Source of the DNA: a virus
Length of the DNA stretch: 50,667 nt
Virus record (IMG/VR): IMGVR_UViG_3300037808_001107
Span: 1 to 50,667 of that record
Direction: 5' to 3' (one strand)
Shown here: piece after piece, positions 1 to 50,667 of the stretch
How positions within the stretch are numbered: the stretch's first letter is position 1
How the letters are laid out: each line of letters opens with the position of its first letter
The notes under the pieces: generated by a model
What the model saw: the letters and a program-made list of their open reading frames with translations, nothing else
Database searches by the model: none
What the model was told of the DNA's origin: nothing
Made by a program: the position numbers and the translations under genes

Positions 1-576
1 TGTGTCATCATCTTTTCCAGATGCGGCAATAGTAGACTCATAATAAAATTTTACCTCTCCCTCGATGACATCTGAATCCCCGTATTTAATATCTCCAAGG
101 TTATAACCGATCGGTTGAACTTTATAATAACCAAGCTTTCTCACCACCTGTCCCGATGAATCATAGAAATATATTAAAATATTTGAGGTGTGGGTCAATC
201 CGGCTCTGGGCACGAAGGCGGCTGGAACTTTGGATTTTATGGGAGTTTCCCAATATCCCTGAACCATTTTTGGAATATCCCTCATTAGCTGCGGTGTCAT
301 AATTAACTTTAATGAAAGCTCTCCTAGATCAGCACTAGTTCCCTGTATATCAGTCTCTAAACTCAGCTTGGCGGCATTATTCTCATATTGTAATTCGAAT
401 CCTGGCAAGTCGACTGATGAAATCAAATGAGTCGGGATCTTATAGTTTCTTAACTTCCCCTTAGGGACAACGGTTTGGCCGGTGGATATAAGTCGTGGAT
501 ATATCCACAAATTTGTAATAACTTGATAACGATATTTTTGAAGTGGTACAGTATTTTTATCAGTCCAAAATGCCAT
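1..576 (-). CDS. Second tail-tube-fold protein, partial at its 3' end
   Basis: The frame opens with an ATG nine bases after a GGGGAG ribosome site and stays open to the left edge, giving about 192 residues without a stop. Its start, FWTDKNTVPLQKYRYQV, matches the start of the tube protein encoded just upstream (FWTSKGVDPKRKYRFTV). Later blocks also align in order: a LISSVDLPGF block with FAKTVDKPEI, ELSLKLIMTP with EVSLVLTDPI, and LGYYKVQPIGYNLGDIKYG with LKNAFIIKLGYGDLDYT. I infer a gp19-type fold. In T4 this fold is used by the tube (gp19) and the tube initiator (gp54), so either a second tube subunit or a gp54-like role fits. It follows a terminator and a late-type motif, so it probably heads its own transcript. 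Its C-terminus is outside the window. Confidence 0.7.
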   Translation of the reverse strand, partial: MAFWTDKNTVPLQKYRYQVITNLWIYPRLISTGQTVVPKGKLRNYKIPTHLISSVDLPGFELQYENNAAKLSLETDIQGTSADLGELSLKLIMTPQLMRDIPKMVQGYWETPIKSKVPAAFVPRAGLTHTSNILIYFYDSSGQVVRKLGYYKVQPIGYNLGDIKYGDSDVIEGEVKFYYESTIAASGKDDDT

Positions 577-596
577 GGCAATCTTCTCCCCATATT

Positions 597-605
597 ATAA
601 ATAGT
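597..605 (-). promoter_or_regulatory. Late-promoter candidate ACTATTTAT
   Basis: Read on the minus strand this is an exact ACTATTTAT, followed by AATATG, 20 bases before the ATG of the second tube-like gene. It begins directly after the T-tract of the upstream terminator, which is where a new transcript would have to start. The same element recurs ahead of other virion genes in the window. Confidence 0.55.
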
Positions 606-641
606 AAAAAAACCAAGAAATATCTATTATCTCTTGGTTTT
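606..641 (-). terminator. Rho-independent terminator after the gp26/frameshift region
   Basis: There is a perfect 10-bp inverted repeat (arms 609-618 and 632-641, AAAACCAAGA with its complement) around a 13-base loop. On the minus strand it is followed by a run of seven T. The stop codon of the small downstream frame lies inside the first arm, so the coding end and terminator overlap. The run of T also exists on the other strand, so it could act in both directions. Confidence 0.8.
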
Positions 642-878
642 ATAAGATTTTTTCATCTGATCATTTTCTTTTTGCATCTGATCTGATAGGCGCTGTAAGA
701 ACCAGCGGCGGATCTTAATGGGAAGATTATACGCCTCGATGAAACTCCACCCCCCATGGTATTTCATCAAAAAGAACTCTTCATAAACAGATTGGATATA
801 TTCATCACTTAGGCCAAAAAAAGTCCGTAGTGAACGGCACCTCCAGATCCGTTCCATAATTACAAGAAGGGCATTCAA
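627..878 (-). CDS. Small overlapping frame after gp26, probable frameshift extension
   Basis: This frame overlaps the end of the gp26-like gene by 74 bases. A free-standing start would be a TTG, or an ATG seven codons later, and neither has a ribosome site in front of it. The conserved-looking part, YHGGWSFIEAYNLPIKIRRW, lies wholly after the overlap. A run of seven U in the overlap would let ribosomes shift from the gp26 frame into this one and add about 62 residues. Overlapping frames joined by frameshifting are typical of phage tail assembly chaperones. From memory, a small protein with a similar GGF/W-S-x-x-EA-x-x-LP motif follows gp26 homologues in other T4-like phages. It is either a C-terminal extension of gp26 or a separate 76-83 residue protein. 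The first is more likely because no start signal is visible. Confidence 0.6.
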   Translation of the reverse strand: MNALLVIMERIWRCRSLRTFFGLSDEYIQSVYEEFFLMKYHGGWSFIEAYNLPIKIRRWFLQRLSDQMQKENDQMKKSYKTKR

Positions 879-1668
879 ACTCTTGAGTCATGTCAATGTT
901 TGGAATATTTTTCTCGTAGATCGCGCGCAGATGTTTTGAATCTCGGGCTGGCATAACTTCTATAAACTCTCCAATTAAACTTCTTGTTTCAATTCCATTA
1001 GCAGAAACAATGATAGCTTTCAGCATATCCGTAAGTTTTGTTTCTGGTAGATTTTTTCTCTTTTTTGATTCTTGTAAGCGAGCCATATACATCTCATCTT
1101 TTCCAGTCATCGGGCGCATCTCAACTTGAACTCCTGTAATCGGAGTAGTTATCATAAGAGTGCCATTTTCTGTCCAAGATGCATCTTCCGCGTCTTCATT
1201 AAACGCTTTTATTTGTACATCGGAAAGATCAAACTCATAATCAGAGGATGTCATACACGCTGGACATACTACCTTAGTTGAATATTCTGCGCCATATCCA
1301 TTAATTCTAGCCGCAATGAGGATAGCATTTCTATCCCCCGATAGCAACCCATCAGATCTTACCGACTTATCAATAATAATATTCTTAAGAAATCTCTCAA
1401 TTGCAATACCTTGTTTAATAAGTGTTTTAGAAGAAAGAATATCTTCCTCCTTCGCTGTCATATATTTAATTTCAATACTTTCCACACCACATAGAGGATG
1501 ATCCCCTGGATAGCAGCGCCCCTGTGAAGGAAGCTCTACGAACTCTGTTGGTGTTGCGAAAGATAAGCCCTCAGATTGTGACTGCATTACTGCTGCAATG
1601 GAGTCATCCGAGGGGGTTTCAGTAGCGTCCGGTTCTTTACCTAGTCTACTGCCACTATTTCTAGCCAA
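805..1668 (-). CDS. gp26: Baseplate hub/assembly protein, T4 gp26-like
   Basis: The 287-residue protein has the family signature near residues 45-53 (VELPSQGRCY), followed by an acidic, helical middle region. It carries two cysteine pairs, CPAC at 135-138 and CPSC at 266-269, which could together bind one zinc. This matches the T4 base plate protein family, whose T4 member takes part in assembling the baseplate hub. It sits after the tube gene, as expected for a tail module. The C-terminus is DFFWPK unless ribosomes shift at the U7 run, in which case about 62 further residues would be added. The family call is firm. The exact role in this phage is inferred. Confidence 0.8.
   Translation of the reverse strand: MARNSGSRLGKEPDATETPSDDSIAAVMQSQSEGLSFATPTEFVELPSQGRCYPGDHPLCGVESIEIKYMTAKEEDILSSKTLIKQGIAIERFLKNIIIDKSVRSDGLLSGDRNAILIAARINGYGAEYSTKVVCPACMTSSDYEFDLSDVQIKAFNEDAEDASWTENGTLMITTPITGVQVEMRPMTGKDEMYMARLQESKKRKNLPETKLTDMLKAIIVSANGIETRSLIGEFIEVMPARDSKHLRAIYEKNIPNIDMTQEFECPSCNYGTDLEVPFTTDFFWPK
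814..825 (-). other. Candidate programmed frameshift site, U7
   Basis: The minus strand reads GAC UUU UUU UGG in the gp26 frame and ACU UUU UUU GGC in the overlapping frame. Re-pairing of a Phe tRNA on UUU would give a +1 (or -2) shift, placing the overlapping frame after residue 284 of gp26. Without a shift, gp26 ends three codons later. A GGAGGU sequence lies 16 bases upstream of the U run and might act as a stimulator. Use of this site is inferred, not shown. Confidence 0.5.
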
Positions 1669-1696
1669 TTTTCACCTCTTTTTTGTAAATTTATAT

Positions 1697-2272
1697 CTAA
1701 TCATCGGAGTCATTGGTCCCATTGAAGAACGGGCCGCCTTCGCCTTGGGTAATAATTTCGGCCCAATCATATCTAAATGTCATCGTAATTTCTGACAAAT
1801 CCTCGGAAGTATAATCCAGATCGCCATATCCAAGCTTAATTATAAATGCATTTTTTAATGTCCATTGTTCTTGTGTTACACCTTTGGCATCAACTTGCTT
1901 AATTATAACTTCAAATGATTGGGTTTTCGCAATAGATTGTAAATTCTGAACTGCTCCCTCTGGACCCACATATCCCATTGCCGATAAGAGGGCTGCTGTC
2001 GCGCCCGCTGCATCTGGGCTGATTGGATCTGTCAAGACAAGAGAAACCTCATTCCACTCAACTGTTCCTGGAAAATAAAACTTATGTTGCATAAAGTTGA
2101 CATCTGCCGTATTGACTGTGATCTCTGGCTTATCAACTGTCTTTGCAAACCAAAGTGGGGCGATCGCGCCGAAAGAACTCCTATAGGTGGCGCCGCCGGC
2201 AAGACTAACCGTAAATCTATATTTTCTTTTTGGGTCTACGCCCTTGCTTGTCCAAAAATTATCTTGAGCCAT
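1697..2272 (-). CDS. gp19: Tail tube protein, T4 gp19-like
   Basis: This 191-residue protein follows the sheath gene, as gp19 follows gp18 in T4, and is close to the usual tube length of about 160-190 residues. It opens with FWTSKGVDPKRKYRFTV and contains the central TVEWNEVSLVLTDP strand block, which is typical of tube monomers that stack as hexamers inside the sheath. The C-terminal LKNAFIIKLGYGDLDYT segment is also typical. A late-type motif and an AGGAG ribosome site precede it. The left-edge gene is a clear paralogue. I am fairly sure of the tube assignment. Confidence 0.85.
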   Translation of the reverse strand: MAQDNFWTSKGVDPKRKYRFTVSLAGGATYRSSFGAIAPLWFAKTVDKPEITVNTADVNFMQHKFYFPGTVEWNEVSLVLTDPISPDAAGATAALLSAMGYVGPEGAVQNLQSIAKTQSFEVIIKQVDAKGVTQEQWTLKNAFIIKLGYGDLDYTSEDLSEITMTFRYDWAEIITQGEGGPFFNGTNDSDD

Positions 2273-2297
2273 TTTTTTAAAATCTCCTGCTTACATT

Positions 2298-2306
2298 ATA
2301 TATAGT
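2298..2306 (-). promoter_or_regulatory. Late-promoter candidate, variant ACTATATAT
   Basis: Minus-strand ACTATATAT differs by one base from the common form and lies 25 bases before the tail-tube ATG, in the short gap after the sheath gene. TATAAT can also be read here, so a host-type -10 is an alternative reading. No convincing -35 is visible. Confidence 0.4.
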
Positions 2307-2320
2307 AGTTAAAATCATTT

Positions 2321-5209
2321 TTAATCCGCGAAATCCGCGCCTTGATTCGTAATAATGAAGTCAAGCGCGATGTATTCAATCGCTTTAGCCGGCTTCAAGT
2401 AAATCTTGGCGTATACGATATTTCGGTCAACCAAATCTGGTGTAGTTGTGGTGCTATCCAAAATTAATCTGAAATCACTTAATCCGAGTCTCGTCTGGAC
2501 ACTCGCCAGGAAGGGTACTGCTACAGCTTTAAACCTGTCCCAAGTAACCTCTATGTTCTGGTCAAACAAGATTCCGTTTGCGAATATTGAAATTTGTTTC
2601 TTAACATAAATCAGCATTCTCCTAACATTAATTCTATCCAGTGCAGATGGTGTTGCTTGAAGCGTTTTCTGTCCAAAGATTACAATTCCCTCATTCGGGA
2701 AAGAAGCAATTGGATTGATATTCGCATCGTAAAGTTTATCTCTATCCTTAGAAGTTAATCTTTGACTTACATTCAAGACCGGAATACCAGCGGAGCCTTG
2801 ACTCAGTCCGCCTCTATTGAATCCAGCAGGAGCAAACCATACTTCCGACTGTGCTTCTGAAGAAGCCATAGTTCCCAAGGCGACCACAGAAGGTGGCACC
2901 CAGAGCCGGTTATTAGAAGTAACTGTATCTTGAATTTGGACCCACGGATAGTAGGTGCATGCGTAAGAAGTATTAATCTGCCTATTTTCTAAATCAATGA
3001 TTGCTTGCTTAACCGATGTCGCGGCGCGCGCTGTTCGATCTGAATAGGCGGTTGAAGTTTCTGTGAAAGGTGTATATACATTGTCTATATCAATGATTCC
3101 CAACGCATCCCCTCTATCTTCGCAAACCTGTATCACATGGTTTGTAATGGTATCGTTAGTTATACCTGGGACCGTGATTATATTGCAAGCGACAGCTTCT
3201 GGGTCGGAAACTATGCTTACCCCCTCTCGAAGAGTGTTCAGAGCATAATTTGTTGAAAGAGTGGCAGATGTCATTCCAGCATTTCTAAAAGGTTCAACCT
3301 CAAGAATATTTAATCCGTCAAATCCACCAGCGAGGGGAGAGTTAAATCTCACCCAGTCATCATCAATAACATCTTTCCAGCTTCCGGTGGCAGAATATGA
3401 AGTTCCGTTCACTGTTGCTGTTCCAGCGCGGCTACCTGATTGCCAATAGACGTAGTTCTTGCCAAGCGGCTTAACGAGGTCGTCCAAGGAGAATATCCAT
3501 TGTGGGGTTTTATTCACTGTTGAAATACCGCCCAATGGATATACATAATCTGGATATCCAGTACCGGGCTTGTCGCTGGAATAAAAAGTAGTATTTTCAA
3601 GATATGCCGAAACATTCAGCCCGAAGTAAGCATTTGTCTGATCCGTCAGTGCTCCAGCAGATGACGAAACTCTCAATTGACTTTCTGGGAAGACTATATT
3701 AGCTATATAATCCCCAAGAGAGCCTGTATTAATATTATCGCCATCGCCATTCGGCTTATCCTCTGGACCCGATGCTCCAGTTTCCAGAACTGCCGCGAAA
3801 GAAGAGCCGGCAGATCCACTTGCTATGGTAACGTCGATGATCTTGTCGGGCCCGTATACGCCAAAAGGCACTAATACGGGGTCAGCAATACCATTTCTAA
3901 CCGTGTCGTCTACTTCGACCCTAACATATCTAGAGGCATTATCATACTCACCATATTCTCTTAAGATGGTTTCTTCCTGATCCCATACTCTATATTTGTC
4001 GCCAATCTTCTTGGAAACATAATTATCCGAAAGGGGATTCAAATCACAATTTGAAAACCTTTCGACTATTTGTGGATTACTATCTGTATCATCGGCCTTT
4101 CGAAGAATAACTGTAAACGACCCGTAAGGGTGAGTACCTGTAGTATCTCTGGAATATGTTAAATCTTGAATGGCTACTTTCAAATTATCCTGAACCCATT
4201 TACCCGGTTCCAGCGCATGCACTTTGAAAAGCTTTTGCATCTGGCCGGCTCTATAAGAGCCAGTGACTGTACTAACATCTTGAGAAAAATACCATCCCGT
4301 AGAGGCCCTTGAGGCATCTGTTCTATAGTGCGACTTTGTATTATTATCAAATGGTAAAATAATGCCGTAAGAGGCAGTTGCTAATTCGCCCGTATCCAAC
4401 TTCTTTTGAATGAAGGATTCATAACTCTCACCAAGCCAATAAAGGTTTTCTCCGCGTGCAAAGGAACTAGCAGGAATAATTGGGCCCGCTGCTTGCGGGT
4501 TTGTATTGAAAACATTTCGAATAAACGTCTTAGATCCTGGATCAAAATTGAATGTTGTTCTGTAAACAACCTCGTCGGACGTATTCTTAATATATGCGGT
4601 GTAATCTGGTCCGGAGCTAGCTCCCACATCCGCAGATGGATTAATAAGAACGCCGATACCGCCTATCTCTGGTGTTGTGGTGCCAGCGAGAGTACCGGAA
4701 AGCGCGATGGCACTGCCCGTAGCAATGTACCAAATCGCGGCCAAATAACCATTGTGTGGGTTGACGGTTGTAGAGGAAGAGTGATTGCATAAGAATAATC
4801 CGTAAGCACCACCATTGTCCAACACCGAGGTACTAAGATCTGCGGTTCCCCAACCGGCTGCGCCGATATCTCCCGAAGCGTCTTCATTTGCCATTCCAGC
4901 TAAACGAACAACAGTAATAGCATCAACGCTGTTTCTCAAATAAGCTTGAGCGGCATAAGATGTATATGTCGGACCTTGATAGTTTCCGTCTCTCCACACA
5001 TCCCCAGTTGCTTTGCCCGGAACTGGATTTCCAAATATATCAACAAAGTCTGAAAAAGAGTTGATTTTCACTGGCTCCATGGCCGGCCCTTGTGGCAGGC
5101 GACCAATAACCACTGGCCCTGCATCTCTATTAACCTGCGGAAGCTGTGAATTATCAATTTCCTTGACAAAAACGCCTGGAGATACAAATTTAAATTTTTT
5201 AACTGACAT
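2321..5209 (-). CDS. gp18: Contractile tail sheath protein, T4 gp18-like
   Basis: This 962-residue protein has both ends typical of sheath monomers. The N-terminus, SPGVFVKEIDNS, is the arm that links subunits. The C-terminal region (about 850-960) has IEVTWDRFKAVAVPFLASV and the LVDRNIVYAKIYLKP strands that build the conserved sheath core. T4 gp18 has 659 residues, so about 300 extra residues lie in the middle (roughly 100-600). That region is rich in Gly, Ser, Thr and Asp and probably forms surface domains. It is followed directly by the tube gene. The ribosome site GAGGAG precedes the ATG, and an exact late motif lies 41 bases upstream. The sheath call is secure. The role of the inserted domains is unknown. 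Confidence 0.92.
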   Translation of the reverse strand: MSVKKFKFVSPGVFVKEIDNSQLPQVNRDAGPVVIGRLPQGPAMEPVKINSFSDFVDIFGNPVPGKATGDVWRDGNYQGPTYTSYAAQAYLRNSVDAITVVRLAGMANEDASGDIGAAGWGTADLSTSVLDNGGAYGLFLCNHSSSTTVNPHNGYLAAIWYIATGSAIALSGTLAGTTTPEIGGIGVLINPSADVGASSGPDYTAYIKNTSDEVVYRTTFNFDPGSKTFIRNVFNTNPQAAGPIIPASSFARGENLYWLGESYESFIQKKLDTGELATASYGIILPFDNNTKSHYRTDASRASTGWYFSQDVSTVTGSYRAGQMQKLFKVHALEPGKWVQDNLKVAIQDLTYSRDTTGTHPYGSFTVILRKADDTDSNPQIVERFSNCDLNPLSDNYVSKKIGDKYRVWDQEETILREYGEYDNASRYVRVEVDDTVRNGIADPVLVPFGVYGPDKIIDVTIASGSAGSSFAAVLETGASGPEDKPNGDGDNINTGSLGDYIANIVFPESQLRVSSSAGALTDQTNAYFGLNVSAYLENTTFYSSDKPGTGYPDYVYPLGGISTVNKTPQWIFSLDDLVKPLGKNYVYWQSGSRAGTATVNGTSYSATGSWKDVIDDDWVRFNSPLAGGFDGLNILEVEPFRNAGMTSATLSTNYALNTLREGVSIVSDPEAVACNIITVPGITNDTITNHVIQVCEDRGDALGIIDIDNVYTPFTETSTAYSDRTARAATSVKQAIIDLENRQINTSYACTYYPWVQIQDTVTSNNRLWVPPSVVALGTMASSEAQSEVWFAPAGFNRGGLSQGSAGIPVLNVSQRLTSKDRDKLYDANINPIASFPNEGIVIFGQKTLQATPSALDRINVRRMLIYVKKQISIFANGILFDQNIEVTWDRFKAVAVPFLASVQTRLGLSDFRLILDSTTTTPDLVDRNIVYAKIYLKPAKAIEYIALDFIITNQGADFAD

Positions 5210-5250
5210 CTAAGGGATTCTCCTCTAAATCTAGATTACTTTATCACATA

Positions 5251-5259
5251 ATAAATAGT
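5251..5259 (-). promoter_or_regulatory. Late-promoter candidate ACTATTTAT
   Basis: Exact copy of the element on the minus strand, in the 80-base gap between the gp14-like gene and the sheath gene, 41 bases before the sheath ATG. The rest of that gap contains only the ribosome site and no visible terminator. Confidence 0.55.
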
Positions 5260-5290
5260 TCACGGAATTGCGAAAGCCTCAATTAATATT

Positions 5291-5788
5291 CTAAGAAACT
5301 ACTTTGAAACTCATTAGCCCCTTTCGCGATTTGATACATTTGGCGCTTAGTTGAAATCTTGCTTCGACTTGTCCAAATATTTCTCTCTCTTCTGTGAGCG
5401 TGACAATCTCAAAAAAAGAGGAACCGTACTGTATATAGTCTCCTTCCCTCACATAAAGGTCCTGATCTTCAAATAATCTTCTTTCATGGAATCTAACCGT
5501 TAGAGAGTAGGTTTTATCCAGACCATAATTTTCTGTGACCGTTCCTATCCCGTCAAATTCAACCAGAACATATACTCTAACGGGTGCAAGGAAGCATTTT
5601 TCTATTGCCTCACCATACAGGGGATGAAAATTTGTCCTCTCCATAGAAAGCGGAAAATAAGTTATAGCTTGCCCAATGACTCGCTCCATAAGTTCGTCAT
5701 TGACTTGCTTTACGAGATTTCTTTCTTTTTCACCAAGAAAAAGAGGGGGAGGCGGATTTGAAGGTTTTTCCCATTTGTTCTCAGCCAT
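5291..5788 (-). CDS. gp14: Neck protein, T4 gp14-like
   Basis: This 165-residue protein is shorter than T4 gp14 (256), but its motifs come in the same order. They are a YFPLSMERTNFHPLYGEA block (compare the CYYVPRE...FGED block in T4), a strand with VRVYVLVEFDG, a NYGLDKTYSLTVRFHERRLF block, then EGDYIQYGSSFFEIVTL and a final GQVEARFQLSAKCI. The EGD-x-I-x-(Y/F) and FEI elements are the most diagnostic. In T4, gp13 and gp14 form the neck ring that seals the filled head. The gene lies in a gp13, gp15, gp14, gp18 order, slightly rearranged from T4. The assignment rests on remembered family patterns, so moderate certainty. Confidence 0.65.
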   Translation of the reverse strand: MAENKWEKPSNPPPPLFLGEKERNLVKQVNDELMERVIGQAITYFPLSMERTNFHPLYGEAIEKCFLAPVRVYVLVEFDGIGTVTENYGLDKTYSLTVRFHERRLFEDQDLYVREGDYIQYGSSFFEIVTLTEEREIFGQVEARFQLSAKCIKSRKGLMSFKVVS

Positions 5789-5793
5789 AATTA

Positions 5794-6666
5794 TTAATAA
5801 TCCTTTTTGTCACCCATTATTACTCTTTCTCTTACAAATTTGAATTCAACAGCACTTTCCCTAATTGTAACCTTTGGCTGTTCATCATTTTTATCGGCTC
5901 CCATTAAATATCCTAATATTTTTAAATCTATCGTAGTTTGAAATTTTCGCTCTTCTTCTCCCAAATTAGAAATATTATTTTCTAAACCAAATTCACCTTG
6001 AATAAAACCTTCAAACCTGTGACCGTCTTTATTAATAAAGAAATTATTTATTTGTCCTGTAGAAGTGATAAATGGTGTAAAAATTTCATTCATCTGTTGT
6101 TGATATTCGGTTGTAATCGTAACTTTATAAGTTGCCACAATATACGTTGGCAAAGGCATCGTTATTGTTTCATAAACAACTTTTTTATTATTAAAAGGAT
6201 AGGTTGATTGGTTGAATCTTCTTCTTGCATCTTTATTAGCAAAATTTGCTGTTTTCTCCTGCTGAATTCTTCTTGCAACAGTGAGCGTACCCCCTTTTGG
6301 ATCGTTTTGGCGAGCGATATGAGACCACGCGACACCTTTCATAGAGGGGTCTTTTATTAAAGACGCCCTCTCGACGCTCATGACCGGAAACGTAAAAATA
6401 TTATCCAGATTGCGCAACTCTTTATTTTCTTTCACTTGAAAGGCCCTTTCTGGCATTGACCATATGATAGGTACCTTCTTCCATCCATCATTTGTTGTAC
6501 AGAATATATTCAATTCTTCGTTTAACCATTCATGAAGGGCATAGTCAATTGTTTCGATAGTGGATGGCATAAAAGTAATTTCTTTCTGCGCAACTCCAGT
6601 AGCCTTTTTTTCCTCAGGAAAATAAGGTCTAAAATCATCATCAAATTGGTCTTTTTTGCTGCTCAC
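5794..6666 (-). CDS. gp15: Tail sheath terminator/stabiliser, T4 gp15-like
   Basis: The 290-residue protein resembles T4 gp15 (272). It has a VPIIWSMPERAF block near residue 65, a LDNIFTFPVMSVERASL strand near 90, and, around residues 180-205, PTYIVATYKVTITTEYQQQM-N-EIFTPFI. The last corresponds to the IYELSIFTRY...DDM-x-QI-x-EQILPYF core of gp15. The C-terminal part has a predicted beta region ending near LGYLMG. gp15 caps the tail at the sheath end and joins the tail to the neck. The gene lies between the two neck genes, five bases upstream of the gp14-like start. The call is based on motif pattern and position. Confidence 0.68.
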   Translation of the reverse strand: MSSKKDQFDDDFRPYFPEEKKATGVAQKEITFMPSTIETIDYALHEWLNEELNIFCTTNDGWKKVPIIWSMPERAFQVKENKELRNLDNIFTFPVMSVERASLIKDPSMKGVAWSHIARQNDPKGGTLTVARRIQQEKTANFANKDARRRFNQSTYPFNNKKVVYETITMPLPTYIVATYKVTITTEYQQQMNEIFTPFITSTGQINNFFINKDGHRFEGFIQGEFGLENNISNLGEEERKFQTTIDLKILGYLMGADKNDEQPKVTIRESAVEFKFVRERVIMGDKKDY

Positions 6667-6674
6667 TTATATAT

Positions 6675-7940
6675 TTATCCTTGGAAAATTAACATTGGTA
6701 CTTTTGTTTGTATCACGTTAACCGCCTCTGTTATTTCTGCATCTCTCTTAGCTAGTTCTGCATAAGTTAACTCATCTAAAATTGTTTTTAATTCTTCTCG
6801 TAATTTTTCTTGCTCATTCTGGGCCTGACTTAAGAGATCAGATGCATTTAAGGTAATATCAGATCCTGGAATTGGAATGGGATTGAATTTTCCTCGAATT
6901 TGGCCCAGAGTCTCTTTTGATAGGGCCAACGCAAATCTTCGGATCCACTGTTTTCCTATCGCATTAATGTTTTCATAGGGAAGATTATCGAAAGGAATAG
7001 TATTAATATTATTAACTCCACCTATTCCAGTATCCACATCGGAAGCCTCATCCCAACTATCAGGTATAACTGAAAATTCTACCCACATAAACCTGTATGT
7101 GCCTACCAGTTGCGGCTGAGGAAATATTCTTAACTTATTATCCTTTAATTCATATGAATAGTGAGATAGGCGTGTGAACAAGTGGTCTTCATAAGCCTTC
7201 GCTTGTAACTTATTCTGCCATACAGGAATTACCTCGAAAGAAGAATCGTCAGTATATTGTCCATAATATAGAAGGTTTCCGACAACATTCAATCCTCCGT
7301 AATAGCCGAAGAACCTCCACATTGCACCAGGTGTTTTAAAGAAGACTTTTTTGATTATAACCCTCTTATTTCCAACAATACCAGCAAAGATGGCCGGGTC
7401 GCCATTGGGCTGAACTCCGGTTGCCGAAGAACCTGAGATAATTGCTTGTAAGTCATAGTCTTGTTCTCCCTCCGTAATCTGAAAAGATGCCGAATAAATT
7501 GGAATTGTTCCTCCGACATCAGCGTTGAAAGAAAAACTATCAGCTACCCTCCTTTCATATTCGAAAGTAACGCGGGGGAATTTTAAATTAACATTAGTCG
7601 GCCCAGTTACAACATTTCCATCCTGATCAAATGTTCCCGTTGTTTGTCCAAGAACGTTGGAGAGGATATTTTTTGATTGATGCAAATTGACCAAATAACT
7701 ATATTCTAAAACAGCTTCTTCATAGTTTGCATAAACATTTCCGGCCAGCATTTCAATGTCTAAGACATCGCCACCCAATTTCTTATATGTATAAGCAACT
7801 TGATCAGCGGCGCCAGAAAGAAAAGCATTAGATGTATATATACCAAGCGGCAATGTTGCAGCAACATTTCCGGCTGTTCCGGTTATGGGTAAGATCGCCT
7901 TACTCATTTGGCTGACTGGTGTTAGTGTTGGCAATGCCAT
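6675..7940 (-). CDS. gp13: Neck/head-completion protein, T4 gp13-like
   Basis: This 421-residue protein is encoded directly after the major capsid gene. It has the YTYKKLGGDVLDIEM segment followed by YANYEEAVLEYSYLVNLHQ, a helical block I associate with T4-like marine phage neck proteins in this position. The C-terminal part (about 270-400) includes LRIFPQP and WIRRFALALSKETLGQIRGK, typical of head-tail connector or completion proteins, and ends in a coiled helix. T4 gp13 has 309 residues, so this one is longer. The start has a GGAGGG ribosome site, and a terminator plus late-type motif lie just upstream, so the neck-to-sheath genes can be transcribed apart from the capsid gene. Confidence 0.65.
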   Translation of the reverse strand: MALPTLTPVSQMSKAILPITGTAGNVAATLPLGIYTSNAFLSGAADQVAYTYKKLGGDVLDIEMLAGNVYANYEEAVLEYSYLVNLHQSKNILSNVLGQTTGTFDQDGNVVTGPTNVNLKFPRVTFEYERRVADSFSFNADVGGTIPIYSASFQITEGEQDYDLQAIISGSSATGVQPNGDPAIFAGIVGNKRVIIKKVFFKTPGAMWRFFGYYGGLNVVGNLLYYGQYTDDSSFEVIPVWQNKLQAKAYEDHLFTRLSHYSYELKDNKLRIFPQPQLVGTYRFMWVEFSVIPDSWDEASDVDTGIGGVNNINTIPFDNLPYENINAIGKQWIRRFALALSKETLGQIRGKFNPIPIPGSDITLNASDLLSQAQNEQEKLREELKTILDELTYAELAKRDAEITEAVNVIQTKVPMLIFQG

Positions 7941-7956
7941 TTATAGTCCCTCCGCA

Positions 7957-7965
7957 TTAATTAGT
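7957..7965 (-). promoter_or_regulatory. Late-promoter candidate, variant ACTAATTAA
   Basis: Minus-strand ACTAATTAA sits between the capsid terminator and the gp13-like gene, 16 bases before the ATG. It is the weakest match in the set (two changes from ACTATTTAT). Its place right after a terminator and right before a ribosome site supports it. Confidence 0.4.
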
Positions 7966-7969
7966 TTCT

Positions 7970-8005
7970 AAATAAACAAACCCCCCTCCGAAAAACGGAG
8001 AGGGG
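7970..8005 (-). terminator. Rho-independent terminator after the major capsid gene
   Basis: On the minus strand, CCCCTCTCCG, a five-base loop and CGGAGGGGGG form a ten-pair stem with one mismatch, followed by TTTGTTTATTT. It lies about 30 bases after the capsid stop codon. A terminator here would limit read-through of the strongly expressed capsid message into the neck genes. On the plus strand the hairpin is also followed by a T-rich run, so it may work both ways. Confidence 0.85.
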
Positions 8006-8036
8006 TATTTTTTGTGTTAATATGTTCTAGATTATG

Positions 8037-9776
8037 TTATGACAAATCTTGAACGACGACCAGACCGTACATATCCGGACGAACCATCTTCTTGGCATAT
8101 CGAGTCATGACGCCTTTGCGCGGCACGAAGTCCTCGGTACCGAAGATTGTTGGAGTCATCTGGAGAGGTACATACGGTGCGTACACATATCCGCTTTCGA
8201 GGAAAGAAGAGCCTTTACGTCCTGCGAGAACAACGTTCCGTGGGAAGTAAGGATCGACGTAAACGTCAAACTTCTTGCTCAAAGAGCCGACTTTAACAGC
8301 ACCAACTTGACCACGATCATCATCGTGAGTCACGGCACCACGGAATCCAGCAGTAAACTCAAGAAGGTTGGCAACTTCAGGTGAACACACGATGAAGTTA
8401 GCGCCGCCTCGAAGGGTCTTGCGATGAATTTGAGCCGAGACATCATTAATGGTCTCAATCAGAGTTTCATACCACTCGGATACGTTACCCGTGAAGTCAG
8501 GAAACCCACTAGTTGGAAGTAGTGCCGCGCCCGTTGTGCGGTTCACAAACTTACCAGGAAGTCGCGACCAGAACAAGGTTTCAGCAGTTGCACCTTTCAC
8601 GAGATCTTCCAAGATTTCTTGGTCGATTTCAAGAGCGATGTGCTCAGACAAGATAGACGTAAGCTCAACCTCTGCATCGAGATTGTGATACGCATTCAAG
8701 TCCTGCGCCAATTCTGGCGTCCATTTAGCCTTGAGCTTCTTGGTCTTTGCCGTGACAGCCACAGAGTCGACCTTAATATCGATTTCAGGGATGCCTGCAT
8801 TGTTTTCTAATCCCCATGTATCAAGACCAGCAACAGAACCAACCGCGTTGCCAGCGGCAAAGTTGTCATCAATGATAAATGTCCCACTATCGTTAGCAAC
8901 CATACTAGCAGATAGAGTTACGGGAGTGCCCGCTACGGAAGCGCAAACAAGCAAGATATTTCCTGCTGTGTTCGGGTCATCGCGTGTGAGGCGGCGAACC
9001 TGAGTTGTATCAACAACAGTACCATCTTCCAAAGTAATGGTAATATAATCCTTGATATTAAACTGTGCGCCAGGGGCGAAAGTTGTCAAAGGAACAGAAA
9101 TAACACAAGCATTTGTGCCAGACGCAATATCTGAATCGAAACGGACCAATCGATCTCCGAGGAGAGCGAGAGCGGCGCCGGCTCCAGCAGTTCCAGTCCA
9201 ATCAGAAAGTGCTCCAGGGGAGCCTCCTCCGACAGTTCCAGAGGCTATTGCAAGTCCACCCCAAACAGTGTCGAGACGAACAGAACCTGTTGGGCTCGAA
9301 TACCCATTGTTCAAAGAATAATAGCTTTGTTCAGCGAGGTTCCCAACCAATGAAACACCACCAGTAATCTGTGAAGCGACGACACCACCACCGTATACCG
9401 AAGTATTGGCAAGAGTATCAAGGCGGGCCCGATCATAGGTGAAGTCCAGGAAGAAGATGAGGCCAGAAGGAAGGCTCATCGGTTGAACGCTAACAAGGTC
9501 GTTAGCAATTAGGCCGCCGAATACTCGGCGGACGATAGGAAAGGCGACGGAAGCAAAACCTTCAACGTCACCAGAGGGTGAGCCAGCCATAGTAGAAGCC
9601 TCACGAAGTAGTTCCTTCGCTTGGTTTTCTAGCAATGCTGCCATCCCATATTTAGCACGTTCGTTCCCGAGTCCCTCTAAAAGTCCAGTCTTTTCCCACT
9701 TGGAGAGAAGAGCAGATCCTTCTTTAGATAGATCGCGACGAACAATACCTTCAGTTAATTTTTTAAGTATAGACAT
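8037..9776 (-). CDS. gp23: Major capsid protein, T4 gp23-like
   Basis: At 579 residues it is somewhat longer than T4 gp23 (521). The block FASVAFPIVRRVFGGLIAND near residues 73-92, followed by VSVQPMSLPSGLIFFLDF, is a hallmark of this HK97-fold family. So is the C-terminal SGYVYAPYVPLQMTPTIF and FVPRKGVMTRYAKKM. The first 60 or so residues are a helical propeptide. The sequence LLREAS at 56-61 fits the T4 prohead protease rule (L or I, any residue, E, then a small residue), so cleavage after E59 is predicted. It is encoded directly after the scaffold gene and followed by a strong terminator, as expected for the most abundant virion protein. Confidence 0.95.
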   Translation of the reverse strand: MSILKKLTEGIVRRDLSKEGSALLSKWEKTGLLEGLGNERAKYGMAALLENQAKELLREASTMAGSPSGDVEGFASVAFPIVRRVFGGLIANDLVSVQPMSLPSGLIFFLDFTYDRARLDTLANTSVYGGGVVASQITGGVSLVGNLAEQSYYSLNNGYSSPTGSVRLDTVWGGLAIASGTVGGGSPGALSDWTGTAGAGAALALLGDRLVRFDSDIASGTNACVISVPLTTFAPGAQFNIKDYITITLEDGTVVDTTQVRRLTRDDPNTAGNILLVCASVAGTPVTLSASMVANDSGTFIIDDNFAAGNAVGSVAGLDTWGLENNAGIPEIDIKVDSVAVTAKTKKLKAKWTPELAQDLNAYHNLDAEVELTSILSEHIALEIDQEILEDLVKGATAETLFWSRLPGKFVNRTTGAALLPTSGFPDFTGNVSEWYETLIETINDVSAQIHRKTLRGGANFIVCSPEVANLLEFTAGFRGAVTHDDDRGQVGAVKVGSLSKKFDVYVDPYFPRNVVLAGRKGSSFLESGYVYAPYVPLQMTPTIFGTEDFVPRKGVMTRYAKKMVRPDMYGLVVVQDLS

Positions 9777-9792
9777 GATTTTAAAAATCTCC

Positions 9793-10800
9793 TTATTTGT
9801 TTGTCTTTATTCCAGCCAGTATTTGCATCCTGTCCGCTTCCGGAGATTCAACAGATCTGACTGCTCTTCTAGGTAAAGTGGCAGAGGGTCTTTCGATGGT
9901 CTCGCGTAGTGATTGTGGACGTGCTTTACCTGTTACACTTCCCACCGCGCTTTTTAGAGTTTCGAATATTACCTTTGCTTCTTCAATAGAATCTGATTTC
10001 GACAGAGCTTCGACAATTTTCTTTTTTTGCCGCTCATTCAAGGAGTTGTCTGTTAAGACCTGATTCGTGTAAACTAATCTCGCATTTGAGAGATTAACTT
10101 TATTAAAACTTTCTTTTAAGATCTGGAGTGCTTTTATCAATTTTGTATTTTTTGATTTGAGGTCTCTATTTGCCTCTCTAAGTCTTTCTCCAGCCTGTGT
10201 CAATGCTTTTGCTTTTGCTAGCGCCTCTGTTCCGGAGCGCTGCGCCAAAGCCATTTCTTCTTTATAGTTCATGATGGGCTCGGGGGTGCCAGCCCAGCCG
10301 CTTTTTTCAGGAACAATATCAACGATGAGTTCTTCCAAGATCTCATCAAGATCTTCCAAATCTATCTCTTCTTCTAAGGTTACGTCAACAGGAACAGATG
10401 AAGTCTCTGCCTCTTTGGATGAAGGTGGCTCTGTACCCTGCATATCATCAACAAGATTTTCGTGTGGTGACGGTTCACCAATTAAATCTCCTTCTGCATC
10501 AGCGAGAGCTTCAGCCATATCTTTAAGTTCTTCCATACTTAATACGATCTCTTGTTCATCAATTGATTCGGGTGGGGCCCCAGCAAGAGGAATACTATCT
10601 TCCAGAGAGGTAGATAATTCCATTTCACCCTCAGCACCGAGAGCGCCAAAGGCAAGTTCATCGTCTTGCTCCAACAAACTTTCCACTGCCTCTTTGATAT
10701 CGGTTGAATATTTATTCAAAATTGCAGATTCAGCATTTTTAATGGCTGCCTCTTTTAAAGCGGCTGCATCAATTATTGCTTGTTCTAGTAATGAAGACAT
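9793..10800 (-). CDS. gp22: Prohead core scaffold protein, T4 gp22-like
   Basis: The 335-residue protein is highly charged and helical. An acidic middle section (about 50-165, many Glu and Asp) is followed by a basic coiled-coil section with LREANRDLKSKNTKLIKALQ. It lies directly before the capsid gene, the position of gene 22 in T4. Gp22 forms the internal core of the prohead and is degraded by the gp21 protease. Two early sites (ALKE-A and DIKE-A) match the T4 cleavage rule. The family call is from architecture and position rather than strong motifs. A late motif 30 bases upstream suggests scaffold and capsid share a transcript. Confidence 0.78.
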   Translation of the reverse strand: MSSLLEQAIIDAAALKEAAIKNAESAILNKYSTDIKEAVESLLEQDDELAFGALGAEGEMELSTSLEDSIPLAGAPPESIDEQEIVLSMEELKDMAEALADAEGDLIGEPSPHENLVDDMQGTEPPSSKEAETSSVPVDVTLEEEIDLEDLDEILEELIVDIVPEKSGWAGTPEPIMNYKEEMALAQRSGTEALAKAKALTQAGERLREANRDLKSKNTKLIKALQILKESFNKVNLSNARLVYTNQVLTDNSLNERQKKKIVEALSKSDSIEEAKVIFETLKSAVGSVTGKARPQSLRETIERPSATLPRRAVRSVESPEADRMQILAGIKTNK

Positions 10801-10830
10801 ATATATATTCCCTTATAGATTTACTCACAA

Positions 10831-10839
10831 ATAAATAGT
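10831..10839 (-). promoter_or_regulatory. Late-promoter candidate ACTATTTAT
   Basis: Exact minus-strand ACTATTTAT in the 76-base gap before the scaffold gene, 30 bases from its ATG. The rest of the gap has an AAGGGA ribosome site and no visible terminator. It would drive scaffold and major capsid together. Confidence 0.58.
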
Positions 10840-10876
10840 CTTTCGAAATACAAAATGACCGTTTTATTGTAAGGAA

Positions 10877-11269
10877 TCAATCTGTAAGTCCTGATCCAGT
10901 TAAAGCGAACATTTCGCTGTCGTTAATTCCTGTCAAATCTGCGACCAATTCAAAGGATCCTGCGGCGCCGGCGGGGATCTCTAGGGAAATATAAATTTCA
11001 GTACACTTACTATTGAGTGTTATATTGTCTCCCTTATTTGATAATGTAAAATAATGATGGCCTGAAATTACATTTGAGGTAGCTGACGGGTTAAAGTGAA
11101 CTCGTAAACCGGTGGTTCCCGAGGTATTGGTAATTAGAATGTTCTTTGTTACATTCGGAAAGGCTATTTTAGCCTCTGTACTGGTAGCGACGACTCCTCC
11201 GGTCAGAAATGGCGTTCCCCCAACCTGATAAGACCCTACATTTTGTAATCCTGCTCTATAATAAGCCAT
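10877..11269 (-). CDS. Small beta-rich virion-type protein, unassigned
   Basis: The 130-residue protein starts with YRAGLQNVGSYQVGG, an opening I recognise from small proteins near capsid genes of marine phages. The remainder is beta-strand rich (NILITNTSGTTGLRVHF, EIYISLEIPAGAAGSFEL) with many Gly, Thr and Asn, and no charged coil. A jelly-roll or Ig-like decoration or fibre-tip protein is plausible but not shown. It sits between bS21 and the scaffold gene, with its own AGGAG site and late-type motif, so it may be made in quantity late in infection. I do not assign a function. Confidence 0.6.
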   Translation of the reverse strand: MAYYRAGLQNVGSYQVGGTPFLTGGVVATSTEAKIAFPNVTKNILITNTSGTTGLRVHFNPSATSNVISGHHYFTLSNKGDNITLNSKCTEIYISLEIPAGAAGSFELVADLTGINDSEMFALTGSGLTD

Positions 11270-11292
11270 TTATTAAAACTCCTGTTCACTCT

Positions 11293-11301
11293 ATAATTAG
11301 T
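11293..11301 (-). promoter_or_regulatory. Late-promoter candidate, variant ACTAATTAT
   Basis: Minus-strand ACTAATTATAGAGT, 23 bases before the start of the 130-residue protein. The identical 14-base string precedes the lysis cassette. Its first eight bases after the A also form one arm of an inverted repeat (CTAATTAT with ATAATTAG at 11312-11319) that overlaps the bS21 stop codon. That weak A/T stem could act as a terminator or simply be chance. Confidence 0.45.
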
Positions 11302-11311
11302 TTTTTAATTT

Positions 11312-11542
11312 CTAATTATCTTTTATTTTATTTTCCTCAGCAAGTTTCTTAAGAACTTGCTTTCTTCTCTTTTTTCTTTCCCTTCTTTTCTCAGAAGGTT
11401 TTTTATATCGTAACCCCTCACGATGAGTTTCTAAAACTTTTTCTTTCTTAACTTTCTTCATAAATCTTTTTATCATTCTCTGTGCAGTATCATTCCTACC
11501 TCTTGGTGTGACTGATATATTCACTGGATGCTTTTTAGACAT
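11312..11542 (-). CDS. rpsU: Ribosomal protein bS21, phage-encoded
   Basis: The 76-residue, very basic protein follows the bS21 pattern along its length: a short N-terminal strand, then KRFMKKVKKEKVLETHREGL (compare [20 protein letters not shown] in E. coli), RYKKPSEKRRERKKRRK (compare FYEKPTTERKRAKASAVKR) and a lysine-rich helix. Bacterial bS21 is about 70 residues, binds the 30S platform near the anti-Shine-Dalgarno region and helps initiation. Copies in phage genomes are known from metagenomes. They are thought to exchange with host bS21 and favour viral messages, but this is not proven here. It lies between fibre and capsid genes, with its own ribosome site, in a late-type transcript. Confidence 0.9.
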   Translation of the reverse strand: MSKKHPVNISVTPRGRNDTAQRMIKRFMKKVKKEKVLETHREGLRYKKPSEKRRERKKRRKQVLKKLAEENKIKDN

Positions 11543-11554
11543 TTTAACTCCTCT

Positions 11555-12082
11555 TTAATTTAAATTTAAATATGGATCCGCTGCGGCATTGGCCGATGTT
11601 TCGTCAACTGAGGCCAAAACAGCATCAATATAAGTCTGTGCCAGTCCCCTTTCTGTGAAAACGGCTGCGGATACTGTGCCCATAATTGCCGACAGATCTG
11701 CGCTGTCAGCAACAGTATATGTTCCTCTTTCGTCGTTTGTTGTCACCGAAAACGGATAGGTCACTAATCCTCTCGTATCAAGACTTGCAAATTTTGACCA
11801 ATTATCCTGACTCTTAGTTGAGCAGGAAAAGTAATTTCCACTTAAAGCTGGATATTCTGCAACGATTACGTTTTCTAGGCGATCGTCATCTCGCTTTGTC
11901 TTTATTTGAACCACCAAACTATCTTGAAATTCCGCCAATGTGGTTGGAGTCGCAGAAGTGTGAGCAACAGATTCCTTGACGGAGTGGTCCGTGTGGATGT
12001 CTATATGGGCTTCCATGCCCGTCGAATCATCGATGTCGAACATAGCCCCACAGGAGCAGATGAAAATCATTTTAGTAGTCAT
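11555..12082 (-). CDS. Fibre-associated protein with a possible N-terminal zinc site
   Basis: I choose the ATG that overlaps the preceding stop as TAATG, giving 175 residues. A longer start 11 codons upstream would run into the fibre gene. The first 40 residues hold CSCG, then HIDIHTDH, a possible Cys/His metal site. The middle has DNWSKFASLDTRGLVTYPFS and the C-terminal half a helical VSAAVFTERGLAQTYIDAV. This looks like the DUF4376 or fibre-accessory style in which a subunit is encoded just after its fibre. A chaperone or cap for the upstream fibre is an inference. No catalytic motif is seen. Confidence 0.55.
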   Translation of the reverse strand: MTTKMIFICSCGAMFDIDDSTGMEAHIDIHTDHSVKESVAHTSATPTTLAEFQDSLVVQIKTKRDDDRLENVIVAEYPALSGNYFSCSTKSQDNWSKFASLDTRGLVTYPFSVTTNDERGTYTVADSADLSAIMGTVSAAVFTERGLAQTYIDAVLASVDETSANAAADPYLNLN

Positions 12083-14100
12083 TAGGGGGCCCTCACAAAT
12101 TGTACAGTTATCCACATCCGGTTGCCTTGACCAACAGCGGTGCCGTTCGTACCTGTAGATTGAGCGCGTAGCCGAACAACATCACTGGCAGCGAGTTGGA
12201 CGAGGAATGTCGCACCGCTGCTCGCTGTATCGTCGACCGTATTACGAGAGTAGGATGATGCGCGTGATGGCACGATCTCTACGGTATTATTCTCAACCCA
12301 GGCATCGACGGAACGGCGGAAGTTTCCGTTAGTGGCGAAGTATACTTGATAGGAGATCTGATAGACTCCTGCGGTATTGATTGTAATATTCTCGCCAGAT
12401 CGGGTGTAGTTCGAATCTTCAAAATCATTTGCATTAAGAACCACCGTCGTCGCTGATGTGTTGATGGTTAAATTTCCGGTTTGCCTGTATTGGGCTATGT
12501 TTGCAGACCCGCCTGTAATGGTGATGGTCGCGACTCCGCTGCCAGCATCTGTGGCAGTAACCCCAGCCCCAACGAAGTCAAGATTGCTGTGTGGTCCGCC
12601 AGATACGATTGATCCTTCGTCTTCAACGGTGATTGTACTCCCTGAGCCTGTTGGGCCTTGTGCGCCAGTTGGGCCTTGGGTTCCGTTGCTGCCAATTGAG
12701 AGAACCTGTAGGCTGACTCCGCCAGTGTCTGTTGTGTAACCTCCTACTCCGTTTGTAACTTCGCTCCTGAGCCTAATAACATCTCCATCTGACAGAGTTA
12801 TGATTACGCTTCGGCCGGCGGTGTTGTCGGTAGTGAGGCCGTGTTCATCCCAATGTGAGAACACCGAACGGGTTGCGGTAACCTCCGTGCCGTTAATTTC
12901 CATCCAGCACTCTATTTCCCTGTTGTTGTTATCTGTATCTCTAAAGGTTACATCGTATCGAATAAAATAATCGCCGGCGCCATTGGTTTGGACGGTCACC
13001 TGATCAGAAGATAGAACGAATAGCGCGTTGCTTTGCCTAGATCTATCTAGGCCGAGGGTAGTAGCGGTTGTTCCCACACTCGTTGTGGCCGCATCGTAGT
13101 AATCCACATATACGGGTTCTGCGGGTGTTGCCCACCTAACTCCAGTGCTTTGGGAACTATCGGCGGTCAGGATATCATTATTAGAGCCGACTGCAAGTCG
13201 CGTTACTGTATTGTCCGCTGACGCAGCCAACAGGTCGCCCTTAGCGTCTGCCAATGTTTCCATAATTGCGCCCGCTGCTGCGACATTCGTAGCGTCGGTA
13301 ACGTCTGCGCCGTCCTCCACATTAAGGAGAGTTCGGGCTTCTGTGGCGGTTAATTCATCGGCCGCGCCTCCTGCCGTAAAGGCAGCGAGGTTGCTTGCCG
13401 CACCGGTATGTCCCGAAGTGGCCCATGTAAGATTGCTGGTTAGCGCGGCATGATCGAGTGTTCCGCCGCCGCTGGCCGCAGCCCACTTTATACCAGTGGG
13501 TTCGGCGCTATCGGCAGTTAAGACAAACGTATCTGCGCCCACGGCCAAACGATCTACTGTGTCTGCCGCTGTCGCGGCCAATAGGTCGCCTTTGACATTT
13601 ACTAGGCTTTCTTGTATGGGTCCGGTCAAATTTGTACCATCACCGTAGAAAGCCGAGCCAGAGATGTTCCCCGAGCCGCTTATTGCTCCATCAACAGATA
13701 GAGTATTGCTGGCTTTTAGCCAAACAAAATTCGAGGATCCACTAAAATTAGATCCTCCGTCATTAAATTGAACCTGAGTGTCATCCCCTCCGGGGGAATA
13801 GACGGATGATGTTAATTGAGAAACTTCGGTGCTCTCTTCTGGGGTTGGCATGTTGGCCCACGAGTAGTCCGTATCGACGATTTTGACAAGCCCAGTCTGA
13901 GCAGAGGCCAATGTGATCGTTAGGGAATTTCTCGGATCCAGGGGGTCGAGATCAATAGAGGAAATAAGTGCCGAACTATCTGATGAACCGCCAATGGAAA
14001 CTATAACACCCATCTGGTATCTATCGAGAGAGTGATTGACAACGATCGTGTCTGTCGCTGTAAATGTTTGACTATATAATAAATTAAAATTTCCTGCCAT
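12082..14100 (-). CDS. Tail fibre/appendage with two jelly-roll-like domains
   Basis: Starting at the ATG that overlaps the upstream stop (TAATG), the protein has 672 residues; an upstream start would extend into the neighbour. An N-terminal beta domain (1-90) is followed by one copy of the FYGDGTNLTG module and two copies of a KGDLLAA-x-AxxTVxRLAVG module. Then comes a beta domain near 320-460 and a short collagen-like GTQGPTGAQGPTGSG linker. The last 150 residues form a second beta domain similar to the first (both have a YxIxYxVxF strand followed by an acidic ExW or DAW). Both look like C1q/TNF-type trimer heads. It is probably a trimeric adhesion protein. Its binding target is unknown. 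Confidence 0.72.
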   Translation of the reverse strand: MAGNFNLLYSQTFTATDTIVVNHSLDRYQMGVIVSIGGSSDSSALISSIDLDPLDPRNSLTITLASAQTGLVKIVDTDYSWANMPTPEESTEVSQLTSSVYSPGGDDTQVQFNDGGSNFSGSSNFVWLKASNTLSVDGAISGSGNISGSAFYGDGTNLTGPIQESLVNVKGDLLAATAADTVDRLAVGADTFVLTADSAEPTGIKWAAASGGGTLDHAALTSNLTWATSGHTGAASNLAAFTAGGAADELTATEARTLLNVEDGADVTDATNVAAAGAIMETLADAKGDLLAASADNTVTRLAVGSNNDILTADSSQSTGVRWATPAEPVYVDYYDAATTSVGTTATTLGLDRSRQSNALFVLSSDQVTVQTNGAGDYFIRYDVTFRDTDNNNREIECWMEINGTEVTATRSVFSHWDEHGLTTDNTAGRSVIITLSDGDVIRLRSEVTNGVGGYTTDTGGVSLQVLSIGSNGTQGPTGAQGPTGSGSTITVEDEGSIVSGGPHSNLDFVGAGVTATDAGSGVATITITGGSANIAQYRQTGNLTINTSATTVVLNANDFEDSNYTRSGENITINTAGVYQISYQVYFATNGNFRRSVDAWVENNTVEIVPSRASSYSRNTVDDTASSGATFLVQLAASDVVRLRAQSTGTNGTAVGQGNRMWITVQFVRAP

Positions 14101-17100
14101 TAGCGTGGCTTTCCTTCTGTGAATTTGTGTCCCTCGATCATGATTGCCCAAACACTGACATTATAATTTGGACTGCCGTGGTTATCTAGCTCGAAGCGTA
14201 TAGCGACGATATCGTCCTCATAGTACTCCTCAATCGAGAGGGGAGAAAAAATAGTAGAGATTATTCTGTTACTCAAATCATCACCGACGATAGCTCCGGT
14301 CGGCTGTAGTAATTTAGAGAGTGCCAGTGGGGCGGCCTTGGCTGTCAGTGTTTCGGTATTCGCGAATGTTCTGGGGGTTGGAATTTTGCCTCCCAGTGGG
14401 TCAGCGACATTGACACCGGTGACCTGAATCGGGATAACCGACAGAATTCCAGTTGGGAAGGTTACGGCGGCGGCGGCACTATCCAGAGAATAAATAATTT
14501 TAAATTTAAGTGGCAGCGATGTATTGATTCCTGGCGGGAGTGTGAACTGGGTATAGATAGCATCTCCGGATCCATTTAAATTTGAATTGGGCATTCTTTG
14601 TGTCCACTCTGTTGGTAGACCCCCTGACCCGACAAGGATATTAGCCCCGACGACTCCGCCAGATTCACCAAAAACATTTCCGGAAGCACCAAGTTCCACC
14701 TGCCAGATAGCACCACCGTGTGACTGTCTCACACCAGCTTCACTAATAGAAAGGTGTGTTGGGGTCACCCACCATTTTTCAAACTGTGGTAGACTAGCAG
14801 AGGTAACTATCCTACAGCGGGTCCAGTATGCGGCATCGCCACCGATCGTAGAAATAGCCCAGGCTGTATCGTCGTCGAGTCCAAATCTGATGAATTCCTC
14901 GCTATCTGTTCGCATAAATGGGTTGTTGGCATACCGATAGCCAGTATCCACAGAAGTGCATTGATAATCTATATCGGACCATGCCGACCCGTTCCAGATC
15001 TCGTATACATAGGCACCAGTCAACGAACCAACGGATGTATCAACATTGATCCCACAATATTTAAGTGGATTTGAATCTACATCCTTTCTTGTCGAACCAA
15101 AATATATGCAATGATCGGGTGATCCTCCCTGAAAAGTAAATGGCGAACCAACAATCGAAGATGCCGAAGTTGTGACATCAATCAAAGATCCAGTTGTTGT
15201 TGTAGTATCTGTTCCGTCACTGGTATATACTTTTATCCCAAATGCATAGGAAGACCCTTTACCAACTGCGATGGCTGACCCTTTCTCTGGAAATCCTATT
15301 TCAAGATTTGTACCGAAGAGGCTTTCAGCGGCATAGTGATCAAGGTCCGCCGTGGTCGTGAATTTTACCTCGAATTGAGCGTTAAGAGCAGACGGAGGAA
15401 AATTGAAATCGGGGTGGGAATTGATATTTGTCAGAGAGATGATTGATGCGCTGGTGAAAGTTTCGGAGTTATTCATTGTGACAGCATATGCGGAATGTTG
15501 GATCTTTCCGCCATTTATCTCCACATTCACCCCATCTTGCTGGATATTAAGCCCATTTTGGATATCAACCCAATTTACACTTAGGCAAATTGCAGTAGCG
15601 GAACCAGAAACGGTCATTGCATTGACAACATTTGAATTCCCGGCGTTAAAATTGATTAATTGGGCGCGGCCTGTACCTTCGGCAAGGGCGATATTTGTGA
15701 TATCACCAGAGGCGGACGGAACATGAATCGATTCAAGTGCCATGACTCCCTGATCTACCCTGATAATGGAACTCAATCCGCCTTTAACCAATCTAATTTC
15801 GGATCCAATTACCTTGCCTGTCCCAGTTTTTACGAAACCATCCCCTTGCCCACTAGCCCCATCGCCAGAAAAAGCCATGGAGTAAGCCTGCATAGTTCCA
15901 CCGGTACCGCCGGTATAGCGGATGCCCGCATTTGAAGAGCCGGTTGGAACATGGACAGTGAATCCCTCGATCCAAGTATCGTCAACTGTTGTGATAATAT
16001 CCGTGGCCGAGGATGTTATGCCGATAGAGGTTTGTGCATAGCCTCCCTGCGAAAATAAGGCTCGGCCTGCGGGTATTGCCAAAGAGGTTTCAGGATAGTC
16101 CCCTGGAGTGACATAAATTGCATCGCCCGCGATTGAAGCTGCAATTGCCGAGGATATCGTCAAATACGGTTGTGATTTGTCGCCCCTAGTTCCAGTGCCA
16201 TCATTTCCATTAATGCCATCAACAAAAAGGGAGTTTCCAACCAAAAGGGGCACTTCTATGCCGGTTAAGTTTGACCCATCTCCATAAAGAAAACTGGCAG
16301 ATATAAGGGAGCTTGCCGTTACGTTTGTCACGCTAATTGTTGTTGGAAGTCTTGCGTTTGCCAGAGTTCCTGCTGATATATTTGAGGCGTTTAAGTCCGT
16401 TAAGTTGGCGCCCCCACCATAAAAATCAGAGCCAGAAATGTTTCCAGAGCCGCTCACTCCGCCGAGAGTTAGAATATTGTTCGTTTTATCCCAAGTAAAT
16501 TGAGGATCGGCCGCGAATCCGCCGGCATCTCTAAATTGAACCTGAGTATCTGATCCTGCTGCAATTCCAGTTAAATTGGCGCCGTCGCCATAAAAAGAAC
16601 TTGCGGAGACGAGAGTGCTTGCTGTTACGTTAGTGACACTTATTGTAGCTGGCAGTCTTGCGTTATTTAATGTTCCTGCTGAGATATTAGAGGCATTTAA
16701 ATCTGTTAGATTTGCCCCTCCGCCGTAGAAATCAGAGCCTGAGATGTTGACAGATGCACTAATATCGCCAGTTACAGTTAGCGTGTCTGTTGTCTTATTC
16801 CAGGTGAATTCTGCATCTCCGCCGAAAGCCGTCCCATCATTGAATTGAATTTGAGTATCAGATCCTGCTGCGTTGCCGGCTGGGAGATTTGTTAAGTTTG
16901 ATCCATCTCCGTAAAAAGCGCTTGCGGATACAAGAGTGCTTGCCGTAACATTCGTCACGCTTATAGTTGCGGGAAGCCTTGCGTTATTCAACGTTCCCGC
17001 TGATATGTTGGAGGCGTTTAAGTCTGTTAAGTTTGCGCCACCACCATAGAAATCTGATCCGGAAATATTAACCGAAGCACTCACATCGCCAGTTACGGTT

Positions 17101-18077
17101 AATGTGTTGCTTGTCTTATTCCATGTGAATTGTGGATCCCCGCCAAACGCGGTTCCTCCATCATTGAATTGAATCTCGGTGTCAGATCCAGCAGCTTCGG
17201 AGATAATCCCAGTTAGATTTGATCCATCTCCATAAAACGCGCTGGCAGAGACGAGAGTGCTTGCTGTAACGTTTGTAACGCTTATTGTAGCTGGGAGGCG
17301 CGCATTATTGAGCGTTCCGGCTGATATATTAGAGGCGTTTAAATCTGTTAGATTAGAGCCGTCTCCATAGAAAGATGAACCTGAAATGTTACCAGATCCT
17401 GAAATATCGCCGGTTATGGTCAGAGTTGTATTGTCGAATGTTAGATTTGCCTCGCCCTCAACTGTTGTTGCGTTGACAGAGGTTATAATTCTGTCTGCGC
17501 CGGGTGTGTTATACGTTGATATAGCAGCAGATGGAAGATTTGTTAGGCTCCCGCCGTCGCCATAGAAGAAGGAGCCCGAGATGGCGCCAGAACCAGAGAT
17601 ATCTCCGGTAACTGTTAGAATATTGCTTCCAGAAGCCCATGTGAATTGCGGGTCGGCGCCGAAAGCTCCGTCTGCGTTAAATTGAATTTCTGTATTTGAT
17701 CCTGCGGGATTCGAAGAAACTCCAGTTAGGTTTGATCCGTCGCCGTAATATACACTGGCGGATACGAAGCTGCTTGCAGAGAGGCTCGTAATGGCCAAAT
17801 CTTCTGGTATTCCACCAGGAGTTGGGCCTGCGGTAGTTTGAACAATTGCCAGACTTTCGACTTGAGTTAGATCGGTTGTTCCGTCGTTAATAATAACATC
17901 GCCAGCGGTGATATGGGCGATGAGTTCTACGTCATCTTGGATCTCATTGACTGTCGCAAAATCTGTCAAAGTGACAGTTGATCCCACTCCCGCTGGAACT
18001 TCATTATTTGGGACGGACAACTGCGTTAAAGCCAGGGCTCCTGCTGTTTGGTTTTTAGCAATTAGTGTTACTGCCAT
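14100..18077 (-). CDS. Large modular tail fibre with repeats and a beta-helix
   Basis: The 1325-residue protein has three regions. After an N-terminal domain (1-105), residues 106-606 hold tandem copies of a roughly 100-residue module containing IQFNDGGTAFGGDPQFTW, LTVTGDVSASVNISGS and FYGDGSNLTG blocks. Residues 612-890 begin VDGINGNDGTGTRGDKSQPY and look like a right-handed parallel beta-helix of the pectate-lyase-like kind, common in depolymerising tailspikes. No catalytic residues can be assigned. The last 430 residues form beta-rich domains of unknown type. Its stop overlaps the next gene's start, so the fibres are translated as a coupled series. Receptor or capsule binding is the likely role. 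Confidence 0.75.
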   Translation of the reverse strand: MAVTLIAKNQTAGALALTQLSVPNNEVPAGVGSTVTLTDFATVNEIQDDVELIAHITAGDVIINDGTTDLTQVESLAIVQTTAGPTPGGIPEDLAITSLSASSFVSASVYYGDGSNLTGVSSNPAGSNTEIQFNADGAFGADPQFTWASGSNILTVTGDISGSGAISGSFFYGDGGSLTNLPSAAISTYNTPGADRIITSVNATTVEGEANLTFDNTTLTITGDISGSGNISGSSFYGDGSNLTDLNASNISAGTLNNARLPATISVTNVTASTLVSASAFYGDGSNLTGIISEAAGSDTEIQFNDGGTAFGGDPQFTWNKTSNTLTVTGDVSASVNISGSDFYGGGANLTDLNASNISAGTLNNARLPATISVTNVTASTLVSASAFYGDGSNLTNLPAGNAAGSDTQIQFNDGTAFGGDAEFTWNKTTDTLTVTGDISASVNISGSDFYGGGANLTDLNASNISAGTLNNARLPATISVTNVTASTLVSASSFYGDGANLTGIAAGSDTQVQFRDAGGFAADPQFTWDKTNNILTLGGVSGSGNISGSDFYGGGANLTDLNASNISAGTLANARLPTTISVTNVTASSLISASFLYGDGSNLTGIEVPLLVGNSLFVDGINGNDGTGTRGDKSQPYLTISSAIAASIAGDAIYVTPGDYPETSLAIPAGRALFSQGGYAQTSIGITSSATDIITTVDDTWIEGFTVHVPTGSSNAGIRYTGGTGGTMQAYSMAFSGDGASGQGDGFVKTGTGKVIGSEIRLVKGGLSSIIRVDQGVMALESIHVPSASGDITNIALAEGTGRAQLINFNAGNSNVVNAMTVSGSATAICLSVNWVDIQNGLNIQQDGVNVEINGGKIQHSAYAVTMNNSETFTSASIISLTNINSHPDFNFPPSALNAQFEVKFTTTADLDHYAAESLFGTNLEIGFPEKGSAIAVGKGSSYAFGIKVYTSDGTDTTTTTGSLIDVTTSASSIVGSPFTFQGGSPDHCIYFGSTRKDVDSNPLKYCGINVDTSVGSLTGAYVYEIWNGSAWSDIDYQCTSVDTGYRYANNPFMRTDSEEFIRFGLDDDTAWAISTIGGDAAYWTRCRIVTSASLPQFEKWWVTPTHLSISEAGVRQSHGGAIWQVELGASGNVFGESGGVVGANILVGSGGLPTEWTQRMPNSNLNGSGDAIYTQFTLPPGINTSLPLKFKIIYSLDSAAAAVTFPTGILSVIPIQVTGVNVADPLGGKIPTPRTFANTETLTAKAAPLALSKLLQPTGAIVGDDLSNRIISTIFSPLSIEEYYEDDIVAIRFELDNHGSPNYNVSVWAIMIEGHKFTEGKPR
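16260..17760 (-). repeat. Tandem fibre modules, period about 310-320 bases
   Basis: About four and a half in-frame copies, each encoding NLTDLNASNISAGTLNNARL followed by PATISVTNVTASTLVSAS. Protein copies are almost identical, while the DNA copies differ at many third positions. The same module continues in the adjacent fibre gene. Confidence 0.8.
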
Positions 18078-18078
18078 T

Positions 18079-20046
18079 TTATATTCTCCACTTCATTCTT
18101 GCTACACCGAGCACATCTGTTGTTGTATTTCCGTCTGCCGATTGGTTTCTGACCCCCAAAACTGTATCCGCTGCGAAGTCATCGCTTAGGGTCTCTGTTG
18201 ACCCCCCGATTACTGAGGATGATAAAAATGAAACCGTCGTTCCGCCAGAAGTCACATTAAAAACTGCGGCGTCCGTGTCTCCCCGCGTATAAGAAAACGA
18301 AACAATGGTTCCGTTATGTTCTGCGTACCTTCCCTGTATCGCAGAATATGATCTACCGTTTATACCTCGATAGTAGGCGCCGACGCCGGTGTTTCCATTT
18401 CTTCCGAAATGAATTTCTGAGGTTTCTGCCGAAAGCCATTTTGTGCGCGATGAGTCATAATGCATTGTCATATTAAGTACTGTGTTGTAATAAAAATCAC
18501 CTGCGTTTGGTGAACCAACTGGATCTGTTGCGCTGGGTCCGAAATCGCGTGCGAGACCTGTTAAATTAGAGCCATCACCGTAAAAAGCCGAACCTGAAAC
18601 GTTTCCAGAACCGGAGACATCGCCCGTTATCACCAAAGTCGTATTATCAAATGTTAAGTTTGGTTCGCCCTCGACTGTTGTCGCGTTGACGGAGGTTATA
18701 ACCCTCCCTGCGGAAGCACTATTGTATGTTGTTATTGCCGCTGATGGGAGATTTGTCAAGTTTGACCCATCTCCGTAAAAGAAGCTTGATGAAACTAGCG
18801 CAGAGGCTGTAATGTTTGTGACACTTATTGTAGCTGGGAGGCGCGCATTATTTAGGGTTCCGGCTGATATGTTTGAGGCGTTCAGGTCTGTTAGATTTGC
18901 ACCCCCGCCGTAGAAATCCGATCCAGAAACGTTGACAGATGCACTAATGTCTCCTGTTACGGTCAAGGTATTTGTTGTTTTATTCCATGTAAATTCAGCA
19001 TCACCATTGAAGGTGCCGGCATCATTAAATTGGATTTGTGTATCTAGGCCACCAGGAGAACCAGCTGGAAGATTTGTTAAATTTGATCCATCGCCATATA
19101 GAAAACTGGCAGAAACCAACGAACTAGCAGTCACGTTTGTCACGCTGACTGTTGCGGGAAGCCTTGCGTTGTTTAGTGTTCCCGCTGATATATTTGAGGC
19201 GTTTAAGTCCGCTAAATTTGATCCATCGCCATAAAATTCTGATCCCGATATATTAACAGAGGCGCTAATGTCGCCCGTTACAGAAAGTGTGTTGCTTCCC
19301 GTAAGCCAAGTAAAGTCTGCGTCTGCGTCGGTTACTCCATCAGCATTAAACTGAATTTGCGTGTTAGATCCTGCTGGAGTGGCCGAAGCGACAACATTTG
19401 TAAGACCAGAACCATCACCATAAAAGAAGGCGCCCGAGATGTTTGAAGAGGCCGTTATATCGCCGGTGACGGTGAGGGCATTGCTCCCACTCGCCCAAAC
19501 GAGATCGGAGTCCGCGCCCGTGATGCCGTCTGCGTTAAATTGAATTTGGGTATTGGAGCCGGCTGGTACTGCTGTCGCTGTGATTCCGGTTATGCCGGTA
19601 CCGTCGCCATAAAAGAATGCTCCGGAAATGTTTGAGGAGGCTGTTATATCTCCCAAAACTGTCAGGGCGTTCGCTGTAAGGTCCCAAGTAAAGTTTGGAT
19701 CTCCTCCGAATGCGCCGCCTTCGTTGAATTGCACAGAAGTAAGCGGCAGATCTGGGGTTGTTGCGCCGCCGCCGATAATAGCGCTTGCGGAGATGGCCCC
19801 GACGATGAAAACATCTCCGTCAATAAGAACAGACCCAGTAAATTGATGTGTGTCGTCCGGAGTATCGCCAAATTTAGTATTACCATCGGCGTCAATATGA
19901 GTAACATTAGTATTTATAACATTGACGTCATATTGATTGGCCGTGATTGTTCCAGACACAACAAGGTCACCAGTTATATCGACTGGGCCTCCCGTTATGA
20001 CAAATTCGCCACTAATGTAGTTTCTACTGGGTCTAAATCTTGACAT
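18079..20046 (-). CDS. Tail fibre with shared modules and MSRFRPSRN anchor
   Basis: The 655-residue protein opens MSRFRPSRN, nearly the same as the next fibre upstream (MSRYRPSRN), pointing to a common attachment site. Residues 60-500 hold copies of the FYGDGSNLTNL and SNTQIQFNADG modules found in the 1325-residue fibre. The C-terminal part (from about 540) has HFGRNGNTGVGAYYRGINGR and a serine- and threonine-rich tail ending ARMKWRI, different from its relatives, as expected for a binding tip. Its ATG overlaps the upstream stop (TAATG). Together with its neighbours it may form alternative or hetero-oligomeric fibres. The target is unknown. Confidence 0.73.
   Translation of the reverse strand: MSRFRPSRNYISGEFVITGGPVDITGDLVVSGTITANQYDVNVINTNVTHIDADGNTKFGDTPDDTHQFTGSVLIDGDVFIVGAISASAIIGGGATTPDLPLTSVQFNEGGAFGGDPNFTWDLTANALTVLGDITASSNISGAFFYGDGTGITGITATAVPAGSNTQIQFNADGITGADSDLVWASGSNALTVTGDITASSNISGAFFYGDGSGLTNVVASATPAGSNTQIQFNADGVTDADADFTWLTGSNTLSVTGDISASVNISGSEFYGDGSNLADLNASNISAGTLNNARLPATVSVTNVTASSLVSASFLYGDGSNLTNLPAGSPGGLDTQIQFNDAGTFNGDAEFTWNKTTNTLTVTGDISASVNVSGSDFYGGGANLTDLNASNISAGTLNNARLPATISVTNITASALVSSSFFYGDGSNLTNLPSAAITTYNSASAGRVITSVNATTVEGEPNLTFDNTTLVITGDVSGSGNVSGSAFYGDGSNLTGLARDFGPSATDPVGSPNAGDFYYNTVLNMTMHYDSSRTKWLSAETSEIHFGRNGNTGVGAYYRGINGRSYSAIQGRYAEHNGTIVSFSYTRGDTDAAVFNVTSGGTTVSFLSSSVIGGSTETLSDDFAADTVLGVRNQSADGNTTTDVLGVARMKWRI
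18540..19660 (-). repeat. Fibre modules shared with the neighbouring gene
   Basis: Repeats of full modules and of a shorter form (about 190 bases) that lacks the SAGTLNNARLPAT part. The blocks IQFNADG, LTVTGDISAS and FYGDGSNLT recur in the same order as in the 1325-residue fibre, with frequent synonymous differences. Confidence 0.75.
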
Positions 20047-21596
20047 TAAGGAATTGCCCCTCCAAGAAGACCCTCAACTGCTGCGGCTAATCTATCAATT
20101 GCATCTTGTGCGTTATCGGGAGCAGGGGCTGTCCAATCCGATGGAGCAGATGCCGAATAGGAAGTTTCATAGCCCAAGAACGGGACATTGCCGCCCGAGA
20201 CAGAGGTTAGAAACTTTGTTTGGGCAACATTGGAAGTTCCACCATCGGCTGAAACATAGTTTATCCCAAGGGAACTAGACAAAGACGAGTTTTCGCCCAT
20301 ATAAACATTTGCTCCTCCTGTAGCTGTGATTCCATAATTCGAAGATACTGCTCCGTATAGGTCTGGCAAGTCTATTTGACCTCCGAAGAGGTCCGCTTTC
20401 TCTGTATTTGCTTGAATTCCATTGCTATTATTGACAACTCCGTTAAATAACATGAACCGCATACATGTGTTTGCACTTGTATTATCATATGTTGAGACTC
20501 CGCCTTCCGTTGTAAAGCCTTTGGTACTGTCTCTAAAAATAATTTCATTTTTTAGATTAAATGTTCCATCGAAAGTCGCTGCCAATTGGCCTGTTCCGTA
20601 CCTCCCGTCGACAACCGACGATCTAAGGCTTGTATAACCCTGAGCGCCTGACCGAATGTATTGTTTCAATTGAAAATAGCAATCAGTAAACAATCCAAAT
20701 CCCTGTGCTGATTGTATTGTTTTAAAATTAGAGGACACATCGGACCCAAACTTACAATTTCTAAAAAAGACTTTTTGGTTTCCGTTTAAATAAAGCTCCC
20801 CGCCGGCCGTAACGGCCGGATTTCCGTCAAATGTGATGTTCTCGAATTGAAGCTCGACCGAATAATGAAAGTTCGCAAAACCTCTGCCTACCCTCTTATC
20901 TTCGGGAATTTCAAATCTAACATCCGAATTAATTAGCTCTATATCTCCGTATGCTGCTGGGCTGCTGCCTGCGCCATTGTGGTGGCAGATATAGCACCTT
21001 GTTGTGCCTCCAGAACCCGACTCATTAGCATAAATCCAGCCATGGTTATTTTGAGGGGTTCCACTATTACCCCATTTAATCCATTGGCCCCTAAGAGTGT
21101 CTTCCGCATAATCTCCGCTGGGGAAATCTGCATCCACAATGAGGCCATCGGCGTTGGATGCCGAAACTTGTACCCATGTCGATGCCGATTCGACGCTTGC
21201 CGTTGCTCCAACAAAAACTGTGTTATTGGATTGGATTTCAGTTGGACATACATATGTCCCCGATGCTACGATTACTGTTATTGCTTGCTCAAGCCCATTA
21301 ACATCCCAGGCTTCCATGCCAGAGGGGGCTCTCTCAATACACTTCTTAATTGTTTTAAGCGCGGATCCAGAAGTCAACCCATCATTTTTGTCATTTCCGC
21401 TTGTGTCATCAACATATAGTGTCAGAATTTCACCAACGACTCCACCATAACCAAGGCCGTCGCCCTCGTCGTCCAACAAATATCGCCGAACACCTTCAAG
21501 ATTTTTGGTAACGTCCAAGCTTCCGCTTACTGTTACATCTCCGTCGAGCGTTGAATCACCGCTTACTGAATTTCTGCTAGGTCTGTATCTTGACAA
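20046..21596 (-). CDS. Fibre/tailspike-like protein with a beta-helix
   Basis: Translation starts at a TTG, six bases after a GGAGGG site. The TTG is chosen because it gives MSRYRPSRN, matching the MSRFRPSRN start of the next gene. After a short GDVTVSGSLDVTKNLEGV section, residues 60-420 form a probable right-handed beta-helix that starts TLYVDDTSGNDKNDGLTSGS, a pattern common in tailspikes. Its coils include SNNTVFVGATASVE, VELQFENITFDG and KVFFRNCKFG. The last 100 residues are unlike the other fibres. Hydrolase or lyase activity is possible but no active site is recognised. It is the first gene of the fibre block and has an exact late motif 16 bases upstream. Confidence 0.7.
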   Translation of the reverse strand: MSRYRPSRNSVSGDSTLDGDVTVSGSLDVTKNLEGVRRYLLDDEGDGLGYGGVVGEILTLYVDDTSGNDKNDGLTSGSALKTIKKCIERAPSGMEAWDVNGLEQAITVIVASGTYVCPTEIQSNNTVFVGATASVESASTWVQVSASNADGLIVDADFPSGDYAEDTLRGQWIKWGNSGTPQNNHGWIYANESGSGGTTRCYICHHNGAGSSPAAYGDIELINSDVRFEIPEDKRVGRGFANFHYSVELQFENITFDGNPAVTAGGELYLNGNQKVFFRNCKFGSDVSSNFKTIQSAQGFGLFTDCYFQLKQYIRSGAQGYTSLRSSVVDGRYGTGQLAATFDGTFNLKNEIIFRDSTKGFTTEGGVSTYDNTSANTCMRFMLFNGVVNNSNGIQANTEKADLFGGQIDLPDLYGAVSSNYGITATGGANVYMGENSSLSSSLGINYVSADGGTSNVAQTKFLTSVSGGNVPFLGYETSYSASAPSDWTAPAPDNAQDAIDRLAAAVEGLLGGAIP

Positions 21597-21612
21597 CTTA
21601 AATCCCTCCGAT

Positions 21613-21621
21613 ATAAATAGT
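21613..21621 (-). promoter_or_regulatory. Late-promoter candidate ACTATTTAT
   Basis: Exact copy, 16 bases before the TTG of the first fibre gene. It lies within a short inverted repeat, CCGA-N9-TCGG (21609-21625). The pairing arms may be chance or a small hairpin in the 5' leader or in the end of the upstream message. Confidence 0.55.
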
Positions 21622-21633
21622 CGGAAAGATAAA

Positions 21634-22059
21634 CTAAATCATGTTTTTCCAGTTCTTTCCGTCACCAATTGCCATGATTCCACTTATATCAATACCCGGA
21701 TCATTTGCTGCATAAGTTGATAAAGGCCCTTGGGCCGGCGATCCACCAGGAGACCCCGCTTTGTGAAGGGGCTCGACATCTTCAAAAATTCCCTTAAATC
21801 CACTGCCAAGAGATTCTTCAAGCTTTCTCCTTTTTTCCATCATTGCGGAGCGGGCGTCCTCTTGAAGTTCGACGCGCTGGCTTCTTGAAAAATCAGGCGC
21901 TGGTTGGCTTCTCTCAACTGTTTCGACAATTCTTTGTTGGCCCAGCCCTTGGACAACCTCAGAAACAAGACCTGACAAGATTCCATCTTCAAAGATCACT
22001 TCTTTGATGCATTCTTTTATAAGAGGTTTTAATATTTTTTTAAATTCATTCTTTTTCAT
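21634..22059 (-). CDS. Small protein with basic N-terminal helix, unassigned
   Basis: The start chosen is the ATG overlapping the preceding stop as ATGA, with an AGAGAAG site in front, giving 141 residues. A longer frame begins 11 codons earlier, inside the neighbour. The N-terminus, MKKNEFKKILKPLIKECIKE, is an amphipathic basic helix similar in style to the MKLT...IKEE openings of two other genes here. A charged helical middle (RSAMMEKRRKLEESLGSGFK) is followed by a Gly/Pro/Ser-rich tail. It lies just after the prohead protease and may be a minor core or internal protein. This is inference; I recognise no family. Confidence 0.5.
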   Translation of the reverse strand: MKKNEFKKILKPLIKECIKEVIFEDGILSGLVSEVVQGLGQQRIVETVERSQPAPDFSRSQRVELQEDARSAMMEKRRKLEESLGSGFKGIFEDVEPLHKAGSPGGSPAQGPLSTYAANDPGIDISGIMAIGDGKNWKNMI

Positions 22060-22412
22060 TTTCTTCTCTTTTTTTCTATAAAATGGCGCCAATTTTCTGT
22101 TAGAGATTTTGTTTGTTTATGATCTGACCAGCCTTCATTAGCGGCTTTGGAGTGCGGCGGACTGGACTGAGGAGATCCCACTGCTTTGGTGCTCATCGGC
22201 GCCAACCTACCATATGTATTTTGCCCAACATGAAGACTAAGGGCATCTGTTCCGGCCACCAAAGCAGTAAGTTGGTCGATGCTTACATCCATACCCTCTA
22301 GGGTATCTAATATTTTTTGTAAAATTTCAACTTGTCTGGCACCTAGTTTTTCCGCACTTTTAGAATCCAGAAATTCTTTTAAAAGAACCAAAGAAGATAA
22401 TTTAATTTCCAT
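22056..22412 (-). CDS. Small protein with C-terminal ENWR motif, unassigned
   Basis: This 118-residue protein has a helical first half (VLLKEFLDSKSAEKLGARQV) and a Ser/Pro-rich middle. Its basic tail, SLTENWRHFIEKKRRK, resembles the start of the 195-residue protein encoded after the resolvase gene (LIMENWRNF). The stop overlaps the next ATG. Position next to the prohead protease suggests a head-assembly role. I do not recognise a family. Confidence 0.5.
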   Translation of the reverse strand: MEIKLSSLVLLKEFLDSKSAEKLGARQVEILQKILDTLEGMDVSIDQLTALVAGTDALSLHVGQNTYGRLAPMSTKAVGSPQSSPPHSKAANEGWSDHKQTKSLTENWRHFIEKKRRK

Positions 22413-22415
22413 TTT

Positions 22416-23027
22416 TTAATTTCCCAGTATATTGTTTAAAGCTCGATTAATTCTATCTGCTTTTGTAAAAATATTTGGCTCTTCGTAATTTTTGCCTTCC
22501 TGTAAATTCATAAATGCGTTTGGCGTTGATGGCTCTGAAACGAAATCAAAGCAAATAAGCTGGAAGTCATCTTCAACCATTGTTCCCTGAGTGCTTTCGC
22601 GGACAGAACCAAGACCGCGTGAAGAAATACCAAGCTGACAACCAGATTCAACAAGAGATCTCAAAATCCCTCCTGATGGAGTATTTAGAACTTTAACTGT
22701 TCCCATAATTTTTGGACCATCTGCCCAAAGATTGGTAACCATATGGCTAGCATTTCTTAAATTAATGACAGAATCGTCTGGATGATCAAGCTCGCCAAGG
22801 GCTCGTTTTTCTTTGACGAGCTTTTGATATGTTTTAACCTCTCTCATGAGAGTCTTTTGGGGGTAAACCCTTCCATTACCATTCTGGACATCACAGTGCT
22901 GCATAAGACCAGTTAAATACATGGCGTTGTTTTCTTTTATATCTCTCTTCTCGACCTCTGTCAATAGATCTTGACAAACGCCTCCTTCGCAAAGAGCATA
23001 ATATTCTCGCAATAAAACTTTACTCAT
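22416..23027 (-). CDS. gp21: Prohead core protease, T4 gp21-like
   Basis: The 203-residue protein matches the T4 prohead protease family, serine peptidases with a herpesvirus-assemblin-like fold. The catalytic His lies in LGELDHPDDS (H82), the catalytic Ser in LGISSRGLGS (S135 or S136), and a NLRNASHMVT block follows the His. Length is close to T4 gp21 (212). The enzyme sits in the prohead core and cleaves scaffold, capsid protein and internal proteins after L/I-x-E sites before packaging. It is separated from its likely substrates gp22 and gp23 by the fibre and bS21 block, unlike T4 where genes 21, 22 and 23 adjoin. An AAGGA site precedes the ATG. Confidence 0.9.
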   Translation of the reverse strand: MSKVLLREYYALCEGGVCQDLLTEVEKRDIKENNAMYLTGLMQHCDVQNGNGRVYPQKTLMREVKTYQKLVKEKRALGELDHPDDSVINLRNASHMVTNLWADGPKIMGTVKVLNTPSGGILRSLVESGCQLGISSRGLGSVRESTQGTMVEDDFQLICFDFVSEPSTPNAFMNLQEGKNYEEPNIFTKADRINRALNNILGN

Positions 23028-23049
23028 TTTTCATTCCTTTTTGAAGTAG

Positions 23050-23103
23050 TCAACAGCCGTTTTTACAACGACGGACTCCTCGAAGCATATATCTTATAAA
23101 CAT
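23050..23103 (-). CDS. Possible 17-residue peptide with a near-perfect ribosome site
   Basis: ATG starts two bases after the upstream stop and encodes MFIRYMLRGVRRCKNGC. The ribosome site GGAGGTGAT, eight bases from the ATG after GGAGG, is an exact nine-base complement of the usual 16S rRNA end and is the best in the window. That site is also the coding end (EGGD and stop) of the upstream gene, so strong conservation of those bases would be needed for two reasons. The peptide is basic with two cysteines. It may be translated, or the site may serve to keep ribosomes on the message before gp21. Confidence 0.4.
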   Translation of the reverse strand: MFIRYMLRGVRRCKNGC

Positions 23104-23104
23104 T

Positions 23105-23392
23105 TTAATCACCTCCCTCTAGATTTATGCCGTTGTCTCCAAATACCGTGCTTAAGATATAAGAAGTTCCAGAACTTAGGCAGCCACAAATAAAGAAATT
23201 TATAACATTAAGTTCGTATGTAAATAGTTCCGTAAAAGGGCTTATTCCACATAAAAAAATACCAACCCAAAAGCCAACACACATTGGACATCGCCAAAAG
23301 TGACCACTTGGTCGGATTCTATTGAAAATCTTGGCATAACAGATTAATTGAGTTAATCCATAAGCAGTTAGGATAAAATAGAGGAGGGACAT
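23105..23392 (-). CDS. Small membrane protein with CPMC motif
   Basis: The 95-residue protein has an N-terminal hydrophobic helix (LLYFILTAYGLTQLICY), a FWRCPMCVGFWVGIFLC segment that is a second helix with a CxxC pair, and a third hydrophobic stretch (VINFFICGCLSSGTSYIL). The CPxC-x-GFWVG pattern matches a family of small phage and bacterial membrane proteins of unknown function (DUF1360-like, from memory). Its position between core-protein genes and gp21 recurs in marine phages, to my recollection. In T4, prohead assembly starts on the inner membrane, so a membrane anchor for the initiator is an attractive but unproven idea. Confidence 0.6.
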   Translation of the reverse strand: MSLLYFILTAYGLTQLICYAKIFNRIRPSGHFWRCPMCVGFWVGIFLCGISPFTELFTYELNVINFFICGCLSSGTSYILSTVFGDNGINLEGGD

Positions 23393-23399
23393 GCGGAAT

Positions 23400-23738
23400 T
23401 TAATCCCTCTCTAATTGCCCTACATTCCCCTTCCCTTCGGGAGCATCTTGTAGTTGGCGAAGTTGTTTTAAGAGTAGTGAAATTTTAGAAGATAAGTTTG
23501 TCTGCTCTTGTTGTTTTGCGAAATAACTATTTTGAGTTCGAATATCCATTAATATCGTGTCGTCGCCGTTGGCGGCTTGTTCTTCATTGGCAATAGAGCG
23601 AGTCACATCCTCAAGAGCTTTTTGTAGCCGATTGATCTTGTTTCCAATTCCGGCAAGATGTTGCTCGCGGTTTTCTTCTAAACTATTTTCCAATTCTTCT
23701 TTAATAATTTTTCTTAATTGTTTTGATGTAAGTTTCAT
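23400..23738 (-). CDS. Coiled-coil protein with MKLT-IKEE N-terminal tag
   Basis: The 112-residue protein is almost wholly helical. It starts MKLTSKQLRKIIKEELE, a tag shared with the 228-residue protein after the zinc-ribbon gene. Residues 30-100 are a probable coiled coil (LAGIGNKINRLQKALEDV; LSSKISLLLKQLRQLQDA). It overlaps the upstream gene's end by four bases (ATGA). In T4 the matching slots between genes 20 and 21 hold small core proteins gp67 and gp68, so a prohead core component is a fair guess. I have no family match. Confidence 0.55.
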   Translation of the reverse strand: MKLTSKQLRKIIKEELENSLEENREQHLAGIGNKINRLQKALEDVTRSIANEEQAANGDDTILMDIRTQNSYFAKQQEQTNLSSKISLLLKQLRQLQDAPEGKGNVGQLERD

Positions 23739-24286
23739 TTTTTCTCCTTATTTTCTAACATATAACTCATCCAATATGGCTGATAAGTATATCCGGGCTT
23801 GATTGAGCCCTTTTCTGAAGCTTGTGGTACTTCACCAAGTTCTGTCGAATCTTGATCTGTCGGATGTGTATAATAATTGTCAAGCATTTGTTCATAATCA
23901 TCGATGTAATCATAATATGGTTTTTCTTCTTTCAGAAATTTGTAAATACCATAAATTGTATAATCTACTGGATTTATTTCTTCATTTTTAGAAGTCGGGA
24001 TTAAACCTTCCAACGATCCATAGACACTTCCTCCTTTAATTGACTCATATTCGACAACACCACTTCGTTTTAAAAACTCAAATAGTCTATTTTGAGCCGC
24101 ATAGACGGTTTCAGAATAATCATTTTTGGCAAAAGTTACAACCTTGCTTTTAGTCGGCATGATTACAATATCCATTTCTTCATGGTCAAATATCATAATA
24201 TTTCCGTCAAGAGATTTTCTAGCTTTTAATTCTAAAGTAATCTTCTCTTGGCGCGCTGCTTTTCCAACCTGAATTGTAATTGCCAT
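23735..24286 (-). CDS. Head-module protein, unassigned
   Basis: This 183-residue protein is acidic overall, with an N-terminal beta section (MIFDHEEMDIVIMPTKSKVV), a helical AAQNRLFEFLKRSG block, and SIKGGSVYGSLEGLIP. A Tyr-rich region near the end has YDYIDDYEQMLDNYY and TYQPYWMSYML. I recall similar sequences encoded between portal and protease in marine T4-like phages, but no function. Its start abuts the upstream stop with no gap, and its stop overlaps the next start, so it belongs to the portal-to-protease operon. Confidence 0.55.
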   Translation of the reverse strand: MAITIQVGKAARQEKITLELKARKSLDGNIMIFDHEEMDIVIMPTKSKVVTFAKNDYSETVYAAQNRLFEFLKRSGVVEYESIKGGSVYGSLEGLIPTSKNEEINPVDYTIYGIYKFLKEEKPYYDYIDDYEQMLDNYYTHPTDQDSTELGEVPQASEKGSIKPGYTYQPYWMSYMLENKEKK

Positions 24287-25105
24287 TTAAGCCAGTTCCT
24301 TAACGAGACCTTGAATTTTTAAAATATCATGAACAAATTTATTATCCAAGACTCTCTTTGATGTCGTTTCCAAAATTTTAATAACTTTTTTTGTTTTTTC
24401 CATCATATCTTGATCATTTTTGATTTCTTTCAGATTAAGAGAATTTTTAACGATATTTTTAAGTCTCGGAATTTCTTCATTTAAAAATATTTTTAATTCA
24501 ATACCGTGATCGGCAAAAGAACTAATATATTTACTCAATAATTCTTTTTGTTCTTTTATTAGCTTGCTAGAATATTTCTCATTGAACTTTTGAACAAATG
24601 TTTTATAAGTTAAGTTGTCAATTGGTTTTAAAAATTCTTTCTCTCGCTCTTCTTCAGTAACCATAACATTGATCATGTGATTTTCCAACAATACTCTTTG
24701 TTTTGTTTTTACTTTTGGATTAAAAATTTGAAAAACTGTTGCCAAATCTCTGTAATTTGGAATAAAGTTAGAAAATGCCTCTGGAGATATAAATTTATTT
24801 ATTTTATTGATTATTTCGGTTTGTTCTTTAAAGAGTTCTCGATGATTGATAGTCTTTTTTTGCATTCTTGATTCAAAAATTAATCTTTCTGCTGTATGCC
24901 TCTCGACGTTTTTGGTGTCCAGAATTGACTTATAAATATCCATATCTTTGGCTAAGATAGTGTTTCCCTTAAAGTGTTCTCTAATGAGCTTCATAATAAT
25001 TTTTTTCTTATTATCATTTTTTTCCATAATGGTCTTTGCCAGTTCCCTGATTAACACCTCAAAAATAAAAGCACTATTACGCTTTTTATTATGTTTCATT
25101 TTCAT
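24287..25105 (-). CDS. Helical head-module protein, unassigned
   Basis: The 272-residue protein is lysine-rich and almost entirely helical, opening KHNKKRNSAFIFEVLIRELA, a start I associate with a protein encoded after the portal in marine phages. It overlaps the portal gene by 17 bases. No ribosome site stands out, so coupling to portal translation is likely. It could be a DNA-interacting or core protein, given its high charge and place between portal and protease. No domain is recognised. Confidence 0.55.
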   Translation of the reverse strand: MKMKHNKKRNSAFIFEVLIRELAKTIMEKNDNKKKIIMKLIREHFKGNTILAKDMDIYKSILDTKNVERHTAERLIFESRMQKKTINHRELFKEQTEIINKINKFISPEAFSNFIPNYRDLATVFQIFNPKVKTKQRVLLENHMINVMVTEEEREKEFLKPIDNLTYKTFVQKFNEKYSSKLIKEQKELLSKYISSFADHGIELKIFLNEEIPRLKNIVKNSLNLKEIKNDQDMMEKTKKVIKILETTSKRVLDNKFVHDILKIQGLVKELA

Positions 25106-27050
25106 CTATTTGAATCTCCAAGTTTTCTAATTCTGCGACTAAATCTTTAACTCTTGAGCTTGCTTCAAACAAAAGAGCTTCTTCTTTGTTATAATTAGGT
25201 TGTTTAGTTTCGTAAATCCCCCGAGATAGGCCCATTAAATTTTCCATTCCCGGTACTATCTCTTTTGCTCTTGGAAATGCCATGGCTGTATAATTTTGTT
25301 CTCTACCATTTCGGCCGTCGCCTCCCCTTAATTCTCTAGAAACGTGCCTTTTTCCTTTGGCTTTTTTTCCTAAGGATTTTTTAGTATGGCGCCTGTTTCT
25401 ATTGTCTCTATCATCATTTCGCTTGGCGGGGGCGGATAATAGGGCGCCCTCTTCCTCATCACCGCCGAGATCTCCAGTATCTTCACCACCGCCAAGATCT
25501 CCAAGGTCTCCGCCTCCGCCCAGATCGCCGAGATCTCCAAGATCTTCGCCTCCACCAAGATCGCCGAGGCCCCCCGTCCCTCCAGCAGCGGCCTCTCCGG
25601 CTGATTCTGCTGCGGCGTTAAGTTCTGCCTCATATTTTCTATCGTGGAACATTTCTCTTTGGTTTCTGACAAATTCTTCTTCGGAAAGACTGAAAATGTT
25701 TTGAGCGATCCAACGACGACTAAAGAAGTTTTCAGTGGCTCCTCCAGCAATATCAAATTTTGATTTCCAGTGCTCTAATTCTTGAAGTTCGGCGATTTTA
25801 GATGGGTTGTTCAGCTTCAATCGGAAACTTACTAAATCATCACCTCTAAATCCCAAAGTATATAAATGAACGATTCCAATCTTTTCCAACTCGGCAATAA
25901 CGGAGCGCTGGAGTCTTTGGATAGTTCTTGCGAAACGAACATCTTTTTGTGCGAGAGTTGTTTTATCTTCTACACTTTCTGTGTCGCTTGACAAATATGC
26001 AGACGGGATTTTTATCGCGGAGAACATTTTGTCTCGAAGATATTTAACATCATCTATATCGCCAGTAAATTGACCTCCAGGGAGTGACTCAATTTTAGAT
26101 GACTCTCCCCCCCTAATTGGAACAAAATAGTCTTCTTCAACTGAGAGTGGGTTGTATCTCAAATCCACCCTTCCCGTATTCGCATCAACAACCTGATTTC
26201 TCTTCATAGACGTAATTGTCTTTTGAATAAAGCCCTCTACATCTTGAGGGGCGATATTTCCGACATCGATATAGAAAACTCTTCGTTCTGCCGAGCGCAC
26301 AATCCGATAAGCCATCATCGCATCTTCCATAAGAACCAACTGACGCCAAATACGTCGAGCAGATTCCATCACAGAGGTACCATATGGAGAATACTTATCA
26401 TTTCCAAGTATTCGGAAATGAGCAATTTGCCAATTTTCAAAAGTCATACCGGCTGAATTCCACTGGTATTGGACATAGTTTGGATTGGTAGGATCTTCTC
26501 CTTCCATTCTTTCAACTTCCTTCAGTGGGATTGGAATAACAGATTTTACACCAATCCGATCATCAATATCCATATAAAGGATAAAATCTCCGAATTTGCA
26601 CATGGAACGACACCATCCAAACAAATTATGATTAATATTTAAAACGTTCTCATAGAGGGAACGAAGAACTGCTTTGATTTCTTCGTTTGGGCACTCAATA
26701 TCCATCATAGGAGAAAGAGCAGAGTGCGTTGTCATCTCATCTGCATAAATATCCATTGCAGACGCCAATTCGGGCATATATTCCATTTGCTCGTAATCAA
26801 TATATCTTTCGGCTCGATTTTGTTGAGCCATAATTTTTGAATGCATAACATCAAAAGGACTATATTCTGATTTTTTAAATTGCTGACCACTTGCTGATCT
26901 GAAATCTGTAGAATATTTGTCAAGCGCTGTTCTACGAATCTTTCGATTCATCTGAGTACGCCAGTTTACAATTGGACCCGAAAATAATCTCGTTAATCTT
27001 CTAAAAAGTTCTGATTGCGAATTATTGGGATTTTTACTTTGGTCGGCCAT
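25089..27050 (-). CDS. gp20: Portal protein, T4 gp20-like
   Basis: The 653-residue protein (T4 gp20: 524) carries typical portal blocks: EYSPFDVMHSKIMAQQNRAE, MPELASAMDIYADEMTTHS, VMESARRIWRQLVLMEDAMM, AERRVFYIDVGN, and YLRDKMFSAIKIPSAYL. Gp20 forms the dodecameric ring through which DNA enters and leaves and starts prohead assembly. It lies four bases after the terminase gene. The extra length is C-terminal: a Gly/Asp/Leu repeat (about 487-537), then a basic stretch (RRHTKKSLGKKAKGKRHVSR), then a final helical segment. The portal call is secure. The tail is unusual. Confidence 0.92.
   Translation of the reverse strand: MADQSKNPNNSQSELFRRLTRLFSGPIVNWRTQMNRKIRRTALDKYSTDFRSASGQQFKKSEYSPFDVMHSKIMAQQNRAERYIDYEQMEYMPELASAMDIYADEMTTHSALSPMMDIECPNEEIKAVLRSLYENVLNINHNLFGWCRSMCKFGDFILYMDIDDRIGVKSVIPIPLKEVERMEGEDPTNPNYVQYQWNSAGMTFENWQIAHFRILGNDKYSPYGTSVMESARRIWRQLVLMEDAMMAYRIVRSAERRVFYIDVGNIAPQDVEGFIQKTITSMKRNQVVDANTGRVDLRYNPLSVEEDYFVPIRGGESSKIESLPGGQFTGDIDDVKYLRDKMFSAIKIPSAYLSSDTESVEDKTTLAQKDVRFARTIQRLQRSVIAELEKIGIVHLYTLGFRGDDLVSFRLKLNNPSKIAELQELEHWKSKFDIAGGATENFFSRRWIAQNIFSLSEEEFVRNQREMFHDRKYEAELNAAAESAGEAAAGGTGGLGDLGGGEDLGDLGDLGGGGDLGDLGGGEDTGDLGGDEEEGALLSAPAKRNDDRDNRNRRHTKKSLGKKAKGKRHVSRELRGGDGRNGREQNYTAMAFPRAKEIVPGMENLMGLSRGIYETKQPNYNKEEALLFEASSRVKDLVAELENLEIQIDENET
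25466..25590 (-). repeat. Gly-Asp-Leu repeat in the portal C-terminus
   Basis: A short-period DNA repeat encoding units such as GDLGG, GEDLGDLGDLGGGG and GEDTGDLGG. Low complexity with near-identical codons suggests slippage or recent expansion. On the opposite strand it gives a Pro/Arg/Ser-rich frame, which is only its shadow. Confidence 0.8.
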
Positions 27051-27053
27051 TCT

Positions 27054-28643
27054 TTATCCTTTTATTAACCAAGAATATTGTTCATAATCTTCTTTTGCTT
27101 TAAACATTTTCTCATCTAGTGATTCTTTTCTATTATATCCCTGCATTCCTGGGATTGTTGTATTAATTTTTGTATTAACCCTAACCATAGAATTCAAACA
27201 CGCCTTTTTATATTCCAATTCTCTTTTATTGACGCTCAAAGCTGTATCCCTCACCCAACACCCAATAGCTAATGCCATAACAAGGTCATCATTATATCCC
27301 CTCATTGATTGAGGTTTGCCATTGTGCCAAATAAAAGTTCGCAACTCATTCGAGAAACGAACCGAATATACTTTAATTAGTTTGTTTCTAATGAATTCTT
27401 CTAATTTTGCGACGATAAGAGGTCGGGTTTTTAAAGATGTCGTAAATCCGGGGACAGCAGAGTTATTCGTTGCTCCCTGCTGACTATCTACATATTCATG
27501 AGTACTCTTTATCGAATAATACAAATTCGGATATTGCAACTCAATTAATTTTTCTAAAACGGAAATACCAATACCAACATTTTCAACAACCAACAGGCAA
27601 TTGCCATATTCTTTGCCAGCCTGCAATAAAACGTTGGAATACATATCCAAACTAGGCTTTCCTTGGTATTCAGCTACAACTTCCATCGTATCCAGCTTGA
27701 TGATATGAAAAACAGAATAGTCTGCTCCATCCCCTCTTGCAACGTCGGCAACAAGGAGATAAGTGCATTCGGGAGTATATTCTTCCCAAATCCACATATT
27801 TCTGTCAAAACTTGTCCTGTATTTAGGATCCTTAACGTTGCTCTCCAACCACATAATATCATCGGGATGAATAACAGTCTCGCCCGATGTATTGAAGTTA
27901 CATTCTAGTTCTTGCGCGATCTCCCTTCTTGACATATTCCTAGTTTCTTTCTCAAACCACTCCATATTTCTATCCGGATGGATATTCCAATTTAGCATAA
28001 CTGGATGAAAGTCATTGGACCCTTCAACTGACTCGCTATATGTCTTGTGAAACCAGTTTCCAACGCCATTTGGAGTCGAAAGCGCGATCACTCGGCCACC
28101 AGTTGAGATTGTAGGATATAAACCTGCCCAAAGCTCATCAAGATTATCAACATGGGCGGCCTCATCAATGACGAGCAAAGAAAGAGCTTCTGAACGACCT
28201 GCATCGCCAGACGTTGAGGCTGCTTGAATTTGAGAACCATTTGAAAGTTCGAAAGAAGCTCGATTATCAATTGAAATTTCTGCGATAAGAAGAAACTCGG
28301 GCACATTCTTCATAATAGCTTTCACCTTTTTAACTAAGTTGGCGGCCGTCTTGAATTTTGTTGCCATAACAAGAATATTCTTGTCGCGGTGAAAGAGCAT
28401 CATCCAAACGATGTAGGCACCTGCAATTGTTGAGATGCCCAACTGTCTAGCTTTGAGGATTATATTAAATCGGTAATCATTAAAATCGGATAAAAGGTCA
28501 GTCTGATAATCGTAAGTCTTAAACGAAATGAGACCATGGATTGGGTGTGAAATTCTCGCATAATTATTCACAAAGTAATTCGGATCTTTTCCGCACTTTA
28601 GTATCTCAGCTACTATTTCCTTTTTTGATAGTGTAGGTGACAT
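27054..28643 (-). CDS. gp17: Large terminase subunit, T4 gp17-like
   Basis: This 529-residue packaging motor has both domains. The ATPase domain shows a deviant Walker A, KARQLGIST (64-72), Walker B LLVIDEAAHV (D160, E161 catalytic) and the coupling motif ALSTPNGVGNWF. The nuclease domain has the acidic residues in LLVADVARGDGADYS, LVVENVGIG and GYNDDLVMALA, the usual RNase-H-like set. T4 gp17 has 610 residues. It cuts concatemeric DNA and pumps it through the portal, encoded next. No clear small terminase is recognised among the upstream genes. The start follows a weak ribosome site. Confidence 0.93.
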   Translation of the reverse strand: MSPTLSKKEIVAEILKCGKDPNYFVNNYARISHPIHGLISFKTYDYQTDLLSDFNDYRFNIILKARQLGISTIAGAYIVWMMLFHRDKNILVMATKFKTAANLVKKVKAIMKNVPEFLLIAEISIDNRASFELSNGSQIQAASTSGDAGRSEALSLLVIDEAAHVDNLDELWAGLYPTISTGGRVIALSTPNGVGNWFHKTYSESVEGSNDFHPVMLNWNIHPDRNMEWFEKETRNMSRREIAQELECNFNTSGETVIHPDDIMWLESNVKDPKYRTSFDRNMWIWEEYTPECTYLLVADVARGDGADYSVFHIIKLDTMEVVAEYQGKPSLDMYSNVLLQAGKEYGNCLLVVENVGIGISVLEKLIELQYPNLYYSIKSTHEYVDSQQGATNNSAVPGFTTSLKTRPLIVAKLEEFIRNKLIKVYSVRFSNELRTFIWHNGKPQSMRGYNDDLVMALAIGCWVRDTALSVNKRELEYKKACLNSMVRVNTKINTTIPGMQGYNRKESLDEKMFKAKEDYEQYSWLIKG

Positions 28644-28686
28644 TTATTTCTTTTTTGACCTTTTCTTGTCATTAATAAATATTGTG

Positions 28687-29202
28687 TTATTTTTTGGCGA
28701 AACCATCGCCTTTCAAAAATTTATAATAATTAACGGCGATAGGATCAGTTATTGCTTCACCAAGGGTGGTAACATCTTTCATACCTCCAATTTTATAAAG
28801 CCTGTGAGCCATAACAAATGTTCTAACTCTTCCCGTACTTTGGACTAAACATTTAGCTTCGCCCTGTGGAGAAAGAGAAATAGATTTACCTGTAATCGCT
28901 TTATATTCTTTCTTAAGAAAATCGGCGATCTTTTGGAGTTTTCTTTCGCATTCTTCCTCAAACCCGTTAGCATATACCGCTGTGAGCTTGACATTTGCCT
29001 CGTAATTTATTTGGAGCATATCCCCGACGAATTTAACTTTGAAGCCATCGGAAACGCGGCTATCAACGATAGGGCACCCATCTTCTCGGCTTAAACCTAA
29101 TTCCTTAGTATCGCCGGTCACGAATCGTGCATCGTGCGCGCCATCATAAGCATTTGCGGCTGCCTGATTAAGACCTGTAATAATTTCTAATGTTGTAGCC
29201 AT
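28687..29202 (-). CDS. Conserved-looking 171-residue protein, unassigned
   Basis: The protein has an N-terminal helical block (LEIITGLNQAAANAYDGAHD), a beta middle (SDGFKVKFVGDMLQINYEAN), a helical EEECERKLQKIADFLKKEY section and a SPQGEAKCLVQSTGRVRTF strand region. It looks like a structural or head-tail protein rather than an enzyme. It is just upstream of the terminase and just after the tagged 228-residue protein. A small-terminase role cannot be excluded from position alone, but no DNA-binding motif is visible. Confidence 0.5.
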   Translation of the reverse strand: MATTLEIITGLNQAAANAYDGAHDARFVTGDTKELGLSREDGCPIVDSRVSDGFKVKFVGDMLQINYEANVKLTAVYANGFEEECERKLQKIADFLKKEYKAITGKSISLSPQGEAKCLVQSTGRVRTFVMAHRLYKIGGMKDVTTLGEAITDPIAVNYYKFLKGDGFAKK

Positions 29203-29889
29203 TTATTTAATTCCTTTTTTCTTTTTATAAGAATTGTACTGAGCCAGATGGGCGCCGGTAAGGCCAGGGTCCTCTGGTTTTATATACTTGTTTTTGATCA
29301 TATCTACGATACTGCCCCTTTCGGAGTTGGGGGGCTTTAGGAGAACGTTCCTGATATATTCTTCCACGCTCTGACTGAACCATTTGACGGGATCTTCATC
29401 ACCATAAATCTCTCTCGCGACTGGCAAAGTTCTTGCCAACCACGGTTCTTCTGTATATTGAGCTTCTCCTGCAAAAATCGCACTAAGGTGATTTGCCATT
29501 TGGCTTGCCAATTCTTCCCCGTGGGACTCCAGATATTTCTGGACACTACCCTTGCTGTCTTCCTCTTGCACATGTACAAAAGAGTTCGGTAACTCGGAAT
29601 TGGGATCAAAAAGAGCCGGGAGTTCAGCAATGATCTGTTTTTGGAAGGCTTTTTTGTCGCCGGAGAGCTTTGTGGCCTCGGCCTCGGCGGCGTCGTCCTT
29701 CAATGTGTTAGCCGCAGACAAATAATCTCCCCATCCTTCTTTCATCAAATTATTGACTTCTTCTTTAACAATATTTACTAATTCTGTTTTTGTAAACTTA
29801 AATTTATTATGAGACGCTGGGGCATGCCGGGAGGCGAGTTTGATCTCTTCTTTGATGAGTCTTCTCAACTGTGAATTCGTAAGTTTCAT
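29203..29889 (-). CDS. 228-residue protein with two MKLT/IKEE-type tags
   Basis: The protein begins MKLTNSQLRRLIKEEIK and, 25 residues later, repeats a related helix, FKFTKTELVNIVKEEVNNLM. The first is nearly the same as the start of the 112-residue coiled-coil protein. The rest is helical and acidic with EEYIRNVLLKPPNSERGS near the end and a basic tail. An AAGGA site precedes the ATG. The doubled tag suggests a short localisation or docking peptide that has been duplicated. I do not recognise a domain beyond the tag. Confidence 0.55.
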   Translation of the reverse strand: MKLTNSQLRRLIKEEIKLASRHAPASHNKFKFTKTELVNIVKEEVNNLMKEGWGDYLSAANTLKDDAAEAEATKLSGDKKAFQKQIIAELPALFDPNSELPNSFVHVQEEDSKGSVQKYLESHGEELASQMANHLSAIFAGEAQYTEEPWLARTLPVAREIYGDEDPVKWFSQSVEEYIRNVLLKPPNSERGSIVDMIKNKYIKPEDPGLTGAHLAQYNSYKKKKGIK

Positions 29890-29892
29890 AAT

Positions 29893-30276
29893 TTATTCCT
29901 TTTTAGTTGGGCGCCAGCCCGTTTTCCATCTGTCTTCTCTGCCTTCGACCCATTGTATATAACATCCAAAGCAACAATTAAATTTTGTCATATAAACATC
30001 ATCACGCAAATCAAAAGAATAAGAATGACAAGTTTGACAAATCCTATTATTGTCTTTATTAATTAGTTTTTTAGATATTAAAACTCCATCAACTTCGACT
30101 TTTTCATTTCTTTCTCTTTGTTTTACTTCTTTTTGATATAAATCTCGGATTTGCTGCTGATAATCTTTTTCTTTTTCATCATCCCAATCGGCTTTTGGGT
30201 GCCGTATTGCTTCTTTCCCATATTTCTTAGAAATAGCATTTTCATATTTGGCAATTTCATTTAAATCTTTTTTCAT
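29893..30276 (-). CDS. Small zinc-ribbon-like protein
   Basis: The 127-residue protein has a charged helical first half (DEKEKDYQQQIRDLYQKEVK) and a Cys-rich end: ICQTCHSYSF, then NCCFGCYIQWVEGREDRW. The two CxxC pairs about 22 residues apart, with a nearby His, form a probable zinc ribbon. It overlaps the lysis-type gene upstream as ATGA. A similar small protein near terminase genes occurs in marine phages, from memory. DNA or RNA binding, or a structural knuckle, are both possible. Confidence 0.58.
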   Translation of the reverse strand: MKKDLNEIAKYENAISKKYGKEAIRHPKADWDDEKEKDYQQQIRDLYQKEVKQRERNEKVEVDGVLISKKLINKDNNRICQTCHSYSFDLRDDVYMTKFNCCFGCYIQWVEGREDRWKTGWRPTKKE

Positions 30277-30704
30277 TTATTCACCGCATATGTTATTCCC
30301 ACGGTGGACAGGACACCAATTACAAAACCCCCAACAACACCCCATATAAGGGCGTTTTTTCCAGGCTTCTTGGCGATGATCTTGTTTAGTTGCTTGATTT
30401 CTGTATTTTTTAAAATTAATGTTGAATCAAATCTTTCTTTTTCTGTGTCAATTGTGATACTTAATTGATCAATTTTGAGTTGGCACTGCGCTTCTTGTTT
30501 TTGTAGTTCGAATCCAAGCTTTAACTCATATTCTTCTTTTAGAAACTTGCTATTTGCCAATAATCTAGCTGTTGCCTCGGGATCAAATAACGTTCCGGTA
30601 AAAGGTGCTGGTGCTCCTTCTTGAATGAAGGTAAATTTACCATCAGCAGCTTGTGCTGAGTTTAAAAAACCAAAAAGAAACAATAATGAGATCTTACTCC
30701 ACAT
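30273..30704 (-). CDS. Signal-peptide coiled-coil protein with C-terminal TM, spanin-like
   Basis: From the ATG inside the end of the upstream gene (11-base overlap, different frame) the protein has 143 residues. It starts MWSKISLLFLFGFLNSAQAA, a clear signal peptide with an AQA-A cleavage site and no lipobox Cys. A periplasmic segment with APFTGTLFDPEATARLLA and a coiled coil (ILKNTEIKQLNKIIA) follows, and residues 118-141 form a C-terminal TM. This order resembles unimolecular spanins, but they carry a lipoprotein N-terminus. Together with the upstream i-spanin-like gene it may make a two-part spanin of unusual kind. A start 18 codons earlier is possible but would lengthen the n-region. Confidence 0.5.
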   Translation of the reverse strand: MWSKISLLFLFGFLNSAQAADGKFTFIQEGAPAPFTGTLFDPEATARLLANSKFLKEEYELKLGFELQKQEAQCQLKIDQLSITIDTEKERFDSTLILKNTEIKQLNKIIAKKPGKNALIWGVVGGFVIGVLSTVGITYAVNK

Positions 30705-31095
30705 ATTCAAACCCAAAAGCCTCCTCAATTTCTCTGGCCAACTCCTCGGGCTGCTCATCGAAATCCCTGATGAACTTTTTTATATCTTCTTCTTTATTTT
30801 TGTTTAAATTGGCGACTGACTCATTATATTTTTCTGTCATATTTGTCAGATCTCGCTTGAATTTGGCTATGGCCTCTTCGCGTGCGGCCAATTCTTTTTG
30901 ATGTAGGGCTTCCAATGTTGCGATCTGCTCTTCATAGCTTGTGCTCATTACATCCATCGACTTTTTGAGTGATGAGTAGTCATTTTTTGTCACAAAAAAG
31001 AGGATAACCATAATAACTAAGCCGACACCTTGCCAGTTTTTAACCAAGAACGTGCCGACTGATTTAAACAAGTCTCCAATGTTGATGTTGATCAC
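30694..31095 (-). CDS. i-spanin-like membrane coiled-coil protein (Rz-type candidate)
   Basis: The 133-residue protein has one N-terminal TM (about 20-38, GVGLVIMVILFFVT) and then a long charged coiled coil (about 45-110, including EEQIATLEALHQKELAAREE). This is the inner-membrane spanin topology, in which the coiled coil spans the periplasm and drives outer-membrane disruption. Translation starts at a GTG that overlaps the holin-like stop as TAGTG, with AAGGG in front. Its 3' end overlaps the next gene in another frame, as Rz and Rz1 genes do in many phages. Function is inferred from topology and context only. Confidence 0.55.
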   Translation of the reverse strand: MININIGDLFKSVGTFLVKNWQGVGLVIMVILFFVTKNDYSSLKKSMDVMSTSYEEQIATLEALHQKELAAREEAIAKFKRDLTNMTEKYNESVANLNKNKEEDIKKFIRDFDEQPEELAREIEEAFGFEYVE

Positions 31096-31295
31096 TAGGC
31101 GCCCTTCAATTTAACAATCGCGTCAATCACAGACTGACCACCGATATATAGCGCGCTCAAAATGAGCCAATCGCCACTATCAATGTGAGAAGTAAACATA
31201 AGCCCAGTAGCGGCTGCCCAAACAAGTAATTTGCGGGAAACCATCTTTTCAAGTGCGATATCAATTACACCTTTTGCTGTTTCTACCATAGTCAT
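31095..31295 (-). CDS. Two-TM holin-like protein
   Basis: The 66-residue protein has two hydrophobic segments, RKLLVWAAATGLMFTSH (about 21-37) and DWLILSALYIGGQSVI (about 42-57), with short charged ends. This is class II holin-like. It opens M-T-M with a strong AGGAGG site four bases from the first ATG and ten from the second, so both starts could be used. It is the first gene of a cassette with spanin-like genes and follows a late-type motif. No endolysin is seen in the window. The holin call is from size, topology and neighbours. Confidence 0.55.
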   Translation of the reverse strand: MTMVETAKGVIDIALEKMVSRKLLVWAAATGLMFTSHIDSGDWLILSALYIGGQSVIDAIVKLKGA

Positions 31296-31315
31296 AAACC
31301 CTCCTTTTATACTCT

Positions 31316-31324
31316 ATAATTAGT
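31316..31324 (-). promoter_or_regulatory. Late-promoter candidate ACTAATTAT before the lysis cassette
   Basis: Minus-strand ACTAATTATAGAGTATAA starts two bases after the end of the SbcDC gene and lies 20 bases before the holin-like ATG. The first 14 bases equal those ahead of the 130-residue protein gene. It would separate late lysis from the early replication genes upstream. Confidence 0.48.
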
Positions 31325-31325
31325 C

Positions 31326-34300
31326 CTATTGTTCAATAAAGGCATAACCATTTTTCTTGTCAATTATAATCTGCATATCAACACAATCTTTAAGGCTGTC
31401 CAAATGAGAGATAAGAAGGACTGTCTTGAAGTAAGATCTAATCAAGTCTAGGATGTCAACAAACCCTTGCATATTATCTTCATCCAATGCAGTTCCTGGC
31501 TCATCAAGGATGAAGAAGTCCGACTTTGGAAGGGAAGATATACTCAATAGTGCTAAACGAATGGCCATTGCGGCGATTGTTTTCTCTGCTCCAGACCCCA
31601 TTTCTAGCGGTCGAGGTTCATGGCGTGGATGTTTGATGAAAATATCAAGTCTTTTACCATCATCCTCGAAGAAAACCTCAAAATCAACGATATTTGCCAG
31701 AATTTTGGCAATTTCGTCATTGATTACAGGTAATTTACGCTTAATAACATCATAGGCTATCCCATTTGGGTGCATACATCGTAAATAAAGATCATAAGAA
31801 GAGAATTCTTCCTGTAAATCAAGGTATTCGTTCCTCTGAACTATCAAATTATTAACTTTTTGCTCTAAAGAACCAACAGACTTATATATATTCAGGATAG
31901 ATGATGTACACTTTTCATGATTACTTTTAAAATTCTGTGATTTAATCCTTAAACCCCTTAGTTTCTGTGATAGATTCCCCAGATTTTCAATAATTTCTTT
32001 ATTTAACTCATATTCTGAGACCTTTTCTTCTGATGCTTCGATTTCAGACATCAAATTTTTAATGATACTGGCATTTTTCTCTATCTTAAGATCATAATTT
32101 GTTATTTTGTTGGACAATGCATTCTTTTTATTAACAATTTCATTGTATTTTCCTATATGATCTTCAACCTCATCGGGGTTAATCTCCTCGATGTCGTCGT
32201 TCAGGTCATCAATCTGCCCCGAGAGATTCTCGGCCTCTTTTTCGTTAAGTGGAATTGTAGCTTTAGAGACATATGCGTCCTTAATGAATTTACATTTGGG
32301 ATATGCGGTACCACAAGGAATCCCCCGAAGCAATTGGAGCTTGTTTTGATTTCTTTTAAGCTCATCTTCTTCCACACTCAATGAGTTTTCTAAAATTACT
32401 AGCTGATTCAGCAACTCATGAACCCTTTCCTGCTTTTCAAAGAGGGCTTTCTTATCAAATTCTCCCAAAAAAAGAAGGATCTTTCGATACTTCTCTTTAT
32501 CTGCATTTCTTTCTACATAAAATTCACTATTTTGATCCGAAACAGAGATTAATTGGTTCTTTTTGTCATTTAATTCTTGTTGAACTTTCATAACATCTAT
32601 GATTTCGGCAGGAATTGACTTTATCTTTTCATTTATTTCCCCTATTTCTTCATTGCATTGAGAAATATTAAAATTGATAGTCTCGCAGCGCTGTTTTTTC
32701 TTTTCAAGATCATTGTTTGCGCCTTCAAGCTCTTCTTGTGCAGATAAAATATCACTATTAAAGTCTCTTCCTTCTGATTTTCTTAAAGCGCCTTTTGTAT
32801 CGGACGCATCCTCCTTGGCTAATCGAAATTTATGTTCAAAAAATTCCAAATCAAGAAACTTGGCAAGAATCTCCTTTCTCTTTGTTGAGCCTTCTTTAAT
32901 AAAGGTAAGAGAATCGAGTTGGGAGGCCATCGATGAATAAAGAAAATCTTCTAATGTTCCAAAAACCTTTCTAATGTTCTTGTCAGTTTGATTTCTCGTC
33001 AAACCATTAAGGCTCTCCATATCTCCAAGCGCCGGATCGTATACTGTAAACTCTACATTTGTTTTTGCTTCCTGAGTTACAGACCCTTTTAGTTTTCGAG
33101 TATACTTTTCTGAATTTCTCTCAATATAATAATCTTTATCTCCAATAGAGATTTTAACTTTACCGGTGCCGACTTCTTTATTTTGATTTATAATATTTAG
33201 GTTTTTTCTGTCGTTTTTTGATGTCGAATTGAACACTGTATATAAAATTGAATCAATAATGCTAGACTTTCCAGAAAAGTTCTTTCCAAAGATGCCGACA
33301 ATCCCCTCTAAGTTATCAAAATTGATGCTATTTCCTTCTGCATAATTGAATAAATTGTTCCATTCAATAGAGCGAAGCCTCCAATTGATGTTTCGAGATA
33401 CCTCTTCGTTCTCCTCAGCGATCTTGTTGTATTTTAAATTGAGATTAATGACCCTTTGCATCAATTCGTCGTCAACCTCAAAATCTTTCAAGTACTCTTT
33501 GATGAGTTGCTGTTGAATTTGAATATTCCTAAGGTCTTCGGTCTCCAATCCATCTGTAATATTCTGGATGTCTCCTCTTTCTCCTGTTGCTCGGTTCAAA
33601 AAGGTAATACTCTCTGGCTTAAACTTTCGTTTTGCCACTTCTATTGCTTTTTTCATAACATCAAGAGGTAAGTTATTATTTGAAACCAGTCTAAGTCTGG
33701 CAGATTGAGGTATATTCTTTGCTGCACCTCTCGGCATCTTGCCTTTTGGCGTTAACTCGATGGTTATGAAGGGTCTAGGGTTTTTAATCTCAAAATGTTG
33801 GCAAGTAAAGTTTTCTTTACTTTGAATATCCCATAGTAAAAATCCCTTGTCGTTTGTTTCTCCGTGATTTTGCTGGATTGTGGATCCGGGATAGCGGATT
33901 TTACCTTCGGCATCAAGTCTTTGGTCAGTTTTGTGAATATCTCCCAATAAACCATAATCGTGTCCTTCAAAAATCTCAATAGGATGCTCTCCATGAGTCA
34001 TAACCCAGCCCGTGTCAGTGACAACACCGGAAACCGATCCGTGATAAAGAGCAATATTAATTTTGCTCGGATCCGAAGGTTTAACCCACCCTTCTTCATC
34101 AAAAACAGACAAAATATGTAGCGTTACAGTCGCCGATAGGGGCATTTCGCCTGATTTCTTAAGCAAGTGTAGGTTTGGGTGAGATAAAGCGTCTACGATA
34201 GGTGTCAGAGCGTCCTGACGACTACTATTGCGAAGGTTTCCATCGTGATTCCCCAAAATGACGTAAGTTGGTGCAATATGGGCGAGATTGCTCAAAAAAT

Positions 34301-34484
34301 CAGAGCACATTTCGACAAATTCTGGACTAATTTGTGTTTTTGTGTGAGCAATATCACCGCAATGAATGATATAATCTGGTTTTTCCTTTCTTAAAATATT
34401 GTATAGCTCGTTGAAAACAATCCTATATTCATAATGATACTTTAAATTTTTAATATGTGTGTCAGCAATGTGGGCAATCCTCAA
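31326..34484 (-). CDS. Fused SbcD-SbcC (Mre11-Rad50) nuclease-ATPase
   Basis: One frame of 1052 residues holds both partners that are normally separate (T4 gp47 and gp46). Residues 1-330 are a metallophosphoesterase: IADTH (D8, H10), HCGDIAH (D44), LGNHDG (N79, H80), YHGS (H148) and LGDIHK (H184). Residues 370-1052 are the ATPase: Walker A FGKNFSGKSS near 399-408, coils either side of CGTAYPKC (724-731), a MGSGAEKTIAAMA signature near 962-975 and Walker B FFILDEPGTALD (D994, E995). It probably trims DNA ends for recombination-dependent replication. Start is TTG after GGAGAG. The usual CxxC zinc hook is replaced by C-x6-C. Fusion is seen directly; activity is inferred. Confidence 0.9.
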   Translation of the reverse strand: MRIAHIADTHIKNLKYHYEYRIVFNELYNILRKEKPDYIIHCGDIAHTKTQISPEFVEMCSDFLSNLAHIAPTYVILGNHDGNLRNSSRQDALTPIVDALSHPNLHLLKKSGEMPLSATVTLHILSVFDEEGWVKPSDPSKINIALYHGSVSGVVTDTGWVMTHGEHPIEIFEGHDYGLLGDIHKTDQRLDAEGKIRYPGSTIQQNHGETNDKGFLLWDIQSKENFTCQHFEIKNPRPFITIELTPKGKMPRGAAKNIPQSARLRLVSNNNLPLDVMKKAIEVAKRKFKPESITFLNRATGERGDIQNITDGLETEDLRNIQIQQQLIKEYLKDFEVDDELMQRVINLNLKYNKIAEENEEVSRNINWRLRSIEWNNLFNYAEGNSINFDNLEGIVGIFGKNFSGKSSIIDSILYTVFNSTSKNDRKNLNIINQNKEVGTGKVKISIGDKDYYIERNSEKYTRKLKGSVTQEAKTNVEFTVYDPALGDMESLNGLTRNQTDKNIRKVFGTLEDFLYSSMASQLDSLTFIKEGSTKRKEILAKFLDLEFFEHKFRLAKEDASDTKGALRKSEGRDFNSDILSAQEELEGANNDLEKKKQRCETINFNISQCNEEIGEINEKIKSIPAEIIDVMKVQQELNDKKNQLISVSDQNSEFYVERNADKEKYRKILLFLGEFDKKALFEKQERVHELLNQLVILENSLSVEEDELKRNQNKLQLLRGIPCGTAYPKCKFIKDAYVSKATIPLNEKEAENLSGQIDDLNDDIEEINPDEVEDHIGKYNEIVNKKNALSNKITNYDLKIEKNASIIKNLMSEIEASEEKVSEYELNKEIIENLGNLSQKLRGLRIKSQNFKSNHEKCTSSILNIYKSVGSLEQKVNNLIVQRNEYLDLQEEFSSYDLYLRCMHPNGIAYDVIKRKLPVINDEIAKILANIVDFEVFFEDDGKRLDIFIKHPRHEPRPLEMGSGAEKTIAAMAIRLALLSISSLPKSDFFILDEPGTALDEDNMQGFVDILDLIRSYFKTVLLISHLDSLKDCVDMQIIIDKKNGYAFIEQ

Positions 34485-34493
34485 ACTTCTCTC

Positions 34494-35417
34494 CTATAAA
34501 TTAGAAATTGCCGAAACCAAGGAATCATCTTCCCTAATAAACGGCGCGTTCTGACTTAAATTTTTAACTTCTTCTTTAGACATATCACCTATGTCTCTCT
34601 CATCATCATACTGTAATTCACGGATCTCGATTCCGTATTTCAAAAACAATCTTTTGATGTTTTCAGCCTTGTATTTTGCATCTGGGTCTAATGCCAACAA
34701 AACTGGTGTGTCGTTTTGAACTATTCTTCTGAATATTCTCGATGTTTCTCTAATTGTTGATCCCAAAATAGGAATAGCGTTCTCGGCTTTAACGGCATCG
34801 AACGCGCCTTCAACAATTGTTACCTCCTTATCAAAATCAACGTATAATTCATTGAATATGATATCTCGACTAACTGGGGGATTTAAATATCTTTTGTAGT
34901 TGTCAGTAAATGTTCTCGCAATAAAATAGTTAAGGTCACCGTTTTCGTTAAAGGATGGGATAATGATCCTTCCCTGATATGGACCCTCGGAACAAAAGCC
35001 CATCTTCCATTTTAAGATGTCTTTTTTATCAATTCCGCGATCTTTAAGATATTTTAGGGGCGTCTGGAACCTCTTATTGCCGCACAAACTCTTAAAACTT
35101 GGTGGCATTTGTAATATCTGTTCAAAATTTTCTTTCTCGTCTTCTTCGAAGAGGCTATCAAACCCATTTAAATCTGTTTTTTCTCCCGAAAGAGCTTTCC
35201 AAGTTTCTCGTTGTTTAAAAGATCCAAATCGACGTATTAATCGATAGAGACTTCGACCTTTTGCATCACAAACCCAACATTTATAAACTCCGCGTTTAAT
35301 GTTGACAGAAAATTTTCTTTTATGATGTTTACAGTAGGGGCATTGAAAAAGATGTTCATCATTTGACCCAGAATAAGATCCAAGAATGTCTGATAATAGA
35401 GAGATTTTTTCTTTCAT
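34494..35417 (-). CDS. DNA primase with CHC2 zinc finger and Toprim domain
   Basis: I choose the ATG that gives 307 residues starting MKEKISLLSDILGSYSG; the longer frame overlaps the upstream gene and lacks a ribosome site. The zinc finger is CPYC (26-29), HH (31-32) and CWVC (47-50). The Toprim fold follows with VTIVEGAFDAVKAEN (catalytic Glu) and LLALDPDAK (DxD). No helicase domain is present, so it is a DnaG-type primase that would work with a separate helicase. It makes RNA primers for lagging-strand synthesis. A perfect sigma-70 promoter ends just before the ATG, suggesting an early, leaderless message that continues into the SbcDC gene. Confidence 0.85.
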   Translation of the reverse strand: MKEKISLLSDILGSYSGSNDEHLFQCPYCKHHKRKFSVNIKRGVYKCWVCDAKGRSLYRLIRRFGSFKQRETWKALSGEKTDLNGFDSLFEEDEKENFEQILQMPPSFKSLCGNKRFQTPLKYLKDRGIDKKDILKWKMGFCSEGPYQGRIIIPSFNENGDLNYFIARTFTDNYKRYLNPPVSRDIIFNELYVDFDKEVTIVEGAFDAVKAENAIPILGSTIRETSRIFRRIVQNDTPVLLALDPDAKYKAENIKRLFLKYGIEIRELQYDDERDIGDMSKEEVKNLSQNAPFIREDDSLVSAISNL

Positions 35418-35423
35418 ATTCTT

Positions 35424-35452
35424 ATTATAACATCTGACATCCTCTCTGTCAA
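35424..35452 (-). promoter_or_regulatory. Perfect sigma-70 promoter for the primase
   Basis: TTGACA (35452-35447), a 17-base spacer and TATAAT (35429-35424) match the bacterial consensus at all twelve positions with the best spacing. It lies wholly in the 52-base gap between two genes. Counting from -7 puts +1 at 35417, the A of the primase ATG, so the transcript would have no leader. Confidence 0.85.
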
Positions 35453-35469
35453 GAACTATTTTAGTTTTT

Positions 35470-36057
35470 TTATTCTGGCTCTTCGACAGCGTATCCGGTT
35501 TTTCCAAATAAATTTTTATTATTGACAAACTTCTTTATCATAATATCAATATCTGGTATGGGGGCATCAGGATTGGTTTTTATTTGTGTTTCGACATCTT
35601 TGAACATTTTTTCCATAAATTCTTTTTCTAAACCATCATCAACTAATTTTTGAAGACCGTCATCGAGATTGAATGCATCTAAGACTGGATTTGCTTTTGT
35701 AACCTCGTCTTCCTCCTGCCCATAAGTTTTATAAATCCCCCTTACTCTATTTACGATGTTTTTTGCGGCGACGATGCTTCCAACGACTGGTACGAATGAG
35801 GCCACGAGGTCCATCACATCGCTGCCCAAATCTTTTGCCAACTGATTTCGTTTTTCTCGGCTAAGTTCGCCAGCCCTTACTGCTTGTGCGATTTTCAGCG
35901 CTTGATCCAACTGTCTCCAAGTTAATTTTCCGGACTTCATTTGTTCTCTTGATCGGGTGCGCTCATCTTCCTGATCCTGTCTCCCTGCTTCCTCTTTCCA
36001 TCCTTCATTTATTTCAAAATTTCTCCAATTTTCCATAATAAGCTTCATTTTAGACAT
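35470..36057 (-). CDS. Internal-protein candidate with T4-like capsid-targeting start
   Basis: This 195-residue protein opens MSKMKLIMENWRNFEINEGW. It resembles the T4 internal-protein targeting peptide (MKTYQEFIAE then A) in its MK start, aromatic-x-x-F core, and an I-N-E-G site that fits the prohead-protease rule after residue 18. The middle is charged and helical (REQMKSGKLTWRQLDQALKI). A hydrophobic helical stretch (VMDLVASFVPVVGSIVAA) lies near 90-107. It could be packaged with the DNA and ejected into the host. No enzyme motif is visible. A late motif 20 bases upstream of the ATG agrees with a virion role. Confidence 0.5.
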   Translation of the reverse strand: MSKMKLIMENWRNFEINEGWKEEAGRQDQEDERTRSREQMKSGKLTWRQLDQALKIAQAVRAGELSREKRNQLAKDLGSDVMDLVASFVPVVGSIVAAKNIVNRVRGIYKTYGQEEDEVTKANPVLDAFNLDDGLQKLVDDGLEKEFMEKMFKDVETQIKTNPDAPIPDIDIMIKKFVNNKNLFGKTGYAVEEPE

Positions 36058-36063
36058 TTTAGA

Positions 36064-36576
36064 CTATTTCCCTTGCAATAAATAGTGTCCAGCGCGGGCA
36101 ACAACAATTGCATCTGCAATATCGTAGCAATATTTTTGAACATTTCCAAATCTGGTATAAATAATCTCAAATTCTTTACTTTCAATGAAGTGCTCCATAA
36201 CAACTTCTTTTGCCTTCTTGCCTCGGGCTATTTTTATGCCACATTTAGAGCGAGCACTGATCGGACTTATATAGTTCGGTTCCATATCATATATATTATA
36301 ACACATCCAAGATATAATGCCATTAAATCGTTGAAGAATTGACATAGTTTTGGCAGTTGATCCACCTCTTCGGAAAAACATGAGAGCTTGTTCTATAAAA
36401 ACGTGTTTTACATCGTACTTTTCTTTAACCTCTTTTAAAGTTGTTTCTACTTTTCTGGCTTTTTCGAAGAATGAACCAGTCTTGCGTAAATCAATATAAT
36501 CTGCATAAACTATTTTGTCATTTTCGAGGATACAGACGCCGATAATGCTTGTACTCACATCAAGTCCCAGAATCAT
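36064..36576 (-). CDS. RuvC-type Holliday junction resolvase
   Basis: The 170-residue protein has the RNase-H-like acidic set: LGLDVSTSIIGV (D6), HVFIEQALMFF (E62) and YDIADAIVVA (D152, D155), plus a SAKTMSILQRFNG-like helix typical of RuvC relatives in phages. Length matches E. coli RuvC (173). T4 uses a different enzyme (gp49) to clear branched DNA before packaging; here RuvC may do that task. The ATG overlaps the stop of the virion-type gene upstream as TAATG, so a late-expressed resolvase is suggested, in keeping with a packaging-time role. Confidence 0.87.
   Translation of the reverse strand: MILGLDVSTSIIGVCILENDKIVYADYIDLRKTGSFFEKARKVETTLKEVKEKYDVKHVFIEQALMFFRRGGSTAKTMSILQRFNGIISWMCYNIYDMEPNYISPISARSKCGIKIARGKKAKEVVMEHFIESKEFEIIYTRFGNVQKYCYDIADAIVVARAGHYLLQGK
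36078..36086 (-). promoter_or_regulatory. Late-promoter candidate ACTATTTAT inside the resolvase end
   Basis: Exact copy located in the last codons of the RuvC-like gene, 20 bases before the ATG of the 195-residue protein. Being inside a coding end shows the element is kept even where it must also encode His-Tyr-Leu. Confidence 0.52.
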
Positions 36577-37745
36577 TAAAAATCCACTTTTAGTTTGAAG
36601 GTAAATTCTCTACCTTGAGTTTTTTTAACAGGATTTGCCACCGAAGCAATTCCAATTAAATTCTTATCCTCATCATATATACCGACTTGCGATATATAAG
36701 TTATTTTTTCAAAAGAACCTGTCGGATCCGCATAAGAGGAGCTAACAATATTTTTTATTTGTAAATTCTTATTTTCTGAATAAATGTATGCTCCAGTTAT
36801 GGGCGTCGTCGTTTGACCATACTCCACATATGTCGAATTATTTGAATGATTCATCTCTATTTTGTTTGCATGAGCAAACATAGTTAAAGTAGGAACTCTA
36901 TTAACACCCTTCATATCAAAATCATAACTGGAAGATGGTATTACACCGGCAGGTATTCCGTCATTAGCACCAACGCCAAAGAAAAGCCATGAAGATGTCA
37001 TAAGGTTAGTTCCATCGTCTAAATAATTTCTAGCGATTCCCGTTTCAAGATACCAAGATCCAGTTAAAAGAACAAATCCTTCATTATATAATGCAACGCC
37101 GGCGACGGAGCCGGAGCCGGTACTACCAATAGGGCCGGTTTGAACCATCTCTCCGTTTTGTCTCTCGTCTTTTAGGGTTCCAATAAGTGTGCCTGAAATA
37201 TAGAAGTTTAATTCTAAGTCTCCTTTCTTTATCGAGTCTCCGTAAAGGATTGATGGAATGGAAATTAAATTAAGCGGCTGTGTTCCCTTATTCCCCAAAC
37301 TCGAATCATATTTATAATGAGAACTCATTGGAATATAATAGTTTAAAGTATTTTTAAGGGCCCCAATCTCCGGGCGGGCGACACCAAGTTGATAAAAATC
37401 TCTTTTTATGCTAGATGAAAGGGGGTAACTACCCGTTATTGTATCTCCGAACAAAAAATCGCTGTTAAATGTTGTAGTAGAAACTGTCCTTGGCCCAATA
37501 AGACTTCCTTCTTTTGTGACAAATGGATAAATTAGCCCAGTATCGGCTTCATTTCTATCTACATTTATTTCATATAAAGAAACAAATCCAGTTGGAACCA
37601 TGGGTACTGGATTAGTGAATTCACCAACAAGAATGGTTTGATTGTTGTGGTAAACTTTAGAATTATATATTTTAAAGGTTTGTTTTGGATTTGTTTCCAA
37701 AACGTTATAAAGTATATCTTTTTCTTCAAACTTTTTAAACGTCAT
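36576..37745 (-). CDS. Virion protein, paralogue of the next gene upstream
   Basis: The 389-residue beta-rich protein ends with QVGIYDEDKNLIGIASVANP-VKK and FTFKLKVDF. Its upstream neighbour ends with TIGLYSDDNELLAVAKVSEP-LKK and LTLRVRLDY. Both have long Ser/Gly-rich middles and a central FxGVGANDG- or CGAAYD-like region. These C-termini are a pattern I remember from virion proteins of marine phages encoded near baseplate or appendage genes. No ribosome site precedes the ATG; a late-type motif lies only seven bases upstream, so its message might be leaderless. Specific role unknown. Confidence 0.6.
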   Translation of the reverse strand: MTFKKFEEKDILYNVLETNPKQTFKIYNSKVYHNNQTILVGEFTNPVPMVPTGFVSLYEINVDRNEADTGLIYPFVTKEGSLIGPRTVSTTTFNSDFLFGDTITGSYPLSSSIKRDFYQLGVARPEIGALKNTLNYYIPMSSHYKYDSSLGNKGTQPLNLISIPSILYGDSIKKGDLELNFYISGTLIGTLKDERQNGEMVQTGPIGSTGSGSVAGVALYNEGFVLLTGSWYLETGIARNYLDDGTNLMTSSWLFFGVGANDGIPAGVIPSSSYDFDMKGVNRVPTLTMFAHANKIEMNHSNNSTYVEYGQTTTPITGAYIYSENKNLQIKNIVSSSYADPTGSFEKITYISQVGIYDEDKNLIGIASVANPVKKTQGREFTFKLKVDF

Positions 37746-37752
37746 ATCATCA

Positions 37753-37761
37753 GTAAATAGT
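37753..37761 (-). promoter_or_regulatory. Late-promoter candidate, variant ACTATTTAC
   Basis: Minus-strand ACTATTTAC with only TGATGAT between it and the ATG. If the element acts like a -10 box, transcription would begin at or next to the start codon. No Shine-Dalgarno is present in the gap. Confidence 0.42.
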
Positions 37762-37771
37762 CAACTGGCTA

Positions 37772-38818
37772 TTAATAATCTAATCTTACACGAAGAGTTA
37801 ATTCATTTGTAGGATCTTTCTTCAGAGGTTCAGAAACTTTTGCAACAGCCAGAAGCTCGTTATCGTCAGAGTAGAGTCCAATTGTGGTAATATAAGCTGC
37901 GGGAGAATCTGTGGAAATATTCTTTACTCTAATTTTGCTTCCGCTAAGATATGTTGGGTTCGAACTATAATTAAATTCATTTGAACTAGCTCGACAGAAA
38001 TAAATTGTTGAATTCAACTCCGTGGTATTGTTAAAATCGAGATCATCCCACCTATTTCTAATTCCATCACATGCAGAAGAAATTTCTGTTCCTGTTAAAA
38101 CGGCATCAATGGAAGAAGTATCATAGGCTGCTCCGCAGGCTCCGAATTCCCCGTCAAATACAGAGGCGGTTAAAACAGCAATACCAGCTTGATAATAAAG
38201 CAGGCCGACGCCAGATCCTGGAACAATTGGTGATCCAGATCCAGTATACAAAATTCCATATTCTCCTGCTGGTGAATTTGTCCGGTAGTCATTATTTGCT
38301 CCATAATCCGAGAGTGTCAAGAGATCGGTGAAATCTACCGCACAAGGAGTTCCCCCGCCTGACGCGACTGTTAAAACAAAAGATGCTTTTTTGATTTCAT
38401 CTTTTGATAAAAGTCGTGCAAAATTAATAAAAACACATTCACTCATTTTATCGGAAGTATCAGTAAAGTCACCATCCCTATCAAACTGGCGAATGCTTCC
38501 AGTTTGGTCATAGCCAACTAAAACTTGAGCCATTTGATTATACATATTGATCTTTTTGGCATTTTGAACAGAAGCCGATCCCGATAAGCCAGAACCCGCC
38601 GAATACCCAACTGTCAAATCAAAAATGTGATTCGCAGATGAGCTTAAATAGGGATAATCGTATACACTCTGGAACATCCCGTGAGCATAATTCTTAACAT
38701 TTTCGTCGCTATAAGTGCCTGAAACAATACTCCCTGTAATGGGGATTGCCTCGTGAAGTAATGTTCTCGTATTTGCTATATCTTTGTCTAATACTAGAGT
38801 TTTATATGTAGTCGCCAT
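37772..38818 (-). CDS. Virion protein, paralogue of the next gene downstream
   Basis: The 348-residue protein has a N-terminal section with TYKTLVLDKDIANTRTLLHE, Ser/Gly-rich beta regions, and the C-terminal IGLYSDDNELLAVAKVSEP-LKK motif shared with the 389-residue neighbour. An AAGGA site precedes the ATG. Tandem placement and matching ends indicate gene duplication. It may form a ring or collar with its partner, but no family function is known to me. Confidence 0.6.
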   Translation of the reverse strand: MATTYKTLVLDKDIANTRTLLHEAIPITGSIVSGTYSDENVKNYAHGMFQSVYDYPYLSSSANHIFDLTVGYSAGSGLSGSASVQNAKKINMYNQMAQVLVGYDQTGSIRQFDRDGDFTDTSDKMSECVFINFARLLSKDEIKKASFVLTVASGGGTPCAVDFTDLLTLSDYGANNDYRTNSPAGEYGILYTGSGSPIVPGSGVGLLYYQAGIAVLTASVFDGEFGACGAAYDTSSIDAVLTGTEISSACDGIRNRWDDLDFNNTTELNSTIYFCRASSNEFNYSSNPTYLSGSKIRVKNISTDSPAAYITTIGLYSDDNELLAVAKVSEPLKKDPTNELTLRVRLDY

Positions 38819-38828
38819 ATTCTAATCC

Positions 38829-39731
38829 TTATGGGGTTAATTGCTTAAATTTTAACAATCTTACTGGAAGATCTATTCTATATCCCGTTGTTTGGCCTAT
38901 TACCCTTATATTTGTATCTATAAAATAAAAAACTGGGCCGGCGCCGACTGTACTTCCCAGAGTCGTAAATAAATAGGTACTAGATTGTACATCTATGGAA
39001 GATTGCACTCCAATAGTAAGCTGACTTCCGCGAGGGCCCCGTATTGGGTTATCAGAGCTTGTATCTGAAGAGTTGTCAATAACAAAGGGGCTTTCTGAAA
39101 CCGAATAAGATGCAATCGAATCATCATCAATAAAAGATGGAGTCTTCGCTAGTCCATCGGTGTTAGTTAAAGATAAGAGCCTGTTATCCATTTCAATAGT
39201 ATATTGAGTTTCGTTTAAATCAATGGGGATGGAGGCTTCTTTGCTAATCGCCTGCGTGTTTAATCCCTGATCAAAAACAAGAGGGCGCGCGCTATCTTTG
39301 GGCGAGAATGCATTAAAATAATCGGAGCCGGATAAGCCACCTTTCCCAGATTCGCTCGTATCTGTATCTACGGTAATCGCCAAAAGGCCGGCGGCGAGGG
39401 ACGAACCCCCAAGGACGGTTCCCTTATTAGAATTATATAAAACAACTGGCAAATACAATACATTTGTTCTAGTAATTGTTATTAGTTTAGATTTCATCGT
39501 CGAGGTGTTATTCGTAAAAGATTCTAAAACTGGAGTTTGTAAAATTTCTAAATCATAAAAAGCAGATCCTCTTGAATCTAGTCGATTATAAAGCTCATAG
39601 TTAATTTCGTCATCACCGAGAGCAAATTTTGTGATTTTAAAGCTTCCGTCGCCTCTTGCTAATCTTTCTCTTCCTGTATCGGTCAGAACCGCATCTAAAA
39701 TAATATCACCACTGTTGTCTAAAAAAGCCAT
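38829..39731 (-). CDS. Virion protein with LDAVLTDTGRERLARG N-terminal domain
   Basis: The 300-residue protein starts FLDNSGDIILDAVLTDTGRE and continues with FKITKFALGDDEINYELY. This domain start is shared, in changed form, with the 344-residue protein further upstream (LDIQLTPYGKHLLSRG, AFFDDNILYD). I recall the LTDxGRxxLA-x-G pattern from many phage tail-associated proteins. The remainder is beta-rich and ends with FFIDTNIRV-like strands (YFIDTNIRVIGQTTGY). An exact late motif lies 29 bases before the ATG. A tail or baseplate role is likely but unspecified. Confidence 0.6.
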   Translation of the reverse strand: MAFLDNSGDIILDAVLTDTGRERLARGDGSFKITKFALGDDEINYELYNRLDSRGSAFYDLEILQTPVLESFTNNTSTMKSKLITITRTNVLYLPVVLYNSNKGTVLGGSSLAAGLLAITVDTDTSESGKGGLSGSDYFNAFSPKDSARPLVFDQGLNTQAISKEASIPIDLNETQYTIEMDNRLLSLTNTDGLAKTPSFIDDDSIASYSVSESPFVIDNSSDTSSDNPIRGPRGSQLTIGVQSSIDVQSSTYLFTTLGSTVGAGPVFYFIDTNIRVIGQTTGYRIDLPVRLLKFKQLTP

Positions 39732-39760
39732 ATTAAGTCCTCATAATACTTTTGTACAAG

Positions 39761-39769
39761 ATAAATAGT
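39761..39769 (-). promoter_or_regulatory. Late-promoter candidate ACTATTTAT
   Basis: Exact copy in the 72-base gap before the 300-residue virion gene, 29 bases from its ATG. The gap otherwise holds a GAGG ribosome site and A/T-rich sequence with no clear hairpin. Confidence 0.55.
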
Positions 39770-39803
39770 TTCTTTTCGCTTATTAATCAAAAACATTTTT
39801 CAT

Positions 39804-42800
39804 TTATTCCTTTGAAACGATTGTAGAACTAAAATTAACATTTAAATCCACAACTTTCCCAGTTTTTTTAGAACTCAAACGAATTTTAAAAGTTTCACCA
39901 AAGAGTGACTCATCTTCTGTTCCCAATATAGATGTTATTCCAGTCGATAAATCTCCATATGTTTCTGCATTTAGATTGGTTGGCAAAACTTGGGACAGCC
40001 TCGGCACAATATTAAATAGTCGCTTAAAACTTTTATTTATTTTCTTCTCTTCTTCTGGAAATTCGTAACTGTTAATTAGCGGATAAATCGCTCCACTATT
40101 TTCAACTAATTGTATTTCATAAACTGCTGTTGGGTTTGAAACATTGAATCTCCTATCAAAAACGCGGAACATGTAATAATATTTTTTATTAGGAACTATT
40201 TTGTCCATAAAAGTAGCTGCTGGCAGTATTTCGCCGGTTGAAATAGTCTTGGAAACTGTTTGTACTGTCGCTTCTTTAAAATCATCATAACTTTTTGGAG
40301 GAGTTGCGAGTCTTCTTATCTCAAAAGATGTTCCAAGATTTTCAAATTCATCAGATTTATATAATATTTCCTGAAAATCGTTTAGTTTTCTTGCCTCTCT
40401 AAAGGTTTTATAAAATTCGGCTTCGGATTCTGAAAAAACAACGGGCACCTGTTCTAGACTTCCTTGTCCAGAGTTCATAAAGAAGGAAATTCTATCGTCA
40501 ATTCCTTTATAAGTTACAAAATTAATGTTTGGGAACAAGGGGGGATTGTCCACAATGGTTCCAACGCTTTCGTAATAGGGAATTTCAATCAATTTAAGAG
40601 TGGGCTTTGTGGTCACATTGTAAACAAGTTTATCAAAGGTTTTCTCTACTGTAAAGCTTAAATTAACCAACTCAAGATAGTCTTCTTGATCTGCTATAAA
40701 ATCTTGAACATATTTTTCTAAAATCCTTGCTCTGGTTTTAAATTTTTCAAGACCGGTCTCGATCTCAGCTTTACTGAGCCTTTCTGATTTGTCTTTTGTG
40801 TCTGTATCAAAAAGATCGATACTGTAGGCAGTATTATTCAAAAAATTATGAATACGCTCCGTCCCATCTAAACCAGCACTCTGGGCTGCTGTTTGAATTT
40901 TTTTGCGTTTTACTTCATCAGAAATAAGATCAATGAGGAGGGCGAATACCCCTACTACGCCTGCAAGGAGTATGCCGATGCCAGCCACGCCTCCTAGAAG
41001 GCTGATGGATGTTCCCACCGCGCCGGTAATTAGGGCTGCATCACCAGCATCGAAATCATTAAATTTTCCAACGCTTAGAACAGTATCTCGGAATCTTGAC
41101 AAAAACCTGACGACATTAGTATTCCATTGTACAAAATCTAATAGTCCGCCAGCGCGATCAATTCCAGAAAAAGAAGTTGGGGACACAGTTGCGGCCGTCC
41201 CAAAACCTTTAGATCCATATAAATTTGTTTCCTTATCTAATATCTCTTGAAATTTTTCAATTATAGATTCATCTATTTCCTCTCTGAGTATGACAGTTCC
41301 ATTTCGATCTTTTCCTTGTCCAGTATTAATAATACTTCTCATAAAGTCTGTAAATGGCTGTATATTATTTTGATAAGAGGCCCGCATTCCCGCGAAGCCT
41401 TTTGGTGGCTTTGTATTTCCAATCTCGACCAATGCTGTCGCAATTAATGCATCTGCAACCGCATTCGCCTTCGTCGTTGGTAATCCACTGTCCAATAGTT
41501 TACCTCTGACATCTGATATAAATCTTAATTTTTTCATTACGGACTCTTCAATATCTCCCAGATATTCAGCAGGGCCGCCGGTAATAATTCCAGATTCTGC
41601 GTCTCCAAACGCACCAACTCCATATGAAGTAGAAAGAAAAGATATTTGTTCTTCATATAAGTATTCAGATCCCACCATCATTTTGTATGCGTAAACCTTA
41701 TAACGATATCTTTTACCATACTTAACTTGCGAATCAATATAATCTAATCCTAAATATGTATTTTCCGATGGAATCCAGAAATTCTGAATTGGAAAGTTAG
41801 TGGCGCCTGCATTATATTTTGCTATTCTATAAAACAAAACCTTTGATGTATATGATTTTATGTTTCCTAATAAAATTTCTTTATAGGTGCGTGATTCATT
41901 ATTTAACAATTTTTGATATTGAACTCTTATTTCTTCCAGCCCCTCTGCATACTTCATTTTTGTACTTTCCGTAATTGAAGTGCTCGATATTCTTTCTTTT
42001 ATAAAGTTTGTCTCGGTCGAAAAATCTTTATAGGCTCCTTTGGTGGCGCTGGTGATCGTATCTTCAGAAATAGGTGCAGAATATAATTTTTTTAACAAAG
42101 CTAACGCATCAATCATTTTTAAATTGATATTTTGTATTTCATATTTTTCTACAAAGTCTGTTTGGGTGGCGTCGAGATAACTAGAAGAAAGAAAAGAGCG
42201 ACTAAACGGCTTTTCTTCGATGAGTTCGGGCATAAGTGCTGTCTGTTCTTCAAAAGAAGACACAATACTGTTCATACAATCACAAAATGCCGTTGAAAAT
42301 CCACTATCATAAATTGAACTTCTTAAATCGTCTTCTTCCGCATTACGAGGTGGATTTGAGAACGAAATTTGATTAAAAAATGGAAAAAAGCGCTTACTTT
42401 CTAATAGCGCAGTGCTATCAATATAATTTTCTTTTGTTATAAAAAAGTTTTTAATATCATTTCCGGCGAGAATACTGGGGCTTGCAATACTAGAAGACAG
42501 GGCGTTTGCTTTAGACGCTTTAAAGGGATCCGGTGTTGTTTGTATTTTGGCCACCGCCATTGTGCCGTGATATTTATCATAGTATGTAGTGAATTGTGTT
42601 CTTGTCTCTTTATCTCCAAAATACTTATAAAAATTTAATAATTTTGATTCCGAAATTGAGTCTGGAGTGATTGCTGATTCGTATGTTTCACTTCCATAAT
42701 TAAAGGTATATTCTACGTCTCCCTGTATTAACGATCTGTTATTAATATTTGAAGAGTATATAATAGGCGAGTTTAATTCCACAAAATAATCAATATATGG

Positions 42801-43238
42801 CCCGAGAGTCACAGTGATGCCAGCATCAGTACTCGTGGCGCGCAGTTCTTCTGCAAATTCTTCGAAGAGAGATTGCGGAGTTTGAAAAAATGGATATTCA
42901 TATACTGTAGGAAGATCCAAATTTGGTGTTATTGTTACTTTTTCTGAAATAAGTGGGATTTCTATAGATCCACCCATTTCGGATGTACCTTCCAGTATAA
43001 TCAATTCTGAATCTGGCGCTGGATTTTTAGATATATCCATATCTGCTCTATTGGGACTCAGGCCGTCGATATGATAAAATTTAAAAGGAGCGTCAAGATT
43101 AAAAGAAAGTCGCTCGGCGTCATCGCGATTAATATAGAAACTATTTACATTTTGTCTAATGAGATCTGTAGAGGATTCAAAATTATCCGATAAGGCAAAT
43201 TCTTGATTATTTCTTTTTGCGTCTTCTCTTACTGTCAT
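39804..43238 (-). CDS. Large virion protein with hydrophobic segment and Fn3-like parts
   Basis: I set the start at the ATG just after the upstream stop, preceded by GGGGGAAA, giving 1144 residues. A frame beginning 29 codons earlier overlaps the neighbour and lacks such a site. The protein contains two Fn3-like strand patterns (KYGKRYRYKVYAYKMM near 540; NKKYYYMFRVFDRRF near 1035). A long Gly/Ala/Leu/Val stretch near 770-805 (SISLLGGVAGIGILLAGVV, then GVFALLIDLI) could cross a membrane. It may be an ejected or membrane-inserting tail protein. No lysozyme or protease motif is seen. Confidence 0.6.
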   Translation of the reverse strand: MTVREDAKRNNQEFALSDNFESSTDLIRQNVNSFYINRDDAERLSFNLDAPFKFYHIDGLSPNRADMDISKNPAPDSELIILEGTSEMGGSIEIPLISEKVTITPNLDLPTVYEYPFFQTPQSLFEEFAEELRATSTDAGITVTLGPYIDYFVELNSPIIYSSNINNRSLIQGDVEYTFNYGSETYESAITPDSISESKLLNFYKYFGDKETRTQFTTYYDKYHGTMAVAKIQTTPDPFKASKANALSSSIASPSILAGNDIKNFFITKENYIDSTALLESKRFFPFFNQISFSNPPRNAEEDDLRSSIYDSGFSTAFCDCMNSIVSSFEEQTALMPELIEEKPFSRSFLSSSYLDATQTDFVEKYEIQNINLKMIDALALLKKLYSAPISEDTITSATKGAYKDFSTETNFIKERISSTSITESTKMKYAEGLEEIRVQYQKLLNNESRTYKEILLGNIKSYTSKVLFYRIAKYNAGATNFPIQNFWIPSENTYLGLDYIDSQVKYGKRYRYKVYAYKMMVGSEYLYEEQISFLSTSYGVGAFGDAESGIITGGPAEYLGDIEESVMKKLRFISDVRGKLLDSGLPTTKANAVADALIATALVEIGNTKPPKGFAGMRASYQNNIQPFTDFMRSIINTGQGKDRNGTVILREEIDESIIEKFQEILDKETNLYGSKGFGTAATVSPTSFSGIDRAGGLLDFVQWNTNVVRFLSRFRDTVLSVGKFNDFDAGDAALITGAVGTSISLLGGVAGIGILLAGVVGVFALLIDLISDEVKRKKIQTAAQSAGLDGTERIHNFLNNTAYSIDLFDTDTKDKSERLSKAEIETGLEKFKTRARILEKYVQDFIADQEDYLELVNLSFTVEKTFDKLVYNVTTKPTLKLIEIPYYESVGTIVDNPPLFPNINFVTYKGIDDRISFFMNSGQGSLEQVPVVFSESEAEFYKTFREARKLNDFQEILYKSDEFENLGTSFEIRRLATPPKSYDDFKEATVQTVSKTISTGEILPAATFMDKIVPNKKYYYMFRVFDRRFNVSNPTAVYEIQLVENSGAIYPLINSYEFPEEEKKINKSFKRLFNIVPRLSQVLPTNLNAETYGDLSTGITSILGTEDESLFGETFKIRLSSKKTGKVVDLNVNFSSTIVSKE

Positions 43239-43239
43239 T

Positions 43240-46200
43240 TTAATTTCCCCCAAATGTGAACGGAGAAAAACCTGCTTGTATAATTTCTGGAACGTCGACA
43301 GCTTGAAATTTTGTCTCCCCCCCAATTCCCGCCGGAGATTCTAAAACTTCTATGGCGGGGGTCTGTTCGATCCTGATACCGGTTTCATTAAAAGCTCCGA
43401 TTTCAGAGGGCGCGCTTCCTTTAATAAGAAAATATTTATCAGAATATGATCTTCTTTCAAATGATGTTCCAATTTTATATTTTTGATTATCATAAAGAGC
43501 GGCCTTACACAATAAATATTGACCTTCTAATAAATTTTTAATTTTATTGCCCGTCAATTTTACAAAAACTGGGTTTTTTACATTCGGGATGCCAGACACA
43601 TCTGTTGCAAAAGTGCTTAATACTTCTATTTTTACCAGATTCATATAGTTTTCCTTTATCATATAATAATTATCCGGGCTAGCAAAATAATCACCAAACA
43701 TATTAAGCCATTGATTAACTACTTTATCAGATTTAGAAGCAAAAATTGCCCTGATATGATTTGGCAATTCAACTATTTCATTACGAAGTAGATCTTCGGC
43801 CCTTCTTTCCGATGGGCTCAGGTTATTGTTCAGTGGTAGTCCAGTGGAGCTTCTTTTGGTGGCGGGTGCTTCCACAGGCTGTGTTAACAAATTTAAATCT
43901 GTATTCAAAATATCAAAATTCTCTATAGATAAGTCCCAATTTTCATCTTGACGCAGAATAGAATTAATGAAAGAAACATATGTATTTGTTTCTTCATCAA
44001 GTTGTGAAACACCGTCTACAATTGTATCATACGAATCTGGAATTTCTGCCGGTGCATCGATGTTGGAATCGCCCGGAAAGACTGTCCCGAAATTACTATA
44101 GGTATTTTGCTCTTCTTTCAAGGCCAGTACGTTGTTATAACTTAGTCCACCAATTGAAATACCAATTGAGCGCAAATAATAAGAAATTGATAAATTGGGT
44201 GTATAATTTGGATCAAATTTATTTTTGTAGTGAAGTTCGTTGAAAGTATCACTTCTAAATGAGTTTTCTTCTGTTAAAAATGTATTATTTATTTTTTTTG
44301 GTGCCAAAAAGGAATAATAGTTATTTTCAAAATCAAAAAGGCGGGCCATAGAACTGGCCAAAGCACTTGTGCCAGGAACAATCCCAGCATCAAAAGAAAG
44401 ATTAAAATTTAATTTGCTAAAATCTATTTCTCCATTATCATCTGCCACATAATCTTTTATAATTCTTCTGAAATCGAAATTACATCTTGAATTAAAATCG
44501 ACAGATTCTATAATAGAAATACCAACATCTTCGTTTTTCCCAATATTTACATAATCGTAGGTTAGATCACTGGCATCTCCAAAATCAACAGATAAATCAA
44601 ACTCTTTCTCGGTTTTTAAAAAGAATAAATCAGAAACATTTTTGGAAAAAATCTTAGAATAAGAAGAATTAGTTTGAGAAATAACTCCAGCAGAACCAAT
44701 CATTTGAGCTACTTTAGAAACAAGAATTAAATTATAGCCCATTAGTTTGAGTGTTGTATCTTTGTAATTTAAAAGATTCTTAAAATAAGATCGATCAATC
44801 ACAGTCTCGGGGGTGGTCGTATTTAATGCGAAAAGAATATTTAAGATATCTCCATCTAGCGCTTGTCGGGCTTGGTGAAAGAAACTTCCTGCCTCATAAG
44901 CCGGTTTTCCTATTTTATAAAAGTCTGTCAGAGTTTTTTGCGCCCGTTCTAGCCGGGCTAGGGCATTTATTAACCATATTAAAATACCGTCTTGCATTTT
45001 AATTGAAACGCGATATTGGTGTTTTCCGCCCATTAAAGTATCATAATCACTAAAACCGTATACTTTATAAAATTTAGTCAATTCCTCCGTTAGTGACGCG
45101 TTATCAAACTGAAGAGGAAGTTGTATTTCAGATATTTCTGCCAATATAGATTCATCAATCGAGCTTGTTGATTGTTTTTTTAATAGATTTCCGCTATCAT
45201 CATCCGAAGTTTGGATAAGAATATCATTTATTTGATTTTTGTCAACAGAAATCGGCCTTTTATGGAAATCTAATATATTTTTAACCTTTCTTCTTTTTAT
45301 TATCAAGTTAGAAATAAAGGCATTTTGCAATATCTTATTAATTTCAGCAGAGTTAAGGTGTGGATTATTTAAGATCTGACCATATATACTATTATCTATT
45401 AAAAATTGTTTTTTATCAAAGAAGAAAGTGGCCTTTAAATCTTGATTTTTACCATATGAGGCCAATAAATCAGAAATATTTGAATTTTTCACCGGTTCGT
45501 TGACAGAGAAAATATCAAAATTAAATAAATTATCGTAATAGCCTGTTCTAAGGTCTTCAATTTTTGAATCTTCTTTTTCAACCTTGAGAATACCATTCTC
45601 TATAATTGGTATTCTATCAAATGCAACATTAGTCGCAGCATCTTTTCCGGTACACTTGAATAGATAAATAACCAAATGGACTGGAACTCTTGGAGCGGGT
45701 ACTGCATTGTCACTTCTAGGCGATCGCCTAATCCGCTTTGATCCAGATATTGCTTCTGGTGTCCTTGTTTTTTCTACTTTTTGAGTTAAAGAAAAAGGAT
45801 AAGAATATCTTTCTGGAACTTTTATTTTCTGTATTATTCCATCTATTTCGCGTTCTGTTACCCTGTAATTTATTTTAATGTCTGGATTGATTATACCGCT
45901 TGGTAATATGGTTTGGTATGTTAGTTTTTCTTTTTGATAAAAAACTTTCTTATCCAAAATATTCTTAGTTGATATGTGTGCAGTTCTTAATCCGTCTTTA
46001 AGGTCTCCATCATATTGTTGTAAATCTGCGTCCAATGAGGAATCGACAACAATGTAGGATTTTATATATAAATTAATATCCTTGGATAAATCAAGGGAAG
46101 GAAGGCCAGAACTATCTGCTTTTGTTTTCACATCATAATTAATTTCTACTGAATAGCCCTCGACTGTAGAATTAAGCGTTATATCCATTACTTTTGTTTT

Positions 46201-46299
46201 TATGACTGCCACATTTTGCGCCGATAGAGAACTCAAAGCTGGATTTTTATATGTTGTTGCCCCCGTACCTGTGGCTCCTGATGTATCTTTTGTTGCCAT
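43240..46299 (-). CDS. Large virion protein, unassigned
   Basis: This 1019-residue protein starts MATKDTSGATGTGATTYKNP and proceeds through beta-rich segments (LNSTVEGYSVEINYDV), a Lys-rich VEKTRTPEAISGSKRIRRS linker near 185, and helical regions rich in Asn, Ile and Ser. The C-terminal 150 residues include LWNMFGDYF-like (QWLNMFGDYFASPDNYYMI) and end with GFSPFTFGGN. It is followed immediately by the 1144-residue gene. Size, codon context and position among other large proteins indicate a virion component. I do not recognise a family. Confidence 0.55.
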   Translation of the reverse strand: MATKDTSGATGTGATTYKNPALSSLSAQNVAVIKTKVMDITLNSTVEGYSVEINYDVKTKADSSGLPSLDLSKDINLYIKSYIVVDSSLDADLQQYDGDLKDGLRTAHISTKNILDKKVFYQKEKLTYQTILPSGIINPDIKINYRVTEREIDGIIQKIKVPERYSYPFSLTQKVEKTRTPEAISGSKRIRRSPRSDNAVPAPRVPVHLVIYLFKCTGKDAATNVAFDRIPIIENGILKVEKEDSKIEDLRTGYYDNLFNFDIFSVNEPVKNSNISDLLASYGKNQDLKATFFFDKKQFLIDNSIYGQILNNPHLNSAEINKILQNAFISNLIIKRRKVKNILDFHKRPISVDKNQINDILIQTSDDDSGNLLKKQSTSSIDESILAEISEIQLPLQFDNASLTEELTKFYKVYGFSDYDTLMGGKHQYRVSIKMQDGILIWLINALARLERAQKTLTDFYKIGKPAYEAGSFFHQARQALDGDILNILFALNTTTPETVIDRSYFKNLLNYKDTTLKLMGYNLILVSKVAQMIGSAGVISQTNSSYSKIFSKNVSDLFFLKTEKEFDLSVDFGDASDLTYDYVNIGKNEDVGISIIESVDFNSRCNFDFRRIIKDYVADDNGEIDFSKLNFNLSFDAGIVPGTSALASSMARLFDFENNYYSFLAPKKINNTFLTEENSFRSDTFNELHYKNKFDPNYTPNLSISYYLRSIGISIGGLSYNNVLALKEEQNTYSNFGTVFPGDSNIDAPAEIPDSYDTIVDGVSQLDEETNTYVSFINSILRQDENWDLSIENFDILNTDLNLLTQPVEAPATKRSSTGLPLNNNLSPSERRAEDLLRNEIVELPNHIRAIFASKSDKVVNQWLNMFGDYFASPDNYYMIKENYMNLVKIEVLSTFATDVSGIPNVKNPVFVKLTGNKIKNLLEGQYLLCKAALYDNQKYKIGTSFERRSYSDKYFLIKGSAPSEIGAFNETGIRIEQTPAIEVLESPAGIGGETKFQAVDVPEIIQAGFSPFTFGGN

Positions 46300-46306
46300 T
46301 TATATA

Positions 46307-47341
46307 TTATTCTCCTTCACAATCTTCTATATCATCTGGTGTAACATTTGTTCCATAAATATCAGAATTTGCCAGTCTCACAAAGGGATTGTCCTCTGAA
46401 ACAAAATCTTCATCTGTATAAAAGCCCTCGGATCTCAAAAGACTTACAGAATTACTGATTAATTCTCTGTCTATGTCATGATCATAAAAAATATCAAAAT
46501 AGTATTCTACATTATCAGGACATAAAACTAACTCTAAATCTGCATCTTCATCTGGACTGTCTAAAAGTATGTTATTAACAATTTTTTCTTGAATATTCTT
46601 GGCAAAACTTAAAGAAATAAGTTCTTCTTCTTCCGGTGGGTTGGTAACAACCTTAAAAACTTCAATATTAAAATTTTCCATTTTAAAATCAGTATTCTCC
46701 TCAACAATATCGGCCAATATATAATCGTTGACAATTGACAAAAAGGTTCCATCTTGTGCTATGGGGGAAGAAAAACTTGAATCCAACAACTGATCTTCAA
46801 AATATACATCTGCATCGTGTGAATCCATTGGTGTTCCTATCTCTGCGGTTGAATCGAGAGAGATAGCATTGATATATATTAAATATTCCAAAGTTAAATT
46901 AATTTGTGGAATTATTTTATCACCAAATTTTGTCCTGTATGACAAGTCATAAGAGTTGGCTTCTCCTTTCAAAAATCTTAAATTAATGGCCGGATATTTA
47001 TTTTCCAGTGGTTTGGAGTTTCCTAAATCGCTTGTTAAACTGGTCCTCATCGACGGAATTGTTGGTACTAACTTATCGCCAGTACCAAAATCAACCTCAA
47101 TTGTCTTTTCGAACTTCCCAGTAAATTTATATTGTGCTTGTAGTTGAGGAGTAGAATCTTTTATTCTGGCTTGAATTTCATTTTGATCTTCTTCAAACCC
47201 GGCATACTCAGAATCATATAAAATATTATCATCAAAAAAAGCATAATAAACGGGCTTGAATTTTCCTCTAGATAGAAGATGTTTTCCGTATGGAGTTAAT
47301 TGAATATCTAAAACCTCTTCTTGTTTATTTAAAAAAAGCAT
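46307..47341 (-). CDS. Acidic virion protein with LDIQLTPYGKHLLSRG start
   Basis: The 344-residue protein opens FLNKQEEVLDIQLTPYGKHL and has KPVYYAFFDDNILYD. This start resembles that of the 300-residue protein downstream and is common in marine phage sequences I have seen. The rest is very acidic (runs such as EENTDFKMENFNIEVFKVV and PPEEEELISLSF) and ends DDIEDCEGE. Its ATG overlaps the upstream stop. It may bridge larger tail proteins. Function is not known. Confidence 0.6.
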   Translation of the reverse strand: MLFLNKQEEVLDIQLTPYGKHLLSRGKFKPVYYAFFDDNILYDSEYAGFEEDQNEIQARIKDSTPQLQAQYKFTGKFEKTIEVDFGTGDKLVPTIPSMRTSLTSDLGNSKPLENKYPAINLRFLKGEANSYDLSYRTKFGDKIIPQINLTLEYLIYINAISLDSTAEIGTPMDSHDADVYFEDQLLDSSFSSPIAQDGTFLSIVNDYILADIVEENTDFKMENFNIEVFKVVTNPPEEEELISLSFAKNIQEKIVNNILLDSPDEDADLELVLCPDNVEYYFDIFYDHDIDRELISNSVSLLRSEGFYTDEDFVSEDNPFVRLANSDIYGTNVTPDDIEDCEGE

Positions 47342-50300
47342 TATTTCTTTTTATCCTCTAATTTTATTTTAGCTGCGATTGAGACGCCTATTTGTTCCTG
47401 TGTTTTTGCTTGTCTAGTATTTTTAGTAGATGTATTGTTTGTGTTTCCCTTATCCTGACCAGCCAATGGAGGGAGGGAGCCTTGAGAAGTTGGACTAGAT
47501 ATAGAAGTAGTGGGGACTCCGCTAGCGAGTGGCTCGAAGGGATCTGTACCATACGATACTGTGGCATTTATTTTTGCAAACTCAACCATCGAGAAATAAT
47601 CATAAGGCCAATTATAACCATAATTTATTTCAGAATTAGTATCTTCTGGGGGTCTCGTTAATAAATTGTTATAATAACTAGTTTCTGCTCTCTGTTTTAC
47701 TTTGAATACCATCCATTTTACCTTATCTTTCATTTCGTCCAACATTTCCTTACCTAAAAGTTTATGAGAAATAGTTGCAGTCGCCTCTTTAAATTGTGTC
47801 CCAAACTTTGGAGCGATATTTTGCCAGATATAAGATAAATCATTTTTATCAAATGTGTGATCAAATTCGAAGACATACATCGCAACCGGTTTTGCGGACG
47901 GATTTCTTATAAAATCAAATTGAGGAGGGAAAACATATTTTTTCCAAACCATATCGGCCATGTTTAGAATATCCTGACTCGTACCAGATGGAAATAATCC
48001 TTTGGGATCTCTATTTTCAATTTTTGTATCCGGGCCGAACGAGGCAATAGTAGGAAGTTCAAAAAACAAACTATTTCCGATATTTTTGTCTGTTATTTTG
48101 CGAGAGGTTGCAGCCAAATGTACTCTCTCAATAAATGGGACGGCAACGACGGCTTCATAAACCGTTTTTGAATCTGCGAGTTTTCCAATTGTCTTACTTT
48201 TCTTATTTATTTTTCCAGTAAATCCAGTAATCTCTGATAATGATTGATCTTGGTCGATAGAGGCGTATATGGTAGATATATCACCCTTTGTTGCTCTGGT
48301 ATTCAGCCATGGCGTTGGTATTGGACCGACTTCTAAATATACTCCCTGATCTCCGGATGGTATAGATCCAAACTGGTGCCACATACCTATTGGAGTTGTT
48401 GTTTGTCCGCCGTACCCTTCCCACGGAGCGCTACTCGTTGTCGGGAGAGTTATATTATCTAAATAATGATTCCCTCTAGTATCTGAATAATTTGCCTCTC
48501 CAAACGGGCCGAAATTCAAAATTGGGGTTTCAAATTTTGTCTGAATTGCCCAACTTGGATTTTTTTGTGTTTCATCTGTTGCAGATTCTACAAACAACTT
48601 ATTAAAGATATTTATAGAAGAAGTAAGTTGCATTGCGTATTCGTTAACACTTGAGCTATGCATTGGAAATGCTGCGGCATCAATGTCTCCACTTGACCAC
48701 GCGAGTGGATCAAACCCGTCGATTCTCCAGCAAACTATTTTTGAATTTGCTTGGATGTCATCGATTGTTGGTTTTCCTCCTGCTGTGGGAGTATAAATAA
48801 TATCTATCCAAGATTCCCCACTATAATATGGTGGTGTATGTGAAACATTGTAGCCATATAGTCCGTCGTTTACCCTCGGAGGCGTGAAGTCCCATGTGGT
48901 TGGGACACCTGAGATGCAATTGCCGAGTGTGGTTCGGCCGAGAAAATTAGGATTATTCATAGAATTACCGCCTGGAACCGTGGCGTCGTCGTCGAAAGAT
49001 CCGGTTCCGGCAACAGGGGGCCCAAATGCGGTGGGGCGGCTGTACATATTTAATGTCGCCATCCTATAATCTGTGAAAATATTGTTGTCGGTATTTATAT
49101 TCTTAGTTATCTCTGTTGAAAAATATTCCTGCGGAGTTGCCCATTCGGACGTTTCTCTTTTTATCCCCGTCATGCTTCTTCTTATTTTTATTCTCATTGC
49201 ATAAGAGACGGCGGAGTTCACCGTTTTAAAATAATTTTCCTGACGACTTTGTATAGTTGTAAGTTCCCCGTCCTTAAGGAAGAATTTTATTGTCTCTCCT
49301 AAAAAATTATTAATAGCCAATTTATACTCATTAGTAGACTTATCGGTTGTATTAATTTTTGAATAAAGGCCGTTTAATGAGCAAGATGGGTGGGGCTCCA
49401 TATCCTGCATCGGCAAACCATTTAGGCTTTCTGGTTCTAAAATAGATTCAAATGGAACTCTAAAGTGCCAGCGGCCGATATCTACACTTGCAGTACCTAT
49501 TGCATAATAATCACTAAAATCTTCCGGTGCGGGGGGTGTAGCGTTGCCGCTATTATTATAATAATGAATGGGGTCATATGAGCTAGTATAAATTGGATAA
49601 TCTACTGCTATTCCAGACTTAATTGTGTTATATAATATTCCGGGAGAAAATAGGGGCGCCATTATTGGCCTCATCTTCAAATCTTGGTCATCGCCAGAAA
49701 AAGCCTCGGATCCCTCTATGGCGGGTTCATAAATATCTCTAAATTTTTCGGCTATCTCTAAAGTTCTTTCAGCGGGGTAAAAGCCATCATAAGGAATAAA
49801 TTTCATTAATGCTTTACAGGAAAGAGTTAGGGTTTTTGGAAATTCATCACCAACAAAATCCTCGTGCTTGTCATTAATAATTTCAAAATGTTCCATAAAA
49901 TCCGAGAAAGAGTAAATTCTATAAAATTCATTTTCAGAACTATTCTGTGGGGTGTTTTCCGAGATTTGAGTGGAATACGAAAAGGCTTGGCCTCCAGCCG
50001 TGGTGGTGGTATATAAGACTGTTTGAGTATTATTCTCGTTAACTCCAAAAATTGAAAACTGTGAAGAGTTCGTCGTGAGCCAACCATTGCTGTTATTTAA
50101 ATATTTAGAAATATGATCACTTATTCTAAATTCCGGAATAAGAGACAAGTCTTTATTTTTTAATCTCATATTAAGATTATATAATTCATATTTATCGTAA
50201 AAAGGAGTTGAAGGAGAAGAAACAAAAGATCCATCCTCAACATAACCTGCTTGTTCGTGTGCTTCAAATTTAGCATTACCACCAAAAATTGAAACATGAC

Positions 50301-50667
50301 CAAGCTGATTAAAAGTAGAAATAGTTGGCCAGTCGTTGCCAGTCAATTCAGAAGAAGTTAAAAAAGTTGGAGAAACAAGCGCCTGCCTCAATGCTAGAGG
50401 TCCAGTTGGAGAAACAACCGAATAAAGACTTCCCATGGTGTGTTTTCTAGCATATATTGGCCCTGGATGCAATGCGGAATCATCGCCTTTAGTGCTGTCA
50501 ACGAGCCTATATGCGAAAGTATAATCATTTTGAAGCTCTCCAGCGGCGCCAATAGACGCGCTTTCAGCTATATATGTCGAAAGACCTGTTCCAAATTGCT
50601 CTGCTGTGTCCAATCCCCAGGCGCTTTGAGAAACCACAAATCCTTGTGAATTTGCTCCTCCGAATTT
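47341..50667 (-). CDS. Very large virion protein, 5' end outside the window
   Basis: The frame stays open through the right edge; the ten codons before the first possible GTG read KFGGANSQGF with no stop and no ribosome site. I therefore treat the gene as partial, with at least 1108 residues present. It is Asn/Ser/Thr/Tyr-rich with beta-type blocks (TLSCKALMKFIPYDGFYPAE), a segment FEFDHTFDKNDLSYIWQNIA near 960 and a WMVFKVKQRAETSYYN block near 1015. The C-terminus is Ser/Asn/Gln/Lys-rich (about 1060-1098). Likely a tail or baseplate structural protein; no family is recognised. Confidence 0.6.
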   Translation of the reverse strand, partial: KFGGANSQGFVVSQSAWGLDTAEQFGTGLSTYIAESASIGAAGELQNDYTFAYRLVDSTKGDDSALHPGPIYARKHTMGSLYSVVSPTGPLALRQALVSPTFLTSSELTGNDWPTISTFNQLGHVSIFGGNAKFEAHEQAGYVEDGSFVSSPSTPFYDKYELYNLNMRLKNKDLSLIPEFRISDHISKYLNNSNGWLTTNSSQFSIFGVNENNTQTVLYTTTTAGGQAFSYSTQISENTPQNSSENEFYRIYSFSDFMEHFEIINDKHEDFVGDEFPKTLTLSCKALMKFIPYDGFYPAERTLEIAEKFRDIYEPAIEGSEAFSGDDQDLKMRPIMAPLFSPGILYNTIKSGIAVDYPIYTSSYDPIHYYNNSGNATPPAPEDFSDYYAIGTASVDIGRWHFRVPFESILEPESLNGLPMQDMEPHPSCSLNGLYSKINTTDKSTNEYKLAINNFLGETIKFFLKDGELTTIQSRQENYFKTVNSAVSYAMRIKIRRSMTGIKRETSEWATPQEYFSTEITKNINTDNNIFTDYRMATLNMYSRPTAFGPPVAGTGSFDDDATVPGGNSMNNPNFLGRTTLGNCISGVPTTWDFTPPRVNDGLYGYNVSHTPPYYSGESWIDIIYTPTAGGKPTIDDIQANSKIVCWRIDGFDPLAWSSGDIDAAAFPMHSSSVNEYAMQLTSSINIFNKLFVESATDETQKNPSWAIQTKFETPILNFGPFGEANYSDTRGNHYLDNITLPTTSSAPWEGYGGQTTTPIGMWHQFGSIPSGDQGVYLEVGPIPTPWLNTRATKGDISTIYASIDQDQSLSEITGFTGKINKKSKTIGKLADSKTVYEAVVAVPFIERVHLAATSRKITDKNIGNSLFFELPTIASFGPDTKIENRDPKGLFPSGTSQDILNMADMVWKKYVFPPQFDFIRNPSAKPVAMYVFEFDHTFDKNDLSYIWQNIAPKFGTQFKEATATISHKLLGKEMLDEMKDKVKWMVFKVKQRAETSYYNNLLTRPPEDTNSEINYGYNWPYDYFSMVEFAKINATVSYGTDPFEPLASGVPTTSISSPTSQGSLPPLAGQDKGNTNNTSTKNTRQAKTQEQIGVSIAAKIKLEDKKK

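Follow-up and report, generated by a model that had tools for sequence, protein, structure and literature searches.

The recurrent element of this stretch is very probably a late promoter of a gp55-type system, equipped with an upstream box and shared among the Far-T4 phages. Direct observations are the motif with its strand and position, the box, the fixed spacing between the two and the homology of a phage protein to gp55, and the best reading of the system is one of gp55-type late promoters in a new bipartite form, possibly served by an unsplit late sigma factor. The window, by which the whole stretch analysed is meant, is a 50.7-kb virus record with essentially all of its genes on the minus strand. 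These encode a T4-type major capsid protein, portal, large terminase and prohead protease, as well as tail sheath, tail tube, baseplate hub, primase, RuvC and a 46/47-like protein. As the capsid protein is nearest to those of Flavobacterium phage immuto, Microcystis phage Mel-JY01, Rhodothermus phage RM378 and uncultured phages (40-48% identity), the window is, to judge by its sequence, a fragment of a “Far-T4” myovirus. Phages of this group are widespread in both freshwater and seawater; in the paper that described them, their transcription-regulation genes could not be detected (PMC4360716). For comparison, 80 closer relatives were retrieved (56-78% identity).

All six exact minus-strand copies described in the sequence-only reading were recovered, against 0.76 expected, and none of 100 shuffles reached six; its statement that no exact copy lies elsewhere holds for both strands of the window, and its five close variants are real. 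Exact copies of ACTATTTAT, all on the minus strand, are found at 597-605, ahead of a small ORF (450-593); at 5251-5259, ahead of the tail sheath gene (2321-5209); at 10831-10839, ahead of a gene in the scaffold position (9793-10800) and the major capsid gene (8037-9776); at 21613-21621, with a predicted +1 G at 21608, ahead of 20046-21596, which opens a series of probable fibre genes, large and in part repeat-rich; at 36078-36086, where the element overlaps the end of a RuvC-like gene (36064-36576) and precedes 35470-36057; and at 39761-39769, ahead of 38829-39731. On the same strand, the variant ACTATATAT at 2298-2306 precedes the tail tube gene (1697-2272), ACTAATTAA, with two mismatches, at 7957-7965 precedes the head-tail adaptor gene (6675-7940), and ACTAATTAT occurs twice, at 11293-11301 ahead of 10877-11269 and at 31316-31324 ahead of 31095-31295, which encodes a small protein with no family match. 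The fifth, ACTATTTAC at 37753-37761, stands ahead of 36576-37745, with the ORF start only 7 nt away. The position before gene starts is likewise borne out, all copies lying from a few to about 42 nt ahead of ORF starts, with a Shine-Dalgarno-like stretch in between at most sites, and the copies at 597 and 7957 do directly follow terminator-like hairpins with a T-run. Allowing one A/T choice, ACTAWTTA occurs 14 times on the coding strand of the window and once on the other. Among these are in-gene matches that the earlier reading lacked, at 23221, 27374, 30060 and 40013 on the coding strand and at 43140 on the other. The in-gene ACTATTTAC at 23221 was rejected as a promoter and is a coding coincidence, as the TELFT peptide it encodes in a small gene (23105-23392) is conserved and recurs in homologues of the relatives.

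The strand and distance statistics that had been proposed as a check were extended to the relatives, where they show a strong bias toward gene orientation and sites near ORF starts. Related contigs totalling 2.48 Mb contain ACTA[A/T]TTA 480 times in gene orientation and 31 times reversed; in the non-coding DNA of these contigs the counts are 319 sense and 5 antisense, non-coding DNA making up only 3-6% of these genomes. Across 81 sequences (1.02 Mb), no 9-mer is more enriched ahead of ORFs than the exact ACTATTTAT, which occurs 129 times in gene orientation and twice reversed; its sense-to-antisense counts in six long contigs are 11:0, 9:0, 7:0, 7:0, 5:0 and 2:0 (41 versus none). The bias is strong in nearly all of 17 long records and weakest in one of them (G022, 13:6). 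When 8-mers ahead of ORFs were counted without bias, by a script that recovers TATAAATA in T4 as a positive control, ACTATTTA and CTATTTAT came out on top in two marine relatives' genomes; the count also gave CTATTTAT among the top 8-mers in immuto, ATATTTAT in Mel-JY01, and the related TTATTTAA in RM378, which occurs there 38 times, 26 of them ahead of genes. The Far-T4 phages thus share a TATTTA core, where T4 has TAAATA. In immuto, 10 of 12 exact copies fall between 81 and 154 kb, where the baseplate, head and tail genes lie; the first 59 kb has none. In the window, the genes behind the copies include those for tail tube, sheath, head-tail adaptor, a capsid-ending operon and probable fibres; some sites lie ahead of genes of unknown role. 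Of the earlier designation as a late promoter, the promoter-like, strand-specific and lineage-conserved character and the position ahead of virion genes stand, while late timing is suggested by those downstream genes and by the gp55 homology described below.

The element occupies the register of T4 late promoters, reading A-C-T-A-[T/A]-T-T-A at -13 to -6 in the direction of the genes and ahead of virion genes, and in this register the sole preferred downstream purine falls at +1 (G 0.47, A 0.36). It differs from the T4 core TATAAATA at -12, -9 and -8. The suggestion that it is a reversed-looking element, and with it that of a reversed T4 late promoter, does not hold, as the element lies on the coding strand and can be aligned, without inversion, with the late promoters of both T4 and Aeromonas phage Aeh1; that TATTTAT equals the reverse complement of ATAAATA is fortuitous and arises from the change of AA to TT at -9/-8. 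Aeh1 late promoters, (a/g)CTAAATA, have a/gC at -13/-12 where T4 has TA (PMC2988020), and they share with the present element A-C at -13/-12, T-A at -11/-10 and T-A at -7/-6. However, Aeh1 has AA at -9/-8, where TT or AT is found here, and no upstream box is reported for it (PMC2988020).

The upstream box, which was missing from the earlier description, sets these promoters apart from those of T4, which have no conserved -35 sequence and at which gp33 contacts only the DNA backbone (PMC7892883). Rather than nothing conserved upstream of the -10 element, the relatives show G at -33/-32 and TTTT at -29 to -26, at 13 +/- 1 nt from the -10 element, the consensus being roughly G-[T/G]-C-[A/T]-TTTT at -33 to -26. 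In the window, boxes on the minus strand include AGGCTTTC of the sheath promoter (5272-5279, -33 to -26), TGATTTAG (21634-21641), which belongs with the -10 element at 21613, TGCCTTTA (31337-31344), which belongs with the variant at 31316, and the exact consensus GTCATTTT (10852-10859), separated by a 13-nt spacer from the -10 element of the capsid operon, so that this promoter reads GTCATTT-N13-ACTATTTAT (10831-10859) with a predicted +1 G at 10826. In a leave-one-gene-context-out test over 63 contexts, the model being trained without the context under test, the best box match fell within +/-1 of the expected place at 80 of 167 non-redundant sites, against 13.5 if uniform, and a clear box is absent at about half of the sites. 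As terminator-followed sites had been removed from this set and the signal persists across gene contexts, a box consisting merely of a terminator stem and its T-run was rejected. No box was found by the same model in small control sets from T4 (1/12), S-PM2 (0/15) and immuto (1/11), and the small set from Mel-JY01 gave a weak signal (6/22 versus 1.8 expected).

The proposed search for a gp55- or gp33-like factor succeeded in part, yielding a gp55-type sigma factor in the relatives, though not in the window fragment itself. Starting from a weak Sigma70_r2 match in a 160-kb relative, a protein family was identified whose members, numbering in the hundreds, are about 220-250 aa long; all of 72 members tested match the late-sigma profile phrog_234 at E <= 1 (best 4.5e-9), with exactly one matching gene per genome in 10 of 10 long genomes. 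Among named phages, the full-length matches are gp118 of immuto, a protein of Mel-JY01 and one of an unannotated 484-kb genome, and where annotated (immuto and Mel-JY01) the homologues are labelled “hypothetical protein”; the other named phages listed, all outside Far-T4, match through gp55 genes, mostly of cyanophages, and in the N-terminal half only. The predicted structure (mean pLDDT 84) combines a sigma-2-like half with a C-terminal four-helix domain, and sigma factors rank first in fold searches with this model, with weak E-values against the PDB. A PDB sequence search with the sigma alignment gave no match, and when the family profile was compared directly with one sequence, that of T4 gp55, the match was weak (E 0.12). 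By these sequence and profile comparisons, the protein is a newly recognised gp55 homologue of the Far-T4 relatives. In T4, the bases that gp55 flips into pockets are A-12, A-9 and A-8, and the pockets are made up of Y97, N13/H95 and T99 (PMC7892883). In the alignment, Y97 is invariant, T99 is replaced by S in the marine clade and by Q in immuto, N13 is replaced by T or D in the marine clade, and H95 is F, which cyanophages have as well. The promoter bases that have changed are those that the pockets read, a suggestive covariation, not proof. The motif was found within 300 nt upstream of none of 76 sigma genes, as would be expected if the sigma factor is expressed before the late genes. The annotated ECF-like sigma factor of RM378 (phrog_1740) was rejected as the sigma factor of the marine clade, as no convincing homologue was found there; RM378, itself a Far-T4 phage, combines its related motif with this ECF-like factor and no gp55 match.

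The C-terminal domain is conserved in the Far-T4 sigma factors and absent from the gp55 proteins of T4 (185 aa) and of cyanophages (155-164 aa). It contains a conserved basic stretch, IEIFNKKAIYLYLREITGLNTKQVVNNLNK, predicted to be helix-turn-helix-like, and its fold neighbours are weak matches to DNA-binding proteins of the homeodomain and winged-helix types (E > 1). Comparison with Pfam did not recognise it as sigma region 4, profile comparison with E. coli sigma region 4 sequences gave no match and comparison with gp33 gave no identification, so that its equation with gp33 or with sigma region 4 is not supported. The domain is nevertheless the likeliest candidate for the reader of the upstream box. 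This link is weakened by immuto, which has a divergent copy of the domain and no such box at its 11 sites, an observation that favours the principal alternative, namely that the promoter is late and gp55-type but a separate phage activator, similar to MotA in role, binds its box. The T4 MotA box is TGCTTTA at about -30, and the present box resembles it in location and, faintly, in sequence; T4 middle promoters also have a T-rich box near -30 at about 12-13 nt from their -10 element. However, that -10 element is a host-type TATAAT, and MotA (phrog_1345) was found in 0 of 10 long genomes, for which reason a MotA-dependent promoter was rejected. The conserved, basic and predicted helix-turn-helix-like character of the sigma C-terminal domain further speaks against a separate activator, which we regard as possible but rather doubtful.

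That the host sigma factor itself uses the promoter, whether in the middle or the late phase of infection and with no phage sigma factor involved, is improbable. Bacterial promoters in general pair a -10 element with an upstream box at sigma-like spacing, but the consensus found, ACTA[T/A]TTA, is not a host sigma-70 or Bacteroidota -10/-7 element, ACTATTTA matching neither TATAAT nor the Bacteroidota TAnnTTTG. Further, the small-gene region of immuto has a separate promoter type, TTG...TATATTTAG, and phages whose hosts are unrelated share the core. The -10 motif is also present in a Flavobacterium phage with genes devoid of Shine-Dalgarno sequences (4% versus 30-32%), which points to a phage factor. 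Even less probable is a signal of the 5' mRNA leader, whether a processing site or a translation element. The element does lie near start codons, and the related motif of RM378 is often at a fixed 15 nt from ATG, but distances to the start in the relatives range from <10 to >60 nt, the partner at fixed distance lies upstream, a purine marks the +1 place downstream, and some copies sit directly behind terminators. Coding or compositional coincidence, in whose favour stand the 0.76 exact copies given by window shuffles and the conserved in-gene match at 23221, is already contradicted by the strand ratio, the non-coding enrichment and the conservation in unrelated gene contexts, and has next to no probability.

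The preferred reading, late promoters of a gp55-type system with an upstream box, can be cast as a model. The phage gp55-type sigma factor would bind host RNA polymerase, and the complex would recognise the motif sites and open the DNA at ACTA[T/A]TTA (-13 to -6), RNA then beginning at the +1 purine and mainly virion genes being driven. The upstream box would add a sequence-specific contact that T4 late promoters lack, and the C-terminal sigma domain may read this box, replacing the gp33/gp45 arrangement of T4. Like the T4 late system, this one has a phage-encoded sigma-2 protein of the gp55 family; unlike it, the core is ACTA[T/A]TTA, the box is conserved, the sigma factor is longer by an added domain, and gp33 (phrog_254) and a T4-type gp45 clamp (phrog_223) were each detected in 0 of 10 long genomes, although diverged homologues could escape these profiles. 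Weak matches to the gp44 profile are at least partly other AAA proteins, and a family A DNA polymerase is present in 8 of 10 long genomes. Cyanophage S-PM2, from among the marine T4 relatives, likewise has a gp55 homologue with an alignable sigma region 2, but its late promoters (ATAAATA) have no upstream box, its short gp55 lacks the C-terminal domain, and gp33 and gp45 are encoded by separate genes.

Tentatively, and with somewhat less than even confidence, the Far-T4 phages may thus possess a natural unsplit late sigma factor, in which the gp55 sigma-2 part is joined to its own box-reading domain at a bipartite promoter, and for which gp33 and the replication clamp would be dispensable. If so, this would be the single-chain late sigma factor whose absence from nature has been posed as a puzzle (PMC2988020), and it bears on the open question of why the T4 late sigma factor is split into gp55 and gp33, with no fused form known. 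Should the C-terminal domain read the box, the clamp-dependent late switch of T4 would have a clamp-independent, sequence-directed cousin. A literature search, with most subscription journals outside its scope, returned no earlier report of the motif or of a fused gp55-gp33. A likely late promoter and late sigma factor are now supplied for the Far-T4 phages, and the motif offers a direct means of finding late operons in the genomes of uncultured phages. One of these phages, immuto, has a cultured host.

Counting copies of the probable late-promoter motif is open to a pitfall, namely that ACTATTTAC also occurs at 23220-23228 within the gene at 23105-23392, where it encodes a conserved TELFT peptide, and the same TELFT-coding ACTATTTAC is found again in many relatives. 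Among the related phages, Rhodothermus phage RM378 carries TTATTTAA followed by AAAA ahead of approximately 26 genes on both strands, often with a spacing of 15 nt to the ATG, and it has, in place of a gp55 homolog, an ECF-like sigma factor close to its capsid gene. In Flavobacterium phage immuto, a second recurring promoter-like element, AGTTG...TATATTTAGgtatcaataattaa, lies ahead of many small genes at approximately 60-76 kb; this element, which is similar to the Bacteroidota promoter type TTG/TAnnTTTG, is possibly the early promoter.

Within the window, three large consecutive proteins (12082-20046) consist of numerous near-identical modules, one example being GDISGSGNISGSxFYGDGSNLT, and are probably fibre proteins with repeat cassettes in common. 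A single 1052-aa ORF at 31326-34484, matching phrog_1649 and phrog_77, joins an N-terminal SbcD/gp47-like phosphoesterase to an SbcC/gp46-like ATPase and is a natural gp47-gp46 fusion, whereas the two are separate genes in T4. A similar segment, MKLTxxQLRxxIKEE, stands at the start of, or within, several small proteins otherwise unlike each other (21634-22092, 23400-23738, and 29203-29889, and also in the related contig G001), as if it were a common targeting or assembly tag. On the reverse strand of G001, at approximately 168-178 kb, small proteins with the N-termini MKVGDLV or VQVGDLV are grouped and are apparently tandem duplicates.

Follow-up and report, generated by a model that had tools for sequence, protein, structure and literature searches.

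The marine T4-like virus analysed here very probably makes both a short and a long form of a tail-building helper protein from one gene. Comparative evidence makes a programmed frameshift at this locus nearly certain, and it is highly likely that the locus is one tail assembly chaperone gene with a programmed +1 ribosomal frameshift. The case is built on a conserved frame relation, a conserved slip site, missing start codons, domain homology and gene order, all found by sequence comparison. The window, i.e. the whole stretch of DNA that was analysed, comprises 50,667 nt (IMG/VR virus record IMGVR_UViG_3300037808_001107).

The locus and its neighbours in the window

Two minus-strand frames overlap by 74 bases (805-878): a first frame of 287 aa (1668-805), whose protein ends in ...TTDFFWPK, and a small frame of 83 aa (878-627). 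A sequence-only reading of the window had pointed out this overlap around GAC UUU UUU UGG and proposed that a frameshift on the U run joins the frames into a protein of about 346 residues. Indeed, a U7 run lies at 822-816 (minus strand) in the context GAC UUU UUU UGG CCU AAG UGA, the small frame is offset from the gp26-like frame by +1 (equal to -2), and a +1 shift gives a predicted product of 346 residues. The features of the locus are as follows.

1697..2272, minus strand: tail tube protein (gp19-like), upstream neighbour (PHROG 4542, E 3e-21)
805..1668, minus strand: short product, gp26-like (TAC-N / G-like), 287 aa, with a TTG start preceded by GAGGTG and a TGA stop at 807-805 (PF12322, 2.8e-19; PHROG 150, 8e-20)
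840..844, minus strand: GGAGG, resembling a Shine-Dalgarno sequence and lying 17 nt before the U run, possible stimulator (GAG bias in relatives)
816..822, minus strand: putative U7 slip site UUU UUU U(GG) (conserved in 194 relatives; re-pairing analysis)
627..815, minus strand: C-terminal domain in the +1 frame (DUF6760-like; T-like), GLSDEY...KTKR, 62 codons and a stop (PF20546, 4.3e-4, below cut-off; conserved from GL on in relatives; codon-position pattern)
627..1668, minus strand: putative long product of a +1 frameshift (TAC-NC / GT-like), 346 aa (in T4 gp51, the homologous parts are fused in frame)

The first protein belongs to PF12322 (70.1 bits, for a curated cut-off of 24.5). The small domain resembles DUF6760 (PF20546) at 20.7 bits, which is below the membership cut-off of 27; the term DUF6760 was absent from the literature searched. 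Within the window, the slip 12-mer TTTTTTTGGCCT is found at a single place on the coding strand and nowhere on the opposite strand, the corresponding counts of TTTTTTT being 7 and 19, and a second in-frame TTTT is present within the small domain. Upstream of the slip site, the small frame has two candidate starts, TTG 878 and ATG 857. Neither displays a clear Shine-Dalgarno sequence, as the sequence-only reading had observed; the window alone therefore leaves an own start possible, and it is the relatives that exclude it.

Beyond the tail tube gene, the next upstream frame encodes 962 residues and is taken for the tail sheath gene by its position. On the other side, beside the small frame, the gene at 1-576 (minus strand) encodes 17 N-terminal residues similar to those of the tube protein at 1697-2272 (minus strand; 53%, E 7e-4) and possibly specifies a second tube protein. 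Two related contigs (L005 and L006) also carry an extra tube-like frame, located between the small frame and a tape-measure-like frame. Elsewhere in the window, three neighbouring large genes (12082-20046, minus strand) have in common a SGNISGSxFYGDGSNLT-like motif that occurs in many copies, probably as repeats of a tail fibre or appendage.

Conservation of the +1 frame relation

Relatives were collected by two scans with the proteins of the window and one with a Flavobacterium phage homologue, which gave 136 and 60 deduplicated loci, 196 in total. The small domain is in +1 in 194 of them and, when the first proteins are clustered at 70% identity, in 92 of 94 clusters, a frame relation that is far beyond chance across these sequences. 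UUU YUU UGG CCU or a close variant precedes the small domain of the +1 loci; 145 of the 194 have TTTTTTTGGCCT as slip 12-mer, 37 have TTTCTTTGGCCT, 5 have TTCTTTTGGCCT and 3 have TTTCTATGGCCT. The two slip codons are followed by UGG in 192/194 loci, and CCU comes next, also in 192/194. UUC is rare at these two codons, against about 25% of the Phe codons elsewhere in the gene. The conservation of U run and frame relation, which had been put forward as a check of the proposed fusion, is thus what the relatives display, the slip motif being kept as such or as a close variant. In L047 and L080, the two exceptions, a canonical -1 heptamer, A AAU UUC, is followed by the small domain in -1; both loci are placed inside the +1 clade in the tree of the first protein.

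Past the first stop, the differences in the second frame at the three codon positions are 0.26/0.09/0.50 in the first group, second positions being the least variable and third positions the most, which is a coding pattern for the second frame. Its recognisable part had been said to start only past the U run, and conservation among relatives does begin at GL. No ATG, GTG or TTG able to start the small domain is found upstream of the slip site in 62 of the 194 +1 loci. This count covers the interval from the last upstream second-frame stop to the slip site (48/136 loci, including the two -1 exceptions, and 16/60); extended to the first codon of the domain, without these exceptions, it gives 47/134 and 16/60. 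Starts inside the small domain have no fixed position in the relatives and few have a Shine-Dalgarno sequence. A small frame with its own start, the finding named beforehand as one that would speak against a fusion, occurs only in two distant relatives, LR756511 and Cygsa01, where an ATG overlaps the first stop (TAATG), and in no near relative.

The +1-frame domain is also found in isolates, namely Flavobacterium phage immuto, Microcystis phage Mel-JY01, the 484-kb LR756508 and Rhodothermus phage RM378, as well as in SP-15, LIS04, a Streptococcus phage and BRock, for which we infer the exact slip codon. Other phages have a -1 relation, on U UUU UUU in XacN1 and on U UUU UUC in Atu_ph07. A scan with the SP-15 protein retrieved one relative and a scan with the XacN1 protein none; a single-protein scan of genome contigs matched four MAG contigs.

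Proposed mechanism and alternative explanations

In the proposed mechanism, most ribosomes would stop at the TGA at 807-805, and the short gp26-like protein released there would serve to coat the tape measure protein. UGG would be slow in the A site, and the Phe-tRNA on UUU would sometimes slip one base forward, re-pairing from UUU to UUU (in relatives, from CUU/UUU to UUU/UUC). The shifted ribosome would then read GGC CUA... and add a domain of about 62 residues; the resulting long protein, made in minor amounts, would bring in the tail tube subunits. We infer the efficiency of the slippage, as well as its ribosomal (not transcriptional) nature; the chaperone roles of the two proteins would be those of lambda gpG and gpGT, by analogy. 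Re-pairing of the P-site tRNA in the +1 frame, as expected of a programmed +1 frameshift, is complete in 194/194 loci. The direction of the shift also matches the slip motif, since A AAU UUC, U UUU UUC and U UUU UUU all go with -1.

The sequence-only reading had left the direction as +1 or -2. Frameshifting by -2 is known for phage Mu, and a -2 slip of the Phe-tRNA on the U run would produce the same fusion from the same gene, with complete -2 re-pairing in 186 of the 194 loci. However, the eight others, UUC UUU UGG (5 loci) and UUU CUA UGG (3 loci), can re-pair at +1 and not at -2. Furthermore, UGG after the slip codons in 192/194 loci is what would be expected of a slow A-site codon acting in a +1 shift, unlike the codon following the slip site in the -1 clade, which is free to vary. 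Therefore +1 is favoured, and the -2 half of the earlier proposal now appears improbable. Still less probable is a separate small gene, expressed from its own TTG or ATG or by coupled re-initiation at the first stop. The two upstream starts of the window and the TAATG overlaps of LR756511 and Cygsa01 would suit such a gene, but about one third of the +1 loci and all 75 cyanophage-type loci lack any ATG, GTG or TTG there, the starts inside the domain lie at varying places, few of them with a Shine-Dalgarno sequence, and conservation of the domain begins right after the slip, the slip motif itself being left unexplained.

The U7 homopolymer present in most +1-group loci could also suggest slippage of the RNA polymerase, leading to mRNAs in both frames. 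Nevertheless, the run is broken to four U or fewer (UUUCUUU, UUCUUUU, UUUCUAU) in 46/194 loci that keep the frame relation, which speaks against transcriptional slippage, and the run of the cyanophages is U6 or little more; this explanation is very unlikely. As for an assembly error or a decayed gene without function, one U more or less would indeed alter the frame relation, but the same relation recurs in 92 of the 70%-identity clusters, as well as in the separately sequenced isolates immuto, Mel-JY01 and RM378, so that comparison refutes it. Programmed +1 ribosomal frameshifting within one gene is thus by far the preferred reading of the locus.

Signals around the slip site

The distance of Shine-Dalgarno-like octamers from the slip codon depends on the group: they end 8 nt upstream of it in the -1 cyanophages, and 15 and 25 nt upstream in the two +1 groups. 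At the Shine-Dalgarno-like site of the marine +1 group, Glu is always encoded by GAG (GAG:GAA 82:0, against 915:1825 elsewhere); therefore the DNA itself, beyond the residue alone, seems to be under selection at this codon. The prfB-type arrangement, a Shine-Dalgarno sequence 3 nt upstream of the slip codon combined with a stop codon in the A site, is not the one found here. No RNA structure was detected downstream of the slip site in 16 cyanophage-type loci. In 18 +1 loci, the only stem lies about 60 nt downstream and lacks covariation, no conserved stem being found near the slip site.

Probable identity as a tail assembly chaperone

Chaperones of the G/GT type share an N-terminal part between a short and a frameshifted long product, are encoded between the tail tube and tape measure genes and have the fold of HK97 gp13. 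The frame relation, slip site and missing starts predict such a pair of products here. The gene order is sheath, tube, gp26-like gene, small frame and tape measure in immuto and SP-15, and tube, gp26-like gene and tape measure in LIS04; related contigs carry long tape-measure-like frames downstream. In the window, which does not include a tape measure gene, the tube side alone is visible.

Structures were predicted for the short proteins of the window (pLDDT 85) and of a cyanophage. In both cases, the best solved match is the HK97 tail assembly chaperone 2OB9, with Z 5.3, rmsd 5.6 and 86 aligned residues for the window model, and Z 7.6, rmsd 4.3 and 83 aligned residues for the cyanophage model, whose next match scores 2.4. 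Both Z scores are under 8 and hence moderate, that of the window being modest, and the same protein came out on top twice. A Foldseek search of the PDB had no hit with E <= 0.001, and 2OB9 ranked first only in a second look with VIA. From gene order and the best match of the two models, we identify the gp26-like locus as a putative G/GT-type tail assembly chaperone. A frameshift at a gp26 homologue had been expected to be notable; the frameshift stands, but not its oddity, since gp26 proteins would be tail assembly chaperones and the shift would be of the expected G/GT kind rather than a peculiarity of a baseplate protein. T4 gp51 is reported to be absent from the particle (PMC3004832).

The gp26-like protein of Atu_ph07 (L253, 2944-3786) weakly matches PHROG 1854, 'PmgB-like head morphogenesis' (E 0.005). 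The pmgB gene of P1 precedes the tape measure gene of that phage and was proposed to encode its chaperone (PMC9024508); the two proteins may belong to the same family.

Relation to known systems

Frameshifts of -1 are established in tail genes, and the lambda G/GT chaperone frameshift was reportedly described by Xu, Hendrix and Duda in 2004. As proposed for the window, the single lambda G/GT gene gives two products, one short and one long, by a shift near its 3' end, and it is located between the tube and tape measure genes. However, its shift is -1 on another slip site, whereas the locus of the window would shift +1 on UUU YUU UGG and belongs to another family (PF12322). PMC5009743 reviews the lambda case, describes G-T frameshifting as widely conserved 'except T4' and considers a +1 shift 'very likely' at the tail chaperone of the haloarchaeal myovirus HSTV-2, which would share with our locus a +1 direction in a tail chaperone gene. 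The prfB gene (RF2), shifting +1 at CUU UGA, shares the CUU/UUU +1 slip and the slow A-site codon, some relatives having CUU UGG; unlike prfB, the locus of the window has UGG, a sense codon, as the A-site codon, no Shine-Dalgarno sequence at 3 nt and no autoregulation.

According to papers citing it, Vladimirov et al. 2022 (Virology 566:9-15) covers T4-like phages in which a short gene is accompanied by a long, fused one (PMC10885494) and polyT -1 signals in T4-like chaperone genes (PMC12846349). The T4 pair is therefore already known, as is perhaps the -1 form of cyanophages. No report of the +1 form was found in the literature searched, in which Vladimirov et al. 2022 was covered through these citing papers, and within this scope, what appears to be new is that a +1 version is conserved and that the direction switches.

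Cyanophage and T4 forms and evolution of the gene pair

The cyanophage group has the same gene pair with a U-rich slip site on the two corresponding Phe codons, but shifts -1 on U UUU UUC, whereas the window would shift +1. This holds for S-RIM8 and for 75/75 deduplicated relatives of this type, with the slip site one codon before the stop in all 75. In S-RIM8, the pair is annotated as a baseplate hub gene followed by a 'baseplate hub assembly catalyst'.

In T4, both gp26 and gp51 belong to PF12322; as predicted for the window, there is a short form (gp26) and a long form with an extra C-terminal domain (gp51), only the latter extending to the end of PHROG 150. However, T4 encodes them by two genes, and neither has a U run or slip motif at the junction; the motif is absent where two separate genes exist (T4, 44RR). 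The C-terminus of gp51 matches the cyanophage small domain (hhalign probability 95.9%), which in turn weakly matches the +1-group domain (63%); compared directly, the latter and gp51 have no significant profile match (0.9%). Homology of the +1-group domain to that of gp51 is thus only indirect, via the cyanophages. Within the -1 clade of the first-protein tree, which is rooted only at the midpoint, gp26 and gp51 group together (96/89).

Sequence comparison indicates that one-gene frameshifting, in either direction, recurs in nearly all examined relatives outside the close kin of T4. On balance, with odds only a little better than even, the gp26-family pair would be made by a recoding module that changed direction in evolution, between +1 (UUU YUU UGG) and -1 (U UUU UUC, A AAU UUC), both on the same pair of Phe codons, the two genes of T4 resulting from a duplication within the -1 lineage. 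If true, a conserved +1 frameshift with UGG, a sense codon, as the A-site codon would be very widespread among uncultured myophages. The family would also provide a natural series of one gene with changed shift direction, so that what each direction requires of the sequence could be compared between homologous codons, and a sequence context for the need of T4 for two genes (26 and 51). Furthermore, it suggests a simple annotation rule for a tail chaperone that many T4-like genomes, including those of isolates, list as 'baseplate hub', its small gene being lost or called 'hypothetical'.

In Enterobacter phage EC-F2, a hypothetical gene located right after gp51 (L260:3237-3794) encodes a gp26-like protein, with the C-terminal sequence CSCG...LRGLEAFL.

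Follow-up and report, generated by a model that had tools for sequence, protein, structure and literature searches.

An Mre11-Rad50 fusion of the Mimivirus R555 kind, probably a single-chain end-resecting enzyme, in T4-related marine phages

T4 and bacteria usually encode the Mre11-type nuclease and the Rad50-type ATPase in separate adjacent genes (PMC3175470), and the question raised by the locus described here is whether a single viral gene truly joins the two and, if so, what the resulting protein does. The window, that is, the whole stretch of DNA analysed, is a virus record of 50,667 bases, a fragment of a larger genome. The original prediction placed a nuclease-ATPase fusion in one uninterrupted frame at 31326..34484, and these coordinates proved exact; its orientation, given without correction for strand, has to be amended, the gene lying on the minus strand whereas the plus strand across 31326-34484 contains many stops. 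The translation runs for 1052 residues free of stops, from a TTG start at 34484 to a stop codon ending at 31326, and an AGGAG ribosome-binding site (34491..34495, minus strand) is located 6 nt ahead of the TTG, where it overlaps the stop codon of the primase gene. Both halves are recognized within this one protein: the Pfam matches are Metallophos at residues 1-156 (4e-15), AAA_23 at residues 373-614 (2e-9) and SMC_N (5e-15), the ATPase half belongs to the SbcC family by PHROG comparison (4e-46), and the NCBIfam models sbcc and sbcd are both matched, each under the curated cut-off.

The metallophosphoesterase nuclease domain occupies residues 1-236 (33777..34484, minus strand), as delimited by the Pfam match, conservation, PDB alignments and a structural model. 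A full set of metallophosphoesterase motifs had been predicted for it, and this stands for the canonical metal ligands D8, H10, D44, N79, H80, H148 and H184 but not for motif V, which reads GDIH in place of the GHxH of canonical Mre11/SbcD that is present in the solved SbcD/Mre11 structures. In an alignment that includes SbcD/Mre11 from PDB, Asp182 falls where P. furiosus Mre11 has His206. All aligned copies have Asp at this place, D182 and H47 are invariant in 75 aligned rows, and the catalytic residues are invariant or near-invariant among the 75 diverse homologues (H10 in at least 90%). With Asp in motif V, the metal preference could be changed or the exonuclease activity reduced.

The remainder of the chain was delineated with an AlphaFold model built from an alignment of 75 proteins of the window and the loci (mean pLDDT 84, with a pTM of 0.51 that makes the relative placement of the parts unreliable). 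The order of elements in the model is nuclease, cap, helix-loop-helix, ATPase, coil, hook, coil, ATPase, all encoded on the minus strand. The equivalent of the Mre11 capping domain spans residues 237-297 (33594..33776; boundary read off the modeled secondary structure) and is followed by a disordered loop at residues 300-314 and by a modeled helix-loop-helix (residues 321-335 and 339-358; 33411..33524) at the position of Mre11's Rad50-binding domain; this position, together with the published analysis of R555 (PMC3175470), suggests that it acts as that domain. A short linker, about 8 residues long (359-366; 33387..33410) and seen in the model and the alignment, joins the nuclease half to the ATPase half. 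The latter consists of the Rad50 N-lobe with Walker A GKNFSGKS at 400-407 (residues 367-546; 32847..33386; AAA_23 match and model), the ascending coiled coil (547-717; 32334..32846; model), the hook CGTAYPKC, of CX6C type (718-731; 32292..32333; alignment and model), the descending coiled coil (732-904; 31773..32291; model) and the Rad50 C-lobe with the signature GSGAEK, Walker B ILDEP, D-loop ALDE and H1027 (905-1052; 31329..31772; SMC_N match and alignments). The two coils are about 170 residues each in the model. The key residues of Walker A, the signature, the Walker B/D-loop segment (ILDEPGTALDE) and the switch His1027 are invariant or nearly so, such that the fusion carries the Walker A, signature, Walker B, D-loop and switch His that characterize Rad50/SbcC. 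Walker A, coils, signature motif and Walker B had all been predicted, and all are present, the coils in the model and the others as sequence motifs. Solved Mre11-Rad50 and SbcCD complexes are among the PDB matches for both halves. Given that the helix-loop-helix and a short linker are retained, the compact end-processing enzyme of fixed stoichiometry envisaged in the original prediction is plausible.

That the frame is continuous outside this one assembly is apparent from its relatives. A second contig encodes the same protein with 100% identity across the whole gene, the identity of the proteins from further contigs is 95, 81, 67 and as low as 40%, and in a second, profile-based scan at least 545 of the 600 listed candidates encode relatives. 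The whole fusion is present in a single frame in 103 fetched loci, mostly from different metagenomes; most other fetched loci are cut by contig ends, one copy is masked, and only two full-span copies are interrupted internally, both by endonuclease genes. No plasmid-borne relatives of the clade were found above 8% coverage. A single polypeptide joins an Mre11-type nuclease to a Rad50-type ATPase, and 103 whole-frame loci place this beyond chance.

Two other readings of the frame were weighed. Adjacent sbcD and sbcC genes, the usual arrangement in T4 and bacteria, could have been merged by a missed stop or frameshift in sequencing or assembly, and a stop or frameshift around the linker in raw reads had been named as the observation that would betray such a merger. 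The independent contigs are instead open across the linker, one of them identical throughout the gene, the linker columns align well, and an assembly join is thereby ruled out, which leaves this explanation with a negligible probability. An open frame could, on the other hand, contain an internal start, so that a separate Rad50-type subunit is made and free ATPase is present alongside the fusion. TTG-ATG codons at window residues 341-342, inside the helix-loop-helix, and a purine-rich stretch ahead of some start codon within residues 300-390 in 33 of the 103 rows are compatible with such a start; yet the putative starts are scattered, with no conserved position near the linker, and many would truncate the helix-loop-helix. 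We therefore reject separate production of the ATPase from an internal start and consider its coexistence with the fusion improbable.

The two interrupted copies (L037:5977-9954 and L003:7944-12166) are split at the identical site, after the GDIHK of motif V and before an x-GS segment, by unrelated inserts, a LAGLIDADG endonuclease ORF in L037 and a TnsA-like one in L003, and their N-terminal parts share a similar extra acidic tail ending in Y[LI]xxGW. An intron was considered and rejected, there being no Rfam intron match in either copy, and inspection by eye revealed no intein-like junction. With the nuclease half broken in these two copies, the enzyme need not always be a single unbroken chain, unless the inserts are spliced out. 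In two other loci (L113:902-5074 and L097:5977-9359), the last ~60 codons of the fusion, from Walker B to the C-terminus, are duplicated just downstream, and in L113 the two copies flank an ORF resembling a GIY-YIG homing endonuclease. The masked copy (L119, 64% identical and masked in part) comes from CP070664.1, the 'chromosome' of a WOR-3 bacterium MAG, and is probably phage sequence joined into a bacterial assembly.

The original prediction held that the two proteins are separate subunits elsewhere, and in this respect it fails. In 2011, Yoshida, Claverie and Ogata described the Mre11/Rad50 fusion R555 of Mimivirus along with twelve others, found in bacteria, on plasmids, in eukaryotes and in Bacillus phage 0305phi8-36, and reported a very high abundance of R555-like genes in marine metagenomes, with enrichment in the viral fractions (PMC3175470). 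GOS scaffolds with R555 homologues also bear phage genes, for example, primases, and many were proposed to be possibly phage-derived (PMC3175470). In R555, Asp replaces Mre11 His206 and His replaces the third Asp of the SbcD motif, the R555-type linker was estimated at nine to twelve residues, and the kept helix-loop-helix and short linker were argued to make the arrangement seen in T. maritima attainable for a fused chain (PMC3175470). Our search of the literature, the coverage of which was incomplete, turned up no later papers on phage SbcCD fusions.

Measured against the published description of R555, the window protein is of the same kind: an Mre11/SbcD metallophosphoesterase at the N-terminus and, in the same frame, a Rad50/SbcC ATPase at the C-terminus, the His in GDxxH (H47), the Asp at the His206 position (D182) and, in the model, the cap, the helices 321-335 and 339-358 and the short linker at about 359-366. 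It differs in length (1052 against 1351 aa), in residing in the genome of a bacterial virus and in the hook, which is mostly CX6C in the clade. As in the GOS scaffolds with R555 homologues, a phage primase is encoded nearby, and the window is a direct example of the proposed phage source of marine R555-like genes. Structural matches over most of the length, ~1200-1400 alignment columns, were obtained with fusions of ~1000-1400 residues from Tupanvirus (the best), Harvfovirus, Catovirus, Tetraselmis virus 1 and the Tenacibaculum phages pT24/PTm1, which are only 14-24% identical, longer and mostly from eukaryotic giant viruses. The same fusion is encoded close behind the DNA primase gene of an isolated phage, Microcystis phage Mel-JY01 (WWT39521.1), where the annotation reads simply 'AAA domain containing protein'. 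This one protein matches the PHROGs of SbcC (4e-43) and of SbcD (1e-32); it is 31% identical to the window protein and differs in having a CX2C hook.

The window encodes the major head protein, portal, prohead protease, terminase, tail sheath, tail tube and baseplate, and is a fragment of the genome of a T4-related (gp23/gp20/TerL) marine myophage. By capsid and terminase, the closest cultured phages are Flavobacterium phage Immuto and Microcystis phage Mel-JY01; a 484-kb uncultured megaphage is also near by these proteins, and Rhodothermus phage RM378 by capsid. A DnaG-type DNA primase (34494..35528, minus strand; phrog_47, 1e-45) is encoded directly upstream of the fusion, an adjacency that recurs in 72 of the 92 loci with enough upstream DNA. 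A RuvC-like Holliday junction resolvase (36064..36576, minus strand; phrog_159, 2e-15) and, downstream, the terminase large subunit (27054..28643, minus strand; phrog_2, 3e-49) belong to the same conserved block, in which the recurring order is orf1173, orf300, orf348, orf389, RuvC-like, primase, fusion, orf66, orf133, orf161, orf127, orf171, terL, portal.

In eight large relatives (159-204 kb), the fusion is the sole strong SbcC/Rad50-type match and the best Metallophos match of each genome, and a RecA-type gene is present in all eight as well as in Mel-JY01 and the 484-kb phage; no RecA or polymerase gene was seen within the 50,667-base window, which is a fragment. The fusion-bearing megaphage L004 (LR756501.1, 735 kb) holds further Rad50-like matches, including a second, stronger one at 670999-672753 in a frame with four stops. 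The sister phage Immuto has no SbcC match, and a PD-(D/E)XK exonuclease is encoded directly after its primase (L127:15369-16148), possibly a replacement for the fusion in a slot that holds an end-resecting nuclease. A separate sbcD-sbcC pair beside the Immuto primase, which would have represented the ancestral state, was looked for and rejected: the genes after the primase encode this exonuclease and proteins with no SbcC or SbcD match.

Elsewhere in the window, the segment 39804-50637 contains four ORFs, three exceeding 1000 aa and one of 344 aa, that match neither Pfam nor PHROG profiles, at least orf1173 being syntenic in relatives. The segment 12082-21596 has a GC content of 0.43-0.53, compared with ~0.37 around it, and large ORFs with weak matches to chlorovirus glycoprotein repeats and BclA/TNF-like proteins, which by these matches are likely to encode receptor-binding or fibre proteins.

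A CX2C hook at the coil apex is standard in Rad50/SbcC, and in this respect the window protein departs from the pattern, with CX6C instead. Among 104 rows, 80 have CX6C, 14 have CX2C, 8 have CX7C and 2 have neither such pair, the CX6C consensus being CGxxFPxC. In a FastTree phylogeny from which the hook columns were excluded, CX6C was gained or lost at least 11 times even when only well-supported branches are counted. Because the distant members (Mel-JY01, L004, L121 and L124) carry CX2C, the distribution suggests that CX6C is the derived state, with the root of the tree uncertain. When just the hook segment was used to search a phage collection, the single match was weak and came from an uncultured phage of 485 kb; there is thus no sign that the CX6C motif is common in cultured phages, a result to which such a very short query lends little power. 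We tentatively suspect that the Rad50 hook of this clade is an evolvable dimerization element, in which the near-universal CX2C gave way to CGxxFPxC and locally to CX7C or to no pair. If so, this alternative hook geometry is perhaps tolerated as the covalent link to Mre11 already secures dimerization at the head end. We have met no earlier description of the CX6C spacing, of its repeated changes or of the same-site endonuclease splits in two relatives.

T4 gp46/47 and SbcCD provide an established basis for ATP-gated end resection. The same two enzymatic halves, presumably with the same job, make up T4 gp46/gp47, T5 D12/D13 and bacterial SbcCD, which differ from the fusion in being two separate subunits, and by homology with gp46/47 and SbcCD, ATP-gated resection of DNA ends is the most likely function of the fusion. 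We conclude with good confidence that the gene encodes a single-chain phage version of the Mre11-Rad50 (SbcCD; T4 gp47-gp46) complex, a viral fusion like Mimivirus R555, whose probable task is to resect DNA ends in the service of recombination-dependent replication and repair. Two chains would dimerize by way of their nuclease domains, their ATPase heads and the hook, forming the usual M2R2 clamp with a built-in 1:1 stoichiometry, and the covalent link would bear on this architecture. ATP binding would close the heads and gate the nuclease; recognition of DNA ends or hairpins would be followed by trimming of the ends to 3' single strands, which the phage recombinase would take into recombination-dependent replication, concatemer formation and break repair ahead of packaging. 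The RecA-type protein and the RuvC-like resolvase of the phage may assist the fusion enzyme in these steps.

The Asp in motif V, found at the His206 position of each aligned copy, might alternatively have left the nuclease half catalytically weak or dead, with the protein serving mainly as an ATP-driven DNA tether. This appears unlikely: the other metal ligands are invariant or near-invariant (H10 in at least 90%), which argues for catalysis, Asp likewise binds Mn, and the identical His-to-Asp change was reported for Mimivirus R555 (PMC3175470). A role in defense or against plasmids, as an SMC-like effector (Lamassu LmuB or similar) rather than a replication or recombination enzyme, is very improbable. 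Rad50-like heads are common to both kinds of protein, and the Rad50 half matches the PADLOC profile LmuB (3e-24), but the same half matches phage SbcC better (4e-46), the nuclease half is Mre11/SbcD, and the fusion lies beside the primase and the resolvase in the conserved order of the phage core, whereas defense genes are usually sporadic. With the weaker profile match and the wrong gene context, we rejected a defense system and retain the end-resecting complex as the preferred reading.

A small, single-chain Mre11-Rad50 of fixed stoichiometry with short coils would be a convenient whole-machine model for biochemistry and cryo-EM, and its variable hook offers a natural test of zinc hook function. 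The Mre11-Rad50 fusion is very common in such marine phages, and these findings help to settle the home of the abundant marine R555-like fusion genes, namely T4-related phage genomes of ~160-200 kb, in which they occupy a fixed slot between primase and terminase.
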